In this document: positions 1 through 63,016 of the stretch, one piece after another
Layout: every line of letters begins with the position of its first letter
How positions within the stretch are numbered: the stretch's first letter is position 1
Source of the DNA: Pseudomonadales bacterium
GTDB taxonomy: Bacteria > Pseudomonadota > Gammaproteobacteria > Pseudomonadales > Azotimanducaceae
Direction: 5' to 3'
DNA: 63,016 nucleotides
NCBI GenBank assembly: GCA_019090615.1
Contig: JAHRVQ010000079.1
Coordinates: 1-63,016 of the forward strand
Program-made: the position numbers and the translations under genes
The notes under the pieces: model-generated
Databases searched by the model: none
The model's input: the letters and a program-made list of their open reading frames with translations, nothing else
What the model was told of the DNA's origin: nothing

Positions 1-125
1 GCACCAGCGCGGCAACTTCAATTCCACAACATATTATTATCATGAGTAATAGCGGTTTTGGCGGCCTGCATAAAAAACTGATTACTCGAATCAAACAGGA
101 TTATGCTGCCGTTGAACGCGGCTAA
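1..125 (+). CDS. mpl: Mpl, C-terminal end (partial)
   Basis: This is the last 40 codons of a gene cut by the window edge, read in the frame that begins at base 3 and stops with TAA at 123-125. The tail HIIIMSNSGFGGLHKKLI closely matches the end of UDP-N-acetylmuramate:L-alanyl-gamma-D-glutamyl-meso-diaminopimelate ligase (E. coli Mpl ends with a MSNGGFGGIHQKL-like motif). Mpl reattaches recycled murein tripeptide to UDP-MurNAc in the cytoplasm. A beta-ketoacyl synthase tail (NSFGFGG) was considered but fits less well. The catalytic domains lie outside the window. Confidence 0.8.
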   Translation, partial: TSAATSIPQHIIIMSNSGFGGLHKKLITRIKQDYAAVERG

Positions 126-169
126 TTGTTAGTCTAAGAAATTAATTTACCAAAGCAGCTTAAATTTCA

Positions 170-868
170 ATGTTGGAAACCGAACTCTACCCACCCATAA
201 AAGCCTACCTTAAAAAAAATGGTTACCAGGTACAGGCGGAAGTTAAAAATTGTGATGTAGTGGCTACCAAAGATAACGACCTTATCATCGTAGAACTTAA
301 AACCAGTGCTAATATGACCTTGCTGATACAGGCGACTGCCAGACAAGCGATCTCTGATAGTGTTTATATTGCTATTCCACGACCAAAAATCAAATCCAGA
401 CAATGGAGCGGAATAAAACGCGTGGTTAAACAACTAGAACTCGGTCTTCTCACCATAGAGCAAAGCCCGCTTGGTTTATCTATTATTAAACACTTCGACC
501 CTCAAACTGGCAAACGCCGTATATCCACAGCAAAACACAGAGCAGTCATCCGAGAAATTGAGCAACGTAGTGGTGATTATAATATCGGCGGTAGCTCAGG
601 TAAAAAACTGATGACGGCCTATAAAGAAAATGCAATTTTAATCGCCTGCGGTCTCCGCATTTTAGGCCCATCATCACCAAAAACCCTCAGGCAACTTGGC
701 ACCGGAGATAAAACCGGCCGTATACTTGCGAGCAATTATTACGGTTGGTTCGAACGTATACAACGCGGTGTATACCAATTGACCAATCAAGGTGCCAACG
801 ACCTAACTAATTATCCGGAAGTCCAGAAAAACGCAAAAAATCACCTAAAACAAAGCTTACGGGCTTGA
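170..868 (+). CDS. DUF2161 family protein, putative PD-(D/E)XK nuclease fold
   Basis: A 232-residue soluble protein that looks like the DUF2161 family, which is predicted to have a restriction-endonuclease-like fold. The sequence shows the matching signature: D29 followed by the strand ending VELK (E42, K44) in the first 50 residues. The C-terminal 100 residues look like a winged-helix-type domain, with YYGWFERIQRGVYQLT near its end. Its cellular substrate is unknown. It starts 44 bp after mpl on the same strand and could be co-transcribed with it. No signal peptide or membrane segment is visible. Nuclease activity is inference from the motif. Confidence 0.65.
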   Translation: MLETELYPPIKAYLKKNGYQVQAEVKNCDVVATKDNDLIIVELKTSANMTLLIQATARQAISDSVYIAIPRPKIKSRQWSGIKRVVKQLELGLLTIEQSPLGLSIIKHFDPQTGKRRISTAKHRAVIREIEQRSGDYNIGGSSGKKLMTAYKENAILIACGLRILGPSSPKTLRQLGTGDKTGRILASNYYGWFERIQRGVYQLTNQGANDLTNYPEVQKNAKNHLKQSLRA

Positions 869-921
869 CCTAGAGGTCAATTCATCAAATACTAACCTTG
901 AGTTAGCTTACGGCTTTCCCA

Positions 922-3660
922 ATGGATGAAAGTATTTTTTCCGCACGGACTGCGGAAGTTTCCTGTCAGGATATTGGTTGGTGTTTCGATCTTTGTAAAG
1001 ACAGGCAAATGGAATTCACCTGTATCCTGCAAAATGTTCCTTACCCCCTGGAACACTTGCAAAACCCGGCCTGCTTTATTGATTGGCAAAGCTTTGCCAT
1101 CCTGTTTAATAATTTTCTTAATTATTTATCCGAAGCTGAAATAAAAGTCGCGGGAGGAGATTCCTGGCAAAGCCATAGCTTACGCATCTACACTATTATC
1201 GGCAAACTACTGCACAACCTGCGCGAGCAATATACTTCTGCATATGGTCCGGTTGGTTTTGTCGCCAAACATTATCCCTGTGAGTTATCACTCAAAGAGG
1301 TTTATCCCGGCCGAATTAGAATTATCTTAAAGATGAACTCAGGTTTAATCCCCTGCCATGCTTTTCAACTGGCGTTGGCAGGTCAAATGACCGGCCTGCC
1401 CCGTGTGCTGGGATATCCGGATGCCAATGTTGAAGTCTATCAACGCCTTGATGGTGCAGAGTTTAATGTCTACTACCCGCTTTTCCGCGAATTAATCTCG
1501 CCGCTTCGCAAGCTGTTTGCCATTCCCTTCGCAAAAAAAAACTCAGCGATTGAACTGGCACACTCCCAACAGGCATTACTAGAAAAATATCGAGAAATTC
1601 AAACCGTCAAAAATCAGCTGCTAGAAGCCCGACAACAACTGACCGATTCCCAGATAAAATACGATTTGCTAGCCGCCAATGTGACCGACGTCATCTGGAT
1701 CACTAACCTGAAGCTACAACTGGAATATGTCAGCCCATCAGTTAATGGGTTATTAGGCTACACGGAAGCAGAATCCTTAGCGCTTGGGATGATAGAAATC
1801 CTCGGCCAGACATCCATTGATAAAATAAAGGAATATATTTCCGCAGCACGCAGGGGAAAACTGGATTACGCCAAAACACATATCTTTGAGGCCGAAATAT
1901 TTCGTAAAGACCACCGCCCTGTATGGGTTGAAGTGAAGTCAAATTTTTTACTTGATCAATCTGGCAAAACAAAACAAATAGTTTCTGTTATGCAAGACGT
2001 GTCCATTCGCCGAGATATTCAAACCAGCTTAACCAACAACGAAAAAAGTTACCGCGTTATCACTGATACCGCCCAGGATGCAATCTTCACCTTTAATAAC
2101 CAGGGTTATATCACCTTTGCAAACCCGTCAACGGCACGTTTATGTAACTACCCAGCCGAAGCATTAATTGGTCAGTGCGTCAAAACCATTATCCCCGAGG
2201 CATACAACCTTGCGCCGCAGGAACTTACCCAACTGGACCATCACAATGTCATCCTCAATCTAATCACCAGTAAAATGGAAAGCATTTCGGTGGAAATTTC
2301 CTTTGCTCAACATCAGCGTCTGGGCAGCATTTTCTATACTGGCATTGCGCGGGACATCACCCAAAGAAATGCGCACCAAAAAGAACGCGATCGTCTACAG
2401 GCGCAATTGTTCGCCGCACAAAAAATTGACTCCATCGGTCAATTGACCGGGGGCATCGCACATGATTTCAACAATCTGCTGGTTGCAATAAACGGTTACG
2501 CTGATTTAGGCATAAGCAAAAAAGATGATCCAACAAATCTTCAACACTATTTTTCGGAAATCAGGCTAGCCGGCCAACGCGCCGCAGACATGACAGGTAA
2601 ACTCCTGGCTTTTAGTCGCAGACAAATCATTGAGCCTGCAATTTTTGACCTTCGCAGTCTAATAGACGGTCTAGAATCCATGTTGGAACGATTAATACCA
2701 GAAAACATCAACATCAATTTTGAGCAACCCTCCACAGCACTCAATATTCTTGCCGACAAGGGGCAGATTGAACAGCTTTTGGTCAATCTTGCAGTTAACA
2801 GTCGAGATGCAATGCCTGGCGGTGGCAATCTCTATATCCGCTGCTACAACCGGTTAGTTGATTCTGACTATGCCCACCTTTTCAATGAAGCTAAACCGGG
2901 TAACTACGCGGTAATGCAGGTAAAGGATACCGGCTCCGGCATGCAGGAAACACTGAAAAATAACATTTTCGAGCCGTTTTTCACCACTAAACCAGAAGGT
3001 GCAGGTACGGGACTAGGGCTATCAGTGGTATTTGGAATAGTAAAACAACATCATGGGTTTATTGATGTGCAAAGCAAAATGGGTATTGGCTCAACATTCA
3101 GTATTTTTCTACCGCTGGTAGAAAAAGTCGCTAGCCCCACCCTGCCCACAGCCCAACAATCAAGGTTCAACGGCTCAGAGATGCTGCTTATTGTTGAAGA
3201 TAACCAGCAGGTCAGAGATCTCGCTAGTATCATTCTTTCAGAAGCCGGCTATCAGGTACTTACCGCTGCCGATGGCATTGAGGCGCTGAATACATTTCGT
3301 CAACAGCACCTGGCAATTGACCTTATTCTAATGGATGTAGTCATGCCAAGAATGGGCGGCCATGAGGTCTATGAAGAAATGCAGCTAATACAGCCTGACG
3401 TGAAAGTTATTTTCACCAGCGGTTATGCCGAACAGGGCATCCACACCAATTTCATTTTGGAGCAAGGATTAGACTTCCTCCAGAAGCCCTACCAAACTGA
3501 CTCGTTATTAAAAAGAATACATCAGGTATTAGACTACCAACCCGACCATAGCGGTAATCCTGCTCCTAACAGCAATCAAGCCATTAACAACAATCAAGCC
3601 GCGAGCAACGATGAGGCCAATAGCAACAATGAAGTAGAATCCACGACAAATATTGAGTAA
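922..3660 (+). CDS. Hybrid sensor histidine kinase with two PAS domains and a receiver
   Basis: A 912-residue cytosolic hybrid kinase; no membrane segment is seen. Order: an N-terminal domain I do not recognise (about 30-200), a short coiled coil (about 215-245), PAS (about 245-365), PAS (about 370-490), HisKA with phospho-acceptor H514 in the IAHDFNNLL box, HATPase_c ending in GTGLGLSVVFGIVKQHHG, and a receiver with D805 in LILMDVVMPRMGG. The AHDFNN H-box marks the HWE/NtrB-like group common in PAS hybrids. The last 30 residues are a low-complexity Asn/Glu tail made of an 18-bp tandem repeat. The start is uncertain: no good ribosome-binding site precedes 922, and ATG at 1009 is an alternative. 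No dedicated output regulator is adjacent. Confidence 0.85.
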   Translation: MDESIFSARTAEVSCQDIGWCFDLCKDRQMEFTCILQNVPYPLEHLQNPACFIDWQSFAILFNNFLNYLSEAEIKVAGGDSWQSHSLRIYTIIGKLLHNLREQYTSAYGPVGFVAKHYPCELSLKEVYPGRIRIILKMNSGLIPCHAFQLALAGQMTGLPRVLGYPDANVEVYQRLDGAEFNVYYPLFRELISPLRKLFAIPFAKKNSAIELAHSQQALLEKYREIQTVKNQLLEARQQLTDSQIKYDLLAANVTDVIWITNLKLQLEYVSPSVNGLLGYTEAESLALGMIEILGQTSIDKIKEYISAARRGKLDYAKTHIFEAEIFRKDHRPVWVEVKSNFLLDQSGKTKQIVSVMQDVSIRRDIQTSLTNNEKSYRVITDTAQDAIFTFNNQGYITFANPSTARLCNYPAEALIGQCVKTIIPEAYNLAPQELTQLDHHNVILNLITSKMESISVEISFAQHQRLGSIFYTGIARDITQRNAHQKERDRLQAQLFAAQKIDSIGQLTGGIAHDFNNLLVAINGYADLGISKKDDPTNLQHYFSEIRLAGQRAADMTGKLLAFSRRQIIEPAIFDLRSLIDGLESMLERLIPENININFEQPSTALNILADKGQIEQLLVNLAVNSRDAMPGGGNLYIRCYNRLVDSDYAHLFNEAKPGNYAVMQVKDTGSGMQETLKNNIFEPFFTTKPEGAGTGLGLSVVFGIVKQHHGFIDVQSKMGIGSTFSIFLPLVEKVASPTLPTAQQSRFNGSEMLLIVEDNQQVRDLASIILSEAGYQVLTAADGIEALNTFRQQHLAIDLILMDVVMPRMGGHEVYEEMQLIQPDVKVIFTSGYAEQGIHTNFILEQGLDFLQKPYQTDSLLKRIHQVLDYQPDHSGNPAPNSNQAINNNQAASNDEANSNNEVESTTNIE
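3553..3642 (+). repeat. 18-bp in-frame tandem array, about 5 copies
   Basis: Five degenerate 18-bp units starting at 3553, 3571, 3589, 3607 and 3625 encode six-residue units (GNPAPN, SNQAIN, NNQAAS, NDEANS, NNEVES) at the C-terminus of the hybrid kinase. The unit is a multiple of three and preserves the frame. It belongs to the window-wide family of short tandem arrays. Confidence 0.7.
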
Positions 3661-3807
3661 CAACAGGCCAACTCCCGCCACCCAGCTGGATATCTCTACA
3701 GAGTGCAAAAAAGATACCCAGGAAATGGATGTGCGTAGTGAATTTTGAAAATTCGTGGTCAACTTCTATCTGATAGCAAACACTAGCATTACCTTAACCC
3801 CCAATAT

Positions 3808-3830
3808 GCGCTAATATAGCGCGCTTTTTT
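3808..3830 (+). terminator. Hairpin plus T-run, terminator candidate upstream of argS
   Basis: GCGCTA and TAGCGC form a perfect 6-bp stem around ATA, followed by GC and six T. It has the shape of a small rho-independent terminator, 150 bp after the kinase stop. It is also only 22 bp before argS, and TAATAT inside it could serve as a -10 box for argS (weak -35 TTACCT at 3789). The two roles cannot be separated by eye. Confidence 0.4.
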
Positions 3831-3852
3831 CATATCGTAGACTGCGTTATTT

Positions 3853-5610
3853 ATGAACATCAAACAACAATTAGAGACCACCATTGCAATCGCACTAGAA
3901 GCTGCAGGCGCACCTGATTGCCCTCCTGTGGTCAAGCAGTCGCAAAAACCAGGTTTTGGTCATTATCAGGCTAACGGCGTCATGGGGGCAGCTAAACGCT
4001 ACCAGATGAAACCGAGACAACTTGCAGAGAAATTGATAACACTACTAAACCTGCCTCAGGCGGCTAAAGTCGAAATCGCCGGCCCCGGGTTTATCAACAT
4101 CCACCTCAGCAACAGTTTTATCGCCGACCAATTAACTAAATTGCGAGATCATCCAAAACTCGGCGTGAAACAACAAATACCACAAAAAATTGTGATTGAT
4201 TATTCTGCACCGAACCTGGCGAAAGAAATGCATATCGGTCACCTTCGCAGTACCACTATCGGCGATGCAGCGGCTCGCATCCTCGAATTCCAGGGGCATG
4301 ATGTCACTCGCGCCAATCATGTAGGTGATTGGGGCGCCCAGTTTGGCAGTCTTCTCGCCTACATGGATCAAATTGAACAGGCCGGCCAACAACTTTCAAC
4401 TGAATTAAAAGATCTGGAGATTTTTTATCAAGCTGCCAGCCAGTTATTCAAAAATGATGCAGATTTTGCCCAGCGAGCGCGAAACTATGTGGTCAAATTA
4501 CAAAGTGGCGATCCTCGCTGCAAAGCACTATGGCAATTGTTTATTACCGAATCAATCAATCATTGTCAGGCTGTCTATGAGCGGCTGAATATCACCCTTA
4601 AACGAGCCGATATCAAGGCAGAAAGCGATTACAACGATGACCTGCCCGTTGTTGTCCAGGAATTAGAAGCCCAGGGGCATATTACGGTTTCCGACGGTGC
4701 CAAATGCGTATTTCTCGATCAATTCAAAGGTAAAGACGGCAAAGTCCTACCTGCTATGGTGCAAAAATCGGATGGCGGCTTTCCCTATCTGGCAAGCGAC
4801 CTTGCGGCCGTTCGATATCGCAGCCAGCGGTTAGCGGCTGATCAGGCCCTATATTTTGTTGATGCTAGGCAACAGCTTCATCTTTCTCAGCTATTTGCCG
4901 TCGCCGGGATTGCTGGTTACCTGCAAGATAATCAATCTTTCCGCCACCTGCCGTTCGGTGTCATCCTTAAACAGGATGGCAAACCTTTTAAAACCAGAGA
5001 TGGTGCAGCCGTGAAACTCGCCGATGTCATTGAAGAGGCTATCACTCGGGCTTATCAACTGGTGACAGAAAAAAACCCTGACCTAACAGAAGACAAAAAA
5101 CACAAGGTTGCTGAAGTGGTCGGCGTGGGCGCTATAAAATACGCTGAACTATCAAAAAACAGAGCCACAGACTATATTTTCGACTGGGATACAATGTTGT
5201 CATTTGAAGGCAATACCGCACCCTATTTACAATATGCCTATACCCGCATTAAAAGTATTTTCCGGCGAGCCGGATCACTCCGCGCCGGATCACTCCAGCA
5301 GGGCGATACCAGCGACGCCATACCAGGCGAAAAAATACACCTGACGGAAGACGCAGAAATAAAGCTGGCGCTGAAGTTATTGCAATTTGTAGAGGCAATA
5401 GAAGCAGTTACTGACGACTATCAGGCAAATATACTCTGCAACTATTTATATGAACTAGCAGGCCTATTCATGTCATTTTATGAATCCTGCCCCATATTAA
5501 ACGCGCCACAGGCAACCAAAGAAAGCCGGCTACTGATTGCAGATACAACCGCTCAGGTGCTCAAACAAGGTTTGAACCTGCTCGGCATCGAAACCATTGA
5601 GCAGATGTAA
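3853..5610 (+). CDS. argS: Arginyl-tRNA synthetase
   Basis: A 585-residue class I aminoacyl-tRNA synthetase that charges tRNA-Arg. It shows the HIGH motif (H127-IGH130, in MHIGHLRST), the ArgRS form of the KMSK loop (KPFKTR, from K377), an N-terminal Arg-tRNA-synthetase additional domain and the C-terminal anticodon-binding DALR domain. The length matches bacterial ArgRS (about 577 in E. coli). Residues 472-481 are a five-residue in-frame duplication (RAGSL twice, bases 5266-5295), just after the YAYTRIKSIFR helix. The gene overlaps folA by one base (TAATG), so the two are probably translated together. Confidence 0.97.
   Translation: MNIKQQLETTIAIALEAAGAPDCPPVVKQSQKPGFGHYQANGVMGAAKRYQMKPRQLAEKLITLLNLPQAAKVEIAGPGFINIHLSNSFIADQLTKLRDHPKLGVKQQIPQKIVIDYSAPNLAKEMHIGHLRSTTIGDAAARILEFQGHDVTRANHVGDWGAQFGSLLAYMDQIEQAGQQLSTELKDLEIFYQAASQLFKNDADFAQRARNYVVKLQSGDPRCKALWQLFITESINHCQAVYERLNITLKRADIKAESDYNDDLPVVVQELEAQGHITVSDGAKCVFLDQFKGKDGKVLPAMVQKSDGGFPYLASDLAAVRYRSQRLAADQALYFVDARQQLHLSQLFAVAGIAGYLQDNQSFRHLPFGVILKQDGKPFKTRDGAAVKLADVIEEAITRAYQLVTEKNPDLTEDKKHKVAEVVGVGAIKYAELSKNRATDYIFDWDTMLSFEGNTAPYLQYAYTRIKSIFRRAGSLRAGSLQQGDTSDAIPGEKIHLTEDAEIKLALKLLQFVEAIEAVTDDYQANILCNYLYELAGLFMSFYESCPILNAPQATKESRLLIADTTAQVLKQGLNLLGIETIEQM
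5266..5295 (+). repeat. 15-bp in-frame duplication inside argS
   Basis: CGAGCCGGATCACTC (5266-5280) is followed directly by CGCGCCGGATCACTC (5281-5295), differing at one base. The two copies encode RAGSL twice. This is a recent-looking in-frame duplication in an essential gene. Confidence 0.75.
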
Positions 5611-6095
5611 TGAGCCTACATATTATTGCCGCCTGCGCCAGCAACCTTGTCATCGGTCAAGGCACGCAAATTCCCTGGCGCGTAGAAGGCGAACAAAAAA
5701 TATTTAAACAGATAACAATGGGTGGCGTGCTCATTATGGGCCGCATCACCTATGAATCTATCGGCCGACCGTTACCCGGTAGAACAACCATCATTGTCAG
5801 CCGAAATTCAGATTTATCTCAATCTGGTTGCATCATGGCAAATAGCATAAAACAGGCAATTGAGATCGGCAAAAGATCAGACCAGGAGATATATATTGCC
5901 GGTGGTGGTGATATATACCGCCAAACTTTACCTTTGGCTGATATCGTGCATCTAACCACTATCGATATTGAAGTAGAAGGTGATATTTATTTCCCACCTT
6001 TTCCGACCAGCAATTTTGAACTAACCGAAACAACATCCTATTCAACCAATATGGATTTTGTTTACCAGCGCTATCAACGTAAGCAGCTCAGCTAA
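5610..6095 (+). CDS. folA: Dihydrofolate reductase
   Basis: A 161-residue DHFR that reduces dihydrofolate to tetrahydrofolate with NADPH. Visible family features are IIAACASNLVIG at the N-terminus, PW at 22-23, an acidic substrate-binding residue at the Asp27 position (E28 here), the NADPH-binding GRITYESIGRPLPGR segment and the IAGGGDIYR loop. Its ATG shares a base with the argS stop (TAATG), so it is translationally coupled. In Pseudomonas argS is normally followed directly by a SPOR protein; here folA sits between them. It connects functionally to the folate C1 pair at 18.9-20.4 kb. Confidence 0.95.
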   Translation: MSLHIIAACASNLVIGQGTQIPWRVEGEQKIFKQITMGGVLIMGRITYESIGRPLPGRTTIIVSRNSDLSQSGCIMANSIKQAIEIGKRSDQEIYIAGGGDIYRQTLPLADIVHLTTIDIEVEGDIYFPPFPTSNFELTETTSYSTNMDFVYQRYQRKQLS

Positions 6096-6160
6096 TTCAC
6101 GACACCAAAGCACGTTAGCAAAAGCCAACAGAGCTAACCCAGGGAACGCCAGGTATCAGA

Positions 6161-7093
6161 TTGCATCATCCATGGAAGAATAAATCCAGCACCACATTTG
6201 GTGTACTTTTTATCGTGAGCATTCTGGTCTTTAGCATTTTATCACCCCGTATTTCAATTCTGGCAATTGCCCATGGCGCAGAAAATACCAGCCAACCAGT
6301 CATTACCAAAGTAGTGGCTGACCCGCCTCCTACTACAGATTTTGAACAGGCAATACAACTTTATCAGCAAAATAACTATAAGGCGGCTTTTAGCGCTTTT
6401 CACAAACTCTCCACCGAGGGAAATATCCAGGCCACAGCCATCCTGGCGCTAATGCATAAATTTGGCGAGGGCACACAAAAGAATGCCAGTAAGGCCTTTG
6501 AGCTTTACCTCCGCGCTGCCAAGGCAGGAGACCCATTAGCCCAATTCCACACTGGCATTATGTTTGCGCAAGGACAGGGGGTTGAACAAAATTTGCAACA
6601 GGGATTTTCCTGGTTGAGAAAAGCGGAACAGCAAGGTTTTGATCGAGCGACAGACAAACTGCAGGCCTTAGGTGCTACCAATACCGACGTAGGTTTTTAT
6701 CAGCCGCCTGCTCAGGAAGATAAATCTACAAAGTTACGCATCTGGAATTTTCGCTTGCCGAATAGCGTCCGTTATCCAGCAAAAACGCCATCCAGCGCAC
6801 CTTTAATCCAACCTTATCAAGTTCAGGTTGGCGCTATGGAAAGCCGCAAAGCTGCCATCAATTTATGGCAGGTACTCACCGAAAAGCACGCGCCATTATT
6901 TCGCCAACTATCACCTCGAATTAAATTTAGCCAGGACCCAGGCAAACAGGTCTATCGCATCCATACTGGGCGCTTCGCCACCTTGCAATCAGCAAAAGAT
7001 TTCTGCAAAAAATTATTAGCCAAGCCGAACCAGGCTGGCTGCTTACCCATGAACAGCACCAGCCCCTCACCCACTGTTAACGCCATCCACTAA
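6161..7093 (+). CDS. Sel1-repeat and SPOR-domain envelope protein
   Basis: A 310-residue protein with an N-terminal hydrophobic segment (about 14-35; signal peptide or anchor), at least two Sel1-like repeats (about 65-165, with GEGTQKNASKAFELYLRAA and GQGVEQNLQQGFSWLRKA) and a C-terminal SPOR domain (about 217-300) that should bind denuded septal peptidoglycan. It fits the SPOR protein that follows argS in pseudomonads. The frame opens with TTG at 6161; the next in-frame start would cut into the hydrophobic segment, so TTG is preferred even though the ribosome-binding site is weak. A role in division or envelope maintenance is inference. Confidence 0.75.
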   Translation: MHHPWKNKSSTTFGVLFIVSILVFSILSPRISILAIAHGAENTSQPVITKVVADPPPTTDFEQAIQLYQQNNYKAAFSAFHKLSTEGNIQATAILALMHKFGEGTQKNASKAFELYLRAAKAGDPLAQFHTGIMFAQGQGVEQNLQQGFSWLRKAEQQGFDRATDKLQALGATNTDVGFYQPPAQEDKSTKLRIWNFRLPNSVRYPAKTPSSAPLIQPYQVQVGAMESRKAAINLWQVLTEKHAPLFRQLSPRIKFSQDPGKQVYRIHTGRFATLQSAKDFCKKLLAKPNQAGCLPMNSTSPSPTVNAIH

Positions 7094-7220
7094 CAGGGCC
7101 AGAGCCAGACAATAAAATAGATGACGCCAAAACTATTTTGATGACCAAATATTTGGCATGATTGATAGTGTATTTGTTCAACCTAAAAGACTTTCAGGCA
7201 GCTTACAGCGCGCTAATTTC

Positions 7221-7318
7221 AACTATGACTTTAGAGCTATAACTTTAGAGCTATGACTTTAGAACTAAAATATCAGGACTATAATTTCAGAACTATGATT
7301 TCAGAACTATGATTCCAA
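7221..7318. repeat. 14-bp tandem array, 7 copies, running through a start codon
   Basis: Seven consecutive 14-bp units begin at 7221, 7235, 7249, 7263, 7277, 7291 and 7305. Typical units are AGCTATGACTTTAG and AACTATGATTTCAG. The seventh unit (AACTATGATTCCAA) contains the ATG at 7309 that opens the next gene. The unit is not a multiple of three, so the array is not ancestral coding sequence. Confidence 0.8.
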
Positions 7319-7821
7319 TACTCGCAAGACTGGAAGCACTCGGCATTACCGAGGCGCATTTAGCAAATTGCAAACTACCCGCCTATACCGAAGCAACCCA
7401 TCTGGTTGAAGCTGAGCTCGATATTTTTAAGCGGCCGCAGAGAATGACGCCGGATACTTTAAGCCACTGGCTAGATATGAGTTTTAACGCCGGTAAGACG
7501 GGCATCACTCTGGAACTGGTTTCCGCGTATCGGTCAGTTGATTATCAGATAGAAATCATCAAACACAAACTTCAGCAAGGCAGAACCATTGACGAAATTT
7601 TATTAGTGAATGCAATTCCTGGATTTAGTGAGCATCACACCGGGCGTGCATTAGACCTCACTACCACTGGCGCAGAATTACTCCATGTAACATTTGAAAA
7701 TACAGCGGCATTTCTCTGGCTAGAACAGCATGCATCAAAATACCATTTCTATCTTTCTTACCCTAAAAACAACCCTGGTGAGATCATCTATGAGCCCTGG
7801 CATTGGGCCTACCAGGCATAA
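7309..7821 (+). CDS. D-alanyl-D-alanine carboxypeptidase, M15B (VanY-like)
   Basis: A 170-residue zinc peptidase of family M15. The signature SEHHTGRALD (H109/H110, D116) and the distal EPWHW (E162, H165) supply the metal and catalytic residues, and SAYRS matches the family's substrate-binding segment. VanY/DacB-type enzymes remove the terminal D-Ala of peptidoglycan stem peptides. No signal peptide is visible, so either it acts in the cytoplasm (L,D/D,D-carboxypeptidase in recycling) or the true N-terminus differs. The start codon lies in the last copy of a 14-bp tandem array, so the 5' end may have been rebuilt by repeat expansion. Confidence 0.8.
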   Translation: MIPILARLEALGITEAHLANCKLPAYTEATHLVEAELDIFKRPQRMTPDTLSHWLDMSFNAGKTGITLELVSAYRSVDYQIEIIKHKLQQGRTIDEILLVNAIPGFSEHHTGRALDLTTTGAELLHVTFENTAAFLWLEQHASKYHFYLSYPKNNPGEIIYEPWHWAYQA

Positions 7822-7860
7822 TTGTTTAGCCACCTCACTAATCCATTTGCCAGGAACTAG

Positions 7861-8739
7861 CTAAAAGCCATATTTTTTCATTTTTTCAGCAAGCAGTCCT
7901 TTCTGCGCCGCGGTCAAAGCTTTACTTTCTTTGGACCTGACGGCCCGAGCAAATACATATTTTTCCCGTATCACCTGACGCACCCCAAAACCTGCTTGTT
8001 TAAGATCAGCAAAACATTCATCAACCATCTTCGGGTTGCCGCATAACAACACATGATCAGTCTCAGGTGTCATATCAAGTTGTCTGAGTTGATGCTGCAC
8101 ATAACCAGAATATTCAAACGCCGCCGGCTCTGCGGGTAACTTTCGGCTATAACTAACGCGCAACCTAAACCCTTGATATTGCCTGGCAAAATCACCCAAT
8201 CTATCAGCAAATATAAATTCAGTTTCATCCCGCACGCCAAATAAAACATGAACTTCCAGCAGCTGATCCCTCAAAGCACTGGATAACCACGACAGCATTG
8301 GCATATAGGGTGCGATGCCGACACTAGTTGCCACCAGAAACAATCGTTTGGGCAATGGCTCTGGGATCAGCAAACGACCGAACGGACCACTCACACGGGC
8401 CTTCATGCCCACTTTACAATCAAAAAGCAGCGCAGTGGCACGACCGCCTTTAACCGTTGAAATAACCAGGTCCAGATGCCTGCTTTGACACTCACCCGGC
8501 GGTAGAGATTTTGTTGATTGAGCCGCTAATCTAGCGAGAGAATAATTTTGCTCGCCTAAATCTGTATTACAGAGACTATAGCTGCGTTCAAACTCTCCCT
8601 GCTGGTCGGTGAACACAAACCGATAAAACTGACCAGGTTTATAATCAAGCGTAAGATCATCAACTGGAACAAACCGAAACTCACGGGTATTCTTATTGAG
8701 CTCCGTATAACTTTCGAGCATCACTTCGAATTGCGGCAC
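7861..8739 (-). CDS. Ferredoxin-NADP+ reductase-like flavoprotein
   Basis: A 292-residue FAD/NAD(P)H oxidoreductase of the FNR superfamily. The FAD-binding RSYS motif (R52-S55) and the nicotinamide-site ATSVGIAP (137-144) are in the expected order, followed by LCGNPKMVDE near the C-terminus. It would move electrons between NAD(P)H and a ferredoxin or flavodoxin. The segment between the FAD motif and GGRAT is somewhat longer than in E. coli Fpr, and a basic tail (KMKKYGF) follows the usual end. It is monocistronic, divergent from the hydrolase at 8869, and could serve the CYP153 at 22.6 kb, which has no reductase next to it (inference). Confidence 0.75.
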   Translation of the reverse strand: MPQFEVMLESYTELNKNTREFRFVPVDDLTLDYKPGQFYRFVFTDQQGEFERSYSLCNTDLGEQNYSLARLAAQSTKSLPPGECQSRHLDLVISTVKGGRATALLFDCKVGMKARVSGPFGRLLIPEPLPKRLFLVATSVGIAPYMPMLSWLSSALRDQLLEVHVLFGVRDETEFIFADRLGDFARQYQGFRLRVSYSRKLPAEPAAFEYSGYVQHQLRQLDMTPETDHVLLCGNPKMVDECFADLKQAGFGVRQVIREKYVFARAVRSKESKALTAAQKGLLAEKMKKYGF

Positions 8740-8868
8740 AGTTCAACCCTGTTATTAAAATCGTTATTATTACACAGCCGTTCTTATACAGCGCATAGAT
8801 TCCTTCAACAGGATGTTAATCCTGACCACAAAAAACAATCGGCTCGCCTAAAATTGATATGACGACTT

Positions 8869-10032
8869 ATGGATAATCAAATATCACCGCCAATTAATGG
8901 CACCACTAGCACTCAATTTAGCTCGGTTAAAAACACCTTTGCAGACCTATGGCGTGAAATTGAAATAGGCGCCAGCCTTTGTGTGTTTTACAAAGGCCAG
9001 AAAGTGATCGACCTTTGGGGCGGATTTAGCGACAAAAAAATGCAGTTTGAATGGCAGGCGGATACGCTGGTAAACATTTACTCCACTGGCAAAGGTATGG
9101 CCAGCCTCGCCTTTGCAATTCTAGTAGATCAGGGCCATGTCCAATACACCGACCAGGTATGCAAATACTGGCCCGAATTTGGTGCTGAAAATAAACAGGA
9201 TACCACCATATCCCAACTATTATCTCACCAGGCTGGGCTGTGCGGTATCCAGCAAGACCTCACCGTTGAGGACCTTTACGACTGGAACAAAATGGCCAAT
9301 TTAATCGCCGCCCAAAAGCCACTTTGGCTACCTGGAAAAAATAGCGGTTATCACGCTATTACCTGGGGGTTTTTCCCAGGTGAATTAATTAGACGTATCT
9401 CTGGTTTCACCTTGCGCGAATTTTTTGCGCAACAGGTCACCAGGCCACTCGACGTAGATTGTTATTTTGGCTTACCCAAAATAGAATATTATCGGTGCGC
9501 TGAATTAATCGGGCCCAATCATGCCAGGAAGAAACCTCCCCTAGCACCAACAGGTAACGCTCCCTTACCAGCATTCCACCAAATCGCATTACTCAATCCT
9601 GCTATTAGCCCATTTAAAGACGCCTGCAGCCAGGCCTTTCGAGCCGCCGAACTTGCAGCTTCCAACGGCCATTCAAATGCCCGTTCACTGGCAAAAATTT
9701 ACGCCGCGCTTTCCCTCGGCGGCACGCTGAACCATACCACTATTATCTCCAGCGAAGGTTTGAAAGCCGCCACAGAAGTGCAGGTAGAAGACACTATGGA
9801 CCTGGTTACGGGGACTATTATCCGCCGAAGTAACGGTTTTATTCTTAATTCAGACCAATGTTATGGTCCTAATGCAGATGCTTTTGGTCATGCTGGCGCG
9901 GGCGGTTCAATGGCTTTTGCAGACCCAGGTTCACAATTGGGGTTCGCCTATACTATGAATCAAATGCATGTTAACAGCAGTATTCAGCCTCGCGCCAAAC
10001 AATTAATTGACGCAGTATACCGGTGTCTTTGA
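8869..10032 (+). CDS. Serine hydrolase of the beta-lactamase/EstB family
   Basis: A 387-residue class C beta-lactamase-fold hydrolase. The catalytic SxxK is S72-TGK75 (IYSTGKGMA); the second-motif tyrosine is probably Y161 in SGYHAITWG, and HAGAGG near the C-terminus takes the place of the KTG box. These features are typical of EstB-type esterases rather than true beta-lactamases. No signal peptide is seen, so a cytoplasmic esterase acting on small esters is likely. Its substrate is unknown. A second, distantly related family member lies at 58749. Confidence 0.8.
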   Translation: MDNQISPPINGTTSTQFSSVKNTFADLWREIEIGASLCVFYKGQKVIDLWGGFSDKKMQFEWQADTLVNIYSTGKGMASLAFAILVDQGHVQYTDQVCKYWPEFGAENKQDTTISQLLSHQAGLCGIQQDLTVEDLYDWNKMANLIAAQKPLWLPGKNSGYHAITWGFFPGELIRRISGFTLREFFAQQVTRPLDVDCYFGLPKIEYYRCAELIGPNHARKKPPLAPTGNAPLPAFHQIALLNPAISPFKDACSQAFRAAELAASNGHSNARSLAKIYAALSLGGTLNHTTIISSEGLKAATEVQVEDTMDLVTGTIIRRSNGFILNSDQCYGPNADAFGHAGAGGSMAFADPGSQLGFAYTMNQMHVNSSIQPRAKQLIDAVYRCL

Positions 10033-10119
10033 ACCCTCCTCACAACCTACGAAACCCTCATTAAACTTGAGCTACATTTTTCAGAGCTACATCTTATAAA
10101 GCCAGATTGCAGAGCTAGG

Positions 10120-10857
10120 CTATTCAGGATTAAAAGAAAGCAGTGGATTAAGTAATTTTGAAAACCTGCCTAGCAAACGGATCGGCGCAGCAACTACAGA
10201 GACACAAATACATTCCTCGTCCTCACTAGCAATTGGCCTATGTATATTACCTGGGCCTCGAACAAGGAAATCACCCGGCAGGTATCTTCCATTGCCATCA
10301 GAAAAACTGCCCTGTAAAACAACAGTCACTTCAAGCCCCCTGTGATCATGGTTCGGCGTTTTCCCACCGGCCTTAATTTTATGTAAGGCTAATTCATAAC
10401 GCTGCTCGCCTACGGGTATTTTGGCAACTTGTAGCGAAGGCGACAAAGCCCGCCATTGCGGTGCCTTAACTGGAAACAAATTCTGGATCAAGGCTGGCAG
10501 TGTACGCAATTCTGCAGCTGAGTCTAAGCCACTTTTAGCAGTATTTTGACTGTTAACGGCATCAGGCGCCTGCCTGTCACGTAGATCAGTGTCACGTATA
10601 TCAGAGTCAAGTGGGTCAGTATCAGGGGTTGCTCCGTCAAGCATTGACCACAAACCATCTAACCCTGGTCCTACCATATCGCGGGGCGATATTTCATCAA
10701 GCAATGTTCCGCCGATATCCTCCAGCTGTGCCTTATACGATCGACAAGTTTCACAAAAATGTAAATGAGCAGAAATAGAAACAGAAAGTGCCGTACTTAA
10801 TCCGCCAACGGAATAATCCAGTAACATATCTAAATCGGGGTGCATTTTTACTGCCAT
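10120..10857 (-). CDS. chrR: ChrR-type zinc anti-sigma factor with cupin domain
   Basis: A 245-residue anti-sigma factor. The N-terminal zinc anti-sigma domain has H6, H31, C35 and C38, the same ligand set known for Rhodobacter ChrR. A variable linker (about 75-125) leads to a C-terminal cupin with ligands H170, H172, E176 and H206. In ChrR the N-terminal domain holds the partner sigma factor and the cupin is needed for release by singlet oxygen or organic hydroperoxides. Two bases separate it from the sigma gene upstream, so the two are co-expressed. The linker contains a degenerate DSDIRDTDLRD repeat. Confidence 0.9.
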   Translation of the reverse strand: MAVKMHPDLDMLLDYSVGGLSTALSVSISAHLHFCETCRSYKAQLEDIGGTLLDEISPRDMVGPGLDGLWSMLDGATPDTDPLDSDIRDTDLRDRQAPDAVNSQNTAKSGLDSAAELRTLPALIQNLFPVKAPQWRALSPSLQVAKIPVGEQRYELALHKIKAGGKTPNHDHRGLEVTVVLQGSFSDGNGRYLPGDFLVRGPGNIHRPIASEDEECICVSVVAAPIRLLGRFSKLLNPLLSFNPE

Positions 10858-10859
10858 AT

Positions 10860-11456
10860 CTAACCTTCCATTTCCAAAGGTTCCAGTTGTAAATTCATTT
10901 TTCTTAAGGCTAATCTGATCCTGGATTTCACTGTACCCAGCGGTAAATTGAGCTCTTCAGCGACTTCACCATGACTCCGACCTTCATAATAAATTTTTGT
11001 AATTACATCAAACTGTTCGCGCGGTAATAGTTTGATGTTTTTTTGAATACTTTTTTTATTTTCGATTTGAACCACTGAAAGGTATGCAGGGTTTTCATCA
11101 GCGGATTCGTAAAAATCATCCGCATTAAGATCAACGCGCCTGCGGGCTTCTCGACGATACCAATCAATCCGACTATTTCTTGCAATAGTATATATCCAGG
11201 TACTGGCAGAAGACTTTTGACGATTAAAACTAGCAGCTTTACGCCAAACCTTAATCATTGTTTCCTGCACTAGCTCTTCCGCCTGTTCATGGCCAAAACT
11301 TGAGCCTTTCATCAGAAAACCTTTAACCAGAGGAGAGAAATGTGTGTACAGGCGAGAAAAAGCTTGTTTATCTTTTTCCTCACCAACCTTCACAAGCAAA
11401 TCGCTCCATTCACCACGATTGGGGTCCACAGCTATCTTTACCTTCTTTATAATCAT
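10860..11456 (-). CDS. rpoE: ECF sigma factor, RpoE/ECF11 type
   Basis: An ECF sigma factor with region 2 (ELVQETMIKVWRKAASFN and STWIYTIARNSRIDWYRR) and region 4 helix-turn-helix (SHGEVAEELNLPLGTVKSR). With ChrR directly downstream it belongs to the ECF11 group, which controls the singlet-oxygen response. I start it at 11456 (198 residues, beginning MIIKKVKIAV); the reading frame stays open to an ATG at 11546, but the extra 30 residues are a five-residue repeat (KLGIN, KLAMN, KIGVN) that looks like an expanded 15-bp array. The usual regulon genes (photolyase, cyclopropane synthase) are not adjacent. Confidence 0.88.
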   Translation of the reverse strand: MIIKKVKIAVDPNRGEWSDLLVKVGEEKDKQAFSRLYTHFSPLVKGFLMKGSSFGHEQAEELVQETMIKVWRKAASFNRQKSSASTWIYTIARNSRIDWYRREARRRVDLNADDFYESADENPAYLSVVQIENKKSIQKNIKLLPREQFDVITKIYYEGRSHGEVAEELNLPLGTVKSRIRLALRKMNLQLEPLEMEG

Positions 11457-11504
11457 TGTATTTACACCAATCTTATTCATCGCAAGTTTGTTAATGCCAA
11501 GCTT
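11445..11504 (-). repeat. 15-bp degenerate array over the sigma-factor start codon
   Basis: On the minus strand four 15-bp units (AAGCTTGGCATTAAC, AAACTTGCGATGAAT, AAGATTGGTGTAAAT, ACAATGATTATAAAG) lie end to end. The last contains the likely ATG at 11456. Copies are quite diverged, so this is a moderate call. Confidence 0.5.
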
Positions 11505-11578
11505 GCGATGGATAGTGTTGACGGAAATTGGTTTACCTATGATCATACAGATTGCGCTTTTCTATTAGCAAACAAACT

Positions 11579-11608
11579 AATGTACGATTAAGAATAAATT
11601 CCAGATCA
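11579..11608 (-). promoter_or_regulatory. Candidate ECF11-type autoregulatory promoter
   Basis: On the minus strand TGATCT (11608-11603), an 18-base spacer and TACATT (11584-11579) resemble the TGATCC-N18-TA-rich pattern I recall for Rhodobacter RpoE promoters. It precedes the rpoE-chrR pair, as expected for autoregulation. The match is by eye and one -35 base is off. Confidence 0.3.
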
Positions 11609-11637
11609 ATGCCAAATCACCGTTAATCGGATCTTTT

Positions 11638-12597
11638 ATGTTTAGACCAGCGCCCATAGACCATGCAGAGATCATGTCGGCTATTATTCAACTACAGGAA
11701 AACATAACGCAAGTTATTCATAGTAATAACCAATGTATTAATCATCTATTAGCCGCATTTTTTTCTGGCGGGCATGTTTTACTGGAAGATGTGCCAGGCA
11801 CAGGCAAAACTACGCTAGCCAAATCTCTCGCCAGCTCCATTGCTGCTGATTTTAAACGCATCCAGTTCACACCTGACCTGCTACCTGGAGATATCCTTGG
11901 CGTTTCTATATTTGACCAACATACGCAAGATTTCAAATTTCATAAAGGCCCTATTTTCACCCACATCCTGCTTGCTGATGAAATAAATCGAGCGTCACCC
12001 AGAACACAATCAGCACTACTAGAGGCAATGGCTGAAAACCAGGTTAGCATTGACGGTAATCGGCGACCAATGGGCGATCCATTTTTTGTTTTTGCGACCC
12101 AGAACCCAATTGACTTCCATGGCACTTATCCGCTTCCAGAAGCCCAGATGGACCGCTTCGCAATGCGTCTCGAACTTGGTTATGTATCTGCGGAAAATGA
12201 ACTTAAAATACTAAACGATCAACAACATAAGCCACCGCTGGATGATCTTTCTGCCTGCCTGAACCTGGAGCAGATCAGATACGTCCGCGATGCTGTGCAG
12301 CACATCAGCATTACTGATGAATTAAAACGTTATATCATAAAACTCATAGCCGCAACGCGAAACCATACCAGCCTACAAATGGGTGCCAGCCCCCGAGCAA
12401 GCATCACCTTAATGAAATGCGCGCAGGCACTGGCATTAATAGAAGGCAGGAGTTTTGTCACCCCTGATATTATTCAAGCCCTTGCTCTACCGGTAATCGC
12501 TCATAGACTGGCGTTAAATTCAGAGGCTCAGTTTTCTGGCAAAAATTCGGGTCAAATAATGCAGGATATTATTTCCCAGACAGAAGTACCTGCATAG
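11638..12597 (+). CDS. MoxR-family AAA+ ATPase
   Basis: A 319-residue MoxR ATPase. Walker A is PGTGKT with K57, Walker B is LLADEIN with D114-E115, and sensor-1 ATQNP is present, followed by the AAA lid domain. MoxR proteins act as chaperones, often for von Willebrand-type or envelope proteins. It heads a three-gene run (moxR, DUF58, transglutaminase), a widely conserved arrangement whose function is poorly known. The gene is divergent from the rpoE-chrR pair across a 181-bp region. Confidence 0.93.
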   Translation: MFRPAPIDHAEIMSAIIQLQENITQVIHSNNQCINHLLAAFFSGGHVLLEDVPGTGKTTLAKSLASSIAADFKRIQFTPDLLPGDILGVSIFDQHTQDFKFHKGPIFTHILLADEINRASPRTQSALLEAMAENQVSIDGNRRPMGDPFFVFATQNPIDFHGTYPLPEAQMDRFAMRLELGYVSAENELKILNDQQHKPPLDDLSACLNLEQIRYVRDAVQHISITDELKRYIIKLIAATRNHTSLQMGASPRASITLMKCAQALALIEGRSFVTPDIIQALALPVIAHRLALNSEAQFSGKNSGQIMQDIISQTEVPA

Positions 12598-12619
12598 ACT
12601 TGTACAAAAAATGACTGGG

Positions 12620-12652
12620 GTAACACCAGGGCAACACTAGGTCAACGCTAAG
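12620..12652. repeat. 11-bp tandem array, 3 copies
   Basis: GTAACACCAGG, GCAACACTAGG and TCAACGCTAAG lie end to end in the 75-bp gap between moxR and the DUF58 gene. The last copy ends 20 bp before the next start codon. Confidence 0.5.
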
Positions 12653-12672
12653 CCAAGAAAGGGCACTTAGGC

Positions 12673-14043
12673 ATGTTTCGAGATTGGATCTATCCCCTTT
12701 ACATCAAGGCAGCACGTCCTCGGCCTAAAAGGAAGCGACAGGCATCCGATAAAAGCCGCCTAATTGCTCTGGCTACTGTTATTTGTGCCGCACTGGGCTT
12801 AAACACTGACTCGACACTGATATATCAACTTTTCTCATTGTTACTTTGTTTACTGGTCAGCGCCCGATTTCTGCTCCGCTTTAACCAGCCGCATGTCCTC
12901 CCAACGCGCCATTTACCCAGGTACGTCACTGCACATCAACCCTTCCAATATCGCATCTCGCTGACCAATAAAGGAAATAACACGGAACAAGATCTCCGCG
13001 TAATCGACTTACCCCAGTTAACCCCACCTTCTAGAGCGCAATTCCACCTTGCAAAAGAACCAGGCGAAGAAACCAGAAATCCATATGATCAATGGATGGG
13101 TTATCACCGATTCAGATATCTTCTAAAATTAAATACCGGCATTACTATTGAACCTGGCATAGCGCCAATATTACCTCAGGCATCTACCCTGGACTTAGTA
13201 ATGACCGCTACAGCTATGCGCCGTGGCTGGGTAAACTTCTCATCAATCCAGATACAGCACCCAGACCCCTTCGGGCTAAATCATGGTATTGCGAACTTTA
13301 ATCACCCTGAGGCATTGTTAGTCATGCCGAAACATTATCAGATTAGTAACACATTTTTATCTGCCTGCGGAATGCATTTTTCAACAAGCGGTAGTATTCC
13401 TGCCTGGACCATGGGCGAATCTGACGAATTTGTATCGCTGCGAGACTATCGCGCTGGCGACCCAACACGAAAAATCCATTGGCCCAGCTCTGCAAAACGC
13501 AACAAACTTGTGGTTAAAGAATATCAGGATGAACGGTTTCTTCGCCAGGCACTAATTTTGGATACCAGCGGTTCAGATAATATATGCATTGAAGAATGTA
13601 TTTCCGTTGCGGCCAGCTTTTTGCTCGCCATGAATAAAGCAAAAACACATCTAAACCTAATCACACTATCGCATCAATCAGAATTATTTGTTGCCGGCAA
13701 TGGCCTCAATCCACTACCCAGGCAGCTTGAGGCATTAGCAACACTCAAACCAAGTACGCTACCTTTAACGCGTCTTACGAAAATGGTGAATCAGCAAATA
13801 AAAATGACCAACGGTTTTATTTTAATACTCTCCGAATGGCAAAAAGAACACCATAAAATTCTCACTAAACTCACCGCGCTCAACCTCCCTCACCAGGTTT
13901 TTATTATCGTCGATGATATTCATCAAACAGAGAGGCACCGCGATCAAAGCAATCGCGGGGAAATTACACCCAGTCATAGCCCACCCGCATACTGTCACCA
14001 ACTACCCATGAGCAACATTCAGTCGCTGTTAGTCAATCAATAA
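12673..14043 (+). CDS. DUF58 domain protein
   Basis: A 456-residue protein with two hydrophobic segments near the N-terminus (about 30-70) and the DUF58 signature in the middle (DEFVSLRDYRAGDPTRKIHW, about residues 254-273). A vWA-like C-terminal part starts with LILDTSGSDN (DxSxS, the start of a MIDAS motif). It is the usual partner of MoxR ATPases and of TgpA-type transglutaminases. It is membrane anchored with the DUF58 part probably cytoplasmic. Function is unknown; the three genes probably form one complex or pathway in envelope maintenance (inference). Confidence 0.9.
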   Translation: MFRDWIYPLYIKAARPRPKRKRQASDKSRLIALATVICAALGLNTDSTLIYQLFSLLLCLLVSARFLLRFNQPHVLPTRHLPRYVTAHQPFQYRISLTNKGNNTEQDLRVIDLPQLTPPSRAQFHLAKEPGEETRNPYDQWMGYHRFRYLLKLNTGITIEPGIAPILPQASTLDLVMTATAMRRGWVNFSSIQIQHPDPFGLNHGIANFNHPEALLVMPKHYQISNTFLSACGMHFSTSGSIPAWTMGESDEFVSLRDYRAGDPTRKIHWPSSAKRNKLVVKEYQDERFLRQALILDTSGSDNICIEECISVAASFLLAMNKAKTHLNLITLSHQSELFVAGNGLNPLPRQLEALATLKPSTLPLTRLTKMVNQQIKMTNGFILILSEWQKEHHKILTKLTALNLPHQVFIIVDDIHQTERHRDQSNRGEITPSHSPPAYCHQLPMSNIQSLLVNQ

Positions 14044-14073
14044 CAGATAAACAAATGCCATTGAGAAGTAGCC

Positions 14074-16119
14074 ATGAAAAGTGCAGCCAGGGAAAACTTA
14101 CGCTATCTACAATTCTTCGCTCTCATCCTTTGGGGCTACCAGTCCAGTCTGCTGCAATTTGCATTACCTATGGGTTTTTTATGGGAAGCCCAATTCATGA
14201 TAAACAGACGATGGGATGTTCAACGAGAGGATTTTTATCGACTCGCTGATCTGACCAATATTAGCCTGATTGCAGTCATGATATTTTTATTTATGAATCG
14301 CACTGACTACCACTTCATGAACGCTCTGGTTCAATGGCTACCACTGCTTCTTTTTCCATTGATTATTACCACCAGTTACAGTACTCGAGAAAAAATACCT
14401 TCAGATGTCCTGTTTTATTCGTTACGTCGACAACACCAACCTGTTACCAGTGAATGGGATCTGGACCCGGTTCTATTTGGTGCGTGTCTACTTGCAGCAG
14501 GCACTAATACACACCTCGGCACGTTTTACTTTCCATGTATCGCACTGCTAGTCGGCCTCGCCTTATTTCGTAGTCGCCCAGGCAGGTACCAGATGCAACA
14601 TTGGTTACTGATATTTGGACTAGTGATAGTTTTTGCCCTGACGACTCAATTTCTGATTCACAATGGCCATCTGGCATTTAAAAGACGCACCGCAGCCTGG
14701 ATCGCAAGCTGGATTGAACAAAGATCAAACCCCCTGAAGACCCAAACATCCATCGGCACCATCGGACAATTAAAACTTTCAAACGACATTTTATTTCGGC
14801 TGCAAATAAACCCAACCAGAACTGTGCCGAAATTGATTCAGGAGGCGAGTTATAATCTGCCGCTGCGCAACGGTCAATGGACATTAATGGACTCTGTCTT
14901 TAATACGCTGGTACCGAGTAACGATTTTCACTGGAAAATAAACCATTCCACATTTGAATCTATGATTGAAGCTTCTGAATCTACGGTTGAACCTTCGCCG
15001 GAAGCTATGCCTAAGCCAACTTACCCTATGGACATCTATCGCGTCTTTAATCAAACCCCGGCCATTATCCCAGTGCCCATCGGTGCAAGCGAAATCATCG
15101 ATTTAGCCGCGCAAAAAATCAAACAGTCACCCTATGGCACGGTACAAGCTGAGGGCCTTGTCCCAGCCCTCAGGTATCGGACTAATTACCATCCTGCACA
15201 GAATATAAATGGCCCCCCAGAAGCGGCAGACAAGTTTCTACCCGCTCACTACAGAAAACTAATTGAGCAAACATTGGCATCTAAATCAGAGGGACCCTCG
15301 CAGCCTGATGCCACCCAGCCCCACAAGGCACTTAATGAATTTTTCCAAAACTATCGGTACAGCCTATATCAGAATGTCGAAGGTGCCGAACCAGCATTGG
15401 CCAACTTTTTGCTCAACAGCCATGCTGGACATTGCGAGTACTTTGCCACGGCGAGTGTTTTGCTCCTCAGGTATATGGGTTTCCCAGCTCGGTACATAAC
15501 AGGCTACTCAGTACAGGAATATAGTCCTATGCTAGACATGTATGTGGTAAGAAAGAGACATGCGCACGCCTGGGCCACGGCCTTTATAAACCATAAATGG
15601 CAAATAATCGATACTACACCGCAAATTTGGCTAGCCAGTGAAGCAGAACAAAAATCAATCTTGCAACCCATATTTGATCTAATCAGCAATTCAGGCTTTC
15701 TTTTTCACGCATGGTGGAATACGCAAAAACTCTCGGACAACAAAACAACCCTGCTTACAACAGCCTTTGTTCTTAGCCTGATATTATTCTGGAAAATATT
15801 TAACAGCCAACAAATAATTCAAGCCAACACTACCCTCCCGAGTAAAAAGACTGCTCCAACCCGCCAGGGCTCCGAATCACCCTTTTATAACATTGAAAAA
15901 ATATTGATATTAGAAGGTTATTATAGGTACCCCGGCGAGGGCTTCGAACCCTGGTTAGACAGAATTGGACTTGCACATTTAGCCCAACTACTACCAATAC
16001 ATAACCAGTGGCGATTTGATCCGAACGGAATATCAGCTACCCAGAAGCAAACATTAGAGCGCGCGGCCAGGGACCAGATAGAGAACATCATTCCCTCTCT
16101 ACATTCCAGAAAGAAATAA
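14074..16119 (+). CDS. TgpA-like membrane transglutaminase (DUF3488 plus transglutaminase core)
   Basis: A 681-residue protein with several N-terminal membrane helices (about 15-200, DUF3488 type), a periplasmic transglutaminase core and a final membrane helix (about 560-580). The catalytic triad is visible: C454 in GHCEYFATA, H498 in HAWATAF and D513 in IDTTP. It resembles Pseudomonas TgpA, an essential periplasmic transglutaminase of unknown substrate. Residues 295-308 carry a 21-bp in-frame duplication (14956-14997, ESMIEAS then ESTVEPS). Only 30 bp separate it from DUF58, so it is the third gene of the operon. Confidence 0.92.
   Translation: MKSAARENLRYLQFFALILWGYQSSLLQFALPMGFLWEAQFMINRRWDVQREDFYRLADLTNISLIAVMIFLFMNRTDYHFMNALVQWLPLLLFPLIITTSYSTREKIPSDVLFYSLRRQHQPVTSEWDLDPVLFGACLLAAGTNTHLGTFYFPCIALLVGLALFRSRPGRYQMQHWLLIFGLVIVFALTTQFLIHNGHLAFKRRTAAWIASWIEQRSNPLKTQTSIGTIGQLKLSNDILFRLQINPTRTVPKLIQEASYNLPLRNGQWTLMDSVFNTLVPSNDFHWKINHSTFESMIEASESTVEPSPEAMPKPTYPMDIYRVFNQTPAIIPVPIGASEIIDLAAQKIKQSPYGTVQAEGLVPALRYRTNYHPAQNINGPPEAADKFLPAHYRKLIEQTLASKSEGPSQPDATQPHKALNEFFQNYRYSLYQNVEGAEPALANFLLNSHAGHCEYFATASVLLLRYMGFPARYITGYSVQEYSPMLDMYVVRKRHAHAWATAFINHKWQIIDTTPQIWLASEAEQKSILQPIFDLISNSGFLFHAWWNTQKLSDNKTTLLTTAFVLSLILFWKIFNSQQIIQANTTLPSKKTAPTRQGSESPFYNIEKILILEGYYRYPGEGFEPWLDRIGLAHLAQLLPIHNQWRFDPNGISATQKQTLERAARDQIENIIPSLHSRKK
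14956..14997 (+). repeat. 21-bp in-frame duplication in the transglutaminase gene
   Basis: Two 21-bp units (14956-14976 and 14977-14997), each starting GAATCTA, encode ESMIEAS and ESTVEPS. Divergence is moderate. It lies in a linker between the membrane part and the transglutaminase core. Confidence 0.5.
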
Positions 16120-16221
16120 CCAACCAATATTTTTAGTGCTATTGCATATATCAATCAGCATCTATAACTTGCCAACATTTTTTCTTATTCGACTTCATAG
16201 CAACAGGTTACAACTGCCGGC

Positions 16222-16246
16222 TTATAATGACCGCCCGTCATTATAA
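16222..16246. other. Perfect 10-bp inverted repeat
   Basis: TTATAATGAC, a CGCCC loop and GTCATTATAA, about 100 bp after the transglutaminase stop. There is no T-run on either side, so it may be a processed mRNA end or a protein-binding site rather than an intrinsic terminator. Confidence 0.5.
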
Positions 16247-16291
16247 ATCTAACATCTTGTCTTACAATATCTACAAGATACACTTAGCTTC

Positions 16292-16331
16292 AAGTCAAAA
16301 CATTATATTATTCAATAATATAGCGTGACTT
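16292..16331. promoter_or_regulatory. AT-rich palindrome with AAGTCA/TGACTT arms
   Basis: TATATTATT and AATAATATA flank a single C (16304-16322). Further out AAGTCA (16292-16297) is mirrored by TGACTT (16326-16331). The symmetry suggests an operator or a cruciform; no regulator is adjacent to name it. Confidence 0.35.
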
Positions 16332-16450
16332 AAAACTTGCATCATTTTACCTCGCAAAAAAACCAAATATTTTCAGATTGTCCTATACTAATAATCGTGC
16401 AATGATTACCTGCCTTACTGACGAATACTCAAAGGTGGAGAACAAAATCC

Positions 16451-16467
16451 GAGCTTCGCTGAAGCTC
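16451..16467. other. GC-rich hairpin, 7-bp stem
   Basis: GAGCTTC, loop GCT and GAAGCTC form a perfect stem. It is followed by CCTTAATA, without a real T-run. It could be part of a structured leader or a short RNA. Confidence 0.4.
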
Positions 16468-16550
16468 CCTTAATACCTCAAATAGCAGGAACCTAAAAAA
16501 CAAGGAACGTAATTTTTCTCTACGCAAAATAAAAATGTATGCAAATTGAA

Positions 16551-16578
16551 TTTACGCACCGTTTTTCTGAACTATAAT
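16551..16578 (+). promoter_or_regulatory. Sigma70-like promoter for the lipoprotein gene
   Basis: TTTACG (16551-16556), a 16-base spacer and a perfect TATAAT (16573-16578). It would give a leader of about 130 bases carrying the 11-bp array. It is the best -10 box in the region. Confidence 0.45.
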
Positions 16579-16659
16579 TCTGTCAAGTTTTATAAACCAG
16601 TTAGAACCCAGGCAAACGTCTCATCTCATGATCAGGCTGTCGAACAAAAATTGAAAACT

Positions 16660-16692
16660 AATTGAATAGCAATTGAGTAGCAATTGAATAGC
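16660..16692. repeat. 11-bp tandem array, 3 copies, in a leader
   Basis: AATTGAATAGC, AATTGAGTAGC and AATTGAATAGC are consecutive, ending 8 bp before the ribosome-binding site of the lipoprotein gene. A TTG at 16684 inside the array opens the frame further, but the TGGAG-ATG start downstream is better. Confidence 0.75.
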
Positions 16693-16713
16693 ATAAACAA
16701 TGGAGCAAAATCT

Positions 16714-18714
16714 ATGAAGTCAATTCTTCAAGGTATCGCACTCGCAGCAGCCGTGATACTCATCGCCAGCTGCGATAGCAGTAGTGGAAGCCGTAACAGC
16801 AACGTAATAACGCCGACCCCTCAGGACGGCGTCGCGGGCGCCGGCGTCAAAGGCGTCATCCTCGGCGGCACAGTAACCATTGTTGATGCCGATGGCGACA
16901 CCCTGGCAACCACGGTTACCCGAGGATTAGACGACCCAGATGGCGCACCTGGCACCTACAGTGTCATTTACGATGCGGCAGAGATAGCTGGAATCACCTA
17001 CCCGCTAACAATTACCATTACCAATCCTGATGGTACCGCACTAACAATATGCGACTTTGTAAATGATGCCGCCGCCAACCCAGGTGAAGATTGCAGAACC
17101 GGTGACGAAGCAAACCCATTTGTGGCCTTTGGTGAAACCTACGCTCTGGACATGGATTTTGAACTGGCAGGACTGATCCCGGAAGACCCAAACGCGCAAA
17201 CAGCCTCAATGTTCGTATCTCCCGCTACAGCTATCGCCGCATCCATAGCAGCTGCTAATACCGTTGACAATAAAGCAGATGCAGCAAAAAATGCTAACAA
17301 TCAGGTCCTGGGATTAATCAGTAACTTCTCTGGTATTAGTTTTGGCGATACGCCACTGAATGAGATTAATATTGCAGACGTAACCGATGATGAAGCAGAT
17401 GAAAACCCAGCCGGCCTTGCAATTGCTGCCTTTGCTGCTGCAGTAGTTGCCAACCAGGAGGAAGGCAAATCGTTAGCCAATGTAATTGAAGAATTCAGAA
17501 CCGCTATCGTCGATGGCACACCAACAAAATTAGCAAAACTTACTAACGGGCTCGCGCGAGCGCTGTCGGTAATCGCGGCAAAATCTGGCAACAATGGGAT
17601 AGCGACCGCAGCGCAAAATGCATCAGAAAAGTCAGCAATATTCGGCATGTTAGACGATGATGACGGCCCTGTAATATTCCCCGGCCCTGACAGCGACGCT
17701 AATATTCTCGCAACTGATGCCTTTGTTATAAAACTTGGCCAGGTTATAGGTGCCATCGCGGACACAACGGGTGCCGAAGGTGCTGGTAGCAGCGATAGCG
17801 TAACAGAAACATTTGCCACTGAGCTTGATGCTGTCGCCTCAATTAGCTCAGGTAACGCTACCAAAGCATTTAGCAAATTAGAAGCAGCATTACTGGCTGA
17901 TGCCGCTAAAATTACTGCAGATCCAACGCTATCACCTATTACTAATGCAGTGGAAGCAGGTACTGCCGAGGCACCCGATGATGGCATTGAATATGTTCTT
18001 ACTGCGGTAACAGACGCATCTGGAGAAGTCGAAACCGGTAGTTTCACTGTCACAGGCGTCAGCTCGAGATGGCCTTTGATGGAAGCTGACGGAACCGACG
18101 GCAATACGGTCACTTTGACCGGCGATACCGCCACCGCTGACGCCACTGGCGTTACGATCCCGAGCGTTACCCTGATTACAAGCCAGGCAGGTGTCACACT
18201 ACAAACATTCACCGGCGACTTTGCAATTGTGAATGGCAGCGGCCCTGACCTCTTCACCTCTATAACTTTAAATGGTGCAATTGTAGGCGCTACCGCAGGC
18301 ACCAGCTTTACTGTAGCAGCAACCTTGTCCGACGTTGATGACTCCGGTTCTAAAACCACTGGCACATATACTTTTGCCCTTGGCTTCACTAGTGCATCTG
18401 CCGAAGACCTTACACTGGCGTTTAATGGCACCATAGGCGCAGAATTGCAGAACTTCGCAGTTACTGCAGGTAGCAATACAATTATTGGCACCGTCTCACG
18501 ACAAACTGTTGATGGCGTTGACACAGATACCGACGTGTTTACCGACGGATCCATATCTTTAACATTGACCGTAGTCGATGGTGTGGTGCAGGAAACTAGC
18601 GGTGTAATTGGCAACCTGACCTTCGGTGATGTTTCAACTGGAACATTAGGCAACGATGGAGTAGTGACTTATTCCGATGGATCAATAAGATTCTTACCAG
18701 CCGTCATTTTCTAA
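16714..18714 (+). CDS. Large secreted lipoprotein of unknown function
   Basis: A 666-residue protein that I do not recognise. The start ATG at 16714 has TGGAG eight bases upstream. The signal peptide ends in a lipobox with C20 (IASC); Asp at +2 (D21) would retain it in the inner membrane under the E. coli Lol rule. An Asp/Gly-rich stretch follows (about 40-170), then an Ala-rich, helix-prone middle (about 180-430) and a Thr/Gly/Val beta-rich C-terminus (about 440-666) reminiscent of beta-solenoid or adhesin modules. No enzyme motif is seen. It has its own promoter candidate and a strong terminator, so it is monocistronic and probably abundant. The opposite strand is open for 450 codons, a composition artefact. 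Confidence 0.85.
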   Translation: MKSILQGIALAAAVILIASCDSSSGSRNSNVITPTPQDGVAGAGVKGVILGGTVTIVDADGDTLATTVTRGLDDPDGAPGTYSVIYDAAEIAGITYPLTITITNPDGTALTICDFVNDAAANPGEDCRTGDEANPFVAFGETYALDMDFELAGLIPEDPNAQTASMFVSPATAIAASIAAANTVDNKADAAKNANNQVLGLISNFSGISFGDTPLNEINIADVTDDEADENPAGLAIAAFAAAVVANQEEGKSLANVIEEFRTAIVDGTPTKLAKLTNGLARALSVIAAKSGNNGIATAAQNASEKSAIFGMLDDDDGPVIFPGPDSDANILATDAFVIKLGQVIGAIADTTGAEGAGSSDSVTETFATELDAVASISSGNATKAFSKLEAALLADAAKITADPTLSPITNAVEAGTAEAPDDGIEYVLTAVTDASGEVETGSFTVTGVSSRWPLMEADGTDGNTVTLTGDTATADATGVTIPSVTLITSQAGVTLQTFTGDFAIVNGSGPDLFTSITLNGAIVGATAGTSFTVAATLSDVDDSGSKTTGTYTFALGFTSASAEDLTLAFNGTIGAELQNFAVTAGSNTIIGTVSRQTVDGVDTDTDVFTDGSISLTLTVVDGVVQETSGVIGNLTFGDVSTGTLGNDGVVTYSDGSIRFLPAVIF

Positions 18715-18734
18715 ACCTACAACTAAGTATGAGA

Positions 18735-18767
18735 ACAAAAAAGGCGATAATTCATCGCCTTTTTTGT
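18735..18767 (+). terminator. Rho-independent terminator after the lipoprotein gene
   Basis: A 14-bp perfect inverted repeat (arm ACAAAAAAGGCGAT), loop AATTC, ending in six T. It starts 20 bp after the stop codon. The A-run on the 5' side would also let it work on the minus strand. It is the clearest terminator in the window. Confidence 0.9.
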
Positions 18768-18910
18768 GCATGCTACTTTAGTGCGAACACCTGGCTAAGG
18801 CCTATTGCCGCGATTACTCCATGATTCGATTCAGCTATACTGTCTGTCGATACTGTATAGTAAGCTGTACCTAAAAGTTACCACAGACATCATCAATTCC
18901 AGGAAAATAC

Positions 18911-19816
18911 TTGACCAAGCAAACTGCATATCAACTCAATCCCAGCATCATCGCCCAACAATATATCGACACTGTAAATCGGCAAACAACATCCATTGCT
19001 AAACCAATTAATGTAGTTGGCCTGATCGCCAGTCAGGACAAGCCGTCCTTCGCTTATGCGCGGGCCACGCAGAAAAAATTTGAGGCCAATGGCATTCATT
19101 ACGAACTGCGGAATGTTGAACGGCTAGCACTAGAAAACCAAATCCTCAGCTTAAATAGCAACTCGGACGTCCACGGCATCTTCATTTACTTTCCCGTATT
19201 CAACAACCAACAGGATGATTACCTGAGGAATTTAGTCGACTTTAGCAAAGACATTGAAGCTGGTAGCAATTACTGGACCCGCAAACTTTATGCTAATGAC
19301 CGCCTTGCCCTAACCTCAGACCCGACAAAAAAAGCACTTTTACCCTGCACACCATTAGCCATCGTAAAAATGCTGTCTGAAATCGACATATATAATAAAA
19401 ACATACAACGCCCGATCGAAGGCAAAATTGTTACTATATTTAACCGCAGCGAAGTCATTGGCAGGCCGCTGGCAATGATGATGTCCAATGACGGCGGAAT
19501 CGTTTATAGCTTCGATGAAAATGGCCCGCTAAAATTCGAAAATGCCCAACCGGCTGAAGTTGATATATCCAGGGCAGAAGCCCTTTCACAATCCAGCATT
19601 ATCATTACCGGCGTGCCCAATAATAACTTCAAAAAAGTATCTGCGTTGGAAATCCAGCCCGACACAATCTGCATCAATTTTTCCAGTAATAATAATTTTG
19701 CAGCGGATATCAGCGCCCATACTCACTTTTATATCCCCCGTATCGGACCTATGACGGTTGCTATGTGCATGCGCAACACCCTCCGTTTATTTAACATTTT
19801 TCATCAGGCAGCCTAA
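18911..19816 (+). CDS. Mtd1-like monofunctional methylene-tetrahydrofolate dehydrogenase
   Basis: A 301-residue FolD-superfamily protein that resembles yeast Mtd1 (cytosolic NAD-dependent 5,10-methylene-THF dehydrogenase) far more than bacterial FolD. From memory of the yeast protein, shared segments include YFPVF, QDDYL, LLPCTPLAIVK, FNRSEVIGRPLA, NDGGIVYS, ITGVP and AMCMRNTLRL. In FolD the active-site motif is YxxxK and the lysine is needed for cyclohydrolase activity. Here the motif is Y49-ARAT53, so the lysine is threonine, as in Mtd1, and only the dehydrogenase step should remain. The missing step is supplied by the overlapping fchA. Start: TTG at 18911 with AGGA seven bases upstream; I see no better ATG. 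Confidence 0.85.
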   Translation: MTKQTAYQLNPSIIAQQYIDTVNRQTTSIAKPINVVGLIASQDKPSFAYARATQKKFEANGIHYELRNVERLALENQILSLNSNSDVHGIFIYFPVFNNQQDDYLRNLVDFSKDIEAGSNYWTRKLYANDRLALTSDPTKKALLPCTPLAIVKMLSEIDIYNKNIQRPIEGKIVTIFNRSEVIGRPLAMMMSNDGGIVYSFDENGPLKFENAQPAEVDISRAEALSQSSIIITGVPNNNFKKVSALEIQPDTICINFSSNNNFAADISAHTHFYIPRIGPMTVAMCMRNTLRLFNIFHQAA

Positions 19817-20442
19817 TGCAAAACCAGTCTTTGAGTGATTTTTTACAATCTCTCGGCAGCAGTTCAGCCACCCCAGGTGGCGGTGCTGTAGCCGCCATAA
19901 GCGGCGCCCAGGCATCAGGCCTGATCGCTATGGTATGCAACCTGACGAGACCCAAAGACGATGAAATCAAAACCCTGATCGACGCCATAAAGCAACGCGC
20001 TGAGCACGCCACTACAGAGTTTTTAAACCTCGGCGAAGCAGACATGACGGGTTTCAACGAAGTCATGCGCACATACAAATTACCCAAAAAAACCGCCGAC
20101 GACCGGTTAATTGCCAAAAATGCACTTCAAACCGCATTAAAGGCTGCAGCTTTGCCGCCACTAAAAACGCTACAACTGGCAAGTAGCCTCATACCGGACC
20201 TGAAACTACTCTATACCCACGCTAATCCCAATCTCATCACCGACGTCGGCATTGCGGCAATATTGATACCGGCAACAATTCAGGCCGCAGAAATGAATAT
20301 TTTGATCAATTTAAAGTCATTAACTGACAAACATTTCAATCGAGATAGCATGGAAACAATACAAGCCGCCAAGCAATTCATGCCTGAACTCAGCACCATC
20401 GCGGCAAAAATCACCGCCAACCTTGCTTCCGACATCAAATAA
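19816..20442 (+). CDS. fchA: Methenyl-tetrahydrofolate cyclohydrolase (cyclodeaminase family)
   Basis: A 208-residue protein of the formiminotransferase-cyclodeaminase C-terminal family (FTCD_C). The N-terminal SSATPGGGAVAAISGAQASG and the later TDVGIAAILIPATIQAAEMN are its hallmarks. Stand-alone members such as clostridial or Methylobacterium FchA hydrolyse 5,10-methenyl-THF to 10-formyl-THF. The ATG overlaps the dehydrogenase stop (TAATG). The pair would therefore convert methylene-THF to 10-formyl-THF in two separate enzymes instead of one FolD. Cyclodeaminase activity on formimino-THF is an alternative, but no histidine-degradation gene is nearby. Confidence 0.88.
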   Translation: MQNQSLSDFLQSLGSSSATPGGGAVAAISGAQASGLIAMVCNLTRPKDDEIKTLIDAIKQRAEHATTEFLNLGEADMTGFNEVMRTYKLPKKTADDRLIAKNALQTALKAAALPPLKTLQLASSLIPDLKLLYTHANPNLITDVGIAAILIPATIQAAEMNILINLKSLTDKHFNRDSMETIQAAKQFMPELSTIAAKITANLASDIK

Positions 20443-20496
20443 AATATAGCTTGCAGCGACTAGTATACCGCATGAAAAGTACCGCTTACCGGCTTA

Positions 20497-21528
20497 CTAA
20501 TTATTGGCATGTAATGCCGCATTTAACTTAATCGCATTTTGGTTTGTACGGCATTCAACAACACCAGTCTGGGAATTGCGAATAAATAGCATATCATTTT
20601 GACCCGCTAGTTCTCTCGCCTTAACCACCTTTACAGGCGCCTTGTTCTCATCCAGCAATAATACTGCTGTGCCGGCAGTAATATACAATCCTGCCTCAAT
20701 AGTGCAACGGTCACCCAGGGGAATACCCGTACCCGCGTTTGCTCCCAACAGACAATCTTTACCGATAGTTAAAACAATTGAGCCACCACCGGACAAGGTA
20801 CCCATTGTACTGGCACTGCCGCCCAAATCACTACCCGCCTGCATAACAACACCTTGCGACAAACGGCCTTCAATCATATTGGGCCCAATCGCGCCGGCGT
20901 TAAAGTTAACAAACCCTTCATGCATAACTGTTGTTCCCTCGCCTAGATAGGCACCCAAACGCACTCTGGCGGTATGCGCGATACGTACCCCTTCAGGTAC
21001 CACGTAATTGGTCATTTTCGGAAATTTATCCACCGATGAAACTTCTAATATTCCCCCACCGGCGCGCACTCTAATCTGCGCATCCGTTAGTTCATCAATA
21101 TCAATTGCGCCTTCGTTGGTCCAGGCGACGGTGGGCAATTGAGCAAATATATCTGTCAGGTCGATCTGGTTTGGCAATATATGCCGATGGGAAAGAAGGT
21201 GTAACTTAAGATAGGCTTCCGGCGTCGACGTAATCGGGCTATCCGACGCCAATAAGCAGGCAACGCAGGGCTTTACACTGTCTTTCAGCATACCCAGAAT
21301 TTCTATTTGCCGACTATCTGTCAACACATCGGCAAGTTGATCAAGCAAATCATTGCTTAAGGCATATTCTTTATTTCCTTCGGCATGACCTAATACATCA
21401 GATAGTTTTTGCGTATCCGCAGCTGACGGTTGAAATACCGGCACCGGATAATATACTTCAAGCCATTCGCCTTGATTATTTTGCGTGCCAATACCAAAAG
21501 CGAAGCTGAAAAGATTTGGAGAAGTCAT
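20497..21528 (-). CDS. dapD: Tetrahydrodipicolinate N-succinyltransferase, long form
   Basis: DapD of the long (about 340-residue) Pseudomonas/actinobacterial type, which adds succinate to tetrahydrodipicolinate in lysine and meso-DAP synthesis. The N-terminus NLFSFAFGIGTQNNQGEWLEVYYP matches that family; the left-handed beta-helix part has hexapeptide turns (VRLGAYLGEGTTVMHEGFVNFNAG and GKDCLLGANAGTGIPLGDRC). I place the start at 21528 (343 residues, MTSPNLF). Upstream in-frame ATG (21540) and TTG (21549) codons are possible, but none has a clear ribosome-binding site. A 22-bp tandem array lies directly upstream. Confidence 0.93.
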   Translation of the reverse strand: MTSPNLFSFAFGIGTQNNQGEWLEVYYPVPVFQPSAADTQKLSDVLGHAEGNKEYALSNDLLDQLADVLTDSRQIEILGMLKDSVKPCVACLLASDSPITSTPEAYLKLHLLSHRHILPNQIDLTDIFAQLPTVAWTNEGAIDIDELTDAQIRVRAGGGILEVSSVDKFPKMTNYVVPEGVRIAHTARVRLGAYLGEGTTVMHEGFVNFNAGAIGPNMIEGRLSQGVVMQAGSDLGGSASTMGTLSGGGSIVLTIGKDCLLGANAGTGIPLGDRCTIEAGLYITAGTAVLLLDENKAPVKVVKARELAGQNDMLFIRNSQTGVVECRTNQNAIKLNAALHANN

Positions 21529-21580
21529 ATAGAGGGCCATGCATATCAACTGAGCGGGGGATTATGGCCTCTTTTCGCAC

Positions 21581-21758
21581 ATAAAAACAGCCTTGGGCGA
21601 GACAATAAACAGCCCTGAGCCAGACCATAAACAGCCCTGAGCGAAAACATAAACAGCCCTGAGCCAGACCATAAACAGCCTTGAGCGAAAACATAAACAG
21701 CCCTGAGCCGGACAATAAACAGCCTTGGGCGAGACAATAAACAGCCCTGAGTCAGACA
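21581..21758. repeat. 22-bp tandem array, 8 copies, with 44-bp alternation
   Basis: Units begin at 21581, 21605, 21627, 21649, 21671, 21693, 21715 and 21737, each with the core ATAAACAGCC (ATAAAAACAGCC in the first, which is 24 bp). The spacing is otherwise exactly 22 bp. After the core two variants alternate: CTGAGCCAGACC-like and TTGAGCGAAAAC or TTGGGCGAGACA-like, so the higher-order period is 44 bp. It lies between the divergent dapD and DUF5062 genes. There are no unique spacers, so it is not a CRISPR. All three minus-strand frames are open through it because 22 is not divisible by three. Confidence 0.95.
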
Positions 21759-21845
21759 AACCGCCCATTAAAAGCTGACTTCAATATCCTATAGCCCATC
21801 AACCAATAACAGCGTATAACTACACTGGATTTTGAATAGCTACAA

Positions 21846-21917
21846 TTGTCAACACAACGTTTGCTACAACGTTCACCAAAACGTTCACTAAAACGCGCAT
21901 CAAACTGGCCACTCAAG
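21846..21917. repeat. Degenerate 12-13-bp array before the DUF5062 gene
   Basis: ACAACGTTTGCT, ACAACGTTCACCA, AAACGTTCACTA, AAACGCGCATCA and AACTGGCCACTCA follow each other up to the ATG at 21918. Copies decay toward the start codon. The frame is open through the array, which could mislead start prediction. Confidence 0.55.
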
Positions 21918-22190
21918 ATGACTAAAAAAAATAAAAAACTACCCAATGAAGCAGAATTACTAAAAGAAGCCATTCGACTTGGCATCCAGTACGCCGAAAA
22001 ACGTGGCGCAGCAGAGTTTGAGCCATCTGATTCAGCCCATGAAAAAATTGAATATATTTATCGGTTACTGGTACACGACAAGCTAATTCAGCCATTGGCC
22101 AAACTGGATGTTTCACAAAAGTCCATGGCGCATAAATTAGCACTTTGGGTCTCCAAGCAATTACCACGAGAGCACCCGCTGTTAAACTAA
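21918..22190 (+). CDS. DUF5062 family small protein
   Basis: A 90-residue basic, helical protein. The pattern NEAELLKEAIRLGIQYA, EKIEYIYRLLVHDKLIQPL, MAHKLALWVSKQLP and HPLLN fits my memory of the DUF5062 family, found in Vibrio and relatives, function unknown. I start it at ATG 21918 (MTKKNKKLPNE). The frame is open 24 codons further upstream, but those codons are a degenerate 12-13-bp repeat and not conserved-looking. It is divergent from dapD. No signal peptide or cysteine motif is seen. Confidence 0.7.
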   Translation: MTKKNKKLPNEAELLKEAIRLGIQYAEKRGAAEFEPSDSAHEKIEYIYRLLVHDKLIQPLAKLDVSQKSMAHKLALWVSKQLPREHPLLN

Positions 22191-22590
22191 AGCTGCGTTC
22201 AAAGCCAAACATTAAAATCAGTATTGAGCCTGTATGTTAAGCCTGTCGGAAAAACCAGACACGCTCTCCGCCATCAAACTACATGTCTGATCAACTTCGG
22301 TCTCAACCATCTACCCAGGCAGCTGGACGAAAGTTGAATGCAACCCATTTAATTGCTATCGTCTTTGGTATCAACGGCAAAATATCCCGCTTAAGATAAA
22401 TCCCCGTATACAAGGCGGCCAAATAACCTAACTTGGAAGCTATAACGACCTAAATAGCCGTAGCGACGTTTTGATCCTATAGGAACATTTTGAGTCAGCC
22501 ATAATACTGACCTGCTTAACGCAACTATTGATTTAAACTACGCCTATTATCTTAGCGGAAGACCATTACCAATTTATACAGGGCTATATA
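22191..22590. other. 400-bp gap before the CYP153 gene
   Basis: I see no gene. It contains a 10-bp palindrome TCCTATAGGA (22475-22484) about 107 bp before the P450 start, which could be an operator. No clear -35/-10 pair is visible. AGGG eight bases before ATG 22591 is an acceptable ribosome-binding site. Confidence 0.4.
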
Positions 22591-23841
22591 ATGAATGATC
22601 TTTTCAATAATAATGCGCTCACTCAGGCTAAAGAAAGAGCCACACGCTTACCGCTGAACGAATTTGACGTCAGTGATGCAGAACTTTTTCTAACCGACTC
22701 CCACTGGCCTTATTTCGAAAGAATGAGGAAAGAAGACCCAGTACATTATTGTGCCGAAAGCCGTTACGGTCCTTACTGGAGTTTATGTAATTACAAAGAC
22801 ATTATGGCCGTTGATTCGAATGAAAAAGTTTTTTCATCTGATCGAGATATCACTATTTTTGATCAGCCCGATAGCTTCGAATTACCCATGTTTATATCCA
22901 AGGACCAACCAGAACACCACGAACAACGTAAAGTAGTATCACCCGTTGTTGCACCAAAAAACTTAGCGGTGCTTGAATCAACCATTCGTCAACGAGTCAT
23001 CAAGATACTTGATGACCTGCCCCGCGGAGAAACTTTTAACTGGGTCCAGCGAGTATCAATTGAACTCACCACACAAATGCTGGCCACCCTGCTGGACTTC
23101 CCTTTTGAGGACCGCCACAAATTAACCTACTGGTCTGACGTTGCTACTGGCGGGCGAACCTCAGGCGTCGTAGACTCAGCCGAACAAAGAAGAAAAGAAC
23201 TCATGGAATGCCTGGAGTGTTTCCAGAAACTTTGGCGTGATCGTGCCGATATGGCACCCAACAACGACCTGATATCCATGCTGGCACATGGTAAAGCTAC
23301 CCAGAACATGCCGCCCCTTGAATTCCTTGGCAATGTCGTACTACTCATCGTTGGTGGCAATGATACCACCCGTAATAGCATCACTGGTGGACTATTAGCC
23401 TTAAATCAATTCCCCGATCAATATGAAAAACTTATGGCAGACCCGTCTCTCGTGACCAATATGGTGCCCGAAATTATTCGCTGGCAAACACCGTTGCCGC
23501 ATATGCGCAGGACCGCCCTGGAAGATATCGAAATTGGCGGCAAACAAATCCGCAAGGGCGACAAGGTAGTCATGTGGTATATATCTGGCAACCGCGACGA
23601 GAGCCATTTTGAAAATGCAGACAAACTCATTATTGACAGAAAAAACGCCCGCTCGCATTTATCTTTTGGCTATGGTATCCATCGTTGCATGGGTAACCGA
23701 CTGGCAGAAATGCAATTGCGGGTATTATGGGAAGAGATCATACCGCGCTTTAAAGTCGAAGTTGTCGCTCCACCCACCCGTGTTCGGTCAAATTTGATTC
23801 GCGGTTATTCAGACCTACCTGTCAGAATCATCCCCGTATAA
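22591..23841 (+). CDS. Cytochrome P450, CYP153 family (alkane or fatty-acid terminal hydroxylase)
   Basis: A 416-residue P450. The I-helix segment LIVGGNDTTRN and the following EIIRWQTPL, the VVMWYISGNRDE block and the haem loop HLSFGYGIHRCMGNRLAE (Cys ligand C366) match CYP153A enzymes, which hydroxylate the terminal carbon of medium-chain alkanes, fatty acids and related aliphatics. CYP153 genes usually sit with a ferredoxin and a ferredoxin reductase; neither is adjacent, and the only candidate reductase in the window is at 7861. Downstream on the same strand are MaoC hydratase, acyl-CoA dehydrogenase and CoA-transferase genes, suggesting that the oxidised product is degraded as a CoA ester. 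CYP124/125-type sterol hydroxylases are the main alternative. Confidence 0.9.
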   Translation: MNDLFNNNALTQAKERATRLPLNEFDVSDAELFLTDSHWPYFERMRKEDPVHYCAESRYGPYWSLCNYKDIMAVDSNEKVFSSDRDITIFDQPDSFELPMFISKDQPEHHEQRKVVSPVVAPKNLAVLESTIRQRVIKILDDLPRGETFNWVQRVSIELTTQMLATLLDFPFEDRHKLTYWSDVATGGRTSGVVDSAEQRRKELMECLECFQKLWRDRADMAPNNDLISMLAHGKATQNMPPLEFLGNVVLLIVGGNDTTRNSITGGLLALNQFPDQYEKLMADPSLVTNMVPEIIRWQTPLPHMRRTALEDIEIGGKQIRKGDKVVMWYISGNRDESHFENADKLIIDRKNARSHLSFGYGIHRCMGNRLAEMQLRVLWEEIIPRFKVEVVAPPTRVRSNLIRGYSDLPVRIIPV

Positions 23842-23873
23842 TTTACCCCATTTCAGGCCTGCCAGGAAAACTC

Positions 23874-23908
23874 TCCGCTTCATTCTGAATCACTCAGAAC
23901 GGAGCGGA
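23874..23908 (+). terminator. Long near-perfect hairpin after the CYP153 gene
   Basis: A 15-position stem with one mismatch (outer arm TCCGCTTC against GGAGCGGA, inner TTCTGA against TCAGAA, loop ATCAC) starts 33 bp after the stop codon. The T-run is short (TTTG), so it may stabilise the 3' end or act as a weak terminator separating the P450 from maoC. Confidence 0.55.
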
Positions 23909-23968
23909 TTTGCCTCTGCTCCCGCTAAAACCTGACTATATTTTCAACCCGGATTTTTCAATCAGGGG

Positions 23969-24004
23969 CGTTGTCAGCGCCATCGTCAGCAACACGGTCA
24001 GCGC
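23969..24004. repeat. 12-bp array, 3 copies, before the MaoC gene
   Basis: CGTTGTCAGCGC, CATCGTCAGCAA and CACGGTCAGCGC are consecutive. The array lies between the P450 hairpin and the MaoC start. Confidence 0.5.
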
Positions 24005-24090
24005 CATAGAGTCTCTTTGAGACATTGCGGCTTCGCTATGTCAAAATATCCCTTTTATCATTCTTAAGTTTTTATTGCGGGAGTTTCTAT

Positions 24091-24603
24091 ATGAGCGGTT
24101 CCATCAAAGTCGGCGAAGCAAGATATCGAGAATCTTTTGGCAGATACCTGGAAGATTTTGAGGTCGGCGCAACCTATGAACATCGACCAGGCAGAACAAT
24201 TTCGGAAGCGGACAACACCTGGTTTACGCTCCTCACAATGAACCAGCACCCGATTCATTTCGACGTTGAATACGCCAAACATTCAGAATTCGGCCAGCCC
24301 ATCGTTAATAGCGCCCTTACTCTGGCCATCGTTGTCGGCATGAGTGTCTCAGATATCAGTCAGAAAGCCATCGCCAATCTCGGCTGGACGGATATCACCA
24401 TGCCCAACCCAGTTTTCCCCGGCGACACCATAACCGCAGAAACAGAAATTTTATCCAAACGCGAATCCAAATCCCGACCAACCCAGGGTATTGTTGACGT
24501 CGAAACCCGTGCCTATAATCAACATCGCGACCCTGTCATGATCTTCCGTCGCAGTGCCCTCATACCCAAACAAGGCCATGGCGTGGATGACAAATTACTC
24601 TAG
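24091..24603 (+). CDS. MaoC family dehydratase (enoyl-CoA hydratase type)
   Basis: A 170-residue single hot-dog-fold protein. The hydratase-2 signature is visible as the EADN...N..HPIHFD segment (catalytic Asp/Asn and His). These enzymes add water to 2-enoyl-CoA (R-specific hydratase) or to mesaconyl-CoA-type substrates. I start it at ATG 24091, which has GGGAG seven bases upstream; the frame is open 22 codons further but those are hydrophobic and unlike the family. It lies between the P450 and acyl-CoA dehydrogenase genes on the same strand, consistent with a beta-oxidation-like path. Confidence 0.88.
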   Translation: MSGSIKVGEARYRESFGRYLEDFEVGATYEHRPGRTISEADNTWFTLLTMNQHPIHFDVEYAKHSEFGQPIVNSALTLAIVVGMSVSDISQKAIANLGWTDITMPNPVFPGDTITAETEILSKRESKSRPTQGIVDVETRAYNQHRDPVMIFRRSALIPKQGHGVDDKLL

Positions 24604-24757
24604 CGCGACCACTCAGACTACGATGCAACTGCAATAGCTTGCGCACTATTTTTAAGGCTATTGAGTTCACTATCTGGTTTATTGATCTATTTATTGACGG
24701 CTTAATTATATCAACCAACAGACTAGCGAATAACAGTTTACTAGCTGGTAATTACAC

Positions 24758-24809
24758 ACCGATAACTATCAGCAACAACTATCACCAACAACACTCACCA
24801 ATAAGTTCA
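24758..24809. repeat. 13-bp degenerate array, 4 copies, before the acyl-CoA dehydrogenase
   Basis: ACCGATAACTATC, AGCAACAACTATC, ACCAACAACACTC and ACCAATAAGTTCA are consecutive. The array ends just upstream of the AAGAGG ribosome-binding site. Confidence 0.6.
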
Positions 24810-24831
24810 GAAATAAAGAGGCAATATCAAC

Positions 24832-26013
24832 ATGGCGGACGAAATTCTCACTCGAACCGGAGAAAAATTTGACTCAGATGATGAGGTTCAAATTTTGGAT
24901 GCTATAGCAAAATGGCTTGATCGAGATGTTAAAGACAAGGTATTGGCACTAGAACATGCCGATGAATATCCACATGAAATGGTAGAGCAAATGAAGTCAC
25001 TGGGGTTATTCGGTGCCACTATCAGCCAGGCGTACGGCGGTCTTGGCCTGCCCAGTTCAAGCTACGCCAAAATTGTCACTATGGTGTCTGAAGTATGGAT
25101 GTCTTTAACGGGTATTTTCAACTCTCACCTGATCATGGCCGCTGCTGTGGAAAGATTTGGTACCGAAGCACAAAAACAACATTTTTTACCGCGCTTTGCC
25201 AGTGGCGAACTGCGTGGTGGCCTTGCCCTCACCGAACCCAATTGCGGTACCGATTTACAGGCCGTTCGCACCAAAGCGGTTCGCGACGGTGATGACTATG
25301 TTATCAATGGTAGTAAAACCTGGATCTCAAATGGCATAGAAGGCGGTTGTGTCGCCTTACTGGTTAAGACAGATACAGAAATTCAACCTCGGCACCGCGG
25401 CATGAGTTTGTTTTTAGCAGAAAAGGGCCCTGGCTTTAACGTTGGCCGTAAACTTGAAAAGCTAGGTTATAAAGGCATTGATTCAGCGGAATTGTTTTTT
25501 GAAGACTACCGCATTTCAGCCGACAACCTTATTGGCGGAGAGGAAGGCCATGGCTTCCATCATACCGTAGGTGGTTTGGAATTAGGCCGTATTAATGTCG
25601 CCGCACGAGGGGTTGGGGTAGCCAATGCAGCCCTCAAAGCTGCTACTGCTTATGCCCAAATCAGAGAAACTATGGGCAAACCCATTGGCCAACACCAGGC
25701 AATCCAGACCAAACTTGGCGATATGGCCACCCGCTGCCAGGCCGCCAGACTATTAGTTGAAGATGCCGCCAGGGCTTATGACCGTGGCGAGCGTTGTGAT
25801 ATGGAAGCTGGCATGGCCAAACTTTTCGCCTCGGAAGCGGCAATGGAAAATGCCGCTGAATGCATGCGTATCCACGGTGCTTACGGCTATTCTAAAGAAC
25901 AACATGTCGAACGTTATTATCGAGACGCACCGTTGATGTGTATCGGCGAAGGCACTAATGAAATGCAACGTATTATCATTGCCCGACAAATTATGGAACG
26001 GAACCCAGTCTAA
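24832..26013 (+). CDS. Acyl-CoA dehydrogenase
   Basis: A 393-residue FAD acyl-CoA dehydrogenase that introduces the alpha-beta double bond into acyl-CoA. Domain order is as usual: N-terminal helices, a middle strand domain with LALTEPNCGTD and TWISNG, and a C-terminal helical domain. The catalytic glutamate is E373 in GEGTNEMQR, near the C-terminus as in short/medium-chain enzymes. AAGAGG ten bases before the ATG is a fair ribosome-binding site. The stop overlaps the next ATG by one base (TAATG), so it is coupled to the CoA transferase. The substrate chain is unknown. Confidence 0.95.
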   Translation: MADEILTRTGEKFDSDDEVQILDAIAKWLDRDVKDKVLALEHADEYPHEMVEQMKSLGLFGATISQAYGGLGLPSSSYAKIVTMVSEVWMSLTGIFNSHLIMAAAVERFGTEAQKQHFLPRFASGELRGGLALTEPNCGTDLQAVRTKAVRDGDDYVINGSKTWISNGIEGGCVALLVKTDTEIQPRHRGMSLFLAEKGPGFNVGRKLEKLGYKGIDSAELFFEDYRISADNLIGGEEGHGFHHTVGGLELGRINVAARGVGVANAALKAATAYAQIRETMGKPIGQHQAIQTKLGDMATRCQAARLLVEDAARAYDRGERCDMEAGMAKLFASEAAMENAAECMRIHGAYGYSKEQHVERYYRDAPLMCIGEGTNEMQRIIIARQIMERNPV

Positions 26014-27179
26014 TGAAACTAACCGGCATTAAAGTATTAGACTTATCCCTGTTTCTGCCCGGCCCGCTACTGACCCAAATGATGGCAGACCATGGCGCAG
26101 AAGTAATCAAACTCGAACCCCTCAATGGCGGTGAACCAAACCGCGAAATCGGCCCCAAAAGAGGCGACCAGTCCGTCTATTTTGCCAACACCCATCGAGG
26201 CAAAAAAAGTCTCCAGGTCAATCTTAAAACAGAACAGGGACGCGAACTCGCACTGCGACTCAGTAGCGAATGCGACGTGGTCATTGAAGCCTTCCGGCCA
26301 GGCGTTGCGGCGCGCCTCGGGATGGACTACGAATCGATCAAAACCCGCAACCCTAATGTAATCTACGCCTCACTGTCTGCCTTCGGACAAACCGGGCCTT
26401 ATGTTAAAAAACCAGCGCACGACCTCGCTACAGAGGCCTACGCGGGCATTTTAAGCGCGAACCTGGGCTTTGACGGCAAACCTGCCCTGCCAGCCATCCC
26501 CAGCGCCGATATGCTTACCTCTATGATGGGTCTCTCGGCGGTACTTATGGCTTTACTGCGCCGCAAGGATACCAATGAAGGTGACTACATCGACCTTGCA
26601 ATGATGGATTCCCTGATGGCCTGCATCCCCAATAATTTGGGTTCAGTATTTGCTGACAAGGAACCGCCGGTAGTCAAAGAAGAGCGAACCTGGGGTGGCT
26701 ATGCGATGTACAATATTTACGAAACCCAGGATAATAAATATATCGTGCTCGGCGCATCAGAAATTCATTTCGCGGAAAACTTATTAAATAAATTTAACCG
26801 ACCCGATCTAATTCCTTTTTGTGAACCGCCGCCAGGGCCTTCACAACAACCGGTAAAAGAGTTCTTCAAAGAAACTTTCCTTAGCCAGGACCAGGCTTAC
26901 TGGATAACCTGGTTTGAGGATTTAAATGTAGCTTTTGCACCTGTTAATAATCTACGTCAGGCCGCGGACGACCCTCAAATCAGGGCTAGAAATATGATTG
27001 TCGAGGATAGCACCGGTACCGAGCATATCGGCATCCCAATAAAATTCCAGCTTGAACCTGGCCAAATCAATTTCAAAGCACCTGCACTAGGCGAGCATAA
27101 TACCGAACTTGCTTTAATGGCAGGGTTCAGCAACGATGAAATTAAGGCCATGCAAGAGCAGGGGGTTTTCGGGCCCTAG
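26013..27179 (+). CDS. CaiB/BaiF family (class III) CoA transferase
   Basis: A 388-residue class III CoA transferase. It opens with GIKVLDLSLFLPGPLLTQMMADHGAEVIKLEP, has the FRPGVAARLGMDY segment and the probable nucleophile D137 in the AHDLATEA segment. Family members move CoA between carboxylic acids (formyl/oxalate, carnitine, bile acid, succinate). Coupling to the acyl-CoA dehydrogenase suggests that it activates the substrate that the dehydrogenase then oxidises. Its 3' end overlaps the convergent PhzF gene by four bases, so transcripts from both sides overlap. Confidence 0.93.
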   Translation: MKLTGIKVLDLSLFLPGPLLTQMMADHGAEVIKLEPLNGGEPNREIGPKRGDQSVYFANTHRGKKSLQVNLKTEQGRELALRLSSECDVVIEAFRPGVAARLGMDYESIKTRNPNVIYASLSAFGQTGPYVKKPAHDLATEAYAGILSANLGFDGKPALPAIPSADMLTSMMGLSAVLMALLRRKDTNEGDYIDLAMMDSLMACIPNNLGSVFADKEPPVVKEERTWGGYAMYNIYETQDNKYIVLGASEIHFAENLLNKFNRPDLIPFCEPPPGPSQQPVKEFFKETFLSQDQAYWITWFEDLNVAFAPVNNLRQAADDPQIRARNMIVEDSTGTEHIGIPIKFQLEPGQINFKAPALGEHNTELALMAGFSNDEIKAMQEQGVFGP

Positions 27180-28081
27180 TCGATCTGCATCGTTCCCTGA
27201 CAGACCAACACCGCATTACCGCCCACCCTCACTGTTAGTTGGTCTGTCGCCCTGTTATCCATTTCAACGTCAAGCAAACTTTGGCGAGTTGATTGCAAAC
27301 CACGTTCAGCAGTATAACTATAAGTGCCCTTGCGTATATGTTGGTGCGCACATAAATACGCACTAAAAGCCTGCATAGCAGAACCTACAGGTGGATCTGC
27401 ATCGGGATGAATTTTTGGCCCCACCAGTCGTAAGTGAAAATTTGCACGGGATTCTACTTCAGTAGAAAACAATAATATCTGTTGCGCCAACATACTTGGC
27501 GCTGAGGACTGGTTCCAGGCCCGATCGGAAAATGAAACCTGTGAAATATCCTTCAAGGATCGAATCGGTACTACTAAATACAGACCATTATTGGATACCA
27601 GTAAGGGTTTAAAATCATTAACGTCCAGAGCCGCCGGCGCCAAACCAAGTATTTCAGCAAACTCAGCCCTGCCAGGTACAAAGTTCTCTACAATCGGCTC
27701 AGTGATCATACTAAATTGCACCAGCGTGGGTTTACCTGATTCATGGCTAATATGAACTTTAAGTTCTTTGCCATTATGCACAAACACTACCGGTGTATGC
27801 TCCTGTAACAGGCGAAGCTTGCCGGTCGCGGCCAAAACATAACCGGCTGCGACCGTAGTATGGCTCCCCAGCGCTACCTCTTCTAACGGGTTAAAAACCT
27901 TCACCTGATAATGCCCAGATGCCATAGAAGTCACAAATACAGTTTCAGACAAACCGAATTCATTGGCCACTTTTTGCATCAGCTCCTGATCAAGCTGGGC
28001 GGTGTCAGCGACCACCGCTATCTGCGCGCCAGCAAAACATTGCTCTGTAAACACATCTGTTGTGAAATACTCAATTTTCAT
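27176..28081 (-). CDS. PhzF family isomerase-like protein
   Basis: A 301-residue PhzF-fold protein (diaminopimelate-epimerase-like). It begins MKIEYFTTDVFTEQCFAGAQ, has the conserved glutamate E46 in GLSETVF and the second-half GSAMQAF glycine loop. PhzF members isomerise small metabolites; the substrate here cannot be told. I start it at 28081 with AGGGG seven bases upstream; the frame stays open to 28159 but the additional 26 residues do not look like the family. It follows the VOC gene by 64 bp on the same strand, so the two probably form an operon. Confidence 0.88.
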   Translation of the reverse strand: MKIEYFTTDVFTEQCFAGAQIAVVADTAQLDQELMQKVANEFGLSETVFVTSMASGHYQVKVFNPLEEVALGSHTTVAAGYVLAATGKLRLLQEHTPVVFVHNGKELKVHISHESGKPTLVQFSMITEPIVENFVPGRAEFAEILGLAPAALDVNDFKPLLVSNNGLYLVVPIRSLKDISQVSFSDRAWNQSSAPSMLAQQILLFSTEVESRANFHLRLVGPKIHPDADPPVGSAMQAFSAYLCAHQHIRKGTYSYTAERGLQSTRQSLLDVEMDNRATDQLTVRVGGNAVLVCQGTMQID

Positions 28082-28145
28082 CCCAAAACCCCTGTTACAA
28101 GTGGCATAAACTAAAAGATGGCACAACTTGAAGCGGACAAACCAT

Positions 28146-28997
28146 TCAGGCAGATTCAATCCGTATCAACACCCCAAATGCCCCGCTCGGATCAATTTCT
28201 ATAATATCGGTACTATCTATCGCCGGCGCTGCTTTAAGATCGTTTTCAGCTAATCGTTGAATGGTCGCCGGCATATTTTTCGAGCCGATAACCAACGCAA
28301 ACATACCCTCGCCTCGACTATCAATAAAACTCTGGATTTTTTTCGCAAATGGCTGCGAAGCATCTTGAACCGCTAAAAGTTCGATTTGCCCCCCTGTTGG
28401 CGGCCGGCATATCACCGTAGAAATACCACGAAGTGGATCATTTATCGGCTCGCCAGTCTCAAGCATTAATTGTTTGCCGTAAACCTCGACCGCATGTCCC
28501 AGGTCCCGGACAGCAATAAGCACCTTATTAATACCCGTCAATTCACTATTGGGAAAAGCATTATGTTTTGATTTTGGCGCTCGAAAAGAATCAGTTGGAT
28601 AGATCCGGACAAGCACGCCATGGGTATGTCTGGGGTGGATGTCGCGGCCGCTGGCACCAGCCATTAAGGGCATAATCTGCAAACCCCGCTGCATCAACTG
28701 CGCTGCCTCTACATCAGGGTCAGCCGCTTCCAGCATCAAGGCAAAAATGCCTTCGCCCCGACCGTCGATGAACTTTTGCAGACTTTTACTTAGCGGAGCA
28801 TCAGGCGCATCGGGAGCCATTAATTCAATATTACTACCGCCTTCAGGGATACACATCGCCAGATTGGCACCCAATTTATTGGCTGTTTTATCTTTTGAAA
28901 GGTCAACAACTCGCATACCGAGCTGGTGCTGGAAAAAAGACACTATTGGTTGTATATCCTGAACAGCAATAGCGATACGAGGCATTCCGGTAATCAT
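28146..28997 (-). CDS. Two-domain VOC (glyoxalase/bleomycin-resistance) protein
   Basis: A 283-residue protein made of two tandem VOC domains (about 5-135 and 150-280). Each has the same plan: RIAIAVQDI or KVLIAVRDL at the start, NIELMAP or QIELLAV in the centre and a FIDGRGEG or FIDSRGEG turn followed by a hydrophobic strand. The halves resemble methylmalonyl-CoA epimerase/4-hydroxyphenylpyruvate dioxygenase-type VOC units (Glyoxalase_4). It may isomerise or cleave a CoA-linked or ketoacid intermediate of the neighbouring catabolic genes, but this is inference from position only. Confidence 0.8.
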   Translation of the reverse strand: MITGMPRIAIAVQDIQPIVSFFQHQLGMRVVDLSKDKTANKLGANLAMCIPEGGSNIELMAPDAPDAPLSKSLQKFIDGRGEGIFALMLEAADPDVEAAQLMQRGLQIMPLMAGASGRDIHPRHTHGVLVRIYPTDSFRAPKSKHNAFPNSELTGINKVLIAVRDLGHAVEVYGKQLMLETGEPINDPLRGISTVICRPPTGGQIELLAVQDASQPFAKKIQSFIDSRGEGMFALVIGSKNMPATIQRLAENDLKAAPAIDSTDIIEIDPSGAFGVLIRIESA

Positions 28998-29394
28998 ATG
29001 ACGTTCCTGTCTTTTTTAATATCAAGGGTAACAGGGCCTGACAATTCAGACCCTGTTAGTTATCAACGCGCGGCTCTACGTGGCTATAGACACGCTAATA
29101 GACAATATGCCTGCTTAATATAATTTTGTCACTCACAGCCTTTTTCAATACGGTTGTCATCTAAATCGATCCCTCAATTCAGCATAAGCTCTTCAATATA
29201 AGATGTTCATCGCAGCTCTTCACCGAAGCTCTTCACCTTAAATCAGGCATCAACTATAAATCAGTAACTGCCATTATTGGAAAAATGGCTCTTAGAACAC
29301 CTATATCTTTAATGCGCTATGATGAAACACAGCAATTAGTACATATTTAGCTTAGAATATAATAGTCAGAAGCCACGCTTTTAGAGTTAACATC
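28998..29394. other. 397-bp gap between divergent VOC and SEC-C genes
   Basis: No gene seen. It holds scattered copies of AGCTCTTCA (three between 29185 and 29240) and a promoter candidate for the SEC-C gene at 29336-29363. Confidence 0.4.
29336..29363 (+). promoter_or_regulatory. Sigma70-like promoter candidate for the SEC-C gene
   Basis: TTAGTA (29336-29341), a 16-base spacer and a perfect TATAAT (29358-29363), 32 bp before ATG 29395. The -35 box matches only three of six positions. Confidence 0.35.
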
Positions 29395-29730
29395 ATGTCA
29401 CGATACCTCCATAAAGATTTACCCCTTAAAAAGGCGGCGTTGAACAAAACGCCCTTTGAGACCAAAAAATCAACGCGTATTGGCTCTAAGAGACTGCCAG
29501 CAAAATTGCTGGTCCAATCTCAGGAGCGCCAGCGTGAGCTCGAATTAGTTTGCGCGGACAATAATTGGGCCTGTGAAATTGACATCGATGCTGATCAAGA
29601 CGAAAACATTCTCGACCTTGAGTTCTTACAGAATAAAAAACCTACCCAGGTCTCTGAAAAAACACCCAGTAGAAACGACCCCTGCCTCTGCGGTAGCGGC
29701 AAAAAATATAAAAAATGTTGTAGCCTTTAA
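29395..29730 (+). CDS. SEC-C motif protein, PBPRA1643 family
   Basis: A 111-residue small protein ending in a zinc-binding SEC-C motif, [19 protein letters not shown] (C97, C99, C108, C109). The N-terminal part ([23 protein letters not shown]) and overall size match the family described as SWIM/SEC-C metal-binding, PBPRA1643 type. The SEC-C motif in SecA binds SecB and ribosomes, so a role in protein targeting or quality control is possible but unproven. It is monocistronic, facing the long minus-strand gene that ends at 29950. Confidence 0.85.
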
Positions 29731-29780
29731 CAATTTATCAGATCATCCGTGCGATCCAGTCACATCATCTACTCTGACGG

Positions 29781-29825
29781 CTCTTGAGTAGAAAAAGCTC
29801 GAGTAGAAAAGCTCGAGTAGAAAAA
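29781..29825. repeat. 14-17-bp tandem array, 3 copies
   Basis: CTCTTGAGTAGAAAAAG, CTCGAGTAGAAAAG and CTCGAGTAGAAAAA are consecutive, in the space between the convergent SEC-C and MBL/cNMP genes. Confidence 0.7.
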
Positions 29826-29949
29826 TTCCACTATAACCCGGTCGACGATTAACTATCCGATCTTAAACAGAACTGGCATACATAACTCGACGGCCTTAAA
29901 ACCTGTACTATACCGCTAAAATTCTACGCCAAAATTGTTTGCGAGTAGG

Positions 29950-32658
29950 TCAGTGCCTGCCTCGCCGCTCTAGCATTCTCCAATGAATCAAAGGAATATC
30001 CTGCAAAATTTTCGCAGGAATAAAATATACTACGGCAGGCTCTACAGACGCCAGGGTATACTCTTCTATCAGGGGGCCCGTTAGACTCGCCTCCCCAAAA
30101 TACTCGCCAATTGAATACTCACCCATAACCTGCGCTGCAGCGGATATTACCGTAACCGTACCGCTACTCACCAGATATAAACCAGCACAGGCTTCACGCA
30201 CCTGCCTGTCCTCACCTGGCAGTTGAATTTCAATCATTGAGCGGGCTATATTATTTTTGACCTGAGTGCTGATCCCCTCATCAAACAACCAACTTCCCAT
30301 AAGCGCTGAGATAGGCCGTTGCAACTCTGATATCAATTGGTCGATACCAGTATTTTCAAGAAAAATTCGACAATTTTCATGGGAAAATCGAAATAACTCA
30401 ACATGAGAAATACTGCGGAATGTAGCCATCGCAACACCGCCTGAAAAAAGCGCTTCTTCGCCGATAAAGGAACCTGTCGACAGACGATGGCTTCTACCGT
30501 CTTCTATTCTTTCCATACTACCAGCAATGAGAAGAAACAAAGCATCGGGCATTTCATCAGCCTTAAGAATTGTTTCACCTGGGTTATAACTCTCGCAGTC
30601 GCAATTGAGAAAACTGCGTAAATGCGCGCCGGACGCCTCAGGAAAATACTGAACCAAACACTGCATCGCTTTTACCCGTAGATAATCCTCCTTTTTTTCA
30701 ATGAGCACATCAACCGATGCAAACGCTGCATTATCACCCACCTTCTTATCCTCGGCAGACAATGGCTTCGCTGTATGAGCCAGAACAATCTTAGTCGATG
30801 GATCATCTATAAAATCGCTCGCCACACCATGAATGAGCCCACCGCCAATATCAATTTTCTTTAGATCCACGTCGTACAGGTAATTTTGCTTCACCTTTTC
30901 CCTGAGATCATTTGTAATCCCCGGATTGGCCAAATTTTCATCCACCATTGAGTTAAGACTACTAAGTGATGTCAGGTCAGCCCAATGCCCATAACTCCGA
31001 TAGCCCTCGCCACCAACAGCACGGAATACAAAAATACTATTTTCAACAGGATGCGGCGACAGCAGAGGTTTAACCTCCAGTCCGTCGATATCGTTCCATT
31101 GGTCATACTCGAGATCAACGGTTTCAAAATAATTGGTAAAAGCAGACTCTGGAATAGACATCAGCGCTGAAAGTTTTTTACGCACCGAAGCCCGTACCAA
31201 TGGCGTAGCATAGTGGCAAATCCTGTGATCCGCCTGCATCAGGACTGGCAGGCCGACAAAATGATCATCGTGGCAATGAGTATGAAAGATGCCCTTCACT
31301 TCGCTAATGTCTATACCAACAGATAATAAAATATTGAATAAATTTGGCCCAGCGTCGATTAGAAATATATCACCTTGATGGAGTAAAATACTCGACATCG
31401 CCGGCCGTTTAGTATCCCAACCATCGCCTTCGCCAATATGTATAACGCCAAAAAATTGCCGCTCAATTGAATGAAAACCCAACTGATAGGGAGATTCATA
31501 ACGCTCCTCCTCCGATAGATTTAAATCAACAGCAACCTTACGGCCCTTATATTCAAATTCGTAATGGTTGTATGACAGCCGCCTTATATTTACCCCATCC
31601 CTAATCTCGGTCCACGTCTCACCTTTGGGCACAGCGCAGCTATCAAATAGCGCTGCCGAAGGCTTGATTTCACCAAATGCAAACTTCAACTTCATACGCA
31701 TTAGTGCATCAGCTTCAGTACGATCAATATTTGCATCAGCGGCCATTATTTCATCTACGCTGGTAAGGCCATAGTTGCCACGATATATGTATTCTAGTTG
31801 TGCCGATAGCTGCGCTTCGCAGCCAATCAAAATTGGCTTAAGGCCGGTATTTCCAGGATGGCCAGGTACCATCATGCCTTGTAGATATAACATCTGTAGA
31901 ATCGGGAATTCCGCCAGATTAGAGAACGAACCCTGTTGAATCAAACTCTCTGATAACAAAATAGCATTAGGGCCAGTTTCACCTTTATCGGTCTCTGCAA
32001 TATATTGAGTTTGTTTTAAGTGCTTGACCACATCAGCCGGACAGCCACATAACACATATAAATTCACTTCTGGTACTTGAAGCCAATAAACACCTGCGCA
32101 TACTTTAAGAATTTGCAAATTATTAAGTGCTTCAATTAAATTTGCATTGTCCAGCACCAGGGCTTCATTTTGCACCTCCAGACGTTGAATCAAAGCTGCA
32201 TCCTGCGCTTGTTTCTGATGCACCGCCCAGATCTGACTGAGCCGCGACAACAATTCTGCTGGGCTAACTGGTTGAGCAATATAACCATGAAACTCTGCCT
32301 GGATGGACGCTTGCCCTTCTGCTTCCTCGGGGCCGAGCATCATTCTAACCAACCAGGGCCACTGAGCATCTACCTGACGAAAAAAGTCTCTACCGTCCAC
32401 AGGCAACAAACCCGCACAATCCGCTGAAATAAATAGCACAATCTTCAAATCGGCGGCAACTGATCGGTCTGTCAAAACACTCAAAGCAGTTTGACTTTCA
32501 GGCATATAAAGAACATCGAACGATTGAGCTAAAATCGTTTTAAATTCTTTTAGCCGCGACCCGTTCTCGTCTGCCACGAGCATCAACTGGTCTCTACCGA
32601 CGTTCACCGACAATTCTTTTTCGGTTATAATTTGACCTGACAACTTTTGTTCCGACAC
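29950..32658 (-). CDS. REC-like / metallo-beta-lactamase / double cNMP-binding fusion protein
   Basis: A 902-residue protein of unusual build; no signal peptide. Order: a divergent receiver-like domain (about 25-145), a short coiled coil (about 155-185), a segment I cannot assign (about 190-390), a metallo-beta-lactamase domain with HxHxDH at H461, H463, D465 and H466 and downstream SPHP, SYGHW and LAHTAKP histidines, then two cyclic-nucleotide-binding-type domains (about 675-770 and 795-895). In both, the phosphate-binding cassette (FIGEEALF and YFGEASL) lacks the Arg-Ser pair that holds cyclic phosphate in CRP (Met-Ala and Glu-Tyr instead, by my alignment). It may be a phosphodiesterase or hydrolase gated by a ligand. 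Start GTG at 32658 lies in the last unit of a 14-bp array. It is monocistronic. Confidence 0.8.
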   Translation of the reverse strand: MSEQKLSGQIITEKELSVNVGRDQLMLVADENGSRLKEFKTILAQSFDVLYMPESQTALSVLTDRSVAADLKIVLFISADCAGLLPVDGRDFFRQVDAQWPWLVRMMLGPEEAEGQASIQAEFHGYIAQPVSPAELLSRLSQIWAVHQKQAQDAALIQRLEVQNEALVLDNANLIEALNNLQILKVCAGVYWLQVPEVNLYVLCGCPADVVKHLKQTQYIAETDKGETGPNAILLSESLIQQGSFSNLAEFPILQMLYLQGMMVPGHPGNTGLKPILIGCEAQLSAQLEYIYRGNYGLTSVDEIMAADANIDRTEADALMRMKLKFAFGEIKPSAALFDSCAVPKGETWTEIRDGVNIRRLSYNHYEFEYKGRKVAVDLNLSEEERYESPYQLGFHSIERQFFGVIHIGEGDGWDTKRPAMSSILLHQGDIFLIDAGPNLFNILLSVGIDISEVKGIFHTHCHDDHFVGLPVLMQADHRICHYATPLVRASVRKKLSALMSIPESAFTNYFETVDLEYDQWNDIDGLEVKPLLSPHPVENSIFVFRAVGGEGYRSYGHWADLTSLSSLNSMVDENLANPGITNDLREKVKQNYLYDVDLKKIDIGGGLIHGVASDFIDDPSTKIVLAHTAKPLSAEDKKVGDNAAFASVDVLIEKKEDYLRVKAMQCLVQYFPEASGAHLRSFLNCDCESYNPGETILKADEMPDALFLLIAGSMERIEDGRSHRLSTGSFIGEEALFSGGVAMATFRSISHVELFRFSHENCRIFLENTGIDQLISELQRPISALMGSWLFDEGISTQVKNNIARSMIEIQLPGEDRQVREACAGLYLVSSGTVTVISAAAQVMGEYSIGEYFGEASLTGPLIEEYTLASVEPAVVYFIPAKILQDIPLIHWRMLERRGRH

Positions 32659-32706
32659 GTTAGATCCGTCACGTTAGTTCCGATTTGTTGAATCCGACAC
32701 TTTGGT
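32651..32706. repeat. 14-bp array, 4 copies, containing the GTG start of the MBL/cNMP gene
   Basis: Plus-strand units TCCGACACGTTAGA, TCCGTCACGTTAGT, TCCGATTTGTTGAA and TCCGACACTTTGGT are consecutive. The CAC at 32656-32658 in the first is the GTG start on the minus strand. Confidence 0.7.
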
Positions 32707-33085
32707 CCAGCCGAATATTAGCGAGGCTATAGTTCAGAAAAATGAACACCAGGTGCGTGTTACTCCAACCTCAATGCATTTTACGTCCGACATTAATAAT
32801 CGGTTCCTGGCCACCGGTAATATTCTTCAAATCACTCTGTGCCTAAATCATAGCCGCTTTGGTCTGTGACTACCATTCCTCTTAATTTTGGGCTCTTTTC
32901 AAGATACCGCTAAGGCTTTTTCAAGTACAGCTAAGGGCTTTTTCAAGAGCAGCTAAGGGCTTCATATTAAAGAGCAGCTAAGGGCTTTAACTCTTAGCAA
33001 TACAAGTATCTTTTACTCTTCCAGGAATTATTGTAATAATTCGCGCTTCTATAAAACACCCGATCAGGGAAATCTGTTTCATCCT
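32659..33085. other. 427-bp divergent gap with two tandem arrays
   Basis: No gene seen between the MBL/cNMP gene and the L,D-transpeptidase. It contains the tail of the 14-bp array (to 32706) and a 22-bp array (32895-32984). Promoters for both genes must lie here, but I cannot pick convincing boxes. Confidence 0.5.
32895..32984. repeat. 22-bp tandem array, 4 copies
   Basis: Units begin at 32895, 32916, 32938 and 32960, each with CTTTTTCAAG or a variant and ending in CAGCTAAGGG. Lengths are 21, 22, 22 and 25 bp. Unit length is close to the dapD-upstream array but the sequence is different. Confidence 0.8.
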
Positions 33086-34087
33086 ATGCGCCATCTGATT
33101 TTTTCGGCTATATTTATCCTGCTAAGCTGCCCTTTGTTCTTCATCCAGGCGCAAGCAAACCCTATCGCCACTAATGCTATTAAACAGTCTGAACCTATTA
33201 AACAGTCTGAACCTGTCAAACAGTCTGAACCTGTCGCCAAAGTGCCAGCCGAAGGGTTGCCAATCGGGCTATTTTTTAATACTCAATCACCGAAGCATTT
33301 ATTTTGGGCGGAAACCAAAACGGGCAAACTACATCTACTAGAAAGAACCACCAACAACACCTACAGCAAACGAAAAACAGTCCAGATTAGCATCGGTAAG
33401 GCAGGTACAGGCAAAATGGTGGAAGGTGATAAAAAAACACCCATCGGGGTTTATCGCCTAAAAAGTTTTTTGTCCGACAACCAGCTCGATAGCTTTTATG
33501 GCGCCGGCGCTTATCCGCTCAATTATCCCAATGTATGGGATAAACTATTATCGAGAACCGGCCACGGAATCTGGCTGCACGGGTTGCCTAAAGGTGTTAA
33601 CCAACGCCCTCTGTTAGACAGCGAGGGCTGCATCATAATCAACAATCAGGCACTAATAGAATTTGGTGAATTGATTAAACCAGGACAAAGCTTAATCGTC
33701 GTCTCAGAAACAATGAACTGGCTCAACGACGGCACTCACCAACCGGACGCAGATATAAACCTGGCTATCGAAAATTGGCTATCAGCCTGGCAAGCAAATG
33801 ATACAGAGACTTATCTCCACAGCTACCACTCAGCTTTTTCAGACAACAAACGTAATTTGCCCGCCTGGCGGATTTATAAGACCCGGGTAAATGCCCAAAA
33901 AAGTTACATCAAGGTCGACCTGTCCGAAGTTAGTATTATCGCCTACCCAGGAGAAAAAAATCTTGTTTCAATGCATTTTTTTCAACGCTATAGAAGTAGC
34001 AATTATAACTGGGCAGGGTGGAAGCAGCTTTTATGGCGCAGAGATGACAGCGGTGGATGGCGAATTTTATATGAAGGTAACGGGTAG
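33086..34087 (+). CDS. Secreted YkuD-domain protein with NTF2-like tail (DpaA/LdtF-like)
   Basis: A 333-residue periplasmic protein. A signal peptide (about 1-24) is followed by a six-residue repeat (IKQSEP, IKQSEP, VKQSEP) at about 32-49. The YkuD domain has H165 in LHGLPKG and the catalytic C182 in SEGC. The last 110 residues look NTF2-like. YkuD plus NTF2 is the arrangement of E. coli YafK/LdtF (DpaA), which detaches Braun lipoprotein from peptidoglycan rather than making 3-3 cross-links; which activity applies here is inference. A putative M14 peptidase lipoprotein follows after six bases, so the two form an operon. Confidence 0.88.
   Translation: MRHLIFSAIFILLSCPLFFIQAQANPIATNAIKQSEPIKQSEPVKQSEPVAKVPAEGLPIGLFFNTQSPKHLFWAETKTGKLHLLERTTNNTYSKRKTVQISIGKAGTGKMVEGDKKTPIGVYRLKSFLSDNQLDSFYGAGAYPLNYPNVWDKLLSRTGHGIWLHGLPKGVNQRPLLDSEGCIIINNQALIEFGELIKPGQSLIVVSETMNWLNDGTHQPDADINLAIENWLSAWQANDTETYLHSYHSAFSDNKRNLPAWRIYKTRVNAQKSYIKVDLSEVSIIAYPGEKNLVSMHFFQRYRSSNYNWAGWKQLLWRRDDSGGWRILYEGNG
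33179..33232 (+). repeat. 18-bp in-frame array, 3 copies
   Basis: ATTAAACAGTCTGAACCT occurs at 33179 and 33197, and GTCAAACAGTCTGAACCT at 33215. They encode IKQSEP, IKQSEP and VKQSEP in the linker after the signal peptide. The first two copies are identical, so expansion is recent. Confidence 0.9.
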
Positions 34088-34093
34088 TTATTC

Positions 34094-35185
34094 ATGGCAT
34101 TAATAAGCGCCAACAAATATACATTGCCACTTTTTTTTGTTCTGCTGTGCTGTCTATCTGCCTGCAACACAACCACCCAATCCAAGCAGAAACTCCAAAC
34201 AGTGGCCCCACATGCGACAGACAGCACCAATGACGTAGCCACCACCAATAAAAAACCTGTTGATTACAAGCCAACTGCGACTACACCGAAACCCCAGGAA
34301 CCTCAGAAACCCCAAACACCAATGCCGACAGCTGCCAACCCTGCCAGCAAATTACCTGCTGGACACTCCGTCGAGTTACCGGTCAAATTACCTGCCAAAA
34401 AGCTAATTGTAAAACCTGCTAATCAAGTCATAACAAGGTTATGCAGTGAACTGAGTGCCAAGCTAAGCAGCGTGAGCATGGCAGAATGTTCAGCACTGCA
34501 ATTGACCCACTCGGCCTTCACAATACAACATCGCTCACTCGCCTATAAGGATTATCCTGCCAATTCTGGCCAGCCATCAATCGGTAAAATACTGGTTATC
34601 GGTGGCATCCACGGGGATGAATTTTCTTCTGTTTCAGTCATCGTTAAATGGATGAAGATACTCAATCAACAGCCTTCAAATTTATTTGACTGGCGGTTTA
34701 TACCCTCTGCCAACCCTGACGGTTTATTACAAATTAAGTCCCAACGGCAAAATTATAATGGCGTTGACCTCAATCGTAATTTTCCGACAGCAGACTGGCA
34801 AAATCACGCGCTAAACCATTGGCAAAATGTCACCCATAGGAATCCGCGTCGACGCCCCGGGCCCAGACCCGCCAGCGAACCAGAAACAAAGTGGCTGGTT
34901 GACCAGATCAACACCTTTGCGCCAGAGGTGATTATTACCCTACACGCCCCCTATCATTTGGTAGACTACGACGGGCCACCTTCTGCGCCCGACAACCTGG
35001 GCGGTTTATATTTACGCAGACTCGGCGTATTCCCAGGCTCACTTGGCAACTATGCAGGCAACGATTTAAACAAGCCTGTAGTTACCCTTGAATTAAAATC
35101 TGCGGGGATTATGCCGCTAAAGCAGGAAATCGATCAGATGTGGTACGACCTGGTAATCTGGCTGCAAACTCAACTAAGCCCCTGA
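34094..35185 (+). CDS. M14 family zinc carboxypeptidase lipoprotein (MpaA-like)
   Basis: A 363-residue lipoprotein: the signal peptide ends with lipobox LSAC, then a Pro/Lys/Thr-rich linker (about 25-110) and an M14 peptidase domain. Zinc ligands H173 and E176 sit in GGIHGDE, a further histidine in TLHAP, and the catalytic glutamate in LELKSAG. The VDLNRNFP segment is the arginine-containing substrate-binding motif of the family. It is closest in layout to murein peptide amidase A, but exported, so it probably trims stem peptides in the periplasm. It pairs with the YkuD protein upstream. Confidence 0.85.
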   Translation: MALISANKYTLPLFFVLLCCLSACNTTTQSKQKLQTVAPHATDSTNDVATTNKKPVDYKPTATTPKPQEPQKPQTPMPTAANPASKLPAGHSVELPVKLPAKKLIVKPANQVITRLCSELSAKLSSVSMAECSALQLTHSAFTIQHRSLAYKDYPANSGQPSIGKILVIGGIHGDEFSSVSVIVKWMKILNQQPSNLFDWRFIPSANPDGLLQIKSQRQNYNGVDLNRNFPTADWQNHALNHWQNVTHRNPRRRPGPRPASEPETKWLVDQINTFAPEVIITLHAPYHLVDYDGPPSAPDNLGGLYLRRLGVFPGSLGNYAGNDLNKPVVTLELKSAGIMPLKQEIDQMWYDLVIWLQTQLSP

Positions 35186-35196
35186 GCCTTAAAATT

Positions 35197-35271
35197 TATA
35201 GCTCGAAAACCTATAGCTCGAAAACCTATAACTCGAAAACCTATAACTCGAAAACTTATAACTCAAAAGTT
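35197..35271. repeat. 15-bp tandem array, 5 copies
   Basis: TATAGCTCGAAAACC at 35197 and 35212, TATAACTCGAAAACC at 35227, TATAACTCGAAAACT at 35242 and TATAACTCAAAAGTT at 35257. Copies decay toward the 3' end. It lies 53 bp before the haemoglobin gene. Confidence 0.9.
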
Positions 35272-35323
35272 AATAGCCCAGCTAACTACATAACCTCTGA
35301 TTAAAATAAAAGCGACGTTTAGT

Positions 35324-35797
35324 ATGCCAAATGCCCCATCAAATACCAAACCAGCAGCTGCCAACGAAGCAAACTCCGACGCCCCAGCTGAGCAGGCACC
35401 AAGTTTATATGAACGAATCGGAGGCAGCCCAGCCGTCCAGCGTCTGGTAACTCTATTTTACTACCATATGAACAGCCTGCCCGAAGCGCAACATATTCGT
35501 TCGTTACACCCGCCCGATTTAAGTGAATCGCAACAAAAACTCTATCAGTATTTTACCGGTTGGTTTGGCGGCCCACCACTTTTTGTAGAACGATATGGCC
35601 ATCCACGACTGCGCGCCAGGCATAAACATGTAGCCATCGGTATTGCCGAACGAGATGCCTGGCTTAGTTGTATTGACAAGGCGCTGGCAGAAATGAATCT
35701 TTCAGCCAGATTAACCACTGATCTGTTAGACAAAATTAGCCCTATGGCCGACCATATGCGTAATATGGATGAAGATGAGCCCCTTTCGGACTGCTAA
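35324..35797 (+). CDS. Group II truncated haemoglobin
   Basis: A 157-residue protein with an Ala/Pro/Asn-rich N-terminal extension (1-25) and a 2-over-2 globin. GGPPLFVERYGHPRLRARH carries the proximal histidine H100, with the B10-region tyrosines YY at 46-47 and W113 at G8 as in TrHbO. Such proteins bind O2 or NO and protect against nitrosative or oxidative stress. The RpoE/ChrR pair elsewhere in the window hints at a stress-exposed lifestyle, but there is no evidence of a link. The extension is unusual for the family and probably disordered. Confidence 0.92.
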   Translation: MPNAPSNTKPAAANEANSDAPAEQAPSLYERIGGSPAVQRLVTLFYYHMNSLPEAQHIRSLHPPDLSESQQKLYQYFTGWFGGPPLFVERYGHPRLRARHKHVAIGIAERDAWLSCIDKALAEMNLSARLTTDLLDKISPMADHMRNMDEDEPLSDC

Positions 35798-35904
35798 TCG
35801 AAATTTGAATTGCTGATACATGCTTGAATAAAGTCGCATCAACCGATTTTACTGTTGCAGCTGTGACTGAAAATAAAATCACCTAGAGTAATTTGCCCAG
35901 CGCA

Positions 35905-36528
35905 ATGAATAGTCAAAGTATCATAATCGGCATAACAGGTGCTTCTGGTTCTGGCAAAACATTAATCACTAAAAAACTGACTGAGCACTTTGACCCAACG
36001 GAAGTAGCTGTGCTGAGTGAAGACCGCTATTACAAAAACCTGTTGGACCTGCCCATCAGCAAAAGGCCGCTGCATAACTTTGACCATCCTGATGCCTTCG
36101 ATCATTACCTGTTAGAACAACAACTAACCAGCCTCAGAGCAGGTAAAAAAGTCTTTGTGCCACAATATGATTATAAGTTGCACTTACGCAAAAAAGAGGC
36201 GCAAGTTATCCTGCCCGCTAAATTCATTCTACTTGAAGGGATTTTAATATTTACCAGCCCTGCTTTACGACAGGCAATGGACATCAAAATATTTGTCGAT
36301 ACGCCACTCGATATTTGTCTGCTAAGGCGCCTACAACGAGATACTCTCCAGCGCGGCCGATCCGTGCAATCAATTCTTGAGCAATATCAACAAACTGTCC
36401 GGCCAATGTATTTCAAATTTATTGAACCCACTAAACAATATGCAGATATAATCATTCCTCATGGCGGTGAAAATACTATAGCAATGGACATACTGCAAAG
36501 CAGGATACAATCAATGTTATTGCAATAG
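35905..36528 (+). CDS. udk: Uridine kinase
   Basis: A 207-residue P-loop kinase that phosphorylates uridine and cytidine to UMP and CMP. Walker A is GASGSGKT (K18, T19), followed by SEDRYYK, NFDHPDAFD and a lid with RRLQRDTLQRGRS, all typical of Udk. I use ATG 35905; an in-frame TTG at 35893 is possible but no ribosome-binding site favours it. It complements the purine salvage group at 42-46 kb. Confidence 0.92.
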   Translation: MNSQSIIIGITGASGSGKTLITKKLTEHFDPTEVAVLSEDRYYKNLLDLPISKRPLHNFDHPDAFDHYLLEQQLTSLRAGKKVFVPQYDYKLHLRKKEAQVILPAKFILLEGILIFTSPALRQAMDIKIFVDTPLDICLLRRLQRDTLQRGRSVQSILEQYQQTVRPMYFKFIEPTKQYADIIIPHGGENTIAMDILQSRIQSMLLQ

Positions 36529-36558
36529 CCCAAAAAATTCTCCGCATCCCTCTCCAAG

Positions 36559-37365
36559 TTGGAACAAACATTGCCAAAAACTAAATATTATGTCGTCTGG
36601 GAAGGTCGAGAAAAAGGTATTTTCACTGATTGGCCAACAGTGCAAAAGTTAGTATCTGGCTATCCCAAAGCAAAACATAAGAGCTATAAGACGCAAGCTG
36701 AAGCGGAAGCGGCTTTTGCTAGCCGTCCAAAAGTCGCGCCACCACGACAAAAAAAAACCCCGCAAAACCTGGCTAGTAGCAACCAGTCTGCAAAAAAAAA
36801 CGCCCATGCCTCAAATGCCACAGCCAGCATCGATACAACGTTTGATATTCATATTTATTGCGACGGTGGTTGTGATCCAAATCCCGGCAAATCAGGGTCA
36901 GGTGTCGCGTTATACCAAGGCCTCAAAGTAAAACAGCTCTATTATGGACTATACAATCCAAACGGCACCAACAATACTGCCGAGCTTCATGCACTACATC
37001 AATCGATGCGCCTGTCCGTTGACTACCTGGCCAAAGGGTTAAAAGTGCAAATATTAGCTGATAGTAGCTATGCACTTAAGGCCATGACCCAATGGGCCGC
37101 TGGCTGGCAAAAACGCGGCTGGAAACGTAAAACTGGCGAACTAGCAAATGCCCAACTAATTCAAACAATGTATGAAGTTTATCTAAGCCTTGATAACCAG
37201 GTAAAAGATAACCAGGTAAAATTTCAACATATAAAGGCACATGCAGGTACCGAAGGTAATGAACTTGCAGACCGTCTCTGCTTACTGGCCATCCGGCATA
37301 AAATGGTTGAATTTAAAGCCTATTCAGGCACTGAAACTGTTAACCAATTGCTCGATTTAAGCTAG
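36559..37365 (+). CDS. rnhA: RNase HI with N-terminal viroplasmin/hybrid-binding domain
   Basis: A 268-residue eukaryote-type RNase H1 layout. The N-terminal hybrid-binding domain (KYYVVWEGREKGIFTDWPTV, about 9-55) is joined by a basic linker to an RNase H domain with D102, E142, D168 and D238 as the catalytic DEDD set. It removes RNA from RNA:DNA hybrids. Residues 212-221 are a five-residue in-frame duplication (DNQVK twice, bases 37192-37221). The frame opens with TTG at 36559; no ATG lies before the conserved part, so TTG (36559 or 36571) must serve. It follows udk by 30 bp. Confidence 0.9.
   Translation: MEQTLPKTKYYVVWEGREKGIFTDWPTVQKLVSGYPKAKHKSYKTQAEAEAAFASRPKVAPPRQKKTPQNLASSNQSAKKNAHASNATASIDTTFDIHIYCDGGCDPNPGKSGSGVALYQGLKVKQLYYGLYNPNGTNNTAELHALHQSMRLSVDYLAKGLKVQILADSSYALKAMTQWAAGWQKRGWKRKTGELANAQLIQTMYEVYLSLDNQVKDNQVKFQHIKAHAGTEGNELADRLCLLAIRHKMVEFKAYSGTETVNQLLDLS
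37192..37221 (+). repeat. 15-bp in-frame perfect duplication in rnhA
   Basis: GATAACCAGGTAAAA occurs twice with no mismatch (37192-37206 and 37207-37221), encoding DNQVK DNQVK. The identity indicates a very recent event. Confidence 0.9.
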
Positions 37366-37479
37366 TACCAAACGCTATTAGGTACATTAAAAAGCCAATT
37401 TATGGTTATAAAATGCGTGCCTTTTTATGTCTATACTCAATAAGGAGAACATTAAACCTCATAGTGGTAACGGCAAATA

Positions 37480-40400
37480 ATGAAAAATATCCAATTTCAT
37501 AATACTGTGGCGCTGCAAATCAGTTTTATTTCGATTTGTTTAGTCACAGCAGTTGTGAGCTATTTTGGCTATCAAGGATATCAAACAGAATCGGCAAGGA
37601 AAGCCTCCAATCTAGCAACTGAACTTCTATCTGTGGTCAAAACCACAGCAGCACAACTCGACCTCAATCTACACGAAGAAATTTATCTGACGCCTGACGA
37701 CAGTTTGCACGGCAAACAGGAACTGGGGCAGATACAGGTAATTTTGGCTTCTATTAAGCACATCAATGGTCTGAATAATGGCCATAGCAGCCCGATATAT
37801 ACCTTACGTAAAACTTCAGACTTTAATCAGACCAGCGAAATCGAATTTGTTGCGATGAGCGATCCCGATAAAGGTACAAACTTTTACACCGGCACCCGAA
37901 TGCTAATCGAGGGATTTCAGCTGAATGCCTTTGAAGGTGCAGCAGGGGTCACGCCTATCTATCATGATAGTGATGGTGCCTGGATTTCAGCCGTTGTACC
38001 ACTACGCAAAGATAATTCTGTGATTGGCATTGTCCAGGCTGACAAGCGCGTTGACAGCTACTTTGAGCAGCTTGTAGATTTGAAACAGGATTATCTGATA
38101 ACAGCTACTGTATTAATAATTATCAGCGCGTTTTTTTCCTGGTTAGCTGCAATGTATACAACCACTTATATCTATGGCTATTCGACCAGACCACTCAAAT
38201 ACATCTCCCAGGCAATTCATGCCATTACTCAGGGAGATTATCAATATCGAATTAGAGACCAGCGTAACGATCAGTTTAATCAGGTTTATTCTGACTTCAA
38301 TAAAATGGCCGACGAAATAGACCAGGCCAATATGAACAGACTGCAACAACTAAGCGACCTAGAACAGCACAATAAAGACCTTGCTCTCTCAAGCAACACT
38401 AAAACAATTTCTCTTAACGCGAAAAACAACTTCCTGGCAAATTTGAGCCATGAAATTCGCACCCCCATGACCTCAATTATGGGTTTCACTAAAGTACTAT
38501 TACAACAAAACCAGAAACAGGCAAACGAATTACTATTACACCGTATATCTAATGCTTCCGACAACCTTATGCGACTGGTTAACCAGACCCTGGATCTGTC
38601 GAAACTGGAATCGGGGCAAATTGAACTAAATATCAAAGAATATGACCTTTACTCTGAATTAGTAGAACTGATACAAATGAATGGTGAGAAGGTTGCCGAA
38701 AAGCATATTGATCTAATTCTAAAGATAACCCGACCACTACCAAAACGCATCCTTGGCGATTGTTTGCGTACCAGCGAAGTAATACTGAATTTAATTAGCA
38801 ATGCGATCAAATTCACTCATAACGGTTATGTACAAATTAATATTGACTATAAACTTGCAGCAGATAATTCGTTAGATCTGATTATCGAAGTAAGCGATAC
38901 TGGTGTGGGCATGACAAAAGAGGCCTGCCAGCATATCTTCAACCCCTTCACACAAGCTGATAGCTCTATTTCTCAATCCTATGGCGGTACCGGCCTGGGG
39001 CTAACAATCGCCAAGGAAATAACCGAGCAAATGCGAGGATCAATAACGGTAAAGAGTGAACTGGGAGTTGGCAGCACTTTTCGAGCAATTTTAAAACAAC
39101 AGCCATCTCAGTCTCCAGCAATCGAAGATATCGACCAGAACACCAGGACGCTGTTGGCCAACAAACGTTTTCTTATTATCGAAGACTGCCCCGCCATAGT
39201 TAATTTGCTTACCGACTCATGCGCAAAATATGCTATTGAATGTGAAGCTACCAACGAAATTTCAACAGCACCCAACCTCTATCATCAAGCACGGGCACAG
39301 GGCCAGGGTTTCGATGGCATAATACTCGACTGGCCACTGGTTGAAAATAATGTCGAACGCTCTATGCAATTGTTAGCTGAGCAAGGAATAAAAGACCTGC
39401 CCATATTTATTATGCTGCCTTATAACCATTTGCATGAATTCACCAGCCAATACGATGCGCTGATTACCAAACCTTTAATAGAAGCAGAGGTTATCGATGC
39501 CTTTGTTGAGTACTTCCAGATAGACGAAGCCAACGCAGTCAACAAAGTCAACGACATAGCTGCTAGCGCCACGGAATTGAATCCAGCAACGGACGCCGCC
39601 CAATCCCACGAAAATCAACGAATACTTGTGGTAGAAGACAATATAAACAATCAGGTTTTAATCGAATATTTACTCGACGACTATGGCATTGCCTTTGATC
39701 TAGCCGAAAATGGCCAACAGGCATTAGATAAAATGCAAAACACAAATTACGACCTGGTGCTGATGGATGTGCAGATGCCAATTATGGATGGCCTGACCGC
39801 TACTACCTGTATTCGCGAAAACCTGGACAAAACAGCCATGCCTGTGGTGGCGCTCACAGCCAATACAACACCTAACGATTGTCTCCGAATTAAGGAAGTA
39901 GGGATGAACGATATCGTCCCCAAACCGGTCGATACCAGCTTATTGTATAGCGTTCTCGACAGCTATCTAGCAAATACTTCACCCTCAACCAATAAAATGT
40001 CTTCGCCTAACGAGCAGAGAGACCTGCTACATAACGAACTAGAAACAGGACCGACAGAACTTGATACCTGTTATGTTACGTCGGCCGACAAAAAAATTCT
40101 GATCGTCGAGGATAATAAAAATAATCAACAACTCATCAGCTATATGCTTGAGGATATCGGTATCGAATTTTCTCTTGCTGATAATGGCCAACACGCCATA
40201 TCGTTATTGGAATCCGATAGCTTCGGCCTCATACTAATGGATATGCAAATGCCCATAATGGATGGTATTAGCGCAACGCAGTTCATCCGCAAAAACAGCC
40301 TTTACGATAAAATACCGATCATTGCCATGACGGCTAATACCAGTGCCGAAGATGAAGAAAGTTGCCTCGCAGCAGGTATGGATGGCATGGTTGCAAAACC

Positions 40401-40536
40401 CATCGACTTCGATCTATTTAACTCACTGCTACAAACCTATGTTGAAACAACCGATATCAATCAATGGCAGGCAAATAATTTCAGCAAAAGCCGAGCAAAT
40501 GCGCATTTAAGCCAAACAAAATCTTCTCGACCGTAA
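37480..40536 (+). CDS. Membrane hybrid histidine kinase with three receiver domains
   Basis: A 1018-residue kinase. TM1 (about 12-33) and TM2 (about 207-230) flank a periplasmic sensor domain; then HAMP (about 235-290), HisKA with H324 in LSHEIRTPM, HATPase_c (GTGLGLTIAKEI) and three receivers: a divergent one with D617 (ILDWPLV) and two canonical ones with D763 (LMDVQMPIMDG) and D921 (LMDMQMPIMDG). No HPt domain is present, so phosphotransfer would need a separate HPt protein. A response regulator of unknown output is convergent at 40605 and may be its partner. The sensed signal is unknown. Confidence 0.9.
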   Translation: MKNIQFHNTVALQISFISICLVTAVVSYFGYQGYQTESARKASNLATELLSVVKTTAAQLDLNLHEEIYLTPDDSLHGKQELGQIQVILASIKHINGLNNGHSSPIYTLRKTSDFNQTSEIEFVAMSDPDKGTNFYTGTRMLIEGFQLNAFEGAAGVTPIYHDSDGAWISAVVPLRKDNSVIGIVQADKRVDSYFEQLVDLKQDYLITATVLIIISAFFSWLAAMYTTTYIYGYSTRPLKYISQAIHAITQGDYQYRIRDQRNDQFNQVYSDFNKMADEIDQANMNRLQQLSDLEQHNKDLALSSNTKTISLNAKNNFLANLSHEIRTPMTSIMGFTKVLLQQNQKQANELLLHRISNASDNLMRLVNQTLDLSKLESGQIELNIKEYDLYSELVELIQMNGEKVAEKHIDLILKITRPLPKRILGDCLRTSEVILNLISNAIKFTHNGYVQINIDYKLAADNSLDLIIEVSDTGVGMTKEACQHIFNPFTQADSSISQSYGGTGLGLTIAKEITEQMRGSITVKSELGVGSTFRAILKQQPSQSPAIEDIDQNTRTLLANKRFLIIEDCPAIVNLLTDSCAKYAIECEATNEISTAPNLYHQARAQGQGFDGIILDWPLVENNVERSMQLLAEQGIKDLPIFIMLPYNHLHEFTSQYDALITKPLIEAEVIDAFVEYFQIDEANAVNKVNDIAASATELNPATDAAQSHENQRILVVEDNINNQVLIEYLLDDYGIAFDLAENGQQALDKMQNTNYDLVLMDVQMPIMDGLTATTCIRENLDKTAMPVVALTANTTPNDCLRIKEVGMNDIVPKPVDTSLLYSVLDSYLANTSPSTNKMSSPNEQRDLLHNELETGPTELDTCYVTSADKKILIVEDNKNNQQLISYMLEDIGIEFSLADNGQHAISLLESDSFGLILMDMQMPIMDGISATQFIRKNSLYDKIPIIAMTANTSAEDEESCLAAGMDGMVAKPIDFDLFNSLLQTYVETTDINQWQANNFSKSRANAHLSQTKSSRP

Positions 40537-40604
40537 TAGAGCTGGACTGCTTATATTGATCTATTTATATTGACACGCCAATCGATGCCATTTAAATAGA
40601 GCTA

Positions 40605-41819
40605 TTATTCAAACAGCTCTATCGAATCATCAGTTTGTTCTACAACATTAAGCAGTTTTTCTTGCCCAGAGATAAATGCATCAAGCAAATCATCATGGGT
40701 TGACATCGTTTCTTCAAGACTCTCTAACACAAAGGACAGTGATTCCTTGATTTCACAACCTACATCTAGTTCATCAAGAGATGAAGTAATTGAGGATTCA
40801 ATTTTATCCAGCAGGTACTTCTCCTGATCCTCTTCCAGGCTCATACGCATTAATTCAATACTCAAATCCTGAATCGTCATCGCCATCAATTCAGCACCAC
40901 GTTTTCGGTTGGTGACAATCAATTCCGCCAATTTAAACAGGTTTTTTCGAATACCATTAAAAGCATGTTTTAAATCGTCACTTTGATCCACCAGCGCCTT
41001 ACGTGTTGTTAGTGCACTCAAGCGCGTATTGGCCGCAGACAACAGCAGCGGCACTAAATCTTTGATCCGCCCATAGCGCTCCATATTATCCAGCGGCATA
41101 TTTTTGATGAGGATAGTAATTGCTGAAAAATGCACCAGGGTACGACAACCAAAATCCATAAAACGCCGTTCACGATTACTCATATCAAGGAGTTCCTGCT
41201 CAAGCGGGCTAATGGTCCCTTCTGAGGCAAAACCCTCATGTCCAGTATTAGTATCAACCCGCACAGCGATATCAAGATCTAGTCGATCGGCAGTTTCCAG
41301 CAAGCCCTCTATCGTATCCTCTACGGTGGTATAACCTATGGTTTTTTCCATATAGGCCATAGCCACGCCGATTTCGCTGGTGCCAGTCAACGCAGAATGT
41401 ACAGTGGCTTGCGCCAACCGATACTGGTTGCGTAATTCATGCCGATCACGGTGATAGCTACCCAGTACGCGCAATCTGGCAACCAGATCCTGTGATTCAA
41501 AGGGTTTAGTCAAATAATCATCAGCCCCCGCCTCATATCCCTGCATTCTTTGTTGCAATGAACCATGACCAGACAGAAAAACAATCGGCGTTTCTTCAGT
41601 TTCGGGCAAACCACGTAATTCCTCGCATACCTGATAACCGTTCGCACCGGGCATTTCCACATCTAGAAGAATAATATCTGGCACTATATCGAGCGCCTTT
41701 TTGATACCCGACTCGCCCTCATCGGCCGACTCAACTTTGAACCCGTTGGGCTCCAATGCCTGCCGAACGATAGTATGAACCAAATGATCGTCATCTATAA
41801 TTAGTACTCGAATGGGCAT
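40605..41819 (-). CDS. Response regulator with uncharacterised alpha-helical output
   Basis: A 404-residue protein: a canonical N-terminal receiver (D53 in ILLDVEMPGANGYQV, LSGHGS, and K of YLTKPFE), then about 270 residues without a DNA-binding, GGDEF, EAL or HD-GYP motif that I can see. The middle (about 145-290) may be a sensor-like or GAF-like fold, and the end is a long acidic helical region. It may act by protein-protein contact. It is convergent with the three-receiver kinase, 68 bp apart. Confidence 0.8.
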   Translation of the reverse strand: MPIRVLIIDDDHLVHTIVRQALEPNGFKVESADEGESGIKKALDIVPDIILLDVEMPGANGYQVCEELRGLPETEETPIVFLSGHGSLQQRMQGYEAGADDYLTKPFESQDLVARLRVLGSYHRDRHELRNQYRLAQATVHSALTGTSEIGVAMAYMEKTIGYTTVEDTIEGLLETADRLDLDIAVRVDTNTGHEGFASEGTISPLEQELLDMSNRERRFMDFGCRTLVHFSAITILIKNMPLDNMERYGRIKDLVPLLLSAANTRLSALTTRKALVDQSDDLKHAFNGIRKNLFKLAELIVTNRKRGAELMAMTIQDLSIELMRMSLEEDQEKYLLDKIESSITSSLDELDVGCEIKESLSFVLESLEETMSTHDDLLDAFISGQEKLLNVVEQTDDSIELFE

Positions 41820-42087
41820 GGAAATTCCCGTGTTATCTATCAGTCTAAAATCACTGGGCAGAACTAAATGCAGTAGTCTAAATATAGACGAATGATCCTG
41901 GAAACCTCAGTTGAGAGTAAAAAATATACCCAGGGCTCTAGCCAGCCGGGGAATTTTGATAATGCCTGTTGACACACAGGGCCTCCCTATCGCCAGCACC
42001 AAAATAACGTACAGCAGCTGCCAATATTTACAACCAGTAGCTGACAATTTGGACGGACAGGTTATTGGTAATTTAGGCTTCGGGCGC

Positions 42088-42645
42088 CTAAAGCAATAAA
42101 TCAAAGATGCTGGCGAGTTCCGGCTTACCCGTACGGATTTCCTGATCCGTTAAACCAGATAATTCATGGGGGAAAACTAGCCATTTATCCGTTGTTTGTA
42201 CATAGTAGTTGGGCATAATATTGGTCATATTGCTGTCTGGTTTAAAATAAGGACAGGCGATACGTACTTCCGTCGGCATATTTAAACCGGTCCGCTGCGA
42301 TAATTGCTCAAGCAAAGCTTCTAGACTTCGTCCCGTATCAAACACATCATCAACAATCAACAAACTATCTACCGACCGAATGTTTTGTATAAGATATTCC
42401 AGCCCATGTACCTCGATCTCCCTTGCTTGCTGGCCGATACCAAAATAAGAGGATGTTCGTACTGCAATATGATCCGTGGTTACCTTTTTAAAGTCGAAAA
42501 ACTCCTGTACCGCAATAGCAACAGGCGCACCACCACGCCATATGCCTACAATACATTGTGGGCGAAAACCATCAGCGAGAACTTTTGCCGCCAGACGATA
42601 TGAATCCTCCAGTAATTGGTTAGCAGAAATAAACGTTTTTTCCAT
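42088..42645 (-). CDS. Purine phosphoribosyltransferase (Hpt-like)
   Basis: A 185-residue type I phosphoribosyltransferase. The PRPP-binding motif LLIVDDVFDTGRS has the acidic pair D99-D100, and WRGG near residue 37 is the conserved PRPP loop. It converts a purine base (hypoxanthine, guanine or xanthine) plus PRPP to the nucleotide. The long C-terminal part with WLVFPHEL resembles the hypoxanthine/xanthine branch, but the base specificity cannot be read with certainty. It is divergent from nupC across 174 bp, which suggests shared regulation of salvage. Confidence 0.85.
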   Translation of the reverse strand: MEKTFISANQLLEDSYRLAAKVLADGFRPQCIVGIWRGGAPVAIAVQEFFDFKKVTTDHIAVRTSSYFGIGQQAREIEVHGLEYLIQNIRSVDSLLIVDDVFDTGRSLEALLEQLSQRTGLNMPTEVRIACPYFKPDSNMTNIMPNYYVQTTDKWLVFPHELSGLTDQEIRTGKPELASIFDLLL

Positions 42646-42819
42646 TATGACTCCGAATCAACTCACGCCTATACTAGCCTGACAGTTTATCTGGTGTGCA
42701 AAACAAACCACCTGGCAGCTTGCGAGCTTCCACCTCAGGTTATATATTCGCCCACATAGAATACAAGATTATTCCTCTCATATCTGTTCTAACCAACCTT
42801 ATCGAAGGAGCCATTTAAC

Positions 42820-44037
42820 GTGGGTTTATTGGGCATTGTGGTTTTATTCACCATTGCAATATTGCTATCAGACAATCGCAAGGCAATTAATCTACGCACG
42901 GTCATTGGTGCCTTTATACTCCAGGCCAGCATAGCCGCAGTAGTCCTTTATATTCCTGTTGGAAAAACCCTACTGGCCGCAATATCCAACGGCATTCAAC
43001 ACATTATTAACTATGCTAACGTCGGCAGCCAATTCCTGTTTGGCAATTTACTCAACGGATCGCAGGGCTTTATTTTCGCCATTAATGTCTTACCCATTAT
43101 TATATTCATTTCAGCGCTGGTGGCTGTTCTTTATTACCTCGGCATTATGCAACTAATTGTTGGTAGTATTGGCGGCCTGATCAGTCGTGCGCTCGGAACC
43201 AGTCAGGTGGAATCGTTGTCTGCGACAGCAAACATATTTGTCGGCCAAACTGAAGCACCCTTGATGGTCCGACCTTATATCAACAAAATGACACAATCAG
43301 AACTGTTTGCGGTGATGGTTGGCGGCCTGGCGTCTGTTGCCGGCGCAGTAATGGTCGGTTATGCCAGCATGGGGGTCGAATTAAAATTCCTCATCGCGGC
43401 AAGCTTTATGGCAGCCCCAGGTGGGTTGTTAATGGCAAAAATAATTAAACCAGAAACAGAAAAACCAGCATCTAACAACCAGAAAATAACTTTCGACCAG
43501 GATCAAGTACCTGCCAATATCATTGATGCAGCAGCAACTGGCGCATTAACAGGCATGCAACTAGCGCTTAATATTGGCGCTATTCTAATAGCATTTATCG
43601 CGCTAATCGCGCTATTTAATGGCGCCCTGAGTGCAGCTGGCAGCTTGCTTGGCATAGAAGGACTATCGCTCCAGTCTATCCTTGGCTATGTTTTTGCACC
43701 GTTGGCCTACCTGTTGGGGGTTCCCTGGCATGAGGCGGTCGCGGCCGGCGGACTCATCGGCCAAAAAATCGTCCTGAACGAATTTGTCGCCTACATCGGT
43801 TTTATTGATATCAAAGCTAATCTATCACAACAATCGCAAATCATAATTACATTTGCTTTATGCGGCTTTGCCAATTTTGCCTCCATTGCGATTTTACTGG
43901 GCGGTATAGGTGGTATGGCACCAAATCGTCGCCCCGACATTGCTCGCATGGGCTTAAGGGCTGTTGCAGCAGGCACACTATCGAATTTAATGAGCGCCAC
44001 CCTGGCTGGGTTATTTTTCACCTTGCAAGGTTATTAG
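42820..44037 (+). CDS. nupC: Concentrative nucleoside transporter, NupC family
   Basis: A 405-residue inner-membrane symporter that imports nucleosides. About eight to ten hydrophobic helices are visible. The CNT family signature is present as [14 protein letters not shown] (substrate and ion site) and in the second half as [26 protein letters not shown]. It starts with GTG at 42820, supported by AAGGAG nine bases upstream. Neighbouring hpt, the secreted nuclease and deoD make a coherent nucleic-acid scavenging set. Confidence 0.93.
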
Positions 44038-44100
44038 TTCCCTGCCGCCCTATGCACTGTTCTAGAATGCTCTACAATGCGCACACTTTGACGACCCAGG

Positions 44101-44940
44101 TTACTGGTCTGCATATAGCTCATTCAGATAGCTTGATATCCGTATCCCTGCCTGCTGCAAGCGTTTTTTAATGATCGGCATTGAGAAATAAATATAATCC
44201 CAGGACAAACTGGATGTTTTAGAAGCCGCCAGTTCAGCATAAATAAGACCCCTGATTTTCTGGCTTTCAGCAATCCAGACCAATGGATTTGTCTGACGCC
44301 ATTGCGCCGCTTCGGCAACAGTTATTTTCGGCCCTAACCAACTCGACCATTCGCTAAAAGATAATTTTTTTGATTCAATGACATCACTATCCCATACACG
44401 ATGTAGGTTCGAACCTGACCCCATAAACTTAACGGGTCTTTTATTTCCACCTCGATCCCGACCGTTGCCCACATGCAATGGTTGATGTAAATCAGCCACA
44501 ATATGAATAATAAAACGCAATGCTCGGCGTTTATCCACCTCGGCAGCCTGGTCATCCTGCAAGATTCGTCGAAACAAAACCAACGCTGTTACCGCATCGC
44601 CCTGCGCTGGCGCTGATTGATAGGCTTTACCTTCTGGCACAGTGACATAATGCCAGGGTGACGCCGTTGTTTGCCAAAAGTAGCCTGGGTTAGATCGCAT
44701 TTCATCGGCATAGGTGGACATTTCTGCCAGGCTCTCATTGGGTATTAGGCCCGCTATTGCCTGCTTTGCTGACTGGCTGAGGTTTCGTTCGGCAATGTTG
44801 GCGGTGATGCGATGCCCCGTTTGGCCCCACGCGAATACTGTGCAACTAGCACTTAACAATATAAATGAACAAACACTTACTATCACCGCAAGGAAACTAT
44901 AAGGCCATCTAAAGGTAGTATCTGTCTCGCATTGAAACAT
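44101..44940 (-). CDS. Secreted S1/P1-type nuclease
   Basis: A 279-residue zinc nuclease that degrades single-stranded DNA or RNA and often removes 3'-phosphates. The signal peptide would end right before WGQTGHR, giving the N-terminal Trp whose amino group binds zinc in P1. Further ligands are visible in WHY, in HIVADLHQPLHVG and in NLHRVWD. I start at 44940 (MFQCETD), where AGAGG lies about seven bases upstream. Between a nucleoside importer and a nucleoside phosphorylase it is probably the first step of extracellular nucleic-acid use. Confidence 0.92.
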   Translation of the reverse strand: MFQCETDTTFRWPYSFLAVIVSVCSFILLSASCTVFAWGQTGHRITANIAERNLSQSAKQAIAGLIPNESLAEMSTYADEMRSNPGYFWQTTASPWHYVTVPEGKAYQSAPAQGDAVTALVLFRRILQDDQAAEVDKRRALRFIIHIVADLHQPLHVGNGRDRGGNKRPVKFMGSGSNLHRVWDSDVIESKKLSFSEWSSWLGPKITVAEAAQWRQTNPLVWIAESQKIRGLIYAELAASKTSSLSWDYIYFSMPIIKKRLQQAGIRISSYLNELYADQ

Positions 44941-45053
44941 AACAATCCTCTCTTTAACTTGAATTAATTTATCAGCCAATGAAGCGGCAATTATTCTAAC
45001 TGATGATTCTGGCTATAATAGATGCGATAGTTAATCAAAGCCTTCATTGCATA

Positions 45054-45095
45054 AAAACTTTAGCACTAAAACATTAGCGCCAAATCTTAAATGGC
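45054..45095. repeat. 14-bp degenerate array, 3 copies, before deoD
   Basis: AAAACTTTAGCACT, AAAACATTAGCGCC and AAATCTTAAATGGC are consecutive, about 50 bp before the deoD start. Confidence 0.4.
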
Positions 45096-45146
45096 AACGG
45101 CTTTAAATACCCACACTACTTTTGGTAAAAGCGGAAGAGCCTTTAA

Positions 45147-45878
45147 ATGACGCCACATATTAATGCTAAACAAGGTGATTTTGCCGATATTGTCCTAATG
45201 CCAGGCGATCCCCTGCGGGCAAAACATATTGCCAACGCATTTTTAACTGATGTTATCGAAGTAACCAACCTGCGAAATATGCTGGGCTTCACAGGTAGCT
45301 ATGCAAACAGGCGGTTGTCAGTAATGGGTTCAGGCATGGGCATGCCCTCTGCATCTATCTATGCCAGGGAGCTGTTCTCAGAGTTTGGCGTAAAAAAAAT
45401 CATCCGTGTTGGCACCTGCGGTACCGCAAAAGCGGATATCAACCTCAAACATATCATCATTGGTATGGGTGCCTGTACAGATTCAAATATAAATCGTAGC
45501 CGTTTTGGCGGTTATGATTTTGCAGCAATTGCCGACTATCAGCTATTAGCGTGCGCTGCTGTAGCAGCAAAAAAAATGGCTCTCAAAAGCCCTTTTAGAT
45601 TCCATATTGGTAATCTATTTTCCACTGACCTGTTTTATAATCCCGACACCACACTGCTTGACCTTATGCGACAATATCAAATACTTGGCATTGAAATGGA
45701 AGCAGCTGGCCTATATAGCGTCGCCGCAGAATGCGGCACCCAGGCGTTAACTATCTGTACCGTCACAGATCACCTGCAACGCCAGGAAAAACTCAGTACC
45801 GATGAGCGTCAAACTTCTCTGAATGACGCCATTGAACTTTCCCTGACAACAGCGATTTCTAGCTACACCGATTTATAG
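45147..45878 (+). CDS. deoD: Purine nucleoside phosphorylase, DeoD type
   Basis: A 243-residue hexameric-type PNP that splits purine (deoxy)nucleosides with phosphate into base and (deoxy)ribose-1-phosphate. [56 protein letters not shown] and TVTDH are the family motifs. The liberated base could be taken by the phosphoribosyltransferase at 42088. Its stop codon is immediately adjacent to the stop of the convergent MFS gene, with no spacer. Confidence 0.96.
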
Positions 45879-47180
45879 TTAGGCTCGGGCCTTATCAATA
45901 TCTGCACTGATAGTTCTGGCAGCCAGGAAGTAGTGCACCGCACACCAAACATTCAGCAGAGAAAAGATCATTAACGAGTAACGCAGTGATTCCTTACCAT
46001 ATTCTGAAGACAACAGGTCACTAACAATACCCACACACTGAGGACCAAAGCCTAAGCCAATAATATTCAGCAAGAAAAGGCTAATTGCGGCAGCAACCGC
46101 ACGCATTTCCGGTTTAACCAGGCTTTGAATCATAGCAAAAGTAGGCGCTAGATAAAAACCGCCAAATAACGCTGGCACAATATAGATAGCGATTGCCGGC
46201 AAAAACTCAGCCATCGCAAAAAACGCAATTAAAAAGGGCACCAGGCCACCTTTTGCCAATGCCACAATCCAGGCGAACCATCGCTCATCGCGGCGTCCGA
46301 GCAGATCCGCTAATTTGCCTGCGCCAAATGTGCCAATGCCACCCACAACACCCGACATCAGCGCCAGCGTCATACCAATTTCAGTCTGGCTAAGACCGTG
46401 CGAGCGGGAAAAGAATGCTGGCAACCAGAGCACCATGCCATAACCCACAAACCCTGCCAGTGAACTGCCAATCACCACATGCCGAGTGGCTGGTGTAGAC
46501 CACATATAACGTGCCACATCAAAAAATGGCGGCGCATCCTTAACCTTGATTGTAGGGTCTGACGCACCTCTTTTAGGCTCTGCGACGGTCAACCGAACTA
46601 ATAAAGCAATGACCAGCCCAGGCACGCCAACAACTATAAAAGTTGTCCGCCAGCCCCAGTGTTCGCTCATCCAGCCACCAAAAAGATAAGCAAATAATAA
46701 ACCGATGTTTACCCCAAGCGCATAAATACCCATGGCTGTACCGCGCTGTTTCATCGGAAACATATCTGAGATCATAGAATGTGATGGCGGGCTAGAACCC
46801 GCTTCACCAATACCTACGCCGATACGAGCTAAAGCAAGCTGGAAAAAACTGCCGGCATAACCACAGGCAACCGTCATACCACTCCATATAGTCACAGCAA
46901 GGGAAATAATATTTCTGCGATTACTTCGATCGGCTAACATCGCTATCGGCATGCCTAAAGTGGCGTAAAATAACGCAAAGGTCAGACCAATTAAAAAACC
47001 CATCTGGGTATCTGAAGCACCCAGATCCTGCTTAATAGGTTCCAGCAAAATACCCATTATCTGACGATCAACATGGCTGGAGGCATATACCAGAACAAGT
47101 ATCCCCAGCGCATACCAACGATACCAGGGTGCGGTACTAATTCTGCTGAGCCTGGTGCTCGATTTTGCTATTTCCGACAT
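45879..47180 (-). CDS. MFS transporter, spinster-like
   Basis: A 433-residue major-facilitator carrier with about 12 helices. The first helix VYASSHVDRQIMGILLEPIKQDLG, the loop LADRSNRRNI and GIGEAGSSPPSHSMISDMFP are characteristic of the spinster-like group, common in marine gamma- and alphaproteobacteria and often assigned to aromatic or lipid-like substrates. I start at 47180 (MSEIAKSS); the frame stays open to 47270 but begins with unrelated hydrophobic codons. The substrate is unknown. It is convergent with deoD, so probably not functionally linked to it. Confidence 0.88.
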   Translation of the reverse strand: MSEIAKSSTRLSRISTAPWYRWYALGILVLVYASSHVDRQIMGILLEPIKQDLGASDTQMGFLIGLTFALFYATLGMPIAMLADRSNRRNIISLAVTIWSGMTVACGYAGSFFQLALARIGVGIGEAGSSPPSHSMISDMFPMKQRGTAMGIYALGVNIGLLFAYLFGGWMSEHWGWRTTFIVVGVPGLVIALLVRLTVAEPKRGASDPTIKVKDAPPFFDVARYMWSTPATRHVVIGSSLAGFVGYGMVLWLPAFFSRSHGLSQTEIGMTLALMSGVVGGIGTFGAGKLADLLGRRDERWFAWIVALAKGGLVPFLIAFFAMAEFLPAIAIYIVPALFGGFYLAPTFAMIQSLVKPEMRAVAAAISLFLLNIIGLGFGPQCVGIVSDLLSSEYGKESLRYSLMIFSLLNVWCAVHYFLAARTISADIDKARA

Positions 47181-47539
47181 ATAAACTTCTACACAATCAC
47201 TAAATAACAAAAATACCACAACCAGACTTCCGATGCCTGCCCTTGCGGGTAAAACCCAGCAAGTAGACAATAAAACTTGACGACGAACTGTGCCATTTCT
47301 GTATCAAAGGGGCTGACTACAGGACAAAAACGTCGATAGTTCTTACACAAACTTTCGTCCTATATATAAGCCTCTGTTTTTACTAATAAATTTATCTGGC
47401 GTACGGATTGCTTTTAAATAAGGGCAGTTAACTACGATGTAAAACGACTCGACTTTTTAATACGCATTTAATGTCCGTTCGAACAAACCATTCCAACAGA
47501 CAATTCTTAATGACATTCAGGTTTACAAGGAAGAAGACC
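47181..47539. other. 359-bp gap between divergent MFS and matrixin genes
   Basis: No gene seen. A TATATA stretch at about 47361 could be a -10 box for the matrixin gene, but no -35 fits at normal spacing. AAGGAA seven bases before ATG 47540 is a clear ribosome-binding site. Confidence 0.35.
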
Positions 47540-48298
47540 ATGAAATTAAAATCAGCAATACTTGCATTACTAACAACCGTTGTGATGCTGCTTGTATCAA
47601 GCGCAAATGCTTTTGTGGTGGGCCCCAGCCCAACCATCACCAACCCAACCCCACCGCCCATCATTCCCGGAAAATGGGGTTCTCCCACTTTCGGTACCGG
47701 CGCATCAGTGACCTGGAGTTATGTCGCAACAGGGATCAGCTGCAGTTTTGACTCTGTTGGATGCACCAGCGAGGCACTGAGTGATTTTATGCCCACAGGA
47801 TTTGAGTCAGCAGTTAATGACGCCTTTGACGCCTGGGCAGCAGTCGCTAACATCTCTTTCACTGAAGTTGCGGATGGTGGAGAAGTATTTGGCGGCATAC
47901 CTGGCGCAGATATACGCCTGAGCGGGCATATTTTTGATGGAACTGGTGCTACGCTCGCACATGCTTTCTTTCCTCCAGAAAATGCTCTGGGCGGAGCTGG
48001 GGATATTCATTTTGATACCACCAAAACCTGGAAGCTAGGTTTTGGTGGAGTAGGGTTTGATATATTTACTGTTTTAGCCCACGAAATTGGCCATGCTATT
48101 GGCCTTGGTCACGAAGAGACCGAAACAGCCTTGATGAACCCATTTTATTCAGAAGCTTTTACTGGCTTGCAGGCTGATGATATTGCCGGCGCTCAATTCA
48201 TCTACGGACCCTCTTCTGTGGTCGATGAACCAATAACCATAACCTTAATGCTGCTTGGCTTAATGCTTATGGTGATAAGAAGACCTCAAACCAGCTAG
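47540..48298 (+). CDS. Secreted matrixin-type metalloprotease with C-terminal anchor-like tail
   Basis: A 252-residue protein. A signal peptide (about 1-25) precedes a metzincin domain with HEIGHAIGLGH (H181, E182, H185, H191) and the Met-turn M199. It is a small M10A-type (matrixin) zinc protease. After the domain, the last 25 residues are DEP, a hydrophobic helix and RR, the layout of PEP-CTERM sorting tails although the motif reads DEP rather than PEP. Exosortase-dependent anchoring is therefore possible but unproven. The start at 47540 has AAGGAA seven bases upstream. Confidence 0.88.
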   Translation: MKLKSAILALLTTVVMLLVSSANAFVVGPSPTITNPTPPPIIPGKWGSPTFGTGASVTWSYVATGISCSFDSVGCTSEALSDFMPTGFESAVNDAFDAWAAVANISFTEVADGGEVFGGIPGADIRLSGHIFDGTGATLAHAFFPPENALGGAGDIHFDTTKTWKLGFGGVGFDIFTVLAHEIGHAIGLGHEETETALMNPFYSEAFTGLQADDIAGAQFIYGPSSVVDEPITITLMLLGLMLMVIRRPQTS

Positions 48299-48335
48299 TT
48301 CCATTGGCGGTATAGTCTTACATACTGATCTGGAC

Positions 48336-48391
48336 GTATCACTCTTTAGGCCGTAAATAATATTGCGCTAATTTACATTAAAGAGTGATAC
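48336..48391. other. 56-bp structured inverted repeat
   Basis: GTATCACTCTTTA (48336-48348) and TAAAGAGTGATAC (48379-48391) are perfect 13-bp inverted arms. Inside them GTAAAT (48353-48358) and ATTTAC (48371-48376) form a second stem. The element lies between the matrixin and the small secreted-protein gene. It could be a MITE-like element, a bidirectional terminator or a regulatory RNA fold. Confidence 0.75.
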
Positions 48392-48501
48392 AAACACCGC
48401 TGCACTACTGGCTATAATTTACGCAGCTAGATCAGGCAAAATTTTCTGCCGAAGATTCGCGCCCGATGACTTTAAATCACTCACAATGGCTCACAATATA
48501 G

Positions 48502-48981
48502 ATGACAATATTAATGACCATCACTCATCCTGTTGCAGATCAAATTTTACTCAAGCTGTTCCTGGGCTGGCTCTGTATTATATTACCAACCAGCGCCGCT
48601 GCGATGTTTGCCAGACTTTCAGATACAGCACTTATCGAACAGGCTGACATTATTTTCCAGGGTGAATATTTAGGCCCACAGACACTAAAATTTAATGTCG
48701 CCAACGCAGACAAACTGGACTTTGAAAAGTATGTTGGCGTGCTCAGGATCGAGACCCTCTACCAGGGAAAACCCACAGCGCAGGATATATATATTTCTTT
48801 GCCTGCCCCTGGCTTACCAGTCTCAAGTGAAACAATGCAGCCCATCAAAGGCCAAACCGGCATCTGGCTCCTAACCTTCGCAGACTCAGACTCAGACATT
48901 TATTTTTTTAATCACCCCCAACAATTTATATCAACCGACAAGGGTTTGGAATTACTGAGCAAGTTCAATCTGGCTCCGTAA
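48502..48981 (+). CDS. Small exported protein of unknown function
   Basis: A 159-residue protein with an N-terminal hydrophobic segment (about 14-35, ending TSAAAM), likely a signal peptide. The mature part (about 110 residues) looks beta-rich, with IEQADIIFQGEYLG, VGVLRIETLYQGKP and GQTGIWLLTF, a pattern seen in domains that describe a secreted protein's surface charges or binding of small ligands; I do not recognise the family. Start uncertain: ATG 48502 or 48514. It lies on the same strand as the matrixin gene, 203 bp downstream, and the inverted repeat lies between them. Confidence 0.6.
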   Translation: MTILMTITHPVADQILLKLFLGWLCIILPTSAAAMFARLSDTALIEQADIIFQGEYLGPQTLKFNVANADKLDFEKYVGVLRIETLYQGKPTAQDIYISLPAPGLPVSSETMQPIKGQTGIWLLTFADSDSDIYFFNHPQQFISTDKGLELLSKFNLAP

Positions 48982-49057
48982 CTCATCCGTAACAAAAGAG
49001 GCCCAGGCTGCAATATTAATTTCGGCCAGCGCTTTTTGAACACGGTCATATTTTCGA

Positions 49058-50575
49058 CTAAAACACTATTGCGCTAGTTTCATCCATAGCCCAGCGCGTT
49101 TCTTCATCAACACTCCAGTCAATTAACTCAGTCTCTATACCCAAATCACGCATTTGCGACTGGTACCGAAGCGCAACATCAAGATCATCAAAAAAACCAA
49201 GGGAAAGTCGCCCAGCAAAACCTGGATAGGGTATTTTACTGTACTCCCTGATCTCAAGCGCAATCAGTCGAGAAATCATAGAATTAGCGTTACCCACTGT
49301 AGCGAGCAAATATTTTTTATCTAACCAGAACTCAGAAATTAGCTGGGTCAATTCCGACTCGACAGAGTTTTCAGGTGGCAAACCATACCAGTGATCTGCA
49401 ATCAACGCTGCTAGTTTGGTTTCCTGTCCTTCTGTACCCGCGGTTTTTGATACGCTATTCTGGTTTACCCTTTGATCAGACAAAGATTTATCTTCATCTA
49501 ACAGTAACCTACCTGAGCCTGACGGCTCTGAATCAGGAGACAAGCCGCTTAACAAATCTGGCGACAATGTTTCAGGTGCATTTTTCAACCCATAAGATGA
49601 CCTTACTGTGTCCCCGAGAGCAGGACTGATTTTTGCAGCCCGGACTTCCTTATTCCTTTGTATCACCGAAGAGTTTATACCCTGCTGGTACATAGCCTGT
49701 TGGCGCTTGTTTGCATTTTTGCGGCTTTTAAAAACCCCCAGAGATATGCGGTTCTGGTACGGAGGGCGATTTAAAATCAAATAGTCCTTAATTGACAAGC
49801 TTTTAAGGCGATTCACTGCCAACTTCGTCTCATCATCAACAAGTACAATAAATCCAGCATTCGCTGATTTACTATTAAGAGCCTCAGCCGTTCTACCATC
49901 AAGAGCCTCAGCGGTTCTATTATTAACAGCTTCAGCGGTTCTACCATCAAGAGCCTCAGCGGTTCTATTATTAACAGCCTCAGTGGTTCTACCGTTAAAA
50001 ACCCCGCTAACTGCAACAATGCCACCTGCAACTTCGCTCATCAGCTGGTTTGAACTGACCATCCGTGCCGGAAGTATTTCGGTTGCACGGTTTTTATTGG
50101 CCGATGTTAAGGCTTCAGTTTCGCTAAGGGCTTCTATTTCGCTAATGGCTTCTGATTCGCTAAGGGCTTCTGATTCGCTAAGGGCTTCTAACTCGCTAAG
50201 GGCTTCTATTTCGCTAAGGGCTTCTGATTCGCTAAGGGCTTCTAACTCGCTAATGGCTTCTGCCGTCAAGTAACTGGCTGAGATAGCACCATTAGCTGCA
50301 TCAACCTCTGGATGAGCGAGCACAGCGTCACGATCTACGGTTAGAGAAGTATTATCAGTTGGCATTACCGGCACGCAGGTAAATGTCCGGCGTCCTGACA
50401 CGGTATTATTCCAGCCGCACCGATAGTCATTATTACCTGCGCCAGGCAGAGGCATATCATTAGCGCTAGTGTCAGCAGCCAGGACAAGACTGATTATGCC
50501 CGCTATACCCGCCACCAATAACCAGGTGTGAATGACACCTGTGTGAGAAAATCTCTTCGGCATCCAATTCAGCAC
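49058..50575 (-). CDS. Repeat-rich exported protein with two SPOR-like domains
   Basis: A 505-residue protein with one N-terminal membrane segment or signal peptide (about 12-35). Residues about 105-155 are a six-residue repeat (EALSES, EALSEI and similar), followed by an eight-residue repeat at about 192-231 in which RTAEAVNN and RTAEALDG alternate. Two SPOR-like modules follow: RISLGVFKSRKNANKRQQAMYQQGI at about 275-310 and RLSLGFFDDLDVALRYQSQM at about 460-495. SPOR domains bind denuded glycan, so a cell-division or wall-associated role is plausible. The repeats probably form acidic helical spacers whose length varies between strains (inference). Confidence 0.75.
   Translation of the reverse strand: MLNWMPKRFSHTGVIHTWLLVAGIAGIISLVLAADTSANDMPLPGAGNNDYRCGWNNTVSGRRTFTCVPVMPTDNTSLTVDRDAVLAHPEVDAANGAISASYLTAEAISELEALSESEALSEIEALSELEALSESEALSESEAISEIEALSETEALTSANKNRATEILPARMVSSNQLMSEVAGGIVAVSGVFNGRTTEAVNNRTAEALDGRTAEAVNNRTAEALDGRTAEALNSKSANAGFIVLVDDETKLAVNRLKSLSIKDYLILNRPPYQNRISLGVFKSRKNANKRQQAMYQQGINSSVIQRNKEVRAAKISPALGDTVRSSYGLKNAPETLSPDLLSGLSPDSEPSGSGRLLLDEDKSLSDQRVNQNSVSKTAGTEGQETKLAALIADHWYGLPPENSVESELTQLISEFWLDKKYLLATVGNANSMISRLIALEIREYSKIPYPGFAGRLSLGFFDDLDVALRYQSQMRDLGIETELIDWSVDEETRWAMDETSAIVF
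49881..50000 (-). repeat. 24-bp in-frame array, 5 copies, with 48-bp alternation
   Basis: Plus-strand units begin at 49881, 49905, 49929, 49953 and 49977, each with the core GCCTCAGCGGTTCTA or one-base variants. ACCATCAAGA-like and TTATTAACA-like ends alternate, giving RTAEALDG and RTAEAVNN in the protein and a 48-bp higher-order period. Confidence 0.92.
50111..50272 (-). repeat. 18-bp in-frame array, 8-9 copies
   Basis: Plus-strand units begin every 18 bp from 50111 to 50255, with the core GGCTTCTGATTCGCTAAG and variants at positions 7-10 and 18. They encode the six-residue EALSES-type repeat. The last copy is partial. Confidence 0.95.
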
Positions 50576-50690
50576 ACAACCTCCCTGTTATGCTTTATTT
50601 TAATGCCTTAAAGTATAGACAAGCTTCTGGATTTAGCCGAAATTTATCGGTAAATTCAGAAGCTTCTTCGCTTTTGTTATTAGTAAAAGG

Positions 50691-52328
50691 TTATTTATTG
50701 CTGTCTGGCGCTGGCACAATACCTTGCATTGGCACCATATTCCTGACATTCAGCTCAATTAATACGGGGCCATCGTGCTCCATCGCCTGGGTTAAGCAGG
50801 TATCAAATTCATCGGTATTGTCGGCCTTTATACCTTTGACACCCATGCTTTCAGCTAACTGCACAAAATCAGGTGTATACAGCTCTGTTTCATTGATCCG
50901 ACCATCAAATTTATTGGCCTGCAATCCCCTCAACACCCCATACCCACCATCATTAAATACCACCACCACGATTGGCAACTGATATTGGGCTGCAACCACC
51001 AGCTCGCCAATATGGTACATAAAACCACCATCGCCCTGCATGAGTATGGTCTTCACGCCAGTGGCTGCTGCTACACCTATCGCTAACGGCAATCCTGGCC
51101 CAATAGCCCCTGAGGTAGGAAAAATATAGCCGCCAGGTCTAAATATTGGTAGCAAGCCGTTAGCCCAGTAATAACCAGGGATAGTATTATCTCTTACAAA
51201 ATAGGCATCTCGATTCATATATCGAGACATAGATTCAAGCACCTTAACGTGGTCCGGTCCGATACGGTCAATATTCTTTGCCTTGGCCTCAACCGCAGCG
51301 CCCTGCATTTTTTCGCGAAACTGAGCATCGCCACTTCCATCAAGTTGCCCTGTCAGTTGAATCAGCGTTGCCTTTGCATCCGCAACTACACCCACTTGCG
51401 CCGGATAATTTAAGTTGATATTTCTTGGATCAACATCAATATGCACGATAGGCGGCAAGGGCAATGAAACCTGCGCGCCGCCAACGCCCGCCTGAAACCG
51501 CGTGCCTATGGCAATGAACAAATCGGCCTCTTTTAACGCCGTCAAGATTGATTCTGTCATTAGCACAGGACCAAGATACAATGGATGATCGTCTGGTATC
51601 GCACCTTTACCATTAGGGGTAGTTAATACGGGTGCATCCAGCTTTTCTGCAAACTCAAGTAACGCTTTTCCTGCACCGGCGAGGGCAATCCCGCCGCCAG
51701 CCAATATAATTCGTCGCCTGGCACCTTTAATTGCCGTCAGCGCCTGGGCTATAGTTTTTTCATCTGCCTCAATTGCCGCAGGAATAGCTAATGGTTCGGT
51801 CGACATTGCCGTCTCTGCATACTGCAAATCAATCGGAATTTCTATAGCACCAGGCTGCGGCCTACCGGTGCAAATATCCTCAATCACAGCATTTAATGCT
51901 ACCTGAAGTTCAGTCACATATTTCGGCGAAGTAACTCTACGAGCAACAGACTCAAGCATTGCCTTCTGCTTCTCAGCTTCATGTACATAACCCTTACCTT
52001 TGCCGTAAAAAGCCGTTTCGGCCTGGCCAGTAACCACCAGCACACGCGATGAAGCATAAGCCGATTCATATAATCCGGTCACCGTATTGGTTGTACCCGG
52101 GCCAGTACTTGCGAGGGAAACACCTAAGCCGCCAGTTGCTCGCGCATATCCATCCGCCATATGGGTTGCACTCTGCTCATTCCGAACCGTTATCATATCA
52201 ATACCGTCCAGTCGGCAAATCGCATCAACTATTGGCATATTATGAATACTAACAATACCAAAGACCTGTTTGACACCAGCATTTTTCAGGGTTTGCGCAA
52301 CAATTTCTGCACCAGTCTTCATCACCAT
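50691..52328 (-). CDS. Thiamine-diphosphate enzyme, acetolactate synthase-like
   Basis: A 545-residue ThDP-dependent enzyme. The catalytic glutamate is E51 in RNEQSATHMADGYAR, and the ThDP-binding motif runs from GDG (D433) to N459. Three-domain architecture (PYR, central, PP) is visible. The sequence resembles the acetolactate synthase/benzoylformate decarboxylase/oxalyl-CoA decarboxylase superfamily, but no regulatory subunit (ilvH) or ilv gene is adjacent, so a catabolic 2-ketoacid decarboxylase or lyase is as likely as acetolactate synthase. I start at 52328, with AGGAG about ten bases upstream. Confidence 0.88.
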   Translation of the reverse strand: MVMKTGAEIVAQTLKNAGVKQVFGIVSIHNMPIVDAICRLDGIDMITVRNEQSATHMADGYARATGGLGVSLASTGPGTTNTVTGLYESAYASSRVLVVTGQAETAFYGKGKGYVHEAEKQKAMLESVARRVTSPKYVTELQVALNAVIEDICTGRPQPGAIEIPIDLQYAETAMSTEPLAIPAAIEADEKTIAQALTAIKGARRRIILAGGGIALAGAGKALLEFAEKLDAPVLTTPNGKGAIPDDHPLYLGPVLMTESILTALKEADLFIAIGTRFQAGVGGAQVSLPLPPIVHIDVDPRNINLNYPAQVGVVADAKATLIQLTGQLDGSGDAQFREKMQGAAVEAKAKNIDRIGPDHVKVLESMSRYMNRDAYFVRDNTIPGYYWANGLLPIFRPGGYIFPTSGAIGPGLPLAIGVAAATGVKTILMQGDGGFMYHIGELVVAAQYQLPIVVVVFNDGGYGVLRGLQANKFDGRINETELYTPDFVQLAESMGVKGIKADNTDEFDTCLTQAMEHDGPVLIELNVRNMVPMQGIVPAPDSNK

Positions 52329-52755
52329 AGCTTTTCTTCTCCTGCTAAATTCGATTTTCCATATCATCCATGTCCATATCATCCATGTAAGTAGCCGCTA
52401 CTAACACCTGCACGGCATTATTACCAATGACGTCATCAACATTAATAACACTGTTGCGAACATAGTGCTTTATTCTTACCGTACTTCGCAAACGCTATTC
52501 TTATAATTTTCGCGGCATTTAGCCGCAGCTAACTGTCACCAAGATTCATTTACACCAATACCACCTTCTTCTGCCCCGGCATTTTAATGAGCCCGGGTGT
52601 TTTATTTAGCCACGGCAATTTATATAGCCACGGCGTTTCTACTGGCACAGAAAGCAGCTATGGCTCATAATTCCTGAAACTCGCTGCTGCGGTCGGTGAT
52701 TGAGTAACGTCAGCCCATTCAGCCAGCACAATCTGTGATGAAATTTGAGGTATCA
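52329..52755. other. 427-bp gap between divergent ThDP-enzyme and DUF2058 genes
   Basis: No gene seen. It contains a 15-18-bp near-duplication (52359-52391, CCATATCATC...CCATGT), a perfect palindrome ATGACGTCAT (52430-52439) that could be an operator, and an 18-bp array (52574-52645). Confidence 0.5.
52574..52645. repeat. 18-bp degenerate array, 4 copies
   Basis: CCCCGGCATTTTAATGAG, CCCGGGTGTTTTATTTAG, CCACGGCAATTTATATAG and CCACGGCGTTTCTACTGG are consecutive. The copies are diverged, but length and phase are exact. Confidence 0.7.
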
Positions 52756-53307
52756 GTGGCTAAGAAAAATAATAAAGGCGGATCATCGCTGCAGGACCAA
52801 TTACGTAAAGTAGGGCTGGTGAGTGAAAAACAATTACGTAAAGCAAAAAAAGGATTACATAGGAAAGACGTCAGGGGACAACAGGGCGAAGTCGATGAGG
52901 AAAAGTTAACCGCCCAGAAAATTATTAAAGACAAAGCCGAAGCCGATAAAGTTAAGAACCAGCAACGAGATCAAAAAGCCCAGGAAAAGGCCATCGATGC
53001 ACAGGTAAAGCAGCTCATAGCGTCGAACAGCCAACGCCAAAAAGGCGATAATTCTTATAAATTTTCCGACCAGGGCAAGATAAAAAGTATTTATATATCG
53101 TCAGAAAATAAAAACCATCTCAACAAGGGTTTACTGGCCGTTGTTAAAACTGATACCGGATACGATCTTGTCCCGGAAGTAGTCGCGCAAAAAATAAAAC
53201 AAAGAAGAGCTGAAATCGTACTCTATCTCTACGACCGTGCTGATGAGGTTGTGGACGAAGATGATCCTTATAAGGATTTCCAGATACCTGACGACCTCGA
53301 ATGGTAA
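52756..53307 (+). CDS. DUF2058 family protein
   Basis: A 183-residue basic, largely helical protein. SSLQDQLRKVGLVSEKQLRKAKKG near the N-terminus and the C-terminal IKSIYISSENKNHLNKGLLAVVKTD/DLVPEVVAQKI match DUF2058 (YaiL-like), thought to be nucleic-acid associated. I start at GTG 52756, with GAGG five bases upstream, which puts the conserved SLQDQL close to the N-terminus as in the family; GTG 52735 and ATG 52738 are in-frame alternatives. Function is unknown. Confidence 0.85.
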   Translation: MAKKNNKGGSSLQDQLRKVGLVSEKQLRKAKKGLHRKDVRGQQGEVDEEKLTAQKIIKDKAEADKVKNQQRDQKAQEKAIDAQVKQLIASNSQRQKGDNSYKFSDQGKIKSIYISSENKNHLNKGLLAVVKTDTGYDLVPEVVAQKIKQRRAEIVLYLYDRADEVVDEDDPYKDFQIPDDLEW

Positions 53308-53342
53308 CCACGCCGTCAGGCTATACATCGAGTAAATACAGG

Positions 53343-55298
53343 CTATTTATTCAATAAATATTTTTCGAAGAACATCATATTTACCTGCTGATACTTATCG
53401 CGGTTTTCTTTTCTACGGTAGCCATGACCTTCATTAAGGGCGTTCATATACCAAACTGGCAATCCCTGCTTTCTCAGCGCTGCGACCATCTGTATCGCCT
53501 CTGTGACCGGCACACGGGGGTCATTTTGGCCCTGCACAACAAACATCGGTATTTTAATTTTATGCACCAGGTTCAGCGGACTAATTGCCTCTAGATGCGC
53601 GCGCATGGCAGGATTCCTTTCGTCGCCGTATTCCACTCGGCGTAGATCGCGGCGATAACTCTGGGTATTTTCTAAAAATGTAACAAAATTACTGATACCC
53701 ACGACATCAACGGCGGCTTTCAGCCTGTCGCTGTAATAAACCGCCGCTGCCAGCGCCATATAACCCCCATAACTACCACCATAGACAGCAACACGATTGG
53801 CATCAAGCGTCGGCTGAGTCGCAACCCAATCTAACAGAGCACCGATATCCTTCACTGAATCTTCGCGCTTTAGTCCATTATCTGACTGCAGGTAAGTTTT
53901 CCCATAACCTGCCGAGCCACGTACATTTGGTAGCAATACAGCAGCCCCAAGTTTTGCCAACCACATTTGATAGGTGCTGCTGAATCGCGGCAATGCCTGA
54001 CTCTCGGGCCCGCCATGAATAGAAATAATAACTGGAAAAGGCCCCTCGCCAGCTGGTTTATAAACAAACAATGGTATGTTGCGCTGATCAAAACTAGGAT
54101 AATGTACAAGTTCTGGCGCAATAAAATCATTCGTATTCAACCCACCAACTTCACTGTAAGTCCATCTTCGAATTTCCCCCGCAGCTAAGGGTTCTGGACC
54201 CAGCGCTAAAACATAGACATCCGAGGGGGATTGCGGGGTATTGATGGTAATGGCGAGGGCGAGTCCATTCGGATTAAAAACCATCTTACCCATCGAACCC
54301 ACTGGCAACCCTGTTACTTTTCGATACGCCAATGATTTTGTATCTAATAAATAAAGTTGACTAATACCGTTTTCATTAACAATAAACGCACCCCGTCGGC
54401 CATCTTCACTCATCACCATAGCCTCAACATCCCAGTTAATTGCCTCCGTGATAACATGCATAGCACTGGGAGAATTTATCTCTGCCCAGGCCAGCTGAGC
54501 AAACTCGCCCAGTTTATCGGTAATAAAAAACAAACCCTTACCCGCTTGATCAAAACCAGTGGCTAAATTAACCCCGCCACTATCTGGCCCCCCAAACAAC
54601 AGTTGGGTATCACCGGTCTCAATATTTAACAGGTGAATTCGAGAATCCACCACTGAAACATAATTCTGTAACAGCAGCTGATTTCCCGCCGGACTAAACC
54701 CTGCAGGCGCCCACCAGGTGCCATCTGTCGCTTCAAATAACATTCTGGCCGCTGCTGGCGATCCCTTCGGCATCATCCATACATCATTCGATTTGCCATC
54801 GCGTTGCGTACTCTGGTACGCAAAACGCCGACCACCTGCATCCCATAGAACACTGCCATAGCGTGATTCACCATCCGACTGCAAGCGTGACTCACCGGTT
54901 TGCGGGTCAAATAAAAAAACTTGAGAAAATTCACTACCGCCTGCATCTCGGGTAAATATCAACTCACGCCCCTGGGGCTGACGCGATACCCTGCCAACCG
55001 GCTCAGTATAAAAAGTCAATTGTTGGCGAGCGGCGCCTGGCGCCGCAACCTTATGAATTTGTTGAACATCACCGAAGCGCGTCTGAATATAAATAGCACT
55101 GCCGTCAAGGTTCCAGTCAAGTAATCTGGCTGACCGCATATTTTGAAAACGGCCAAGGTCCTGCACCACCCGATCAGGAATTAACGGGATATCCTGCAGT
55201 TGCAGGTTACCGTTATTAACACTTCGTTCATTGCCCTGTGCAAGCATAAAAAATAACATTCCCACGAACCCCAGAATTATTCGCACTGCTGCCAACAT
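53343..55298 (-). CDS. Exported S9 family prolyl oligopeptidase-type peptidase
   Basis: A 651-residue serine peptidase. A signal peptide (about 1-22) is followed by a beta-propeller (about 35-390) and a C-terminal alpha/beta hydrolase. The catalytic triad is S509 in GGSYGGYM, D593 in GQNDPRVPV and H625 in EGHGYRRKEN. It resembles the S9C acyl-aminoacyl peptidase/dipeptidyl peptidase group and would release short peptides in the periplasm. Upstream lies a 13-bp array. It is convergent with the DUF2058 gene. Confidence 0.93.
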   Translation of the reverse strand: MLAAVRIILGFVGMLFFMLAQGNERSVNNGNLQLQDIPLIPDRVVQDLGRFQNMRSARLLDWNLDGSAIYIQTRFGDVQQIHKVAAPGAARQQLTFYTEPVGRVSRQPQGRELIFTRDAGGSEFSQVFLFDPQTGESRLQSDGESRYGSVLWDAGGRRFAYQSTQRDGKSNDVWMMPKGSPAAARMLFEATDGTWWAPAGFSPAGNQLLLQNYVSVVDSRIHLLNIETGDTQLLFGGPDSGGVNLATGFDQAGKGLFFITDKLGEFAQLAWAEINSPSAMHVITEAINWDVEAMVMSEDGRRGAFIVNENGISQLYLLDTKSLAYRKVTGLPVGSMGKMVFNPNGLALAITINTPQSPSDVYVLALGPEPLAAGEIRRWTYSEVGGLNTNDFIAPELVHYPSFDQRNIPLFVYKPAGEGPFPVIISIHGGPESQALPRFSSTYQMWLAKLGAAVLLPNVRGSAGYGKTYLQSDNGLKREDSVKDIGALLDWVATQPTLDANRVAVYGGSYGGYMALAAAVYYSDRLKAAVDVVGISNFVTFLENTQSYRRDLRRVEYGDERNPAMRAHLEAISPLNLVHKIKIPMFVVQGQNDPRVPVTEAIQMVAALRKQGLPVWYMNALNEGHGYRRKENRDKYQQVNMMFFEKYLLNK

Positions 55299-55681
55299 TA
55301 TTTTTATTTCCTTCTTATGTGATAAATAGTGATCGTAAATAGTTGTCGTAAATAGTTGTCGTAAATAGTTGTCGTAAATGGTTTTGAAAGATATTAACTA
55401 ACCCATTTTCTTTATCCAGCAATAACCTGCCATACCTTAATAACCACGATTAATAACCACGATTGGAACCGCCAGAGTCGAAATCGCAGGGGCTAGCAAC
55501 CATCAGCCAGGACTTTTTCAATTTACCCTATTTGCGGGCTTATCGGACAGCAAATATGCCAGAACCCTATAAAGCGCGTATCTTGGCCAAATCAATACCG
55601 GTGGTATAAAATTATTATTAAAATACGCCTGAAACCTGCGCGGGCCACACCAGCCCAGAATTCCAGACGCCATAATCGCAA
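55299..55681. other. 383-bp gap between the S9 peptidase and desaturase genes
   Basis: Holds a 13-bp array (55324-55384) next to the peptidase start and a second short repeat (TAATAACCACGATTAATAACCACGATT, about 55438-55464, two 13-bp copies). No gene seen. Confidence 0.45.
55324..55384. repeat. 13-bp tandem array, about 5 copies
   Basis: AAATAGTTGTCGT recurs at 55324 (one mismatch region), 55337, 55350 and 55363, with a decayed copy at 55376. It lies 26 bp upstream of the S9 peptidase start on that gene's 5' side. Confidence 0.9.
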
Positions 55682-56725
55682 ATGCCAAAAAAACCAGACG
55701 CCACAATAAGGCTAATTTACACTATGCAAGTTTCCAGAACGCCCGCCTTCCTGGCATCAGCCAGGTTCGCCCATTCAAGTTATACGATGGCTTTAATACA
55801 GTTATTCACCACACTCACGCTATATACTGGCGTAATAGGTTTAATGTTTGCCTCCCTGTCGATTCATTATGCTATCACTCTGTTGCTTGCGATTTTGGCA
55901 ACCGCTGCCTATTTAAGGTTATTTATGATTGGGCACGATTGCGGCCATGGTTCCTATCTACCGACAAGAAGGCAAAACAATATACTTGGCGGCTTCCTTG
56001 GCGTGCTAACCAATACGCCATTCCAGTACTGGGCCAAACAACATCTGGTACACCATAGAACCACAGGCAACCTCGATAAACGGGGCGACGGTGATGTAAT
56101 CACAAAAACCGTTACCGAATATAGAGAAAGCAGTCTTATAAGCCGTCTTTGTTATCGCTGGTATAGGAACCCATGGATGTTATTTTTAGTTTCTGCACCG
56201 CTCCACTTCGTCCTATTACAAAGGGTACCGTTAGGCCAACAATGGCATACACGCGAAGGCTGGTTTAGCGTTATTGGCACCAACATAGGAATATGCGCCT
56301 ATTACGGCGCACTCATAGCCTGGTTTGGGCTTACGCCTTTTTTGTGGGTCTATATCCCGGTGGTGATGTTTTCTTCGGCAGCTGCAGTTTGGCTTTTCTA
56401 TGTACAACACCAATTTGAAGATGCCTACTGGCAACGCAACGACAGCTGGACTTACCACGACGCGACCTTACAGGGCAGTTCATTTTATAATCTACCGAAA
56501 TTGCTACACTGGGCTAGCGGCAATATTGGCTTCCATCATATCCACCATCTTAATCCCCGCGTACCCAACTACCATTTGCAAACCTGCTTTGCTGACAGTA
56601 TTGTTTTACAACAGGCGCGAAAACTCTCACTAAGAGAGAGCCTGACAACTGCCTGGCTGGCACTATGGGATGAGGACGCGCAGCGGCTCATTTCATTCCG
56701 AGAATATTCTCAACGCGGTCGCTAA
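55682..56725 (+). CDS. Membrane fatty-acid desaturase
   Basis: A desaturase of the membrane-bound di-iron family. Three histidine boxes are visible: HDCGHGS (H85, H89), HLVHHRTTG (H121, H124, H125) and HHIHHLNPRVPNYHL (H285-H289). Hydrophobic segments lie at about 35-80, 160-180 and 200-240. It introduces a double bond into an acyl chain, probably lipid- or ACP/CoA-linked. The opening codon is uncertain: ATG 55682 is the longest; ATG 55724 is an alternative with a weak AAGG upstream. It is followed 20 bp later by the HpaI aldolase gene, so co-transcription is likely. Confidence 0.88.
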   Translation: MPKKPDATIRLIYTMQVSRTPAFLASARFAHSSYTMALIQLFTTLTLYTGVIGLMFASLSIHYAITLLLAILATAAYLRLFMIGHDCGHGSYLPTRRQNNILGGFLGVLTNTPFQYWAKQHLVHHRTTGNLDKRGDGDVITKTVTEYRESSLISRLCYRWYRNPWMLFLVSAPLHFVLLQRVPLGQQWHTREGWFSVIGTNIGICAYYGALIAWFGLTPFLWVYIPVVMFSSAAAVWLFYVQHQFEDAYWQRNDSWTYHDATLQGSSFYNLPKLLHWASGNIGFHHIHHLNPRVPNYHLQTCFADSIVLQQARKLSLRESLTTAWLALWDEDAQRLISFREYSQRGR

Positions 56726-56745
56726 AAAACAGATAAGTAATTTCA

Positions 56746-57561
56746 ATGCAGCCACAGATACTGAAGCAAACTTTGAATAAAGGCGGTCGTGTTTATGGCT
56801 GCATGTTGTCGGCAATGGCATCGACACGATACGCCAGGGCTTTAACAGGCAGCTCATTAGATTTTGCTGTCATTGATGCAGAACATGGTTCCAGAGATCG
56901 AGCTGAAATCGAACAACTATGTACTATGCTAAAACAATGCGATATCACACCCGTAGTTAGAATACCTGTACCCAGGCCAGAATGGGTGTCCATGGCGCTG
57001 GACGCAGGCGCCACAGGCATATTAGCCCCCTATTGCGAAACCGAACAAGAAGTGTCCGATGTTGTCGGCACTGCAAAATGGCATCCACTCAAAGGGGCTT
57101 ACCTGCAACGGGCCATTAAAGAGAATATATTTCCCAGCGATGCCAGCCGGCATTATCTCGAAAATATTCATCGCGATACGCTGGTTATAATCGGTATTGA
57201 ATCAGTGCCCGCTTACGAGAACCTGGACAGGCTATTATCCATCGGCCAGATAGATGGTATTTTCATTGGTCCCAATGATCTGAGCACCTCAATGGGTATC
57301 CCTGATGACTATACCAACCAACAATATATACAGATAGTAGGGGATATTATTCACCGTTGCGAAGCAAAAAAAATTCCTGTGATGGTCCACCAACAAAGCA
57401 TCGAAACCTCAACTATGGCAATTAATCTTGGTGCCCGATTCATCTTACATGCGCAGGATACCAATATTCTTCAGCGCGCCCTGCAAAGCGAATTAAACCA
57501 GTTACGTCAGTTATCCGGCGACCCAGCAATCGACAACGCCACAGATATCAAGGCCGTATAG
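56746..57561 (+). CDS. HpcH/HpaI family 2-oxo-acid aldolase
   Basis: A 271-residue class II (metal-dependent) aldolase of the HpaI/YfaU type. Conserved catalytic and metal positions are visible in DAEHG, VRIP, IGIES and GPNDLS. These enzymes cleave 4-hydroxy-2-oxo acids to pyruvate and an aldehyde. The substrate is not apparent. It is flanked by a desaturase and a luciferase-like oxidoreductase on the same strand, and may feed pyruvate from the breakdown of a sugar acid or aromatic ring. Confidence 0.9.
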   Translation: MQPQILKQTLNKGGRVYGCMLSAMASTRYARALTGSSLDFAVIDAEHGSRDRAEIEQLCTMLKQCDITPVVRIPVPRPEWVSMALDAGATGILAPYCETEQEVSDVVGTAKWHPLKGAYLQRAIKENIFPSDASRHYLENIHRDTLVIIGIESVPAYENLDRLLSIGQIDGIFIGPNDLSTSMGIPDDYTNQQYIQIVGDIIHRCEAKKIPVMVHQQSIETSTMAINLGARFILHAQDTNILQRALQSELNQLRQLSGDPAIDNATDIKAV

Positions 57562-57653
57562 GAAATAATAACGCTGAGTACAAACCACTGACTTATGATT
57601 CTGATGAGCTATCACTGTATTATGCCCCTTCCACAAATTATCCCGAGCAAGCA

Positions 57654-58655
57654 ATGAAAGTAGACGTGTCATACAGTTCCAATATGAGCAACATCAGCCA
57701 GGATATTAAACATTTAGAAGCATTAGGATACCAGGGCATTAAAATTGCTGAAACAGATCACGATCCTTTTTTACCCCTTACCCTGGCGGCAGAGCATTCA
57801 CAAAACATCCAGCTTATCAGCTCAGTGGCCGTTGCCTTTGCTCGCAACCCCATGTCGATGGCACATCTGGCCCACGATTTAAACGCCTTTAGTAAAGGTC
57901 GCTTTATCCTTGGCCTCGGCACTCAGGTAAAACCACATATTGAAAAACGCTTTGCTATGCCCTGGCATAAGGGGCCTCGTCAGATGAGAGAATTTATCCA
58001 TGCGATGCAGGCTATATTTGACAACTGGTATGATGGCATAGCGCTGAACTTCGTCGGTGAATATTATCGCCATACCTTAATGCCAAAAACCTTCACGCCG
58101 AAAAATACCGAATACGGCAGACCTAAAATACTATTATCTGCCACTGGCCCACTAATGACCAAAGTCGCAGCGGAAACTGCCGATGGTATTATCATGCATC
58201 CTTTTTCAACCGAACGATATATCCGCGAGGTCAACCTGCCCGCAATCAACAAGGGGCTGGAAAATTCCGATAAATCTGACTTCGTTATTGATTTTGCACC
58301 GTTGATTGCGACCGGTGCTACAGAACAGGACATAATAAAATCCACCGCAGCAATTCGCGACCGGATTGCTTTTTATGGCTCCACACCGGGCTATCGACCC
58401 GTGTTAGAACTACATGGCTGGGGTGAACTACAGACCGAACTTAATCAGCTCATGAAACAACATCGCACTGATGCCATGGCGAATTTAATAGATGAAGAGA
58501 TTTTAAATACCTTTGCTATTGTTGGCGAGCCAAAATATGTAGTTGATGAAATGCTAAAGCGGTATGGCGACATCATCAATCGAACCGCATTTTATGCACC
58601 AACACTTGCGGAAGATACGTTGGCGGACATCATCCTAAGGCTCAACAGCCAATGA
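57654..58655 (+). CDS. LLM-class (luciferase-like) oxidoreductase
   Basis: A 333-residue TIM-barrel flavin oxidoreductase. LEALGYQGIKIAETDHDPF, SSVAVAFARNP, GRFILGLGTQ and the late FAIVGEPKYV match the family labelled F420-dependent in mycobacteria (TIGR03617-like in my memory). I cannot tell from sequence whether the cofactor is F420 or FMN; no F420-synthesis gene is in the window, and FMN is more usual in gammaproteobacteria. Its substrate is unknown. Confidence 0.85.
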   Translation: MKVDVSYSSNMSNISQDIKHLEALGYQGIKIAETDHDPFLPLTLAAEHSQNIQLISSVAVAFARNPMSMAHLAHDLNAFSKGRFILGLGTQVKPHIEKRFAMPWHKGPRQMREFIHAMQAIFDNWYDGIALNFVGEYYRHTLMPKTFTPKNTEYGRPKILLSATGPLMTKVAAETADGIIMHPFSTERYIREVNLPAINKGLENSDKSDFVIDFAPLIATGATEQDIIKSTAAIRDRIAFYGSTPGYRPVLELHGWGELQTELNQLMKQHRTDAMANLIDEEILNTFAIVGEPKYVVDEMLKRYGDIINRTAFYAPTLAEDTLADIILRLNSQ

Positions 58656-58748
58656 TTGCATAAATCACAGGCTGCCTGCCTTGATCCTCACTAAAGTCCA
58701 TGCCTAGAGTCAGTCACTAGAGTCCGCCAGGCATCAGCTATTAACCAC

Positions 58749-59960
58749 CTAAGCTGCAATCTTATACGCCAAACGTTTAAAATCGTGACTAAAAGGATGC
58801 CAGAATGCGGGCATCCTTTGCGTCATACAGATGCCAGTAATATTTGCCTTAGGTGACATCCATATATGTGTCCCCGCCATTCCACCCCAATGATACTCGC
58901 CTACCGCAGAATCTGGCTCGCCATCAGCCGGCTTCTCTTTTAAGCCAAAACCAAGCCCGAAGGAAGTATCTTTAAATTCCCAGAAAGGAAAATTAACACC
59001 CACGCCTGACGCCAGTTGGTTAACCCGCATTAAACCAAGTGTCTCTGCGCTGACAATTCGTTGACCATTCCATTCACCACCATTCACTAACATTCTGGCA
59101 AAAGCAAGATAATCCACCAGGGTCGACACTAAACCACCACCACCAGACAGAAAAGATGTTGGCTGAGAATATTGCCCTGCATAAGGATCATCCATTTTTG
59201 CATACCCACTCGCCATAGGGTCAAGCTGATTAGTTGGTACATACATGGTTGTAAAGCGATCCTGCTTTTGTTTCGGCACATAAAAGTCAGTATCATTCAT
59301 TGACAGCGGAGAGAAAATACGCTCTTTCAAAAACTCATCAAACGATTGTCCAGATAACACCTCTATCAGTCGTGCTGTTATATCCGTACCCAGGCTATAT
59401 CGCCAGAAAGAACCCGGCTCATAGGCCAAAGGCAAAACAGACAGCTTCTCAGATAAGGTTTGCAAGGTTAATTTACCACCCCCAACTAACGGGTTAATAC
59501 CGGCCTCACCATAAGCCTTATCAATAACAGAATCAGGCTCAATAAAACCGTAAGAAAAACCCGCCGAGTGACTGAGTATCTGATTTACCTTTATACTATT
59601 AGCAACTGGCGTTACGTCGTCAATCGCGGTTGCACCTGGTTTTAAAACTTTCATATCGGCGAATTCTGGCAGATGTTTTTCAAGTGGGTCGTCCAGCCTG
59701 AATTTACCTTCTTCTAACAACACCATCGCAGCAATGGAGGTCACCATCTTGGTGCTGGAGTGCATTCTGAATATTGAATCCTCAGCTAAGGGTCTATTTG
59801 TTTCGTGATCAATCGGCCCATAAGTCTTTACGTCTACAACGTCAGTACCTTGTAAAATCAAGGTATTACAACAGGGGATTATCTCTTGATCGACATACCA
59901 TTGCATACGCTGATGTAACTCAGAAAAATCCAAATTATGGTCTTTTACTACAATAGCCAT
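58749..59960 (-). CDS. Serine hydrolase of the beta-lactamase/EstB family
   Basis: A 403-residue class C beta-lactamase-fold hydrolase without a signal peptide. SxxK is S68-STK71 in MHSSTKMVTS, a YSLGTD segment fills the second motif, and the C-terminal YHWGGMAGTH takes the KTG position. Family members are esterases or transesterases (lovastatin LovD-like). It is one of two such genes in the window (see 8869), only distantly alike. Its neighbour, the MFS carrier, is divergent across 240 bp containing a palindrome. Confidence 0.85.
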   Translation of the reverse strand: MAIVVKDHNLDFSELHQRMQWYVDQEIIPCCNTLILQGTDVVDVKTYGPIDHETNRPLAEDSIFRMHSSTKMVTSIAAMVLLEEGKFRLDDPLEKHLPEFADMKVLKPGATAIDDVTPVANSIKVNQILSHSAGFSYGFIEPDSVIDKAYGEAGINPLVGGGKLTLQTLSEKLSVLPLAYEPGSFWRYSLGTDITARLIEVLSGQSFDEFLKERIFSPLSMNDTDFYVPKQKQDRFTTMYVPTNQLDPMASGYAKMDDPYAGQYSQPTSFLSGGGGLVSTLVDYLAFARMLVNGGEWNGQRIVSAETLGLMRVNQLASGVGVNFPFWEFKDTSFGLGFGLKEKPADGEPDSAVGEYHWGGMAGTHIWMSPKANITGICMTQRMPAFWHPFSHDFKRLAYKIAA

Positions 59961-60045
59961 TTTATTGCCTTTATAATCATCTTGTTGAGGATAAGCGAGA
60001 GCCGTGAACCAATCTTTTAATCAAAGTGATAGATTTCAGTTACAG

Positions 60046-60076
60046 TTGCCCGATTACAGCTGTAAACACCTATACA
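60046..60076 (+). promoter_or_regulatory. Palindrome TTACAGCTGTAA inside a promoter-like spacer
   Basis: TTGCCC (60046-60051) and TATACA (60071-60076) are 19 bases apart. The perfect 12-bp palindrome TTACAGCTGTAA (60054-60065) sits in the spacer, with a half-site TTACAG at 60040-60045. The layout suits repression of the MFS gene at 60201. No regulator is adjacent. Confidence 0.3.
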
Positions 60077-60200
60077 ATAAACCAACCTTGTAAAAAATTA
60101 AACAGCAACCCAGCCATCTCGGGCAACAGACTTATAGCCAAACTTTACTTCAATCAGGCAAGCCGCGATAATTAATAATGTATATCTTTCCCCCAACACC

Positions 60201-61598
60201 ATGAATGGACGCTCCCTAAAAGTAGGCCTGATGTTAGCGATCAGCGTGGGCGCCTTCGACGAAATGGCCATCACTACAGTACTTCCAGAAATCGTTGCCG
60301 AACTTGGTGGCGAACATCTCTATGGCACAGCATTTTCAACTTTTGTACTAGCGAGTTTATTTGGCACAATATGGGCAGGCCATCGTTGCGATGCGATAGG
60401 ACCAGCAAGACCCTTCGTGGTCGGTCTCATTATATTTTCGACTGGATTATTATTAGCTAGCGTCGCGCCCAACATGCAGGTATTCGTCCTGTCCCGCGCT
60501 ATCCAGGGGCTCGGCAACGGCATGATTGTGGCACTGGTATTTGCAGTAATAAATCTGACATTCAATGAACAACAGCGCCCAGGCGCATTGGCACTAATAT
60601 CAGCCGCATGGGTAATACCTTCACTCATCGCACCGAGCGGGGCCGCCGCAATTGCGCAATTCATCCATTGGCGGTGGATCTTCCCCAGCATGATACCCAT
60701 CCTATTTATCACCGCAACGCTGACCATTTCCGTCCTCAAACCCTATGATTTGCCACTCAAAAGGTCAACTAACAGCACTCCATTCAAACTAAACTCATTA
60801 AATCTGACAGACAATATCATTTGGGCCGCGTTTCGCCTGAGTCTTGGGGTGGCTACTATTCTCACTGCTTTTTCCCAAACAAGTATCAGTATACCGCTGG
60901 CAACATTAATCATAGTTGCCGGCCTGCTCATTAGTTATCAACCATTCAATTTGCTGATGCCTAGCGGAATCTGGCGCCTGGCACCTGGCCTGCCTACAGC
61001 AATGACATTGCGATTTTGCATAAATTTTATTTTTTTTGGCAGCGAAGTATTCTTGCCTTATATGCTTATCCATCTATACCAGTTCAGTCCTCTCGAAGCA
61101 GGTATAGTACTCACCTCAAGCGCCTTGTCATGGGCGTTGGGCGCCTGGCTGCAAGCAAAACTAAACTATTTATTCACGCCACTAGTGTTTATTATTTGTG
61201 GTGGCTGTCTGCTAATACTGGCGATCTTTGGTATAATTTCGATCTTGATAATACCCCTGCCAATCTCTGCAATTTTTATCTGTTGGCCAATAACAGGGCT
61301 TGCTGTAGGCATCGCATTTACCAGCATTTCCAGCTACACCATGAACCACACACCAAAAGGCAAAGAAGGCGCTAGTGCCAGTAGCGCAGGTGTCGCTGCA
61401 GCATTGGGCATCGGCCTTGCAACCGGCCTTGCTGGAGCAATTTTTAATCATGGCAAAGACATGGAAATAGGCCTGAAAAGCTCAATGATATCGGTTTGGC
61501 TAATGACAATATCGATATGCTTTGTCTTTTTGGCGATTGCCTGGTGCAGAGTAAGAAACCACCCCGCCGGTCTTGAAATAAAGCCGAAAACAGTCTAA
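60201..61598 (+). CDS. MFS transporter, DHA2-like drug/metabolite family
   Basis: A 465-residue carrier with about 13-14 hydrophobic helices. The first helix has GAFDEMAITTVLPEI (motif D-like, with the usual VATALP), followed by WAGHRCDAIGPARPF and RAIQGLGNGMIVALVFA, a motif-C-type segment of the DHA2/EmrB group. An efflux role is likely but the substrate is unknown. It is divergent from the serine hydrolase and may export the same class of compound. Confidence 0.82.
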   Translation: MNGRSLKVGLMLAISVGAFDEMAITTVLPEIVAELGGEHLYGTAFSTFVLASLFGTIWAGHRCDAIGPARPFVVGLIIFSTGLLLASVAPNMQVFVLSRAIQGLGNGMIVALVFAVINLTFNEQQRPGALALISAAWVIPSLIAPSGAAAIAQFIHWRWIFPSMIPILFITATLTISVLKPYDLPLKRSTNSTPFKLNSLNLTDNIIWAAFRLSLGVATILTAFSQTSISIPLATLIIVAGLLISYQPFNLLMPSGIWRLAPGLPTAMTLRFCINFIFFGSEVFLPYMLIHLYQFSPLEAGIVLTSSALSWALGAWLQAKLNYLFTPLVFIICGGCLLILAIFGIISILIIPLPISAIFICWPITGLAVGIAFTSISSYTMNHTPKGKEGASASSAGVAAALGIGLATGLAGAIFNHGKDMEIGLKSSMISVWLMTISICFVFLAIAWCRVRNHPAGLEIKPKTV

Positions 61599-62040
61599 AA
61601 ATAACTGCCGAACTGCCAACAAAAGTACCACAAAATAATACTCAACCGACCTATACAAAACCACTCTGAACACTATGCTTTATATGGAATACTTATCATC
61701 TATTATGAATATAAGCAGATGAGACTTGAGATTTATTCGTTTAATAGGCAGTATAAAGGCAGATAAACCTTGATATTTACAAATAAATTCCCATAATTTG
61801 CTCGCCGGTTAAACCTGCCACTCATGCCATTCGATAAAATACTAATCGAAATCAAAAAATCTTGCATGGCGGACAGCTAATTGACCAACCGGTAGCAGCC
61901 TCCCTCTGTATAAACAGAGCGAGCAGAGAAACTCATATAACTAACCGGTTTCGGTTCCCATTGCAGAATTCCGCACAGGATTAACGTCGAAATAGCCGGA
62001 TATATAGCCCTATTTTTTAACAACCCACCTGGAGATCTAT
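61599..62040. other. 442-bp gap before the coiled-coil gene
   Basis: No gene seen. A 6-bp hairpin CTCTGT-ATAA-ACAGAG lies at 61904-61919, with TATAAA overlapping its loop; TTGACC at 61881 is 22 bases upstream, too far for a normal promoter. ACCGGT elements occur at 61889 and 61945. Confidence 0.35.
61904..61919. other. Small perfect hairpin upstream of the coiled-coil gene
   Basis: CTCTGT and ACAGAG around ATAA. No T-run follows. It overlaps a TATAAA box and could be a regulatory site. Confidence 0.3.
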
Positions 62041-62826
62041 GTGGTTCAAAGTTCTATAGATTTAGATGTTTGGAAAGAAATTGCAATCAGCAAACAAATA
62101 TTAATTAAAACCGCTACCGATGCATTAGGACTTGATCCCGAATGCACCGAAGATGAGCTTGAGCTCGCCCTGAATCAGGGTATAAAACAAATTACAGAAG
62201 CAGAGAGCCTGGTCAGCGTCGCAAATGAGGCCAATCAGGCCGCCATTGCATCTATCGAGCAGAAACTACAATCCAGCGAAGAAAGCCGTTTAAAAACCGA
62301 GTCCGTCAATAAGAAACTTCAGGTTACTCAACTGGAACTGGACCTGCTTATTAAGTCCACGCGTAAACAGAGCGCTGAAGAAGTTAAAAAAACAGCTGTT
62401 CAACTCGAAGAGAAAACCAAAGCACTAAAGAAAATCAAGACCACTCTGGCAGACTCACCGGAAAACGTTGTAAAAAAGCTTAAGGCTTTGAACAAGAAAA
62501 AACTTGATGAAACCAATGCCCGCAAACGCGCAGAAGATGAAGCAAGAATCCAGAAAAAAGCTAAGCAAAAGCTGCAAAAGAACGTTGATGAACTAGAGAC
62601 CACGTTAAGTGATTCAACCAAACTTGTTGAACTCTACCGAGAACTGCGTGCTTTTTGCGAGGAACAATATACGCAATTGAAGGACCTGGTTGAAGACGAT
62701 GCCCTCACATCTCTACCAGATTCGAATGAAGACCTCCTTAAATCATTGCACAGTGAAGAAAGCAAAGAAGATGAAAAGGACGACAAAAAAGACGCAAAAA
62801 AAGATAAGAGCAATAAGAAAAAATAG
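62041..62826 (+). CDS. Coiled-coil protein of unknown function
   Basis: A 261-residue protein that I do not recognise. Residues 1-40 look globular (DLDVWKEIAISKQILIKTATDALG); about 45-225 are heptad-rich coiled coil (LQSSEESRLKTESVNKKL, LEEKTKALKKIKTTLAD); the last 20 residues are a Lys/Asp/Glu tail. No signal peptide is seen, so it is probably a cytoplasmic scaffold or nucleoid-associated protein. The start is GTG 62041, with GGAG six bases upstream; the ATG one base before it in another frame stops after six codons. Confidence 0.72.
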   Translation: MVQSSIDLDVWKEIAISKQILIKTATDALGLDPECTEDELELALNQGIKQITEAESLVSVANEANQAAIASIEQKLQSSEESRLKTESVNKKLQVTQLELDLLIKSTRKQSAEEVKKTAVQLEEKTKALKKIKTTLADSPENVVKKLKALNKKKLDETNARKRAEDEARIQKKAKQKLQKNVDELETTLSDSTKLVELYRELRAFCEEQYTQLKDLVEDDALTSLPDSNEDLLKSLHSEESKEDEKDDKKDAKKDKSNKKK

Positions 62827-62946
62827 CAACTTCAGCATTGACAGCTACTACTCTCCCCCCGAGCGACACTCACTAATTTGACAATACGTTGAGAAAAGCC
62901 GCTTGAGCGGGGCATGAGAGATCAGGCCGGTTGTATATAGAAAAAA

Positions 62947-63016
62947 CGCTCTGGTTGTTTATTGAAAACCCGCTCTGGCAGTTTATTGAAAAACCGCTCT
63001 GGCAGTTTATTGAAAA
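62947..63016. repeat. 24-bp tandem array, 3 copies, cut by the window end
   Basis: CGCTCTGG occurs at 62947, 62971 and 62995, and each copy ends TTTATTGAAAA. A decayed copy may precede it at about 62926. The motif GTTTATTG also occurs, on the minus strand, in units of the dapD-upstream array, so the two may share ancestry. The array continues past the window. Confidence 0.88.

Follow-up and report, generated by a model that had tools for sequence, protein, structure and literature searches.

Short tandem arrays in a marine Pseudomonadales genome: two probable populations, one of short-step duplications and one with a palindromic core

Described repeat systems and array density

Among repeats of microbial genomes, VNTRs or minisatellites are tandem arrays with copy-number turnover, limited to relatively few loci in each genome, CRISPR repeats exceed 20 bp and are separated by unique spacers of about 30 bp, and REP/BIME repeats are short, dispersed, palindromic, and often clustered. 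The last of these and their transposases are treated in PMC2817692. In marine Beggiatoaceae, TAACTGA forms many intergenic sets of direct repeats (PMC4679880). PARCELs are amphipathic protein domains of 25 residues (75 nt) arranged in tandem in coding genes, and are discussed alongside the Rickettsia palindromic elements, which are palindromic repeats in protein-coding genes (PMC2996958). The Borg elements of archaea carry head-to-tail arrays that are pervasive at independent loci and nearly all unique within a genome; these arrays, by definition of at least 3 units and at least 50 nt, are perfect and scarcely occur in the host genomes, and their units are divisible by three in ORFs, as against only 14-38% of intergenic ones (PMC9879509).

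We set beside these systems a window of 63,016 nucleotides, the whole stretch of DNA analyzed (contig JAHRVQ010000079.1), from a marine bacterium with a draft genome of 4.9 Mb in 92 contigs. Arrays were called with TRF (score of at least 50, period of at least 7, overlapping rows merged). The window contains 22 distinct arrays by this procedure and 27 at a score of at least 40, compared to averages of 0.2 and 1.2, respectively, in ten dinucleotide shuffles, which bears out the first-pass annotation's count of at least twenty. Its extension of the habit to the entire genome also held: 20 other stretches, comprising 329 kb beyond the window, show 27.3 arrays per 100 kb (34.9 in the window; 0.2 to 0.3 in shuffled sequence). 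A larger sample yielded 201 arrays, about 25 per 100 kb, and non-coding DNA carries about one array per kb. This density exceeds that of 24 of 25 sampled relatives (median, 5.0 per 100 kb); the lone exception, G030, had 35.0 per 100 kb in 40 kb and fell to 16.2 with 240 kb sampled. Two genus mates are less far below, at 14.0 (G003) and 11.6 (G004) arrays per 100 kb, and part of the habit may therefore be common to the genus.

The 201 arrays split into 181 that we term class B and 20, plus one more recognized by eye, that we term class A. The proposal of one sequence-independent process is in keeping with the 181, whose units are largely unrelated, and is not supported for at least 20 of the 201, which belong to a dispersed family with a palindromic core. 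We reject a single process shared by all arrays because class A and overall density vary independently across four genomes (G000, G001, G022, and G030): class A is common in the array-poor G022 and G001 and has no match in the array-rich G030. Two independent phenomena, class B slippage duplications and the class A palindromic repeat, probably overlap, a judgment that covers the explanation as a whole.

Class B: short duplications and the reading frame

The class B loci of the window are as follows, with the basis of each in brackets.

3573..3634, forward strand: 18-bp unit in a PAS/histidine kinase-receiver protein (922-3660), in its C-terminal tail (TRF score 61, Pfam)
5266..5295, forward strand: 15-bp doublet, 14/15 identical, in argS (sequence; not in TRF)
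7214..7314, no strand: 14-bp unit, intergenic (TRF; coding fraction 0.04)
10575..10624, reverse strand: 15-bp unit in a ChrR-like cupin gene (TRF, Pfam)
14955..14996, forward strand: 21-bp unit in a transglutaminase-like gene (TRF, Pfam)
16649..16693, no strand: 11-bp unit, mostly intergenic (TRF; coding fraction 0.22)
21849..21895, no strand: 12/24-bp unit close to where a weak ORF begins (TRF)
24764..24801, no strand: 13-bp unit, intergenic (TRF)
29206..29237, no strand: 13-bp unit, intergenic (TRF)
29786..29825, no strand: 14-bp unit, intergenic, containing an exact doublet plus 4 additional matching bases (TRF)
30352..30391, reverse strand: 21-bp unit in gene 29950-32658 (TRF)
32651..32683, no strand: 14-bp unit at a gene start (TRF; coding fraction 0.24)
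33177..33235, forward strand: 18-bp unit (KQSEPI/V) in an L,D-transpeptidase, in its N-terminal region, 94% matched (TRF, Pfam)
35197..35268, no strand: 15-bp unit, intergenic (TRF)
37192..37221, forward strand: exact 15-bp doublet in RNase HI (TRF, Pfam)
52358..52388, reverse strand: exact 15-bp doublet in a TPP-enzyme ORF, at its 5' end (TRF, Pfam)
55323..55383, no strand: 13-bp unit, intergenic, 4.7 copies (TRF)
55437..55464, no strand: exact 13-bp doublet, intergenic (TRF)

Counted over 792 kb, the unit is divisible by three in 52 of 54 gene-internal arrays versus 43 of 125 intergenic ones, a contrast of which gene calling could account for part, since a frame-breaking array splits the called gene and the difference is to that extent built in. 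The earlier observation that coding and non-coding unit lengths differ is upheld in this count. Its stricter form, that units inside genes are always multiples of three, applies to all 10 window arrays of score at least 50 lying fully inside called genes; among four weaker ones (score 40-49) there is one exception (43448; period 14, score 42), and two of the 54 genome arrays break the rule as well. The array at 52358-52388 was scored as coding, but its gene may really start downstream of it. TRF reports six of the seven loci first listed inside genes, and the seventh, at 5266, was missed by the program and confirmed as the 14/15 doublet; the copies called identical are so at 37192 and only 94% matched at 33177. 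For intergenic units, given initially as mostly 11, 12-13, 13, 14, or 22 bp, scores of at least 50 return 11, 13, 14, 15, 22, and 24 bp (intergenic and mostly intergenic arrays together).

Intergenic class B units are 13-15 bp long in 64 of 108 arrays, or 64 of the 100 with units of 10-30 bp, a range over which TRF recovered planted doublets evenly. In G030 the step is 15 bp. Fifty-nine of the 108 have from 2 to fewer than 3 copies. Many look young, because 32 of the 108 are perfect and 74 are at least 90% matched; 34 fall below 90%, so recent and decayed copies coexist, as had been noticed from the window. Sequence sharing is close to chance: 43 pairs have a common 9-mer (36 in shuffles; maximum, 48), and 158 pairs a common 8-mer, slightly above the shuffles (132; maximum, 154). 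Class B density is 99.7 per 100 kb between convergent genes, 68.9 between divergent genes, and 110.5 between genes of the same direction, and the A content of arrays is 0.353 versus 0.295 in non-coding DNA, on an arbitrary strand.

Flanking homology of at least 3 nt accompanies 19 of 30 isolated exact intergenic doublets, as against about 7% of planted ones. Eight of these 19 have at least 10 nt and are maybe remnants of three-copy arrays; once such cases are dropped, 11 of 22 remain, and among genic doublets the figure is 6 of 14. Two genic doublets can be viewed against their orthologs. The 5-aa insert that the doublet at 37192 makes in RNase HI is missing from the five closest orthologs; on the opposing side, distant RNases H align across it without a gap. 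The argS doublet adds a copy of RAGSL in a loop that is shorter in 13 of 13 compared relatives.

At the level of sequence, class B fits microhomology-primed slippage filtered by reading frame. The strand being replicated would move back by about 14 nt, re-pair at a short homology, and recopy the stretch; further slips would enlarge the arrays, point mutations would erode them, and frame-breaking copies in genes would be removed by selection. As part of the same joint judgment, we consider it likely that these duplications arise largely or wholly irrespective of sequence and with a preferred step of 13-15 bp.

Altered repair genes had been suggested as a place to look for the cause. MutS, PolA, and RecJ are all encoded at full length, so a mismatch-repair or flap-nuclease mutator by loss of any of these three is not supported; a stand-alone PolA-type 5' nuclease, which we take to be Xni-like, is encoded too. 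Loss of SbcC is likewise rejected, for the pattern is the opposite: the genome has a full-length candidate, below a model cut-off that only 1 of 14 control genomes exceeded, and seven other genomes searched gave no or only fragmentary matches. No altered gene that would raise the duplication rate was found among MutS, PolA, RecJ, and SbcC, and slower loss of copies could yield the same picture as a raised rate. Specifically, duplication could proceed at an ordinary rate with copies lost slowly or tolerated, so that arrays pile up because selection for compact DNA is weak. The larger genome (4.9 Mb versus 3.1-4.2 Mb in four genus mates) and slightly lower coding fraction (85.2% versus 86.2-87.5% in three genus mates, with G004 at 84.0%) are in keeping with this. 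However, the youthful look of many intergenic class B arrays speaks against it, as does a family member, G017, that is 81% coding and yet has 5.0 arrays per 100 kb (in 60 kb). We regard this alternative as unlikely.

Class A: a palindromic core in head-to-tail arrays

Five arrays of the window have one core in common, a link that the first-pass annotation did not make.

21585..21757, forward strand: class A array, 22-bp unit, CAGCCCTGAGC type, in a divergent intergenic region (TRF, core)
32890..32988, reverse strand: class A array, about 22-bp unit, AAGCCCTTAGC type, in a divergent intergenic region (TRF, core)
49870..49998, forward strand: class A variant GAG-C-CTC-AGC, 24-bp unit, antisense in a SPOR-domain gene (TRF, Pfam); assigned to class A by eye, counted as class B by the script
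50111..50262, reverse strand: class A array, 18-bp unit, AAGCCCTTAGC type, sense in the same SPOR-domain gene (EALSE repeats) (TRF, core)
62936..63016, reverse strand: class A variant CTG-C-CAG-AGCGG, 24-bp unit, reaching the contig end (TRF, core)

The core, XAGCCYTX'AGC (XAG-CC-YTX'-AGC), spans about 11 bp and is combined with a spacer of about 7-15 bp, mostly A/T-rich, in units of mostly 18 or 22-25 bp. Its forms include GAG..CTC, CAG..CTG, and AAG..CTT, with CTG..CAG rarer. X can pair with X' in all of the 46 arrays examined from 15 genomes (18.6 expected), in 25 of 27 arrays on a partly overlapping list (2 are not), and in 86 of 100 listed units (42 expected; 14 are not), and they show the highest mutual information among all column pairs. 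The genome holds 300 class A tandem pairs, as against none for the reversed pattern, and 12 singles where about 10 are expected; the element occurs here in arrays, and its single copies are no commoner than chance. Among 390 genomes of the order, 114 contain matches (16 for the reversed control), with a patchy distribution across dozens of genera of the Pseudomonadales and, inside some genera, counts from 0 to more than 50 pairs.

After removal of two duplicates, 25 coding class A arrays are sense and 10 antisense. Because they occur in genes in several reading frames and both orientations, their sequences indicate an element acting at the nucleotide level. Of the intergenic arrays, 5 of 15 lie within 20 bp of a gene 3' end. 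The z scores of nine folded arrays lay between -2.65 and 3.28, and two were below -1.5; with no consistent gain over shuffles, we rejected an RNA-structure role, and no match to Rfam above the gathering score was found in the window. One array searched against plasmids had no match, and a second had one match, of 78% over 45% of the array, in a Salinivibrio plasmid. Viral contigs gave at least 120 stretches with the pattern, 73 of the 80 listed being single pairs, a count that carries no weight either way.

A view of most arrays as regulatory or protein repeats with a function, kept by selection, would agree with the conserved core, its covarying bases, and the proximity of the 5 intergenic arrays to gene 3' ends. 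Class B, though, has little common sequence beyond chance and is spread roughly evenly over the three types of intergenic region, and we consider this reading very improbable. An assembly artifact is scarcely credible: the assembly is a draft in 92 contigs, and class A arrays start 5 of 20 other sampled contigs and reach the window's own end, but an artifact would not respect the frame as 52 of 54 genic units do, and contigs ending in arrays suggest collapse, not invention.

Returning to the two-population explanation, the class A palindrome would either be bound by a sequence-specific factor or itself make the repeat expansion-prone. A search of the literature, mostly at title and abstract level and covering few subscription papers, found no account of the core among the papers listed. 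Our most specific proposal is tentative, and we hold it at somewhat less than even: class A may represent a family of DNA-level repeats, widespread in gammaproteobacteria and so far undescribed, arranged head to tail, with at least three palindromic "alleles" whose sides nearly always match, expanding in place within and between genes through hairpin-assisted slippage or a putative sequence-specific dimeric factor, next to a separate, genome-wide duplication process of about 14 bp.

Comparison with described systems

Class A poses the puzzle of a tiny palindrome that keeps both sides complementary across dozens of genera. Like REP/BIME it is short, dispersed, and palindromic, but its arms are of 3 bp, it is arranged head to tail, and it lies in genes too; a link is rejected, as the presence of the Y1 transposase (PF01797) across 28 genomes does not follow that of class A: G337 and G242 have none, and G341, with a single class A pair, has 20 matches. 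CRISPR is excluded by the core of about 11 bp and the short, related spacers. The TAACTGA repeats of Beggiatoaceae are similar in being one short sequence in many intergenic repeat sets of marine sulfur bacteria, but the class A sequence differs, with a palindromic core, variable spacers, and copies also in genes. With the Rickettsia elements and PARCELs, class A has in common palindromic repeats in protein-coding genes, the tandem arrangement being that of PARCELs. Unlike PARCELs, class A has units of 18-25 bp, is also intergenic, and has no fixed peptide; it reads EPSA, SPER, EALSE, AEGSL, etc., not a 25-residue repeat, and is rejected as a PARCEL.

The genome offers a bacterial chromosome dense enough in tandem duplications, at about 25 arrays per 100 kb in contrast to VNTRs, for step length, homology use, and selective filter to be read directly, and the sharp step of 13-15 bp gives a quantitative hint as to how the duplications arise. 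The habit had been presented as not described in this group; the archaeal Borg elements already display it (PMC9879509). Like them, this genome has pervasive head-to-tail arrays at separate loci, the frame rule (52/54 versus 43/125), flanking partial repeats, contig-ending arrays, and A enrichment. Uniqueness of sequence per locus holds for class B only, with the slight 8-mer excess, and not for class A; perfection with at least 3 copies does not extend to class B, in which 2 to fewer than 3 copies predominate (59/108) and only 32/108 are perfect. The setting here is a bacterial chromosome, with mostly 2-3 copies, many of them decayed, and a sharp 13-15 bp unit. Of the described habits, that of the Borg repeats comes closest to class B.

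Array density in the genome and its relatives

The first-pass annotation proposed that short tandem arrays occur genome-wide and more densely than in relatives of similar composition, and within our sampling this holds. Using TRF (settings 2,5,7; overlapping rows merged, periods of <7 bp removed, score of at least 50), we recovered 22 arrays in the window, which spans contig C75 entirely (34.9 per 100 kb; mean of 0.2 arrays in ten shuffles) and 90 in 329 kb sampled from 20 other contigs of the same genome (27.3 per 100 kb; 0.8 in shuffles), a 4.88-Mb assembly in 92 contigs that is 97.5% complete. Against this value outside the window, 25 of 37 listed relatives, sampled at 19 to 122 kb each, gave a median of 5.0 per 100 kb (range, 0 to 35.0). 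The four genomes of the same-genus comparison set (G001 to G004) had 4.6, 4.9, 14.0, and 11.6, and G030, which belongs to a different family within the order, fell from 35.0 over 40 kb to 16.2 over 240 kb. All nine sampled relatives with 42 to 50% G+C (G001 to G004, G017, G022, G030, G031, and G033) lie below the window's genome, G030 by its 240-kb value. The 75 argS neighborhoods taken from named records (loci L036 to L110; 1.37 Mb, some from other phyla) held 60 arrays (4.4 per 100 kb), with individual neighborhoods of 8 to 21 kb reaching 32 to 38 per 100 kb (L070 and L075), and Escherichia coli K-12 had 5 arrays in 100 kb. Two of many Pseudidiomarina loci (L075 and L076) carry dense 7-bp and 41-bp, TAATATC-like arrays that are absent from most sister loci.

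The best matches of the window's ArgS (~70%) are from marine gammaproteobacterial MAGs, one labelled OM182 clade; a K189A-clade MAG ArgS matches at 62%. Over positions 1 to 60000, GC skew is steadily negative on the plus strand and AT skew is positive in 14 of 15 blocks, as if the window lay within one replichore.

Two array populations and the reading-frame filter

In 792 kb of the genome, 85.2% coding by script-made hexamer gene calls, we found 201 arrays (25.4 per 100 kb): 54 genic, 125 intergenic, and 22 straddling. The annotation had ascribed all such arrays to one sequence-independent duplication process, a reading that stands for most of them (class B) and fails for the most conspicuous (class A). 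Class A comprises 20 of the 201 arrays, each with at least two matches to a palindromic core around AGCCYTNAGC and periods of 18 or 22 to 25 bp; a shorter-cored variant at window positions 49870 to 49998, recognized by eye, falls under class B in the scripted sorting. The 181 class B units are hardly more alike than shuffled ones, with 43 unit pairs sharing a 9-mer (in 20 shuffles, mean of 36 and maximum of 48) and 158 sharing an 8-mer (mean, 132; maximum, 154).

The expected difference between coding and noncoding unit lengths was recovered: the unit is divisible by three in 52/54 genic arrays but in 43/125 intergenic (P = 3 × 10−16) and 8/22 straddling ones, a contrast favored in part by gene calling, as a frame-breaking array splits its gene and would then be counted as straddling or intergenic. 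Unit lengths of the 108 intergenic class B arrays are even across the three residues modulo 3. Density is 107 per 100 kb between genes and 8.0 within them. With all 14 out-of-frame straddlers taken as genic, there are 16 out-of-frame arrays in 675 kb of genes and 82 in 117 kb of intergenic sequence, still ~30-fold rarer per base in genes, a figure uncorrected for arrays that split a gene and were scored as lying entirely between genes. For in-frame arrays, too, the per-base density in genes is ~fivefold below that in intergenic sequence.

Paired arms, context, and spread of class A

The class A core can be written XAGCCYTX'AGC, and X and X' are nearly always complementary, in large excess over chance. 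In the 792-kb sample they are complementary in 72/78 array units versus 3/12 single copies. Across 46 arrays from 15 genomes (17 from the window's genome, 7 from G022, a relative, and 22 from stretches picked among the matches listed), the majority state is complementary in all 46 (expected, 18.6; reached in 0 of 10,000 permutations). Among the matches listed in the window's genome (100 of 300 pairs), 86/100 second units are complementary (expected, 42), as are 25/27 arrays, partly the same as those in the 46-array set; one array, at position 33839 of contig C2, is consistently C/C in its five listed units. The X/X' column pair has the highest mutual information of all pairs, and in variants with another arm (CTG-C-CAG) or a single central base the arms remain paired. 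In the sample, spacing is 17 to 18 or 22 to 25 bp and never 19 to 21 bp, though 9/100 of the matches listed lie at 19 to 20 bp.

With the longest ORF spanning an array (minimum, 360 bp; chosen on length) taken as its gene, 37/65 class A arrays are genic (35/63 without two loci fetched twice), and some of these ORFs, above all short and antisense ones, may be spurious. Read in the sense orientation, the core gives EPSA, SPER, EALSE/TALSE, or KPLA (25 cases), and in antisense it gives AEGSL, AQGC, and similar peptides (10 cases); because the peptides differ, what is conserved is not a peptide. A SPOR-domain gene (window 49058 to 50575) holds two class A arrays in opposite orientations (49870 to 49998, antisense; 50111 to 50262, sense). 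Five of 15 intergenic arrays in this genome lie within 20 bp of a gene 3' end, and others are in divergent regions. Class A arrays stand at the starts of 5/20 other sampled contigs, and another reaches the end of the window itself, so the real arrays are probably longer than assembled.

The tandem-pair pattern has 300 matches in this genome and none for the backward pattern. It matched 114/390 genomes from the order (63/142 genera; backward control, 16/390) and 26/369 from the class (control, 5/369), this genome included in each; the controls are our own tally from the tables, and the forward counts are upper bounds, some genomes matching through 7-bp simple repeats (among the matches listed, G199, G056, G289, G475, G562, and G715). 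Counts vary widely within a genus, from 0 (G371) to 62 (G337) in genus g114 and from 6 to 300 in the window's own. A related-looking array in G022 (L367, 183 to 309), built on another palindrome (GCC-TGT-GGC) with a comparable A-rich spacer, hints by its sequence at further repeat families of this design. Literature searches by core sequence and general terms, largely at the title/abstract level, found no description of class A.

Origin of class B and comparison with described repeats

Units of 13, 14, or 15 bp make up 64/108 intergenic class B arrays, and over all intergenic arrays with a score of at least 40 counts rise from 9 at 12 bp to 30 at 13 bp and drop from 27 at 15 bp to 6 at 16 bp. 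This peak is not a detection effect, since TRF recovered 85 to 97% of planted exact doublets (60 per period) across 10 to 30 bp. Thirty isolated exact intergenic doublets have a mean flanking homology of 4.8 nt versus 0.82 nt in planted ones; it is at least 3 nt in 19/30 (~7% of planted) and 0 or 1 nt in 10/30. Eight of the 19 have at least 10 nt and could derive from arrays of three copies; leaving these out, 11/22 have at least 3 nt, as do 6/14 isolated exact doublets in genes. In RNase HI, an exact 15-bp doublet adds five residues absent from all five closest orthologs (G003, G004, G012, G025, and G030); an ortholog of the same type is missing from two of the four genus mates. More distant RNases H mostly align ungapped across the site, which makes the insert derived relative to near orthologs only. 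The ArgS loop that holds a 15-bp doublet is shorter in all 13 relatives compared, of 80 fetched. G030, without a class A match, has its own 15-bp habit (15/24 genic arrays).

The simplest mechanism for class B is strand slippage, in which the growing strand would slip back ~14 nt onto short homology; our guess is that this length reflects the reach of a strand slipping back behind the polymerase. An alteration of mutS or a polymerase gene, suggested earlier as a cause, finds no support in gene presence: MutS and PolA are full length, by a criterion of presence and length that says nothing of function. RecJ is present, as is a stand-alone PolA-type 5' nuclease (271-aa frame), which we take to be Xni-like. 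A full-length SbcC-like ORF (1,026 aa; contig C76, 30571 to 33594; 285.6 bits, below the model's cutoff) has none or only fragmentary counterparts in the seven further genomes searched, including all four genus mates, and may represent a gain in this most array-rich genome.

A literature search, largely at the title/abstract level, found no report of a comparable habit on a bacterial chromosome. The Borg paper (PMC9879509) describes repeats that are filtered by reading frame, unique in sequence, flanked by partial copies, and associated with contig breaks, and class B resembles them in all of these respects. Because of these shared features, we regard class B as a variant of a described kind, here on a bacterial chromosome.
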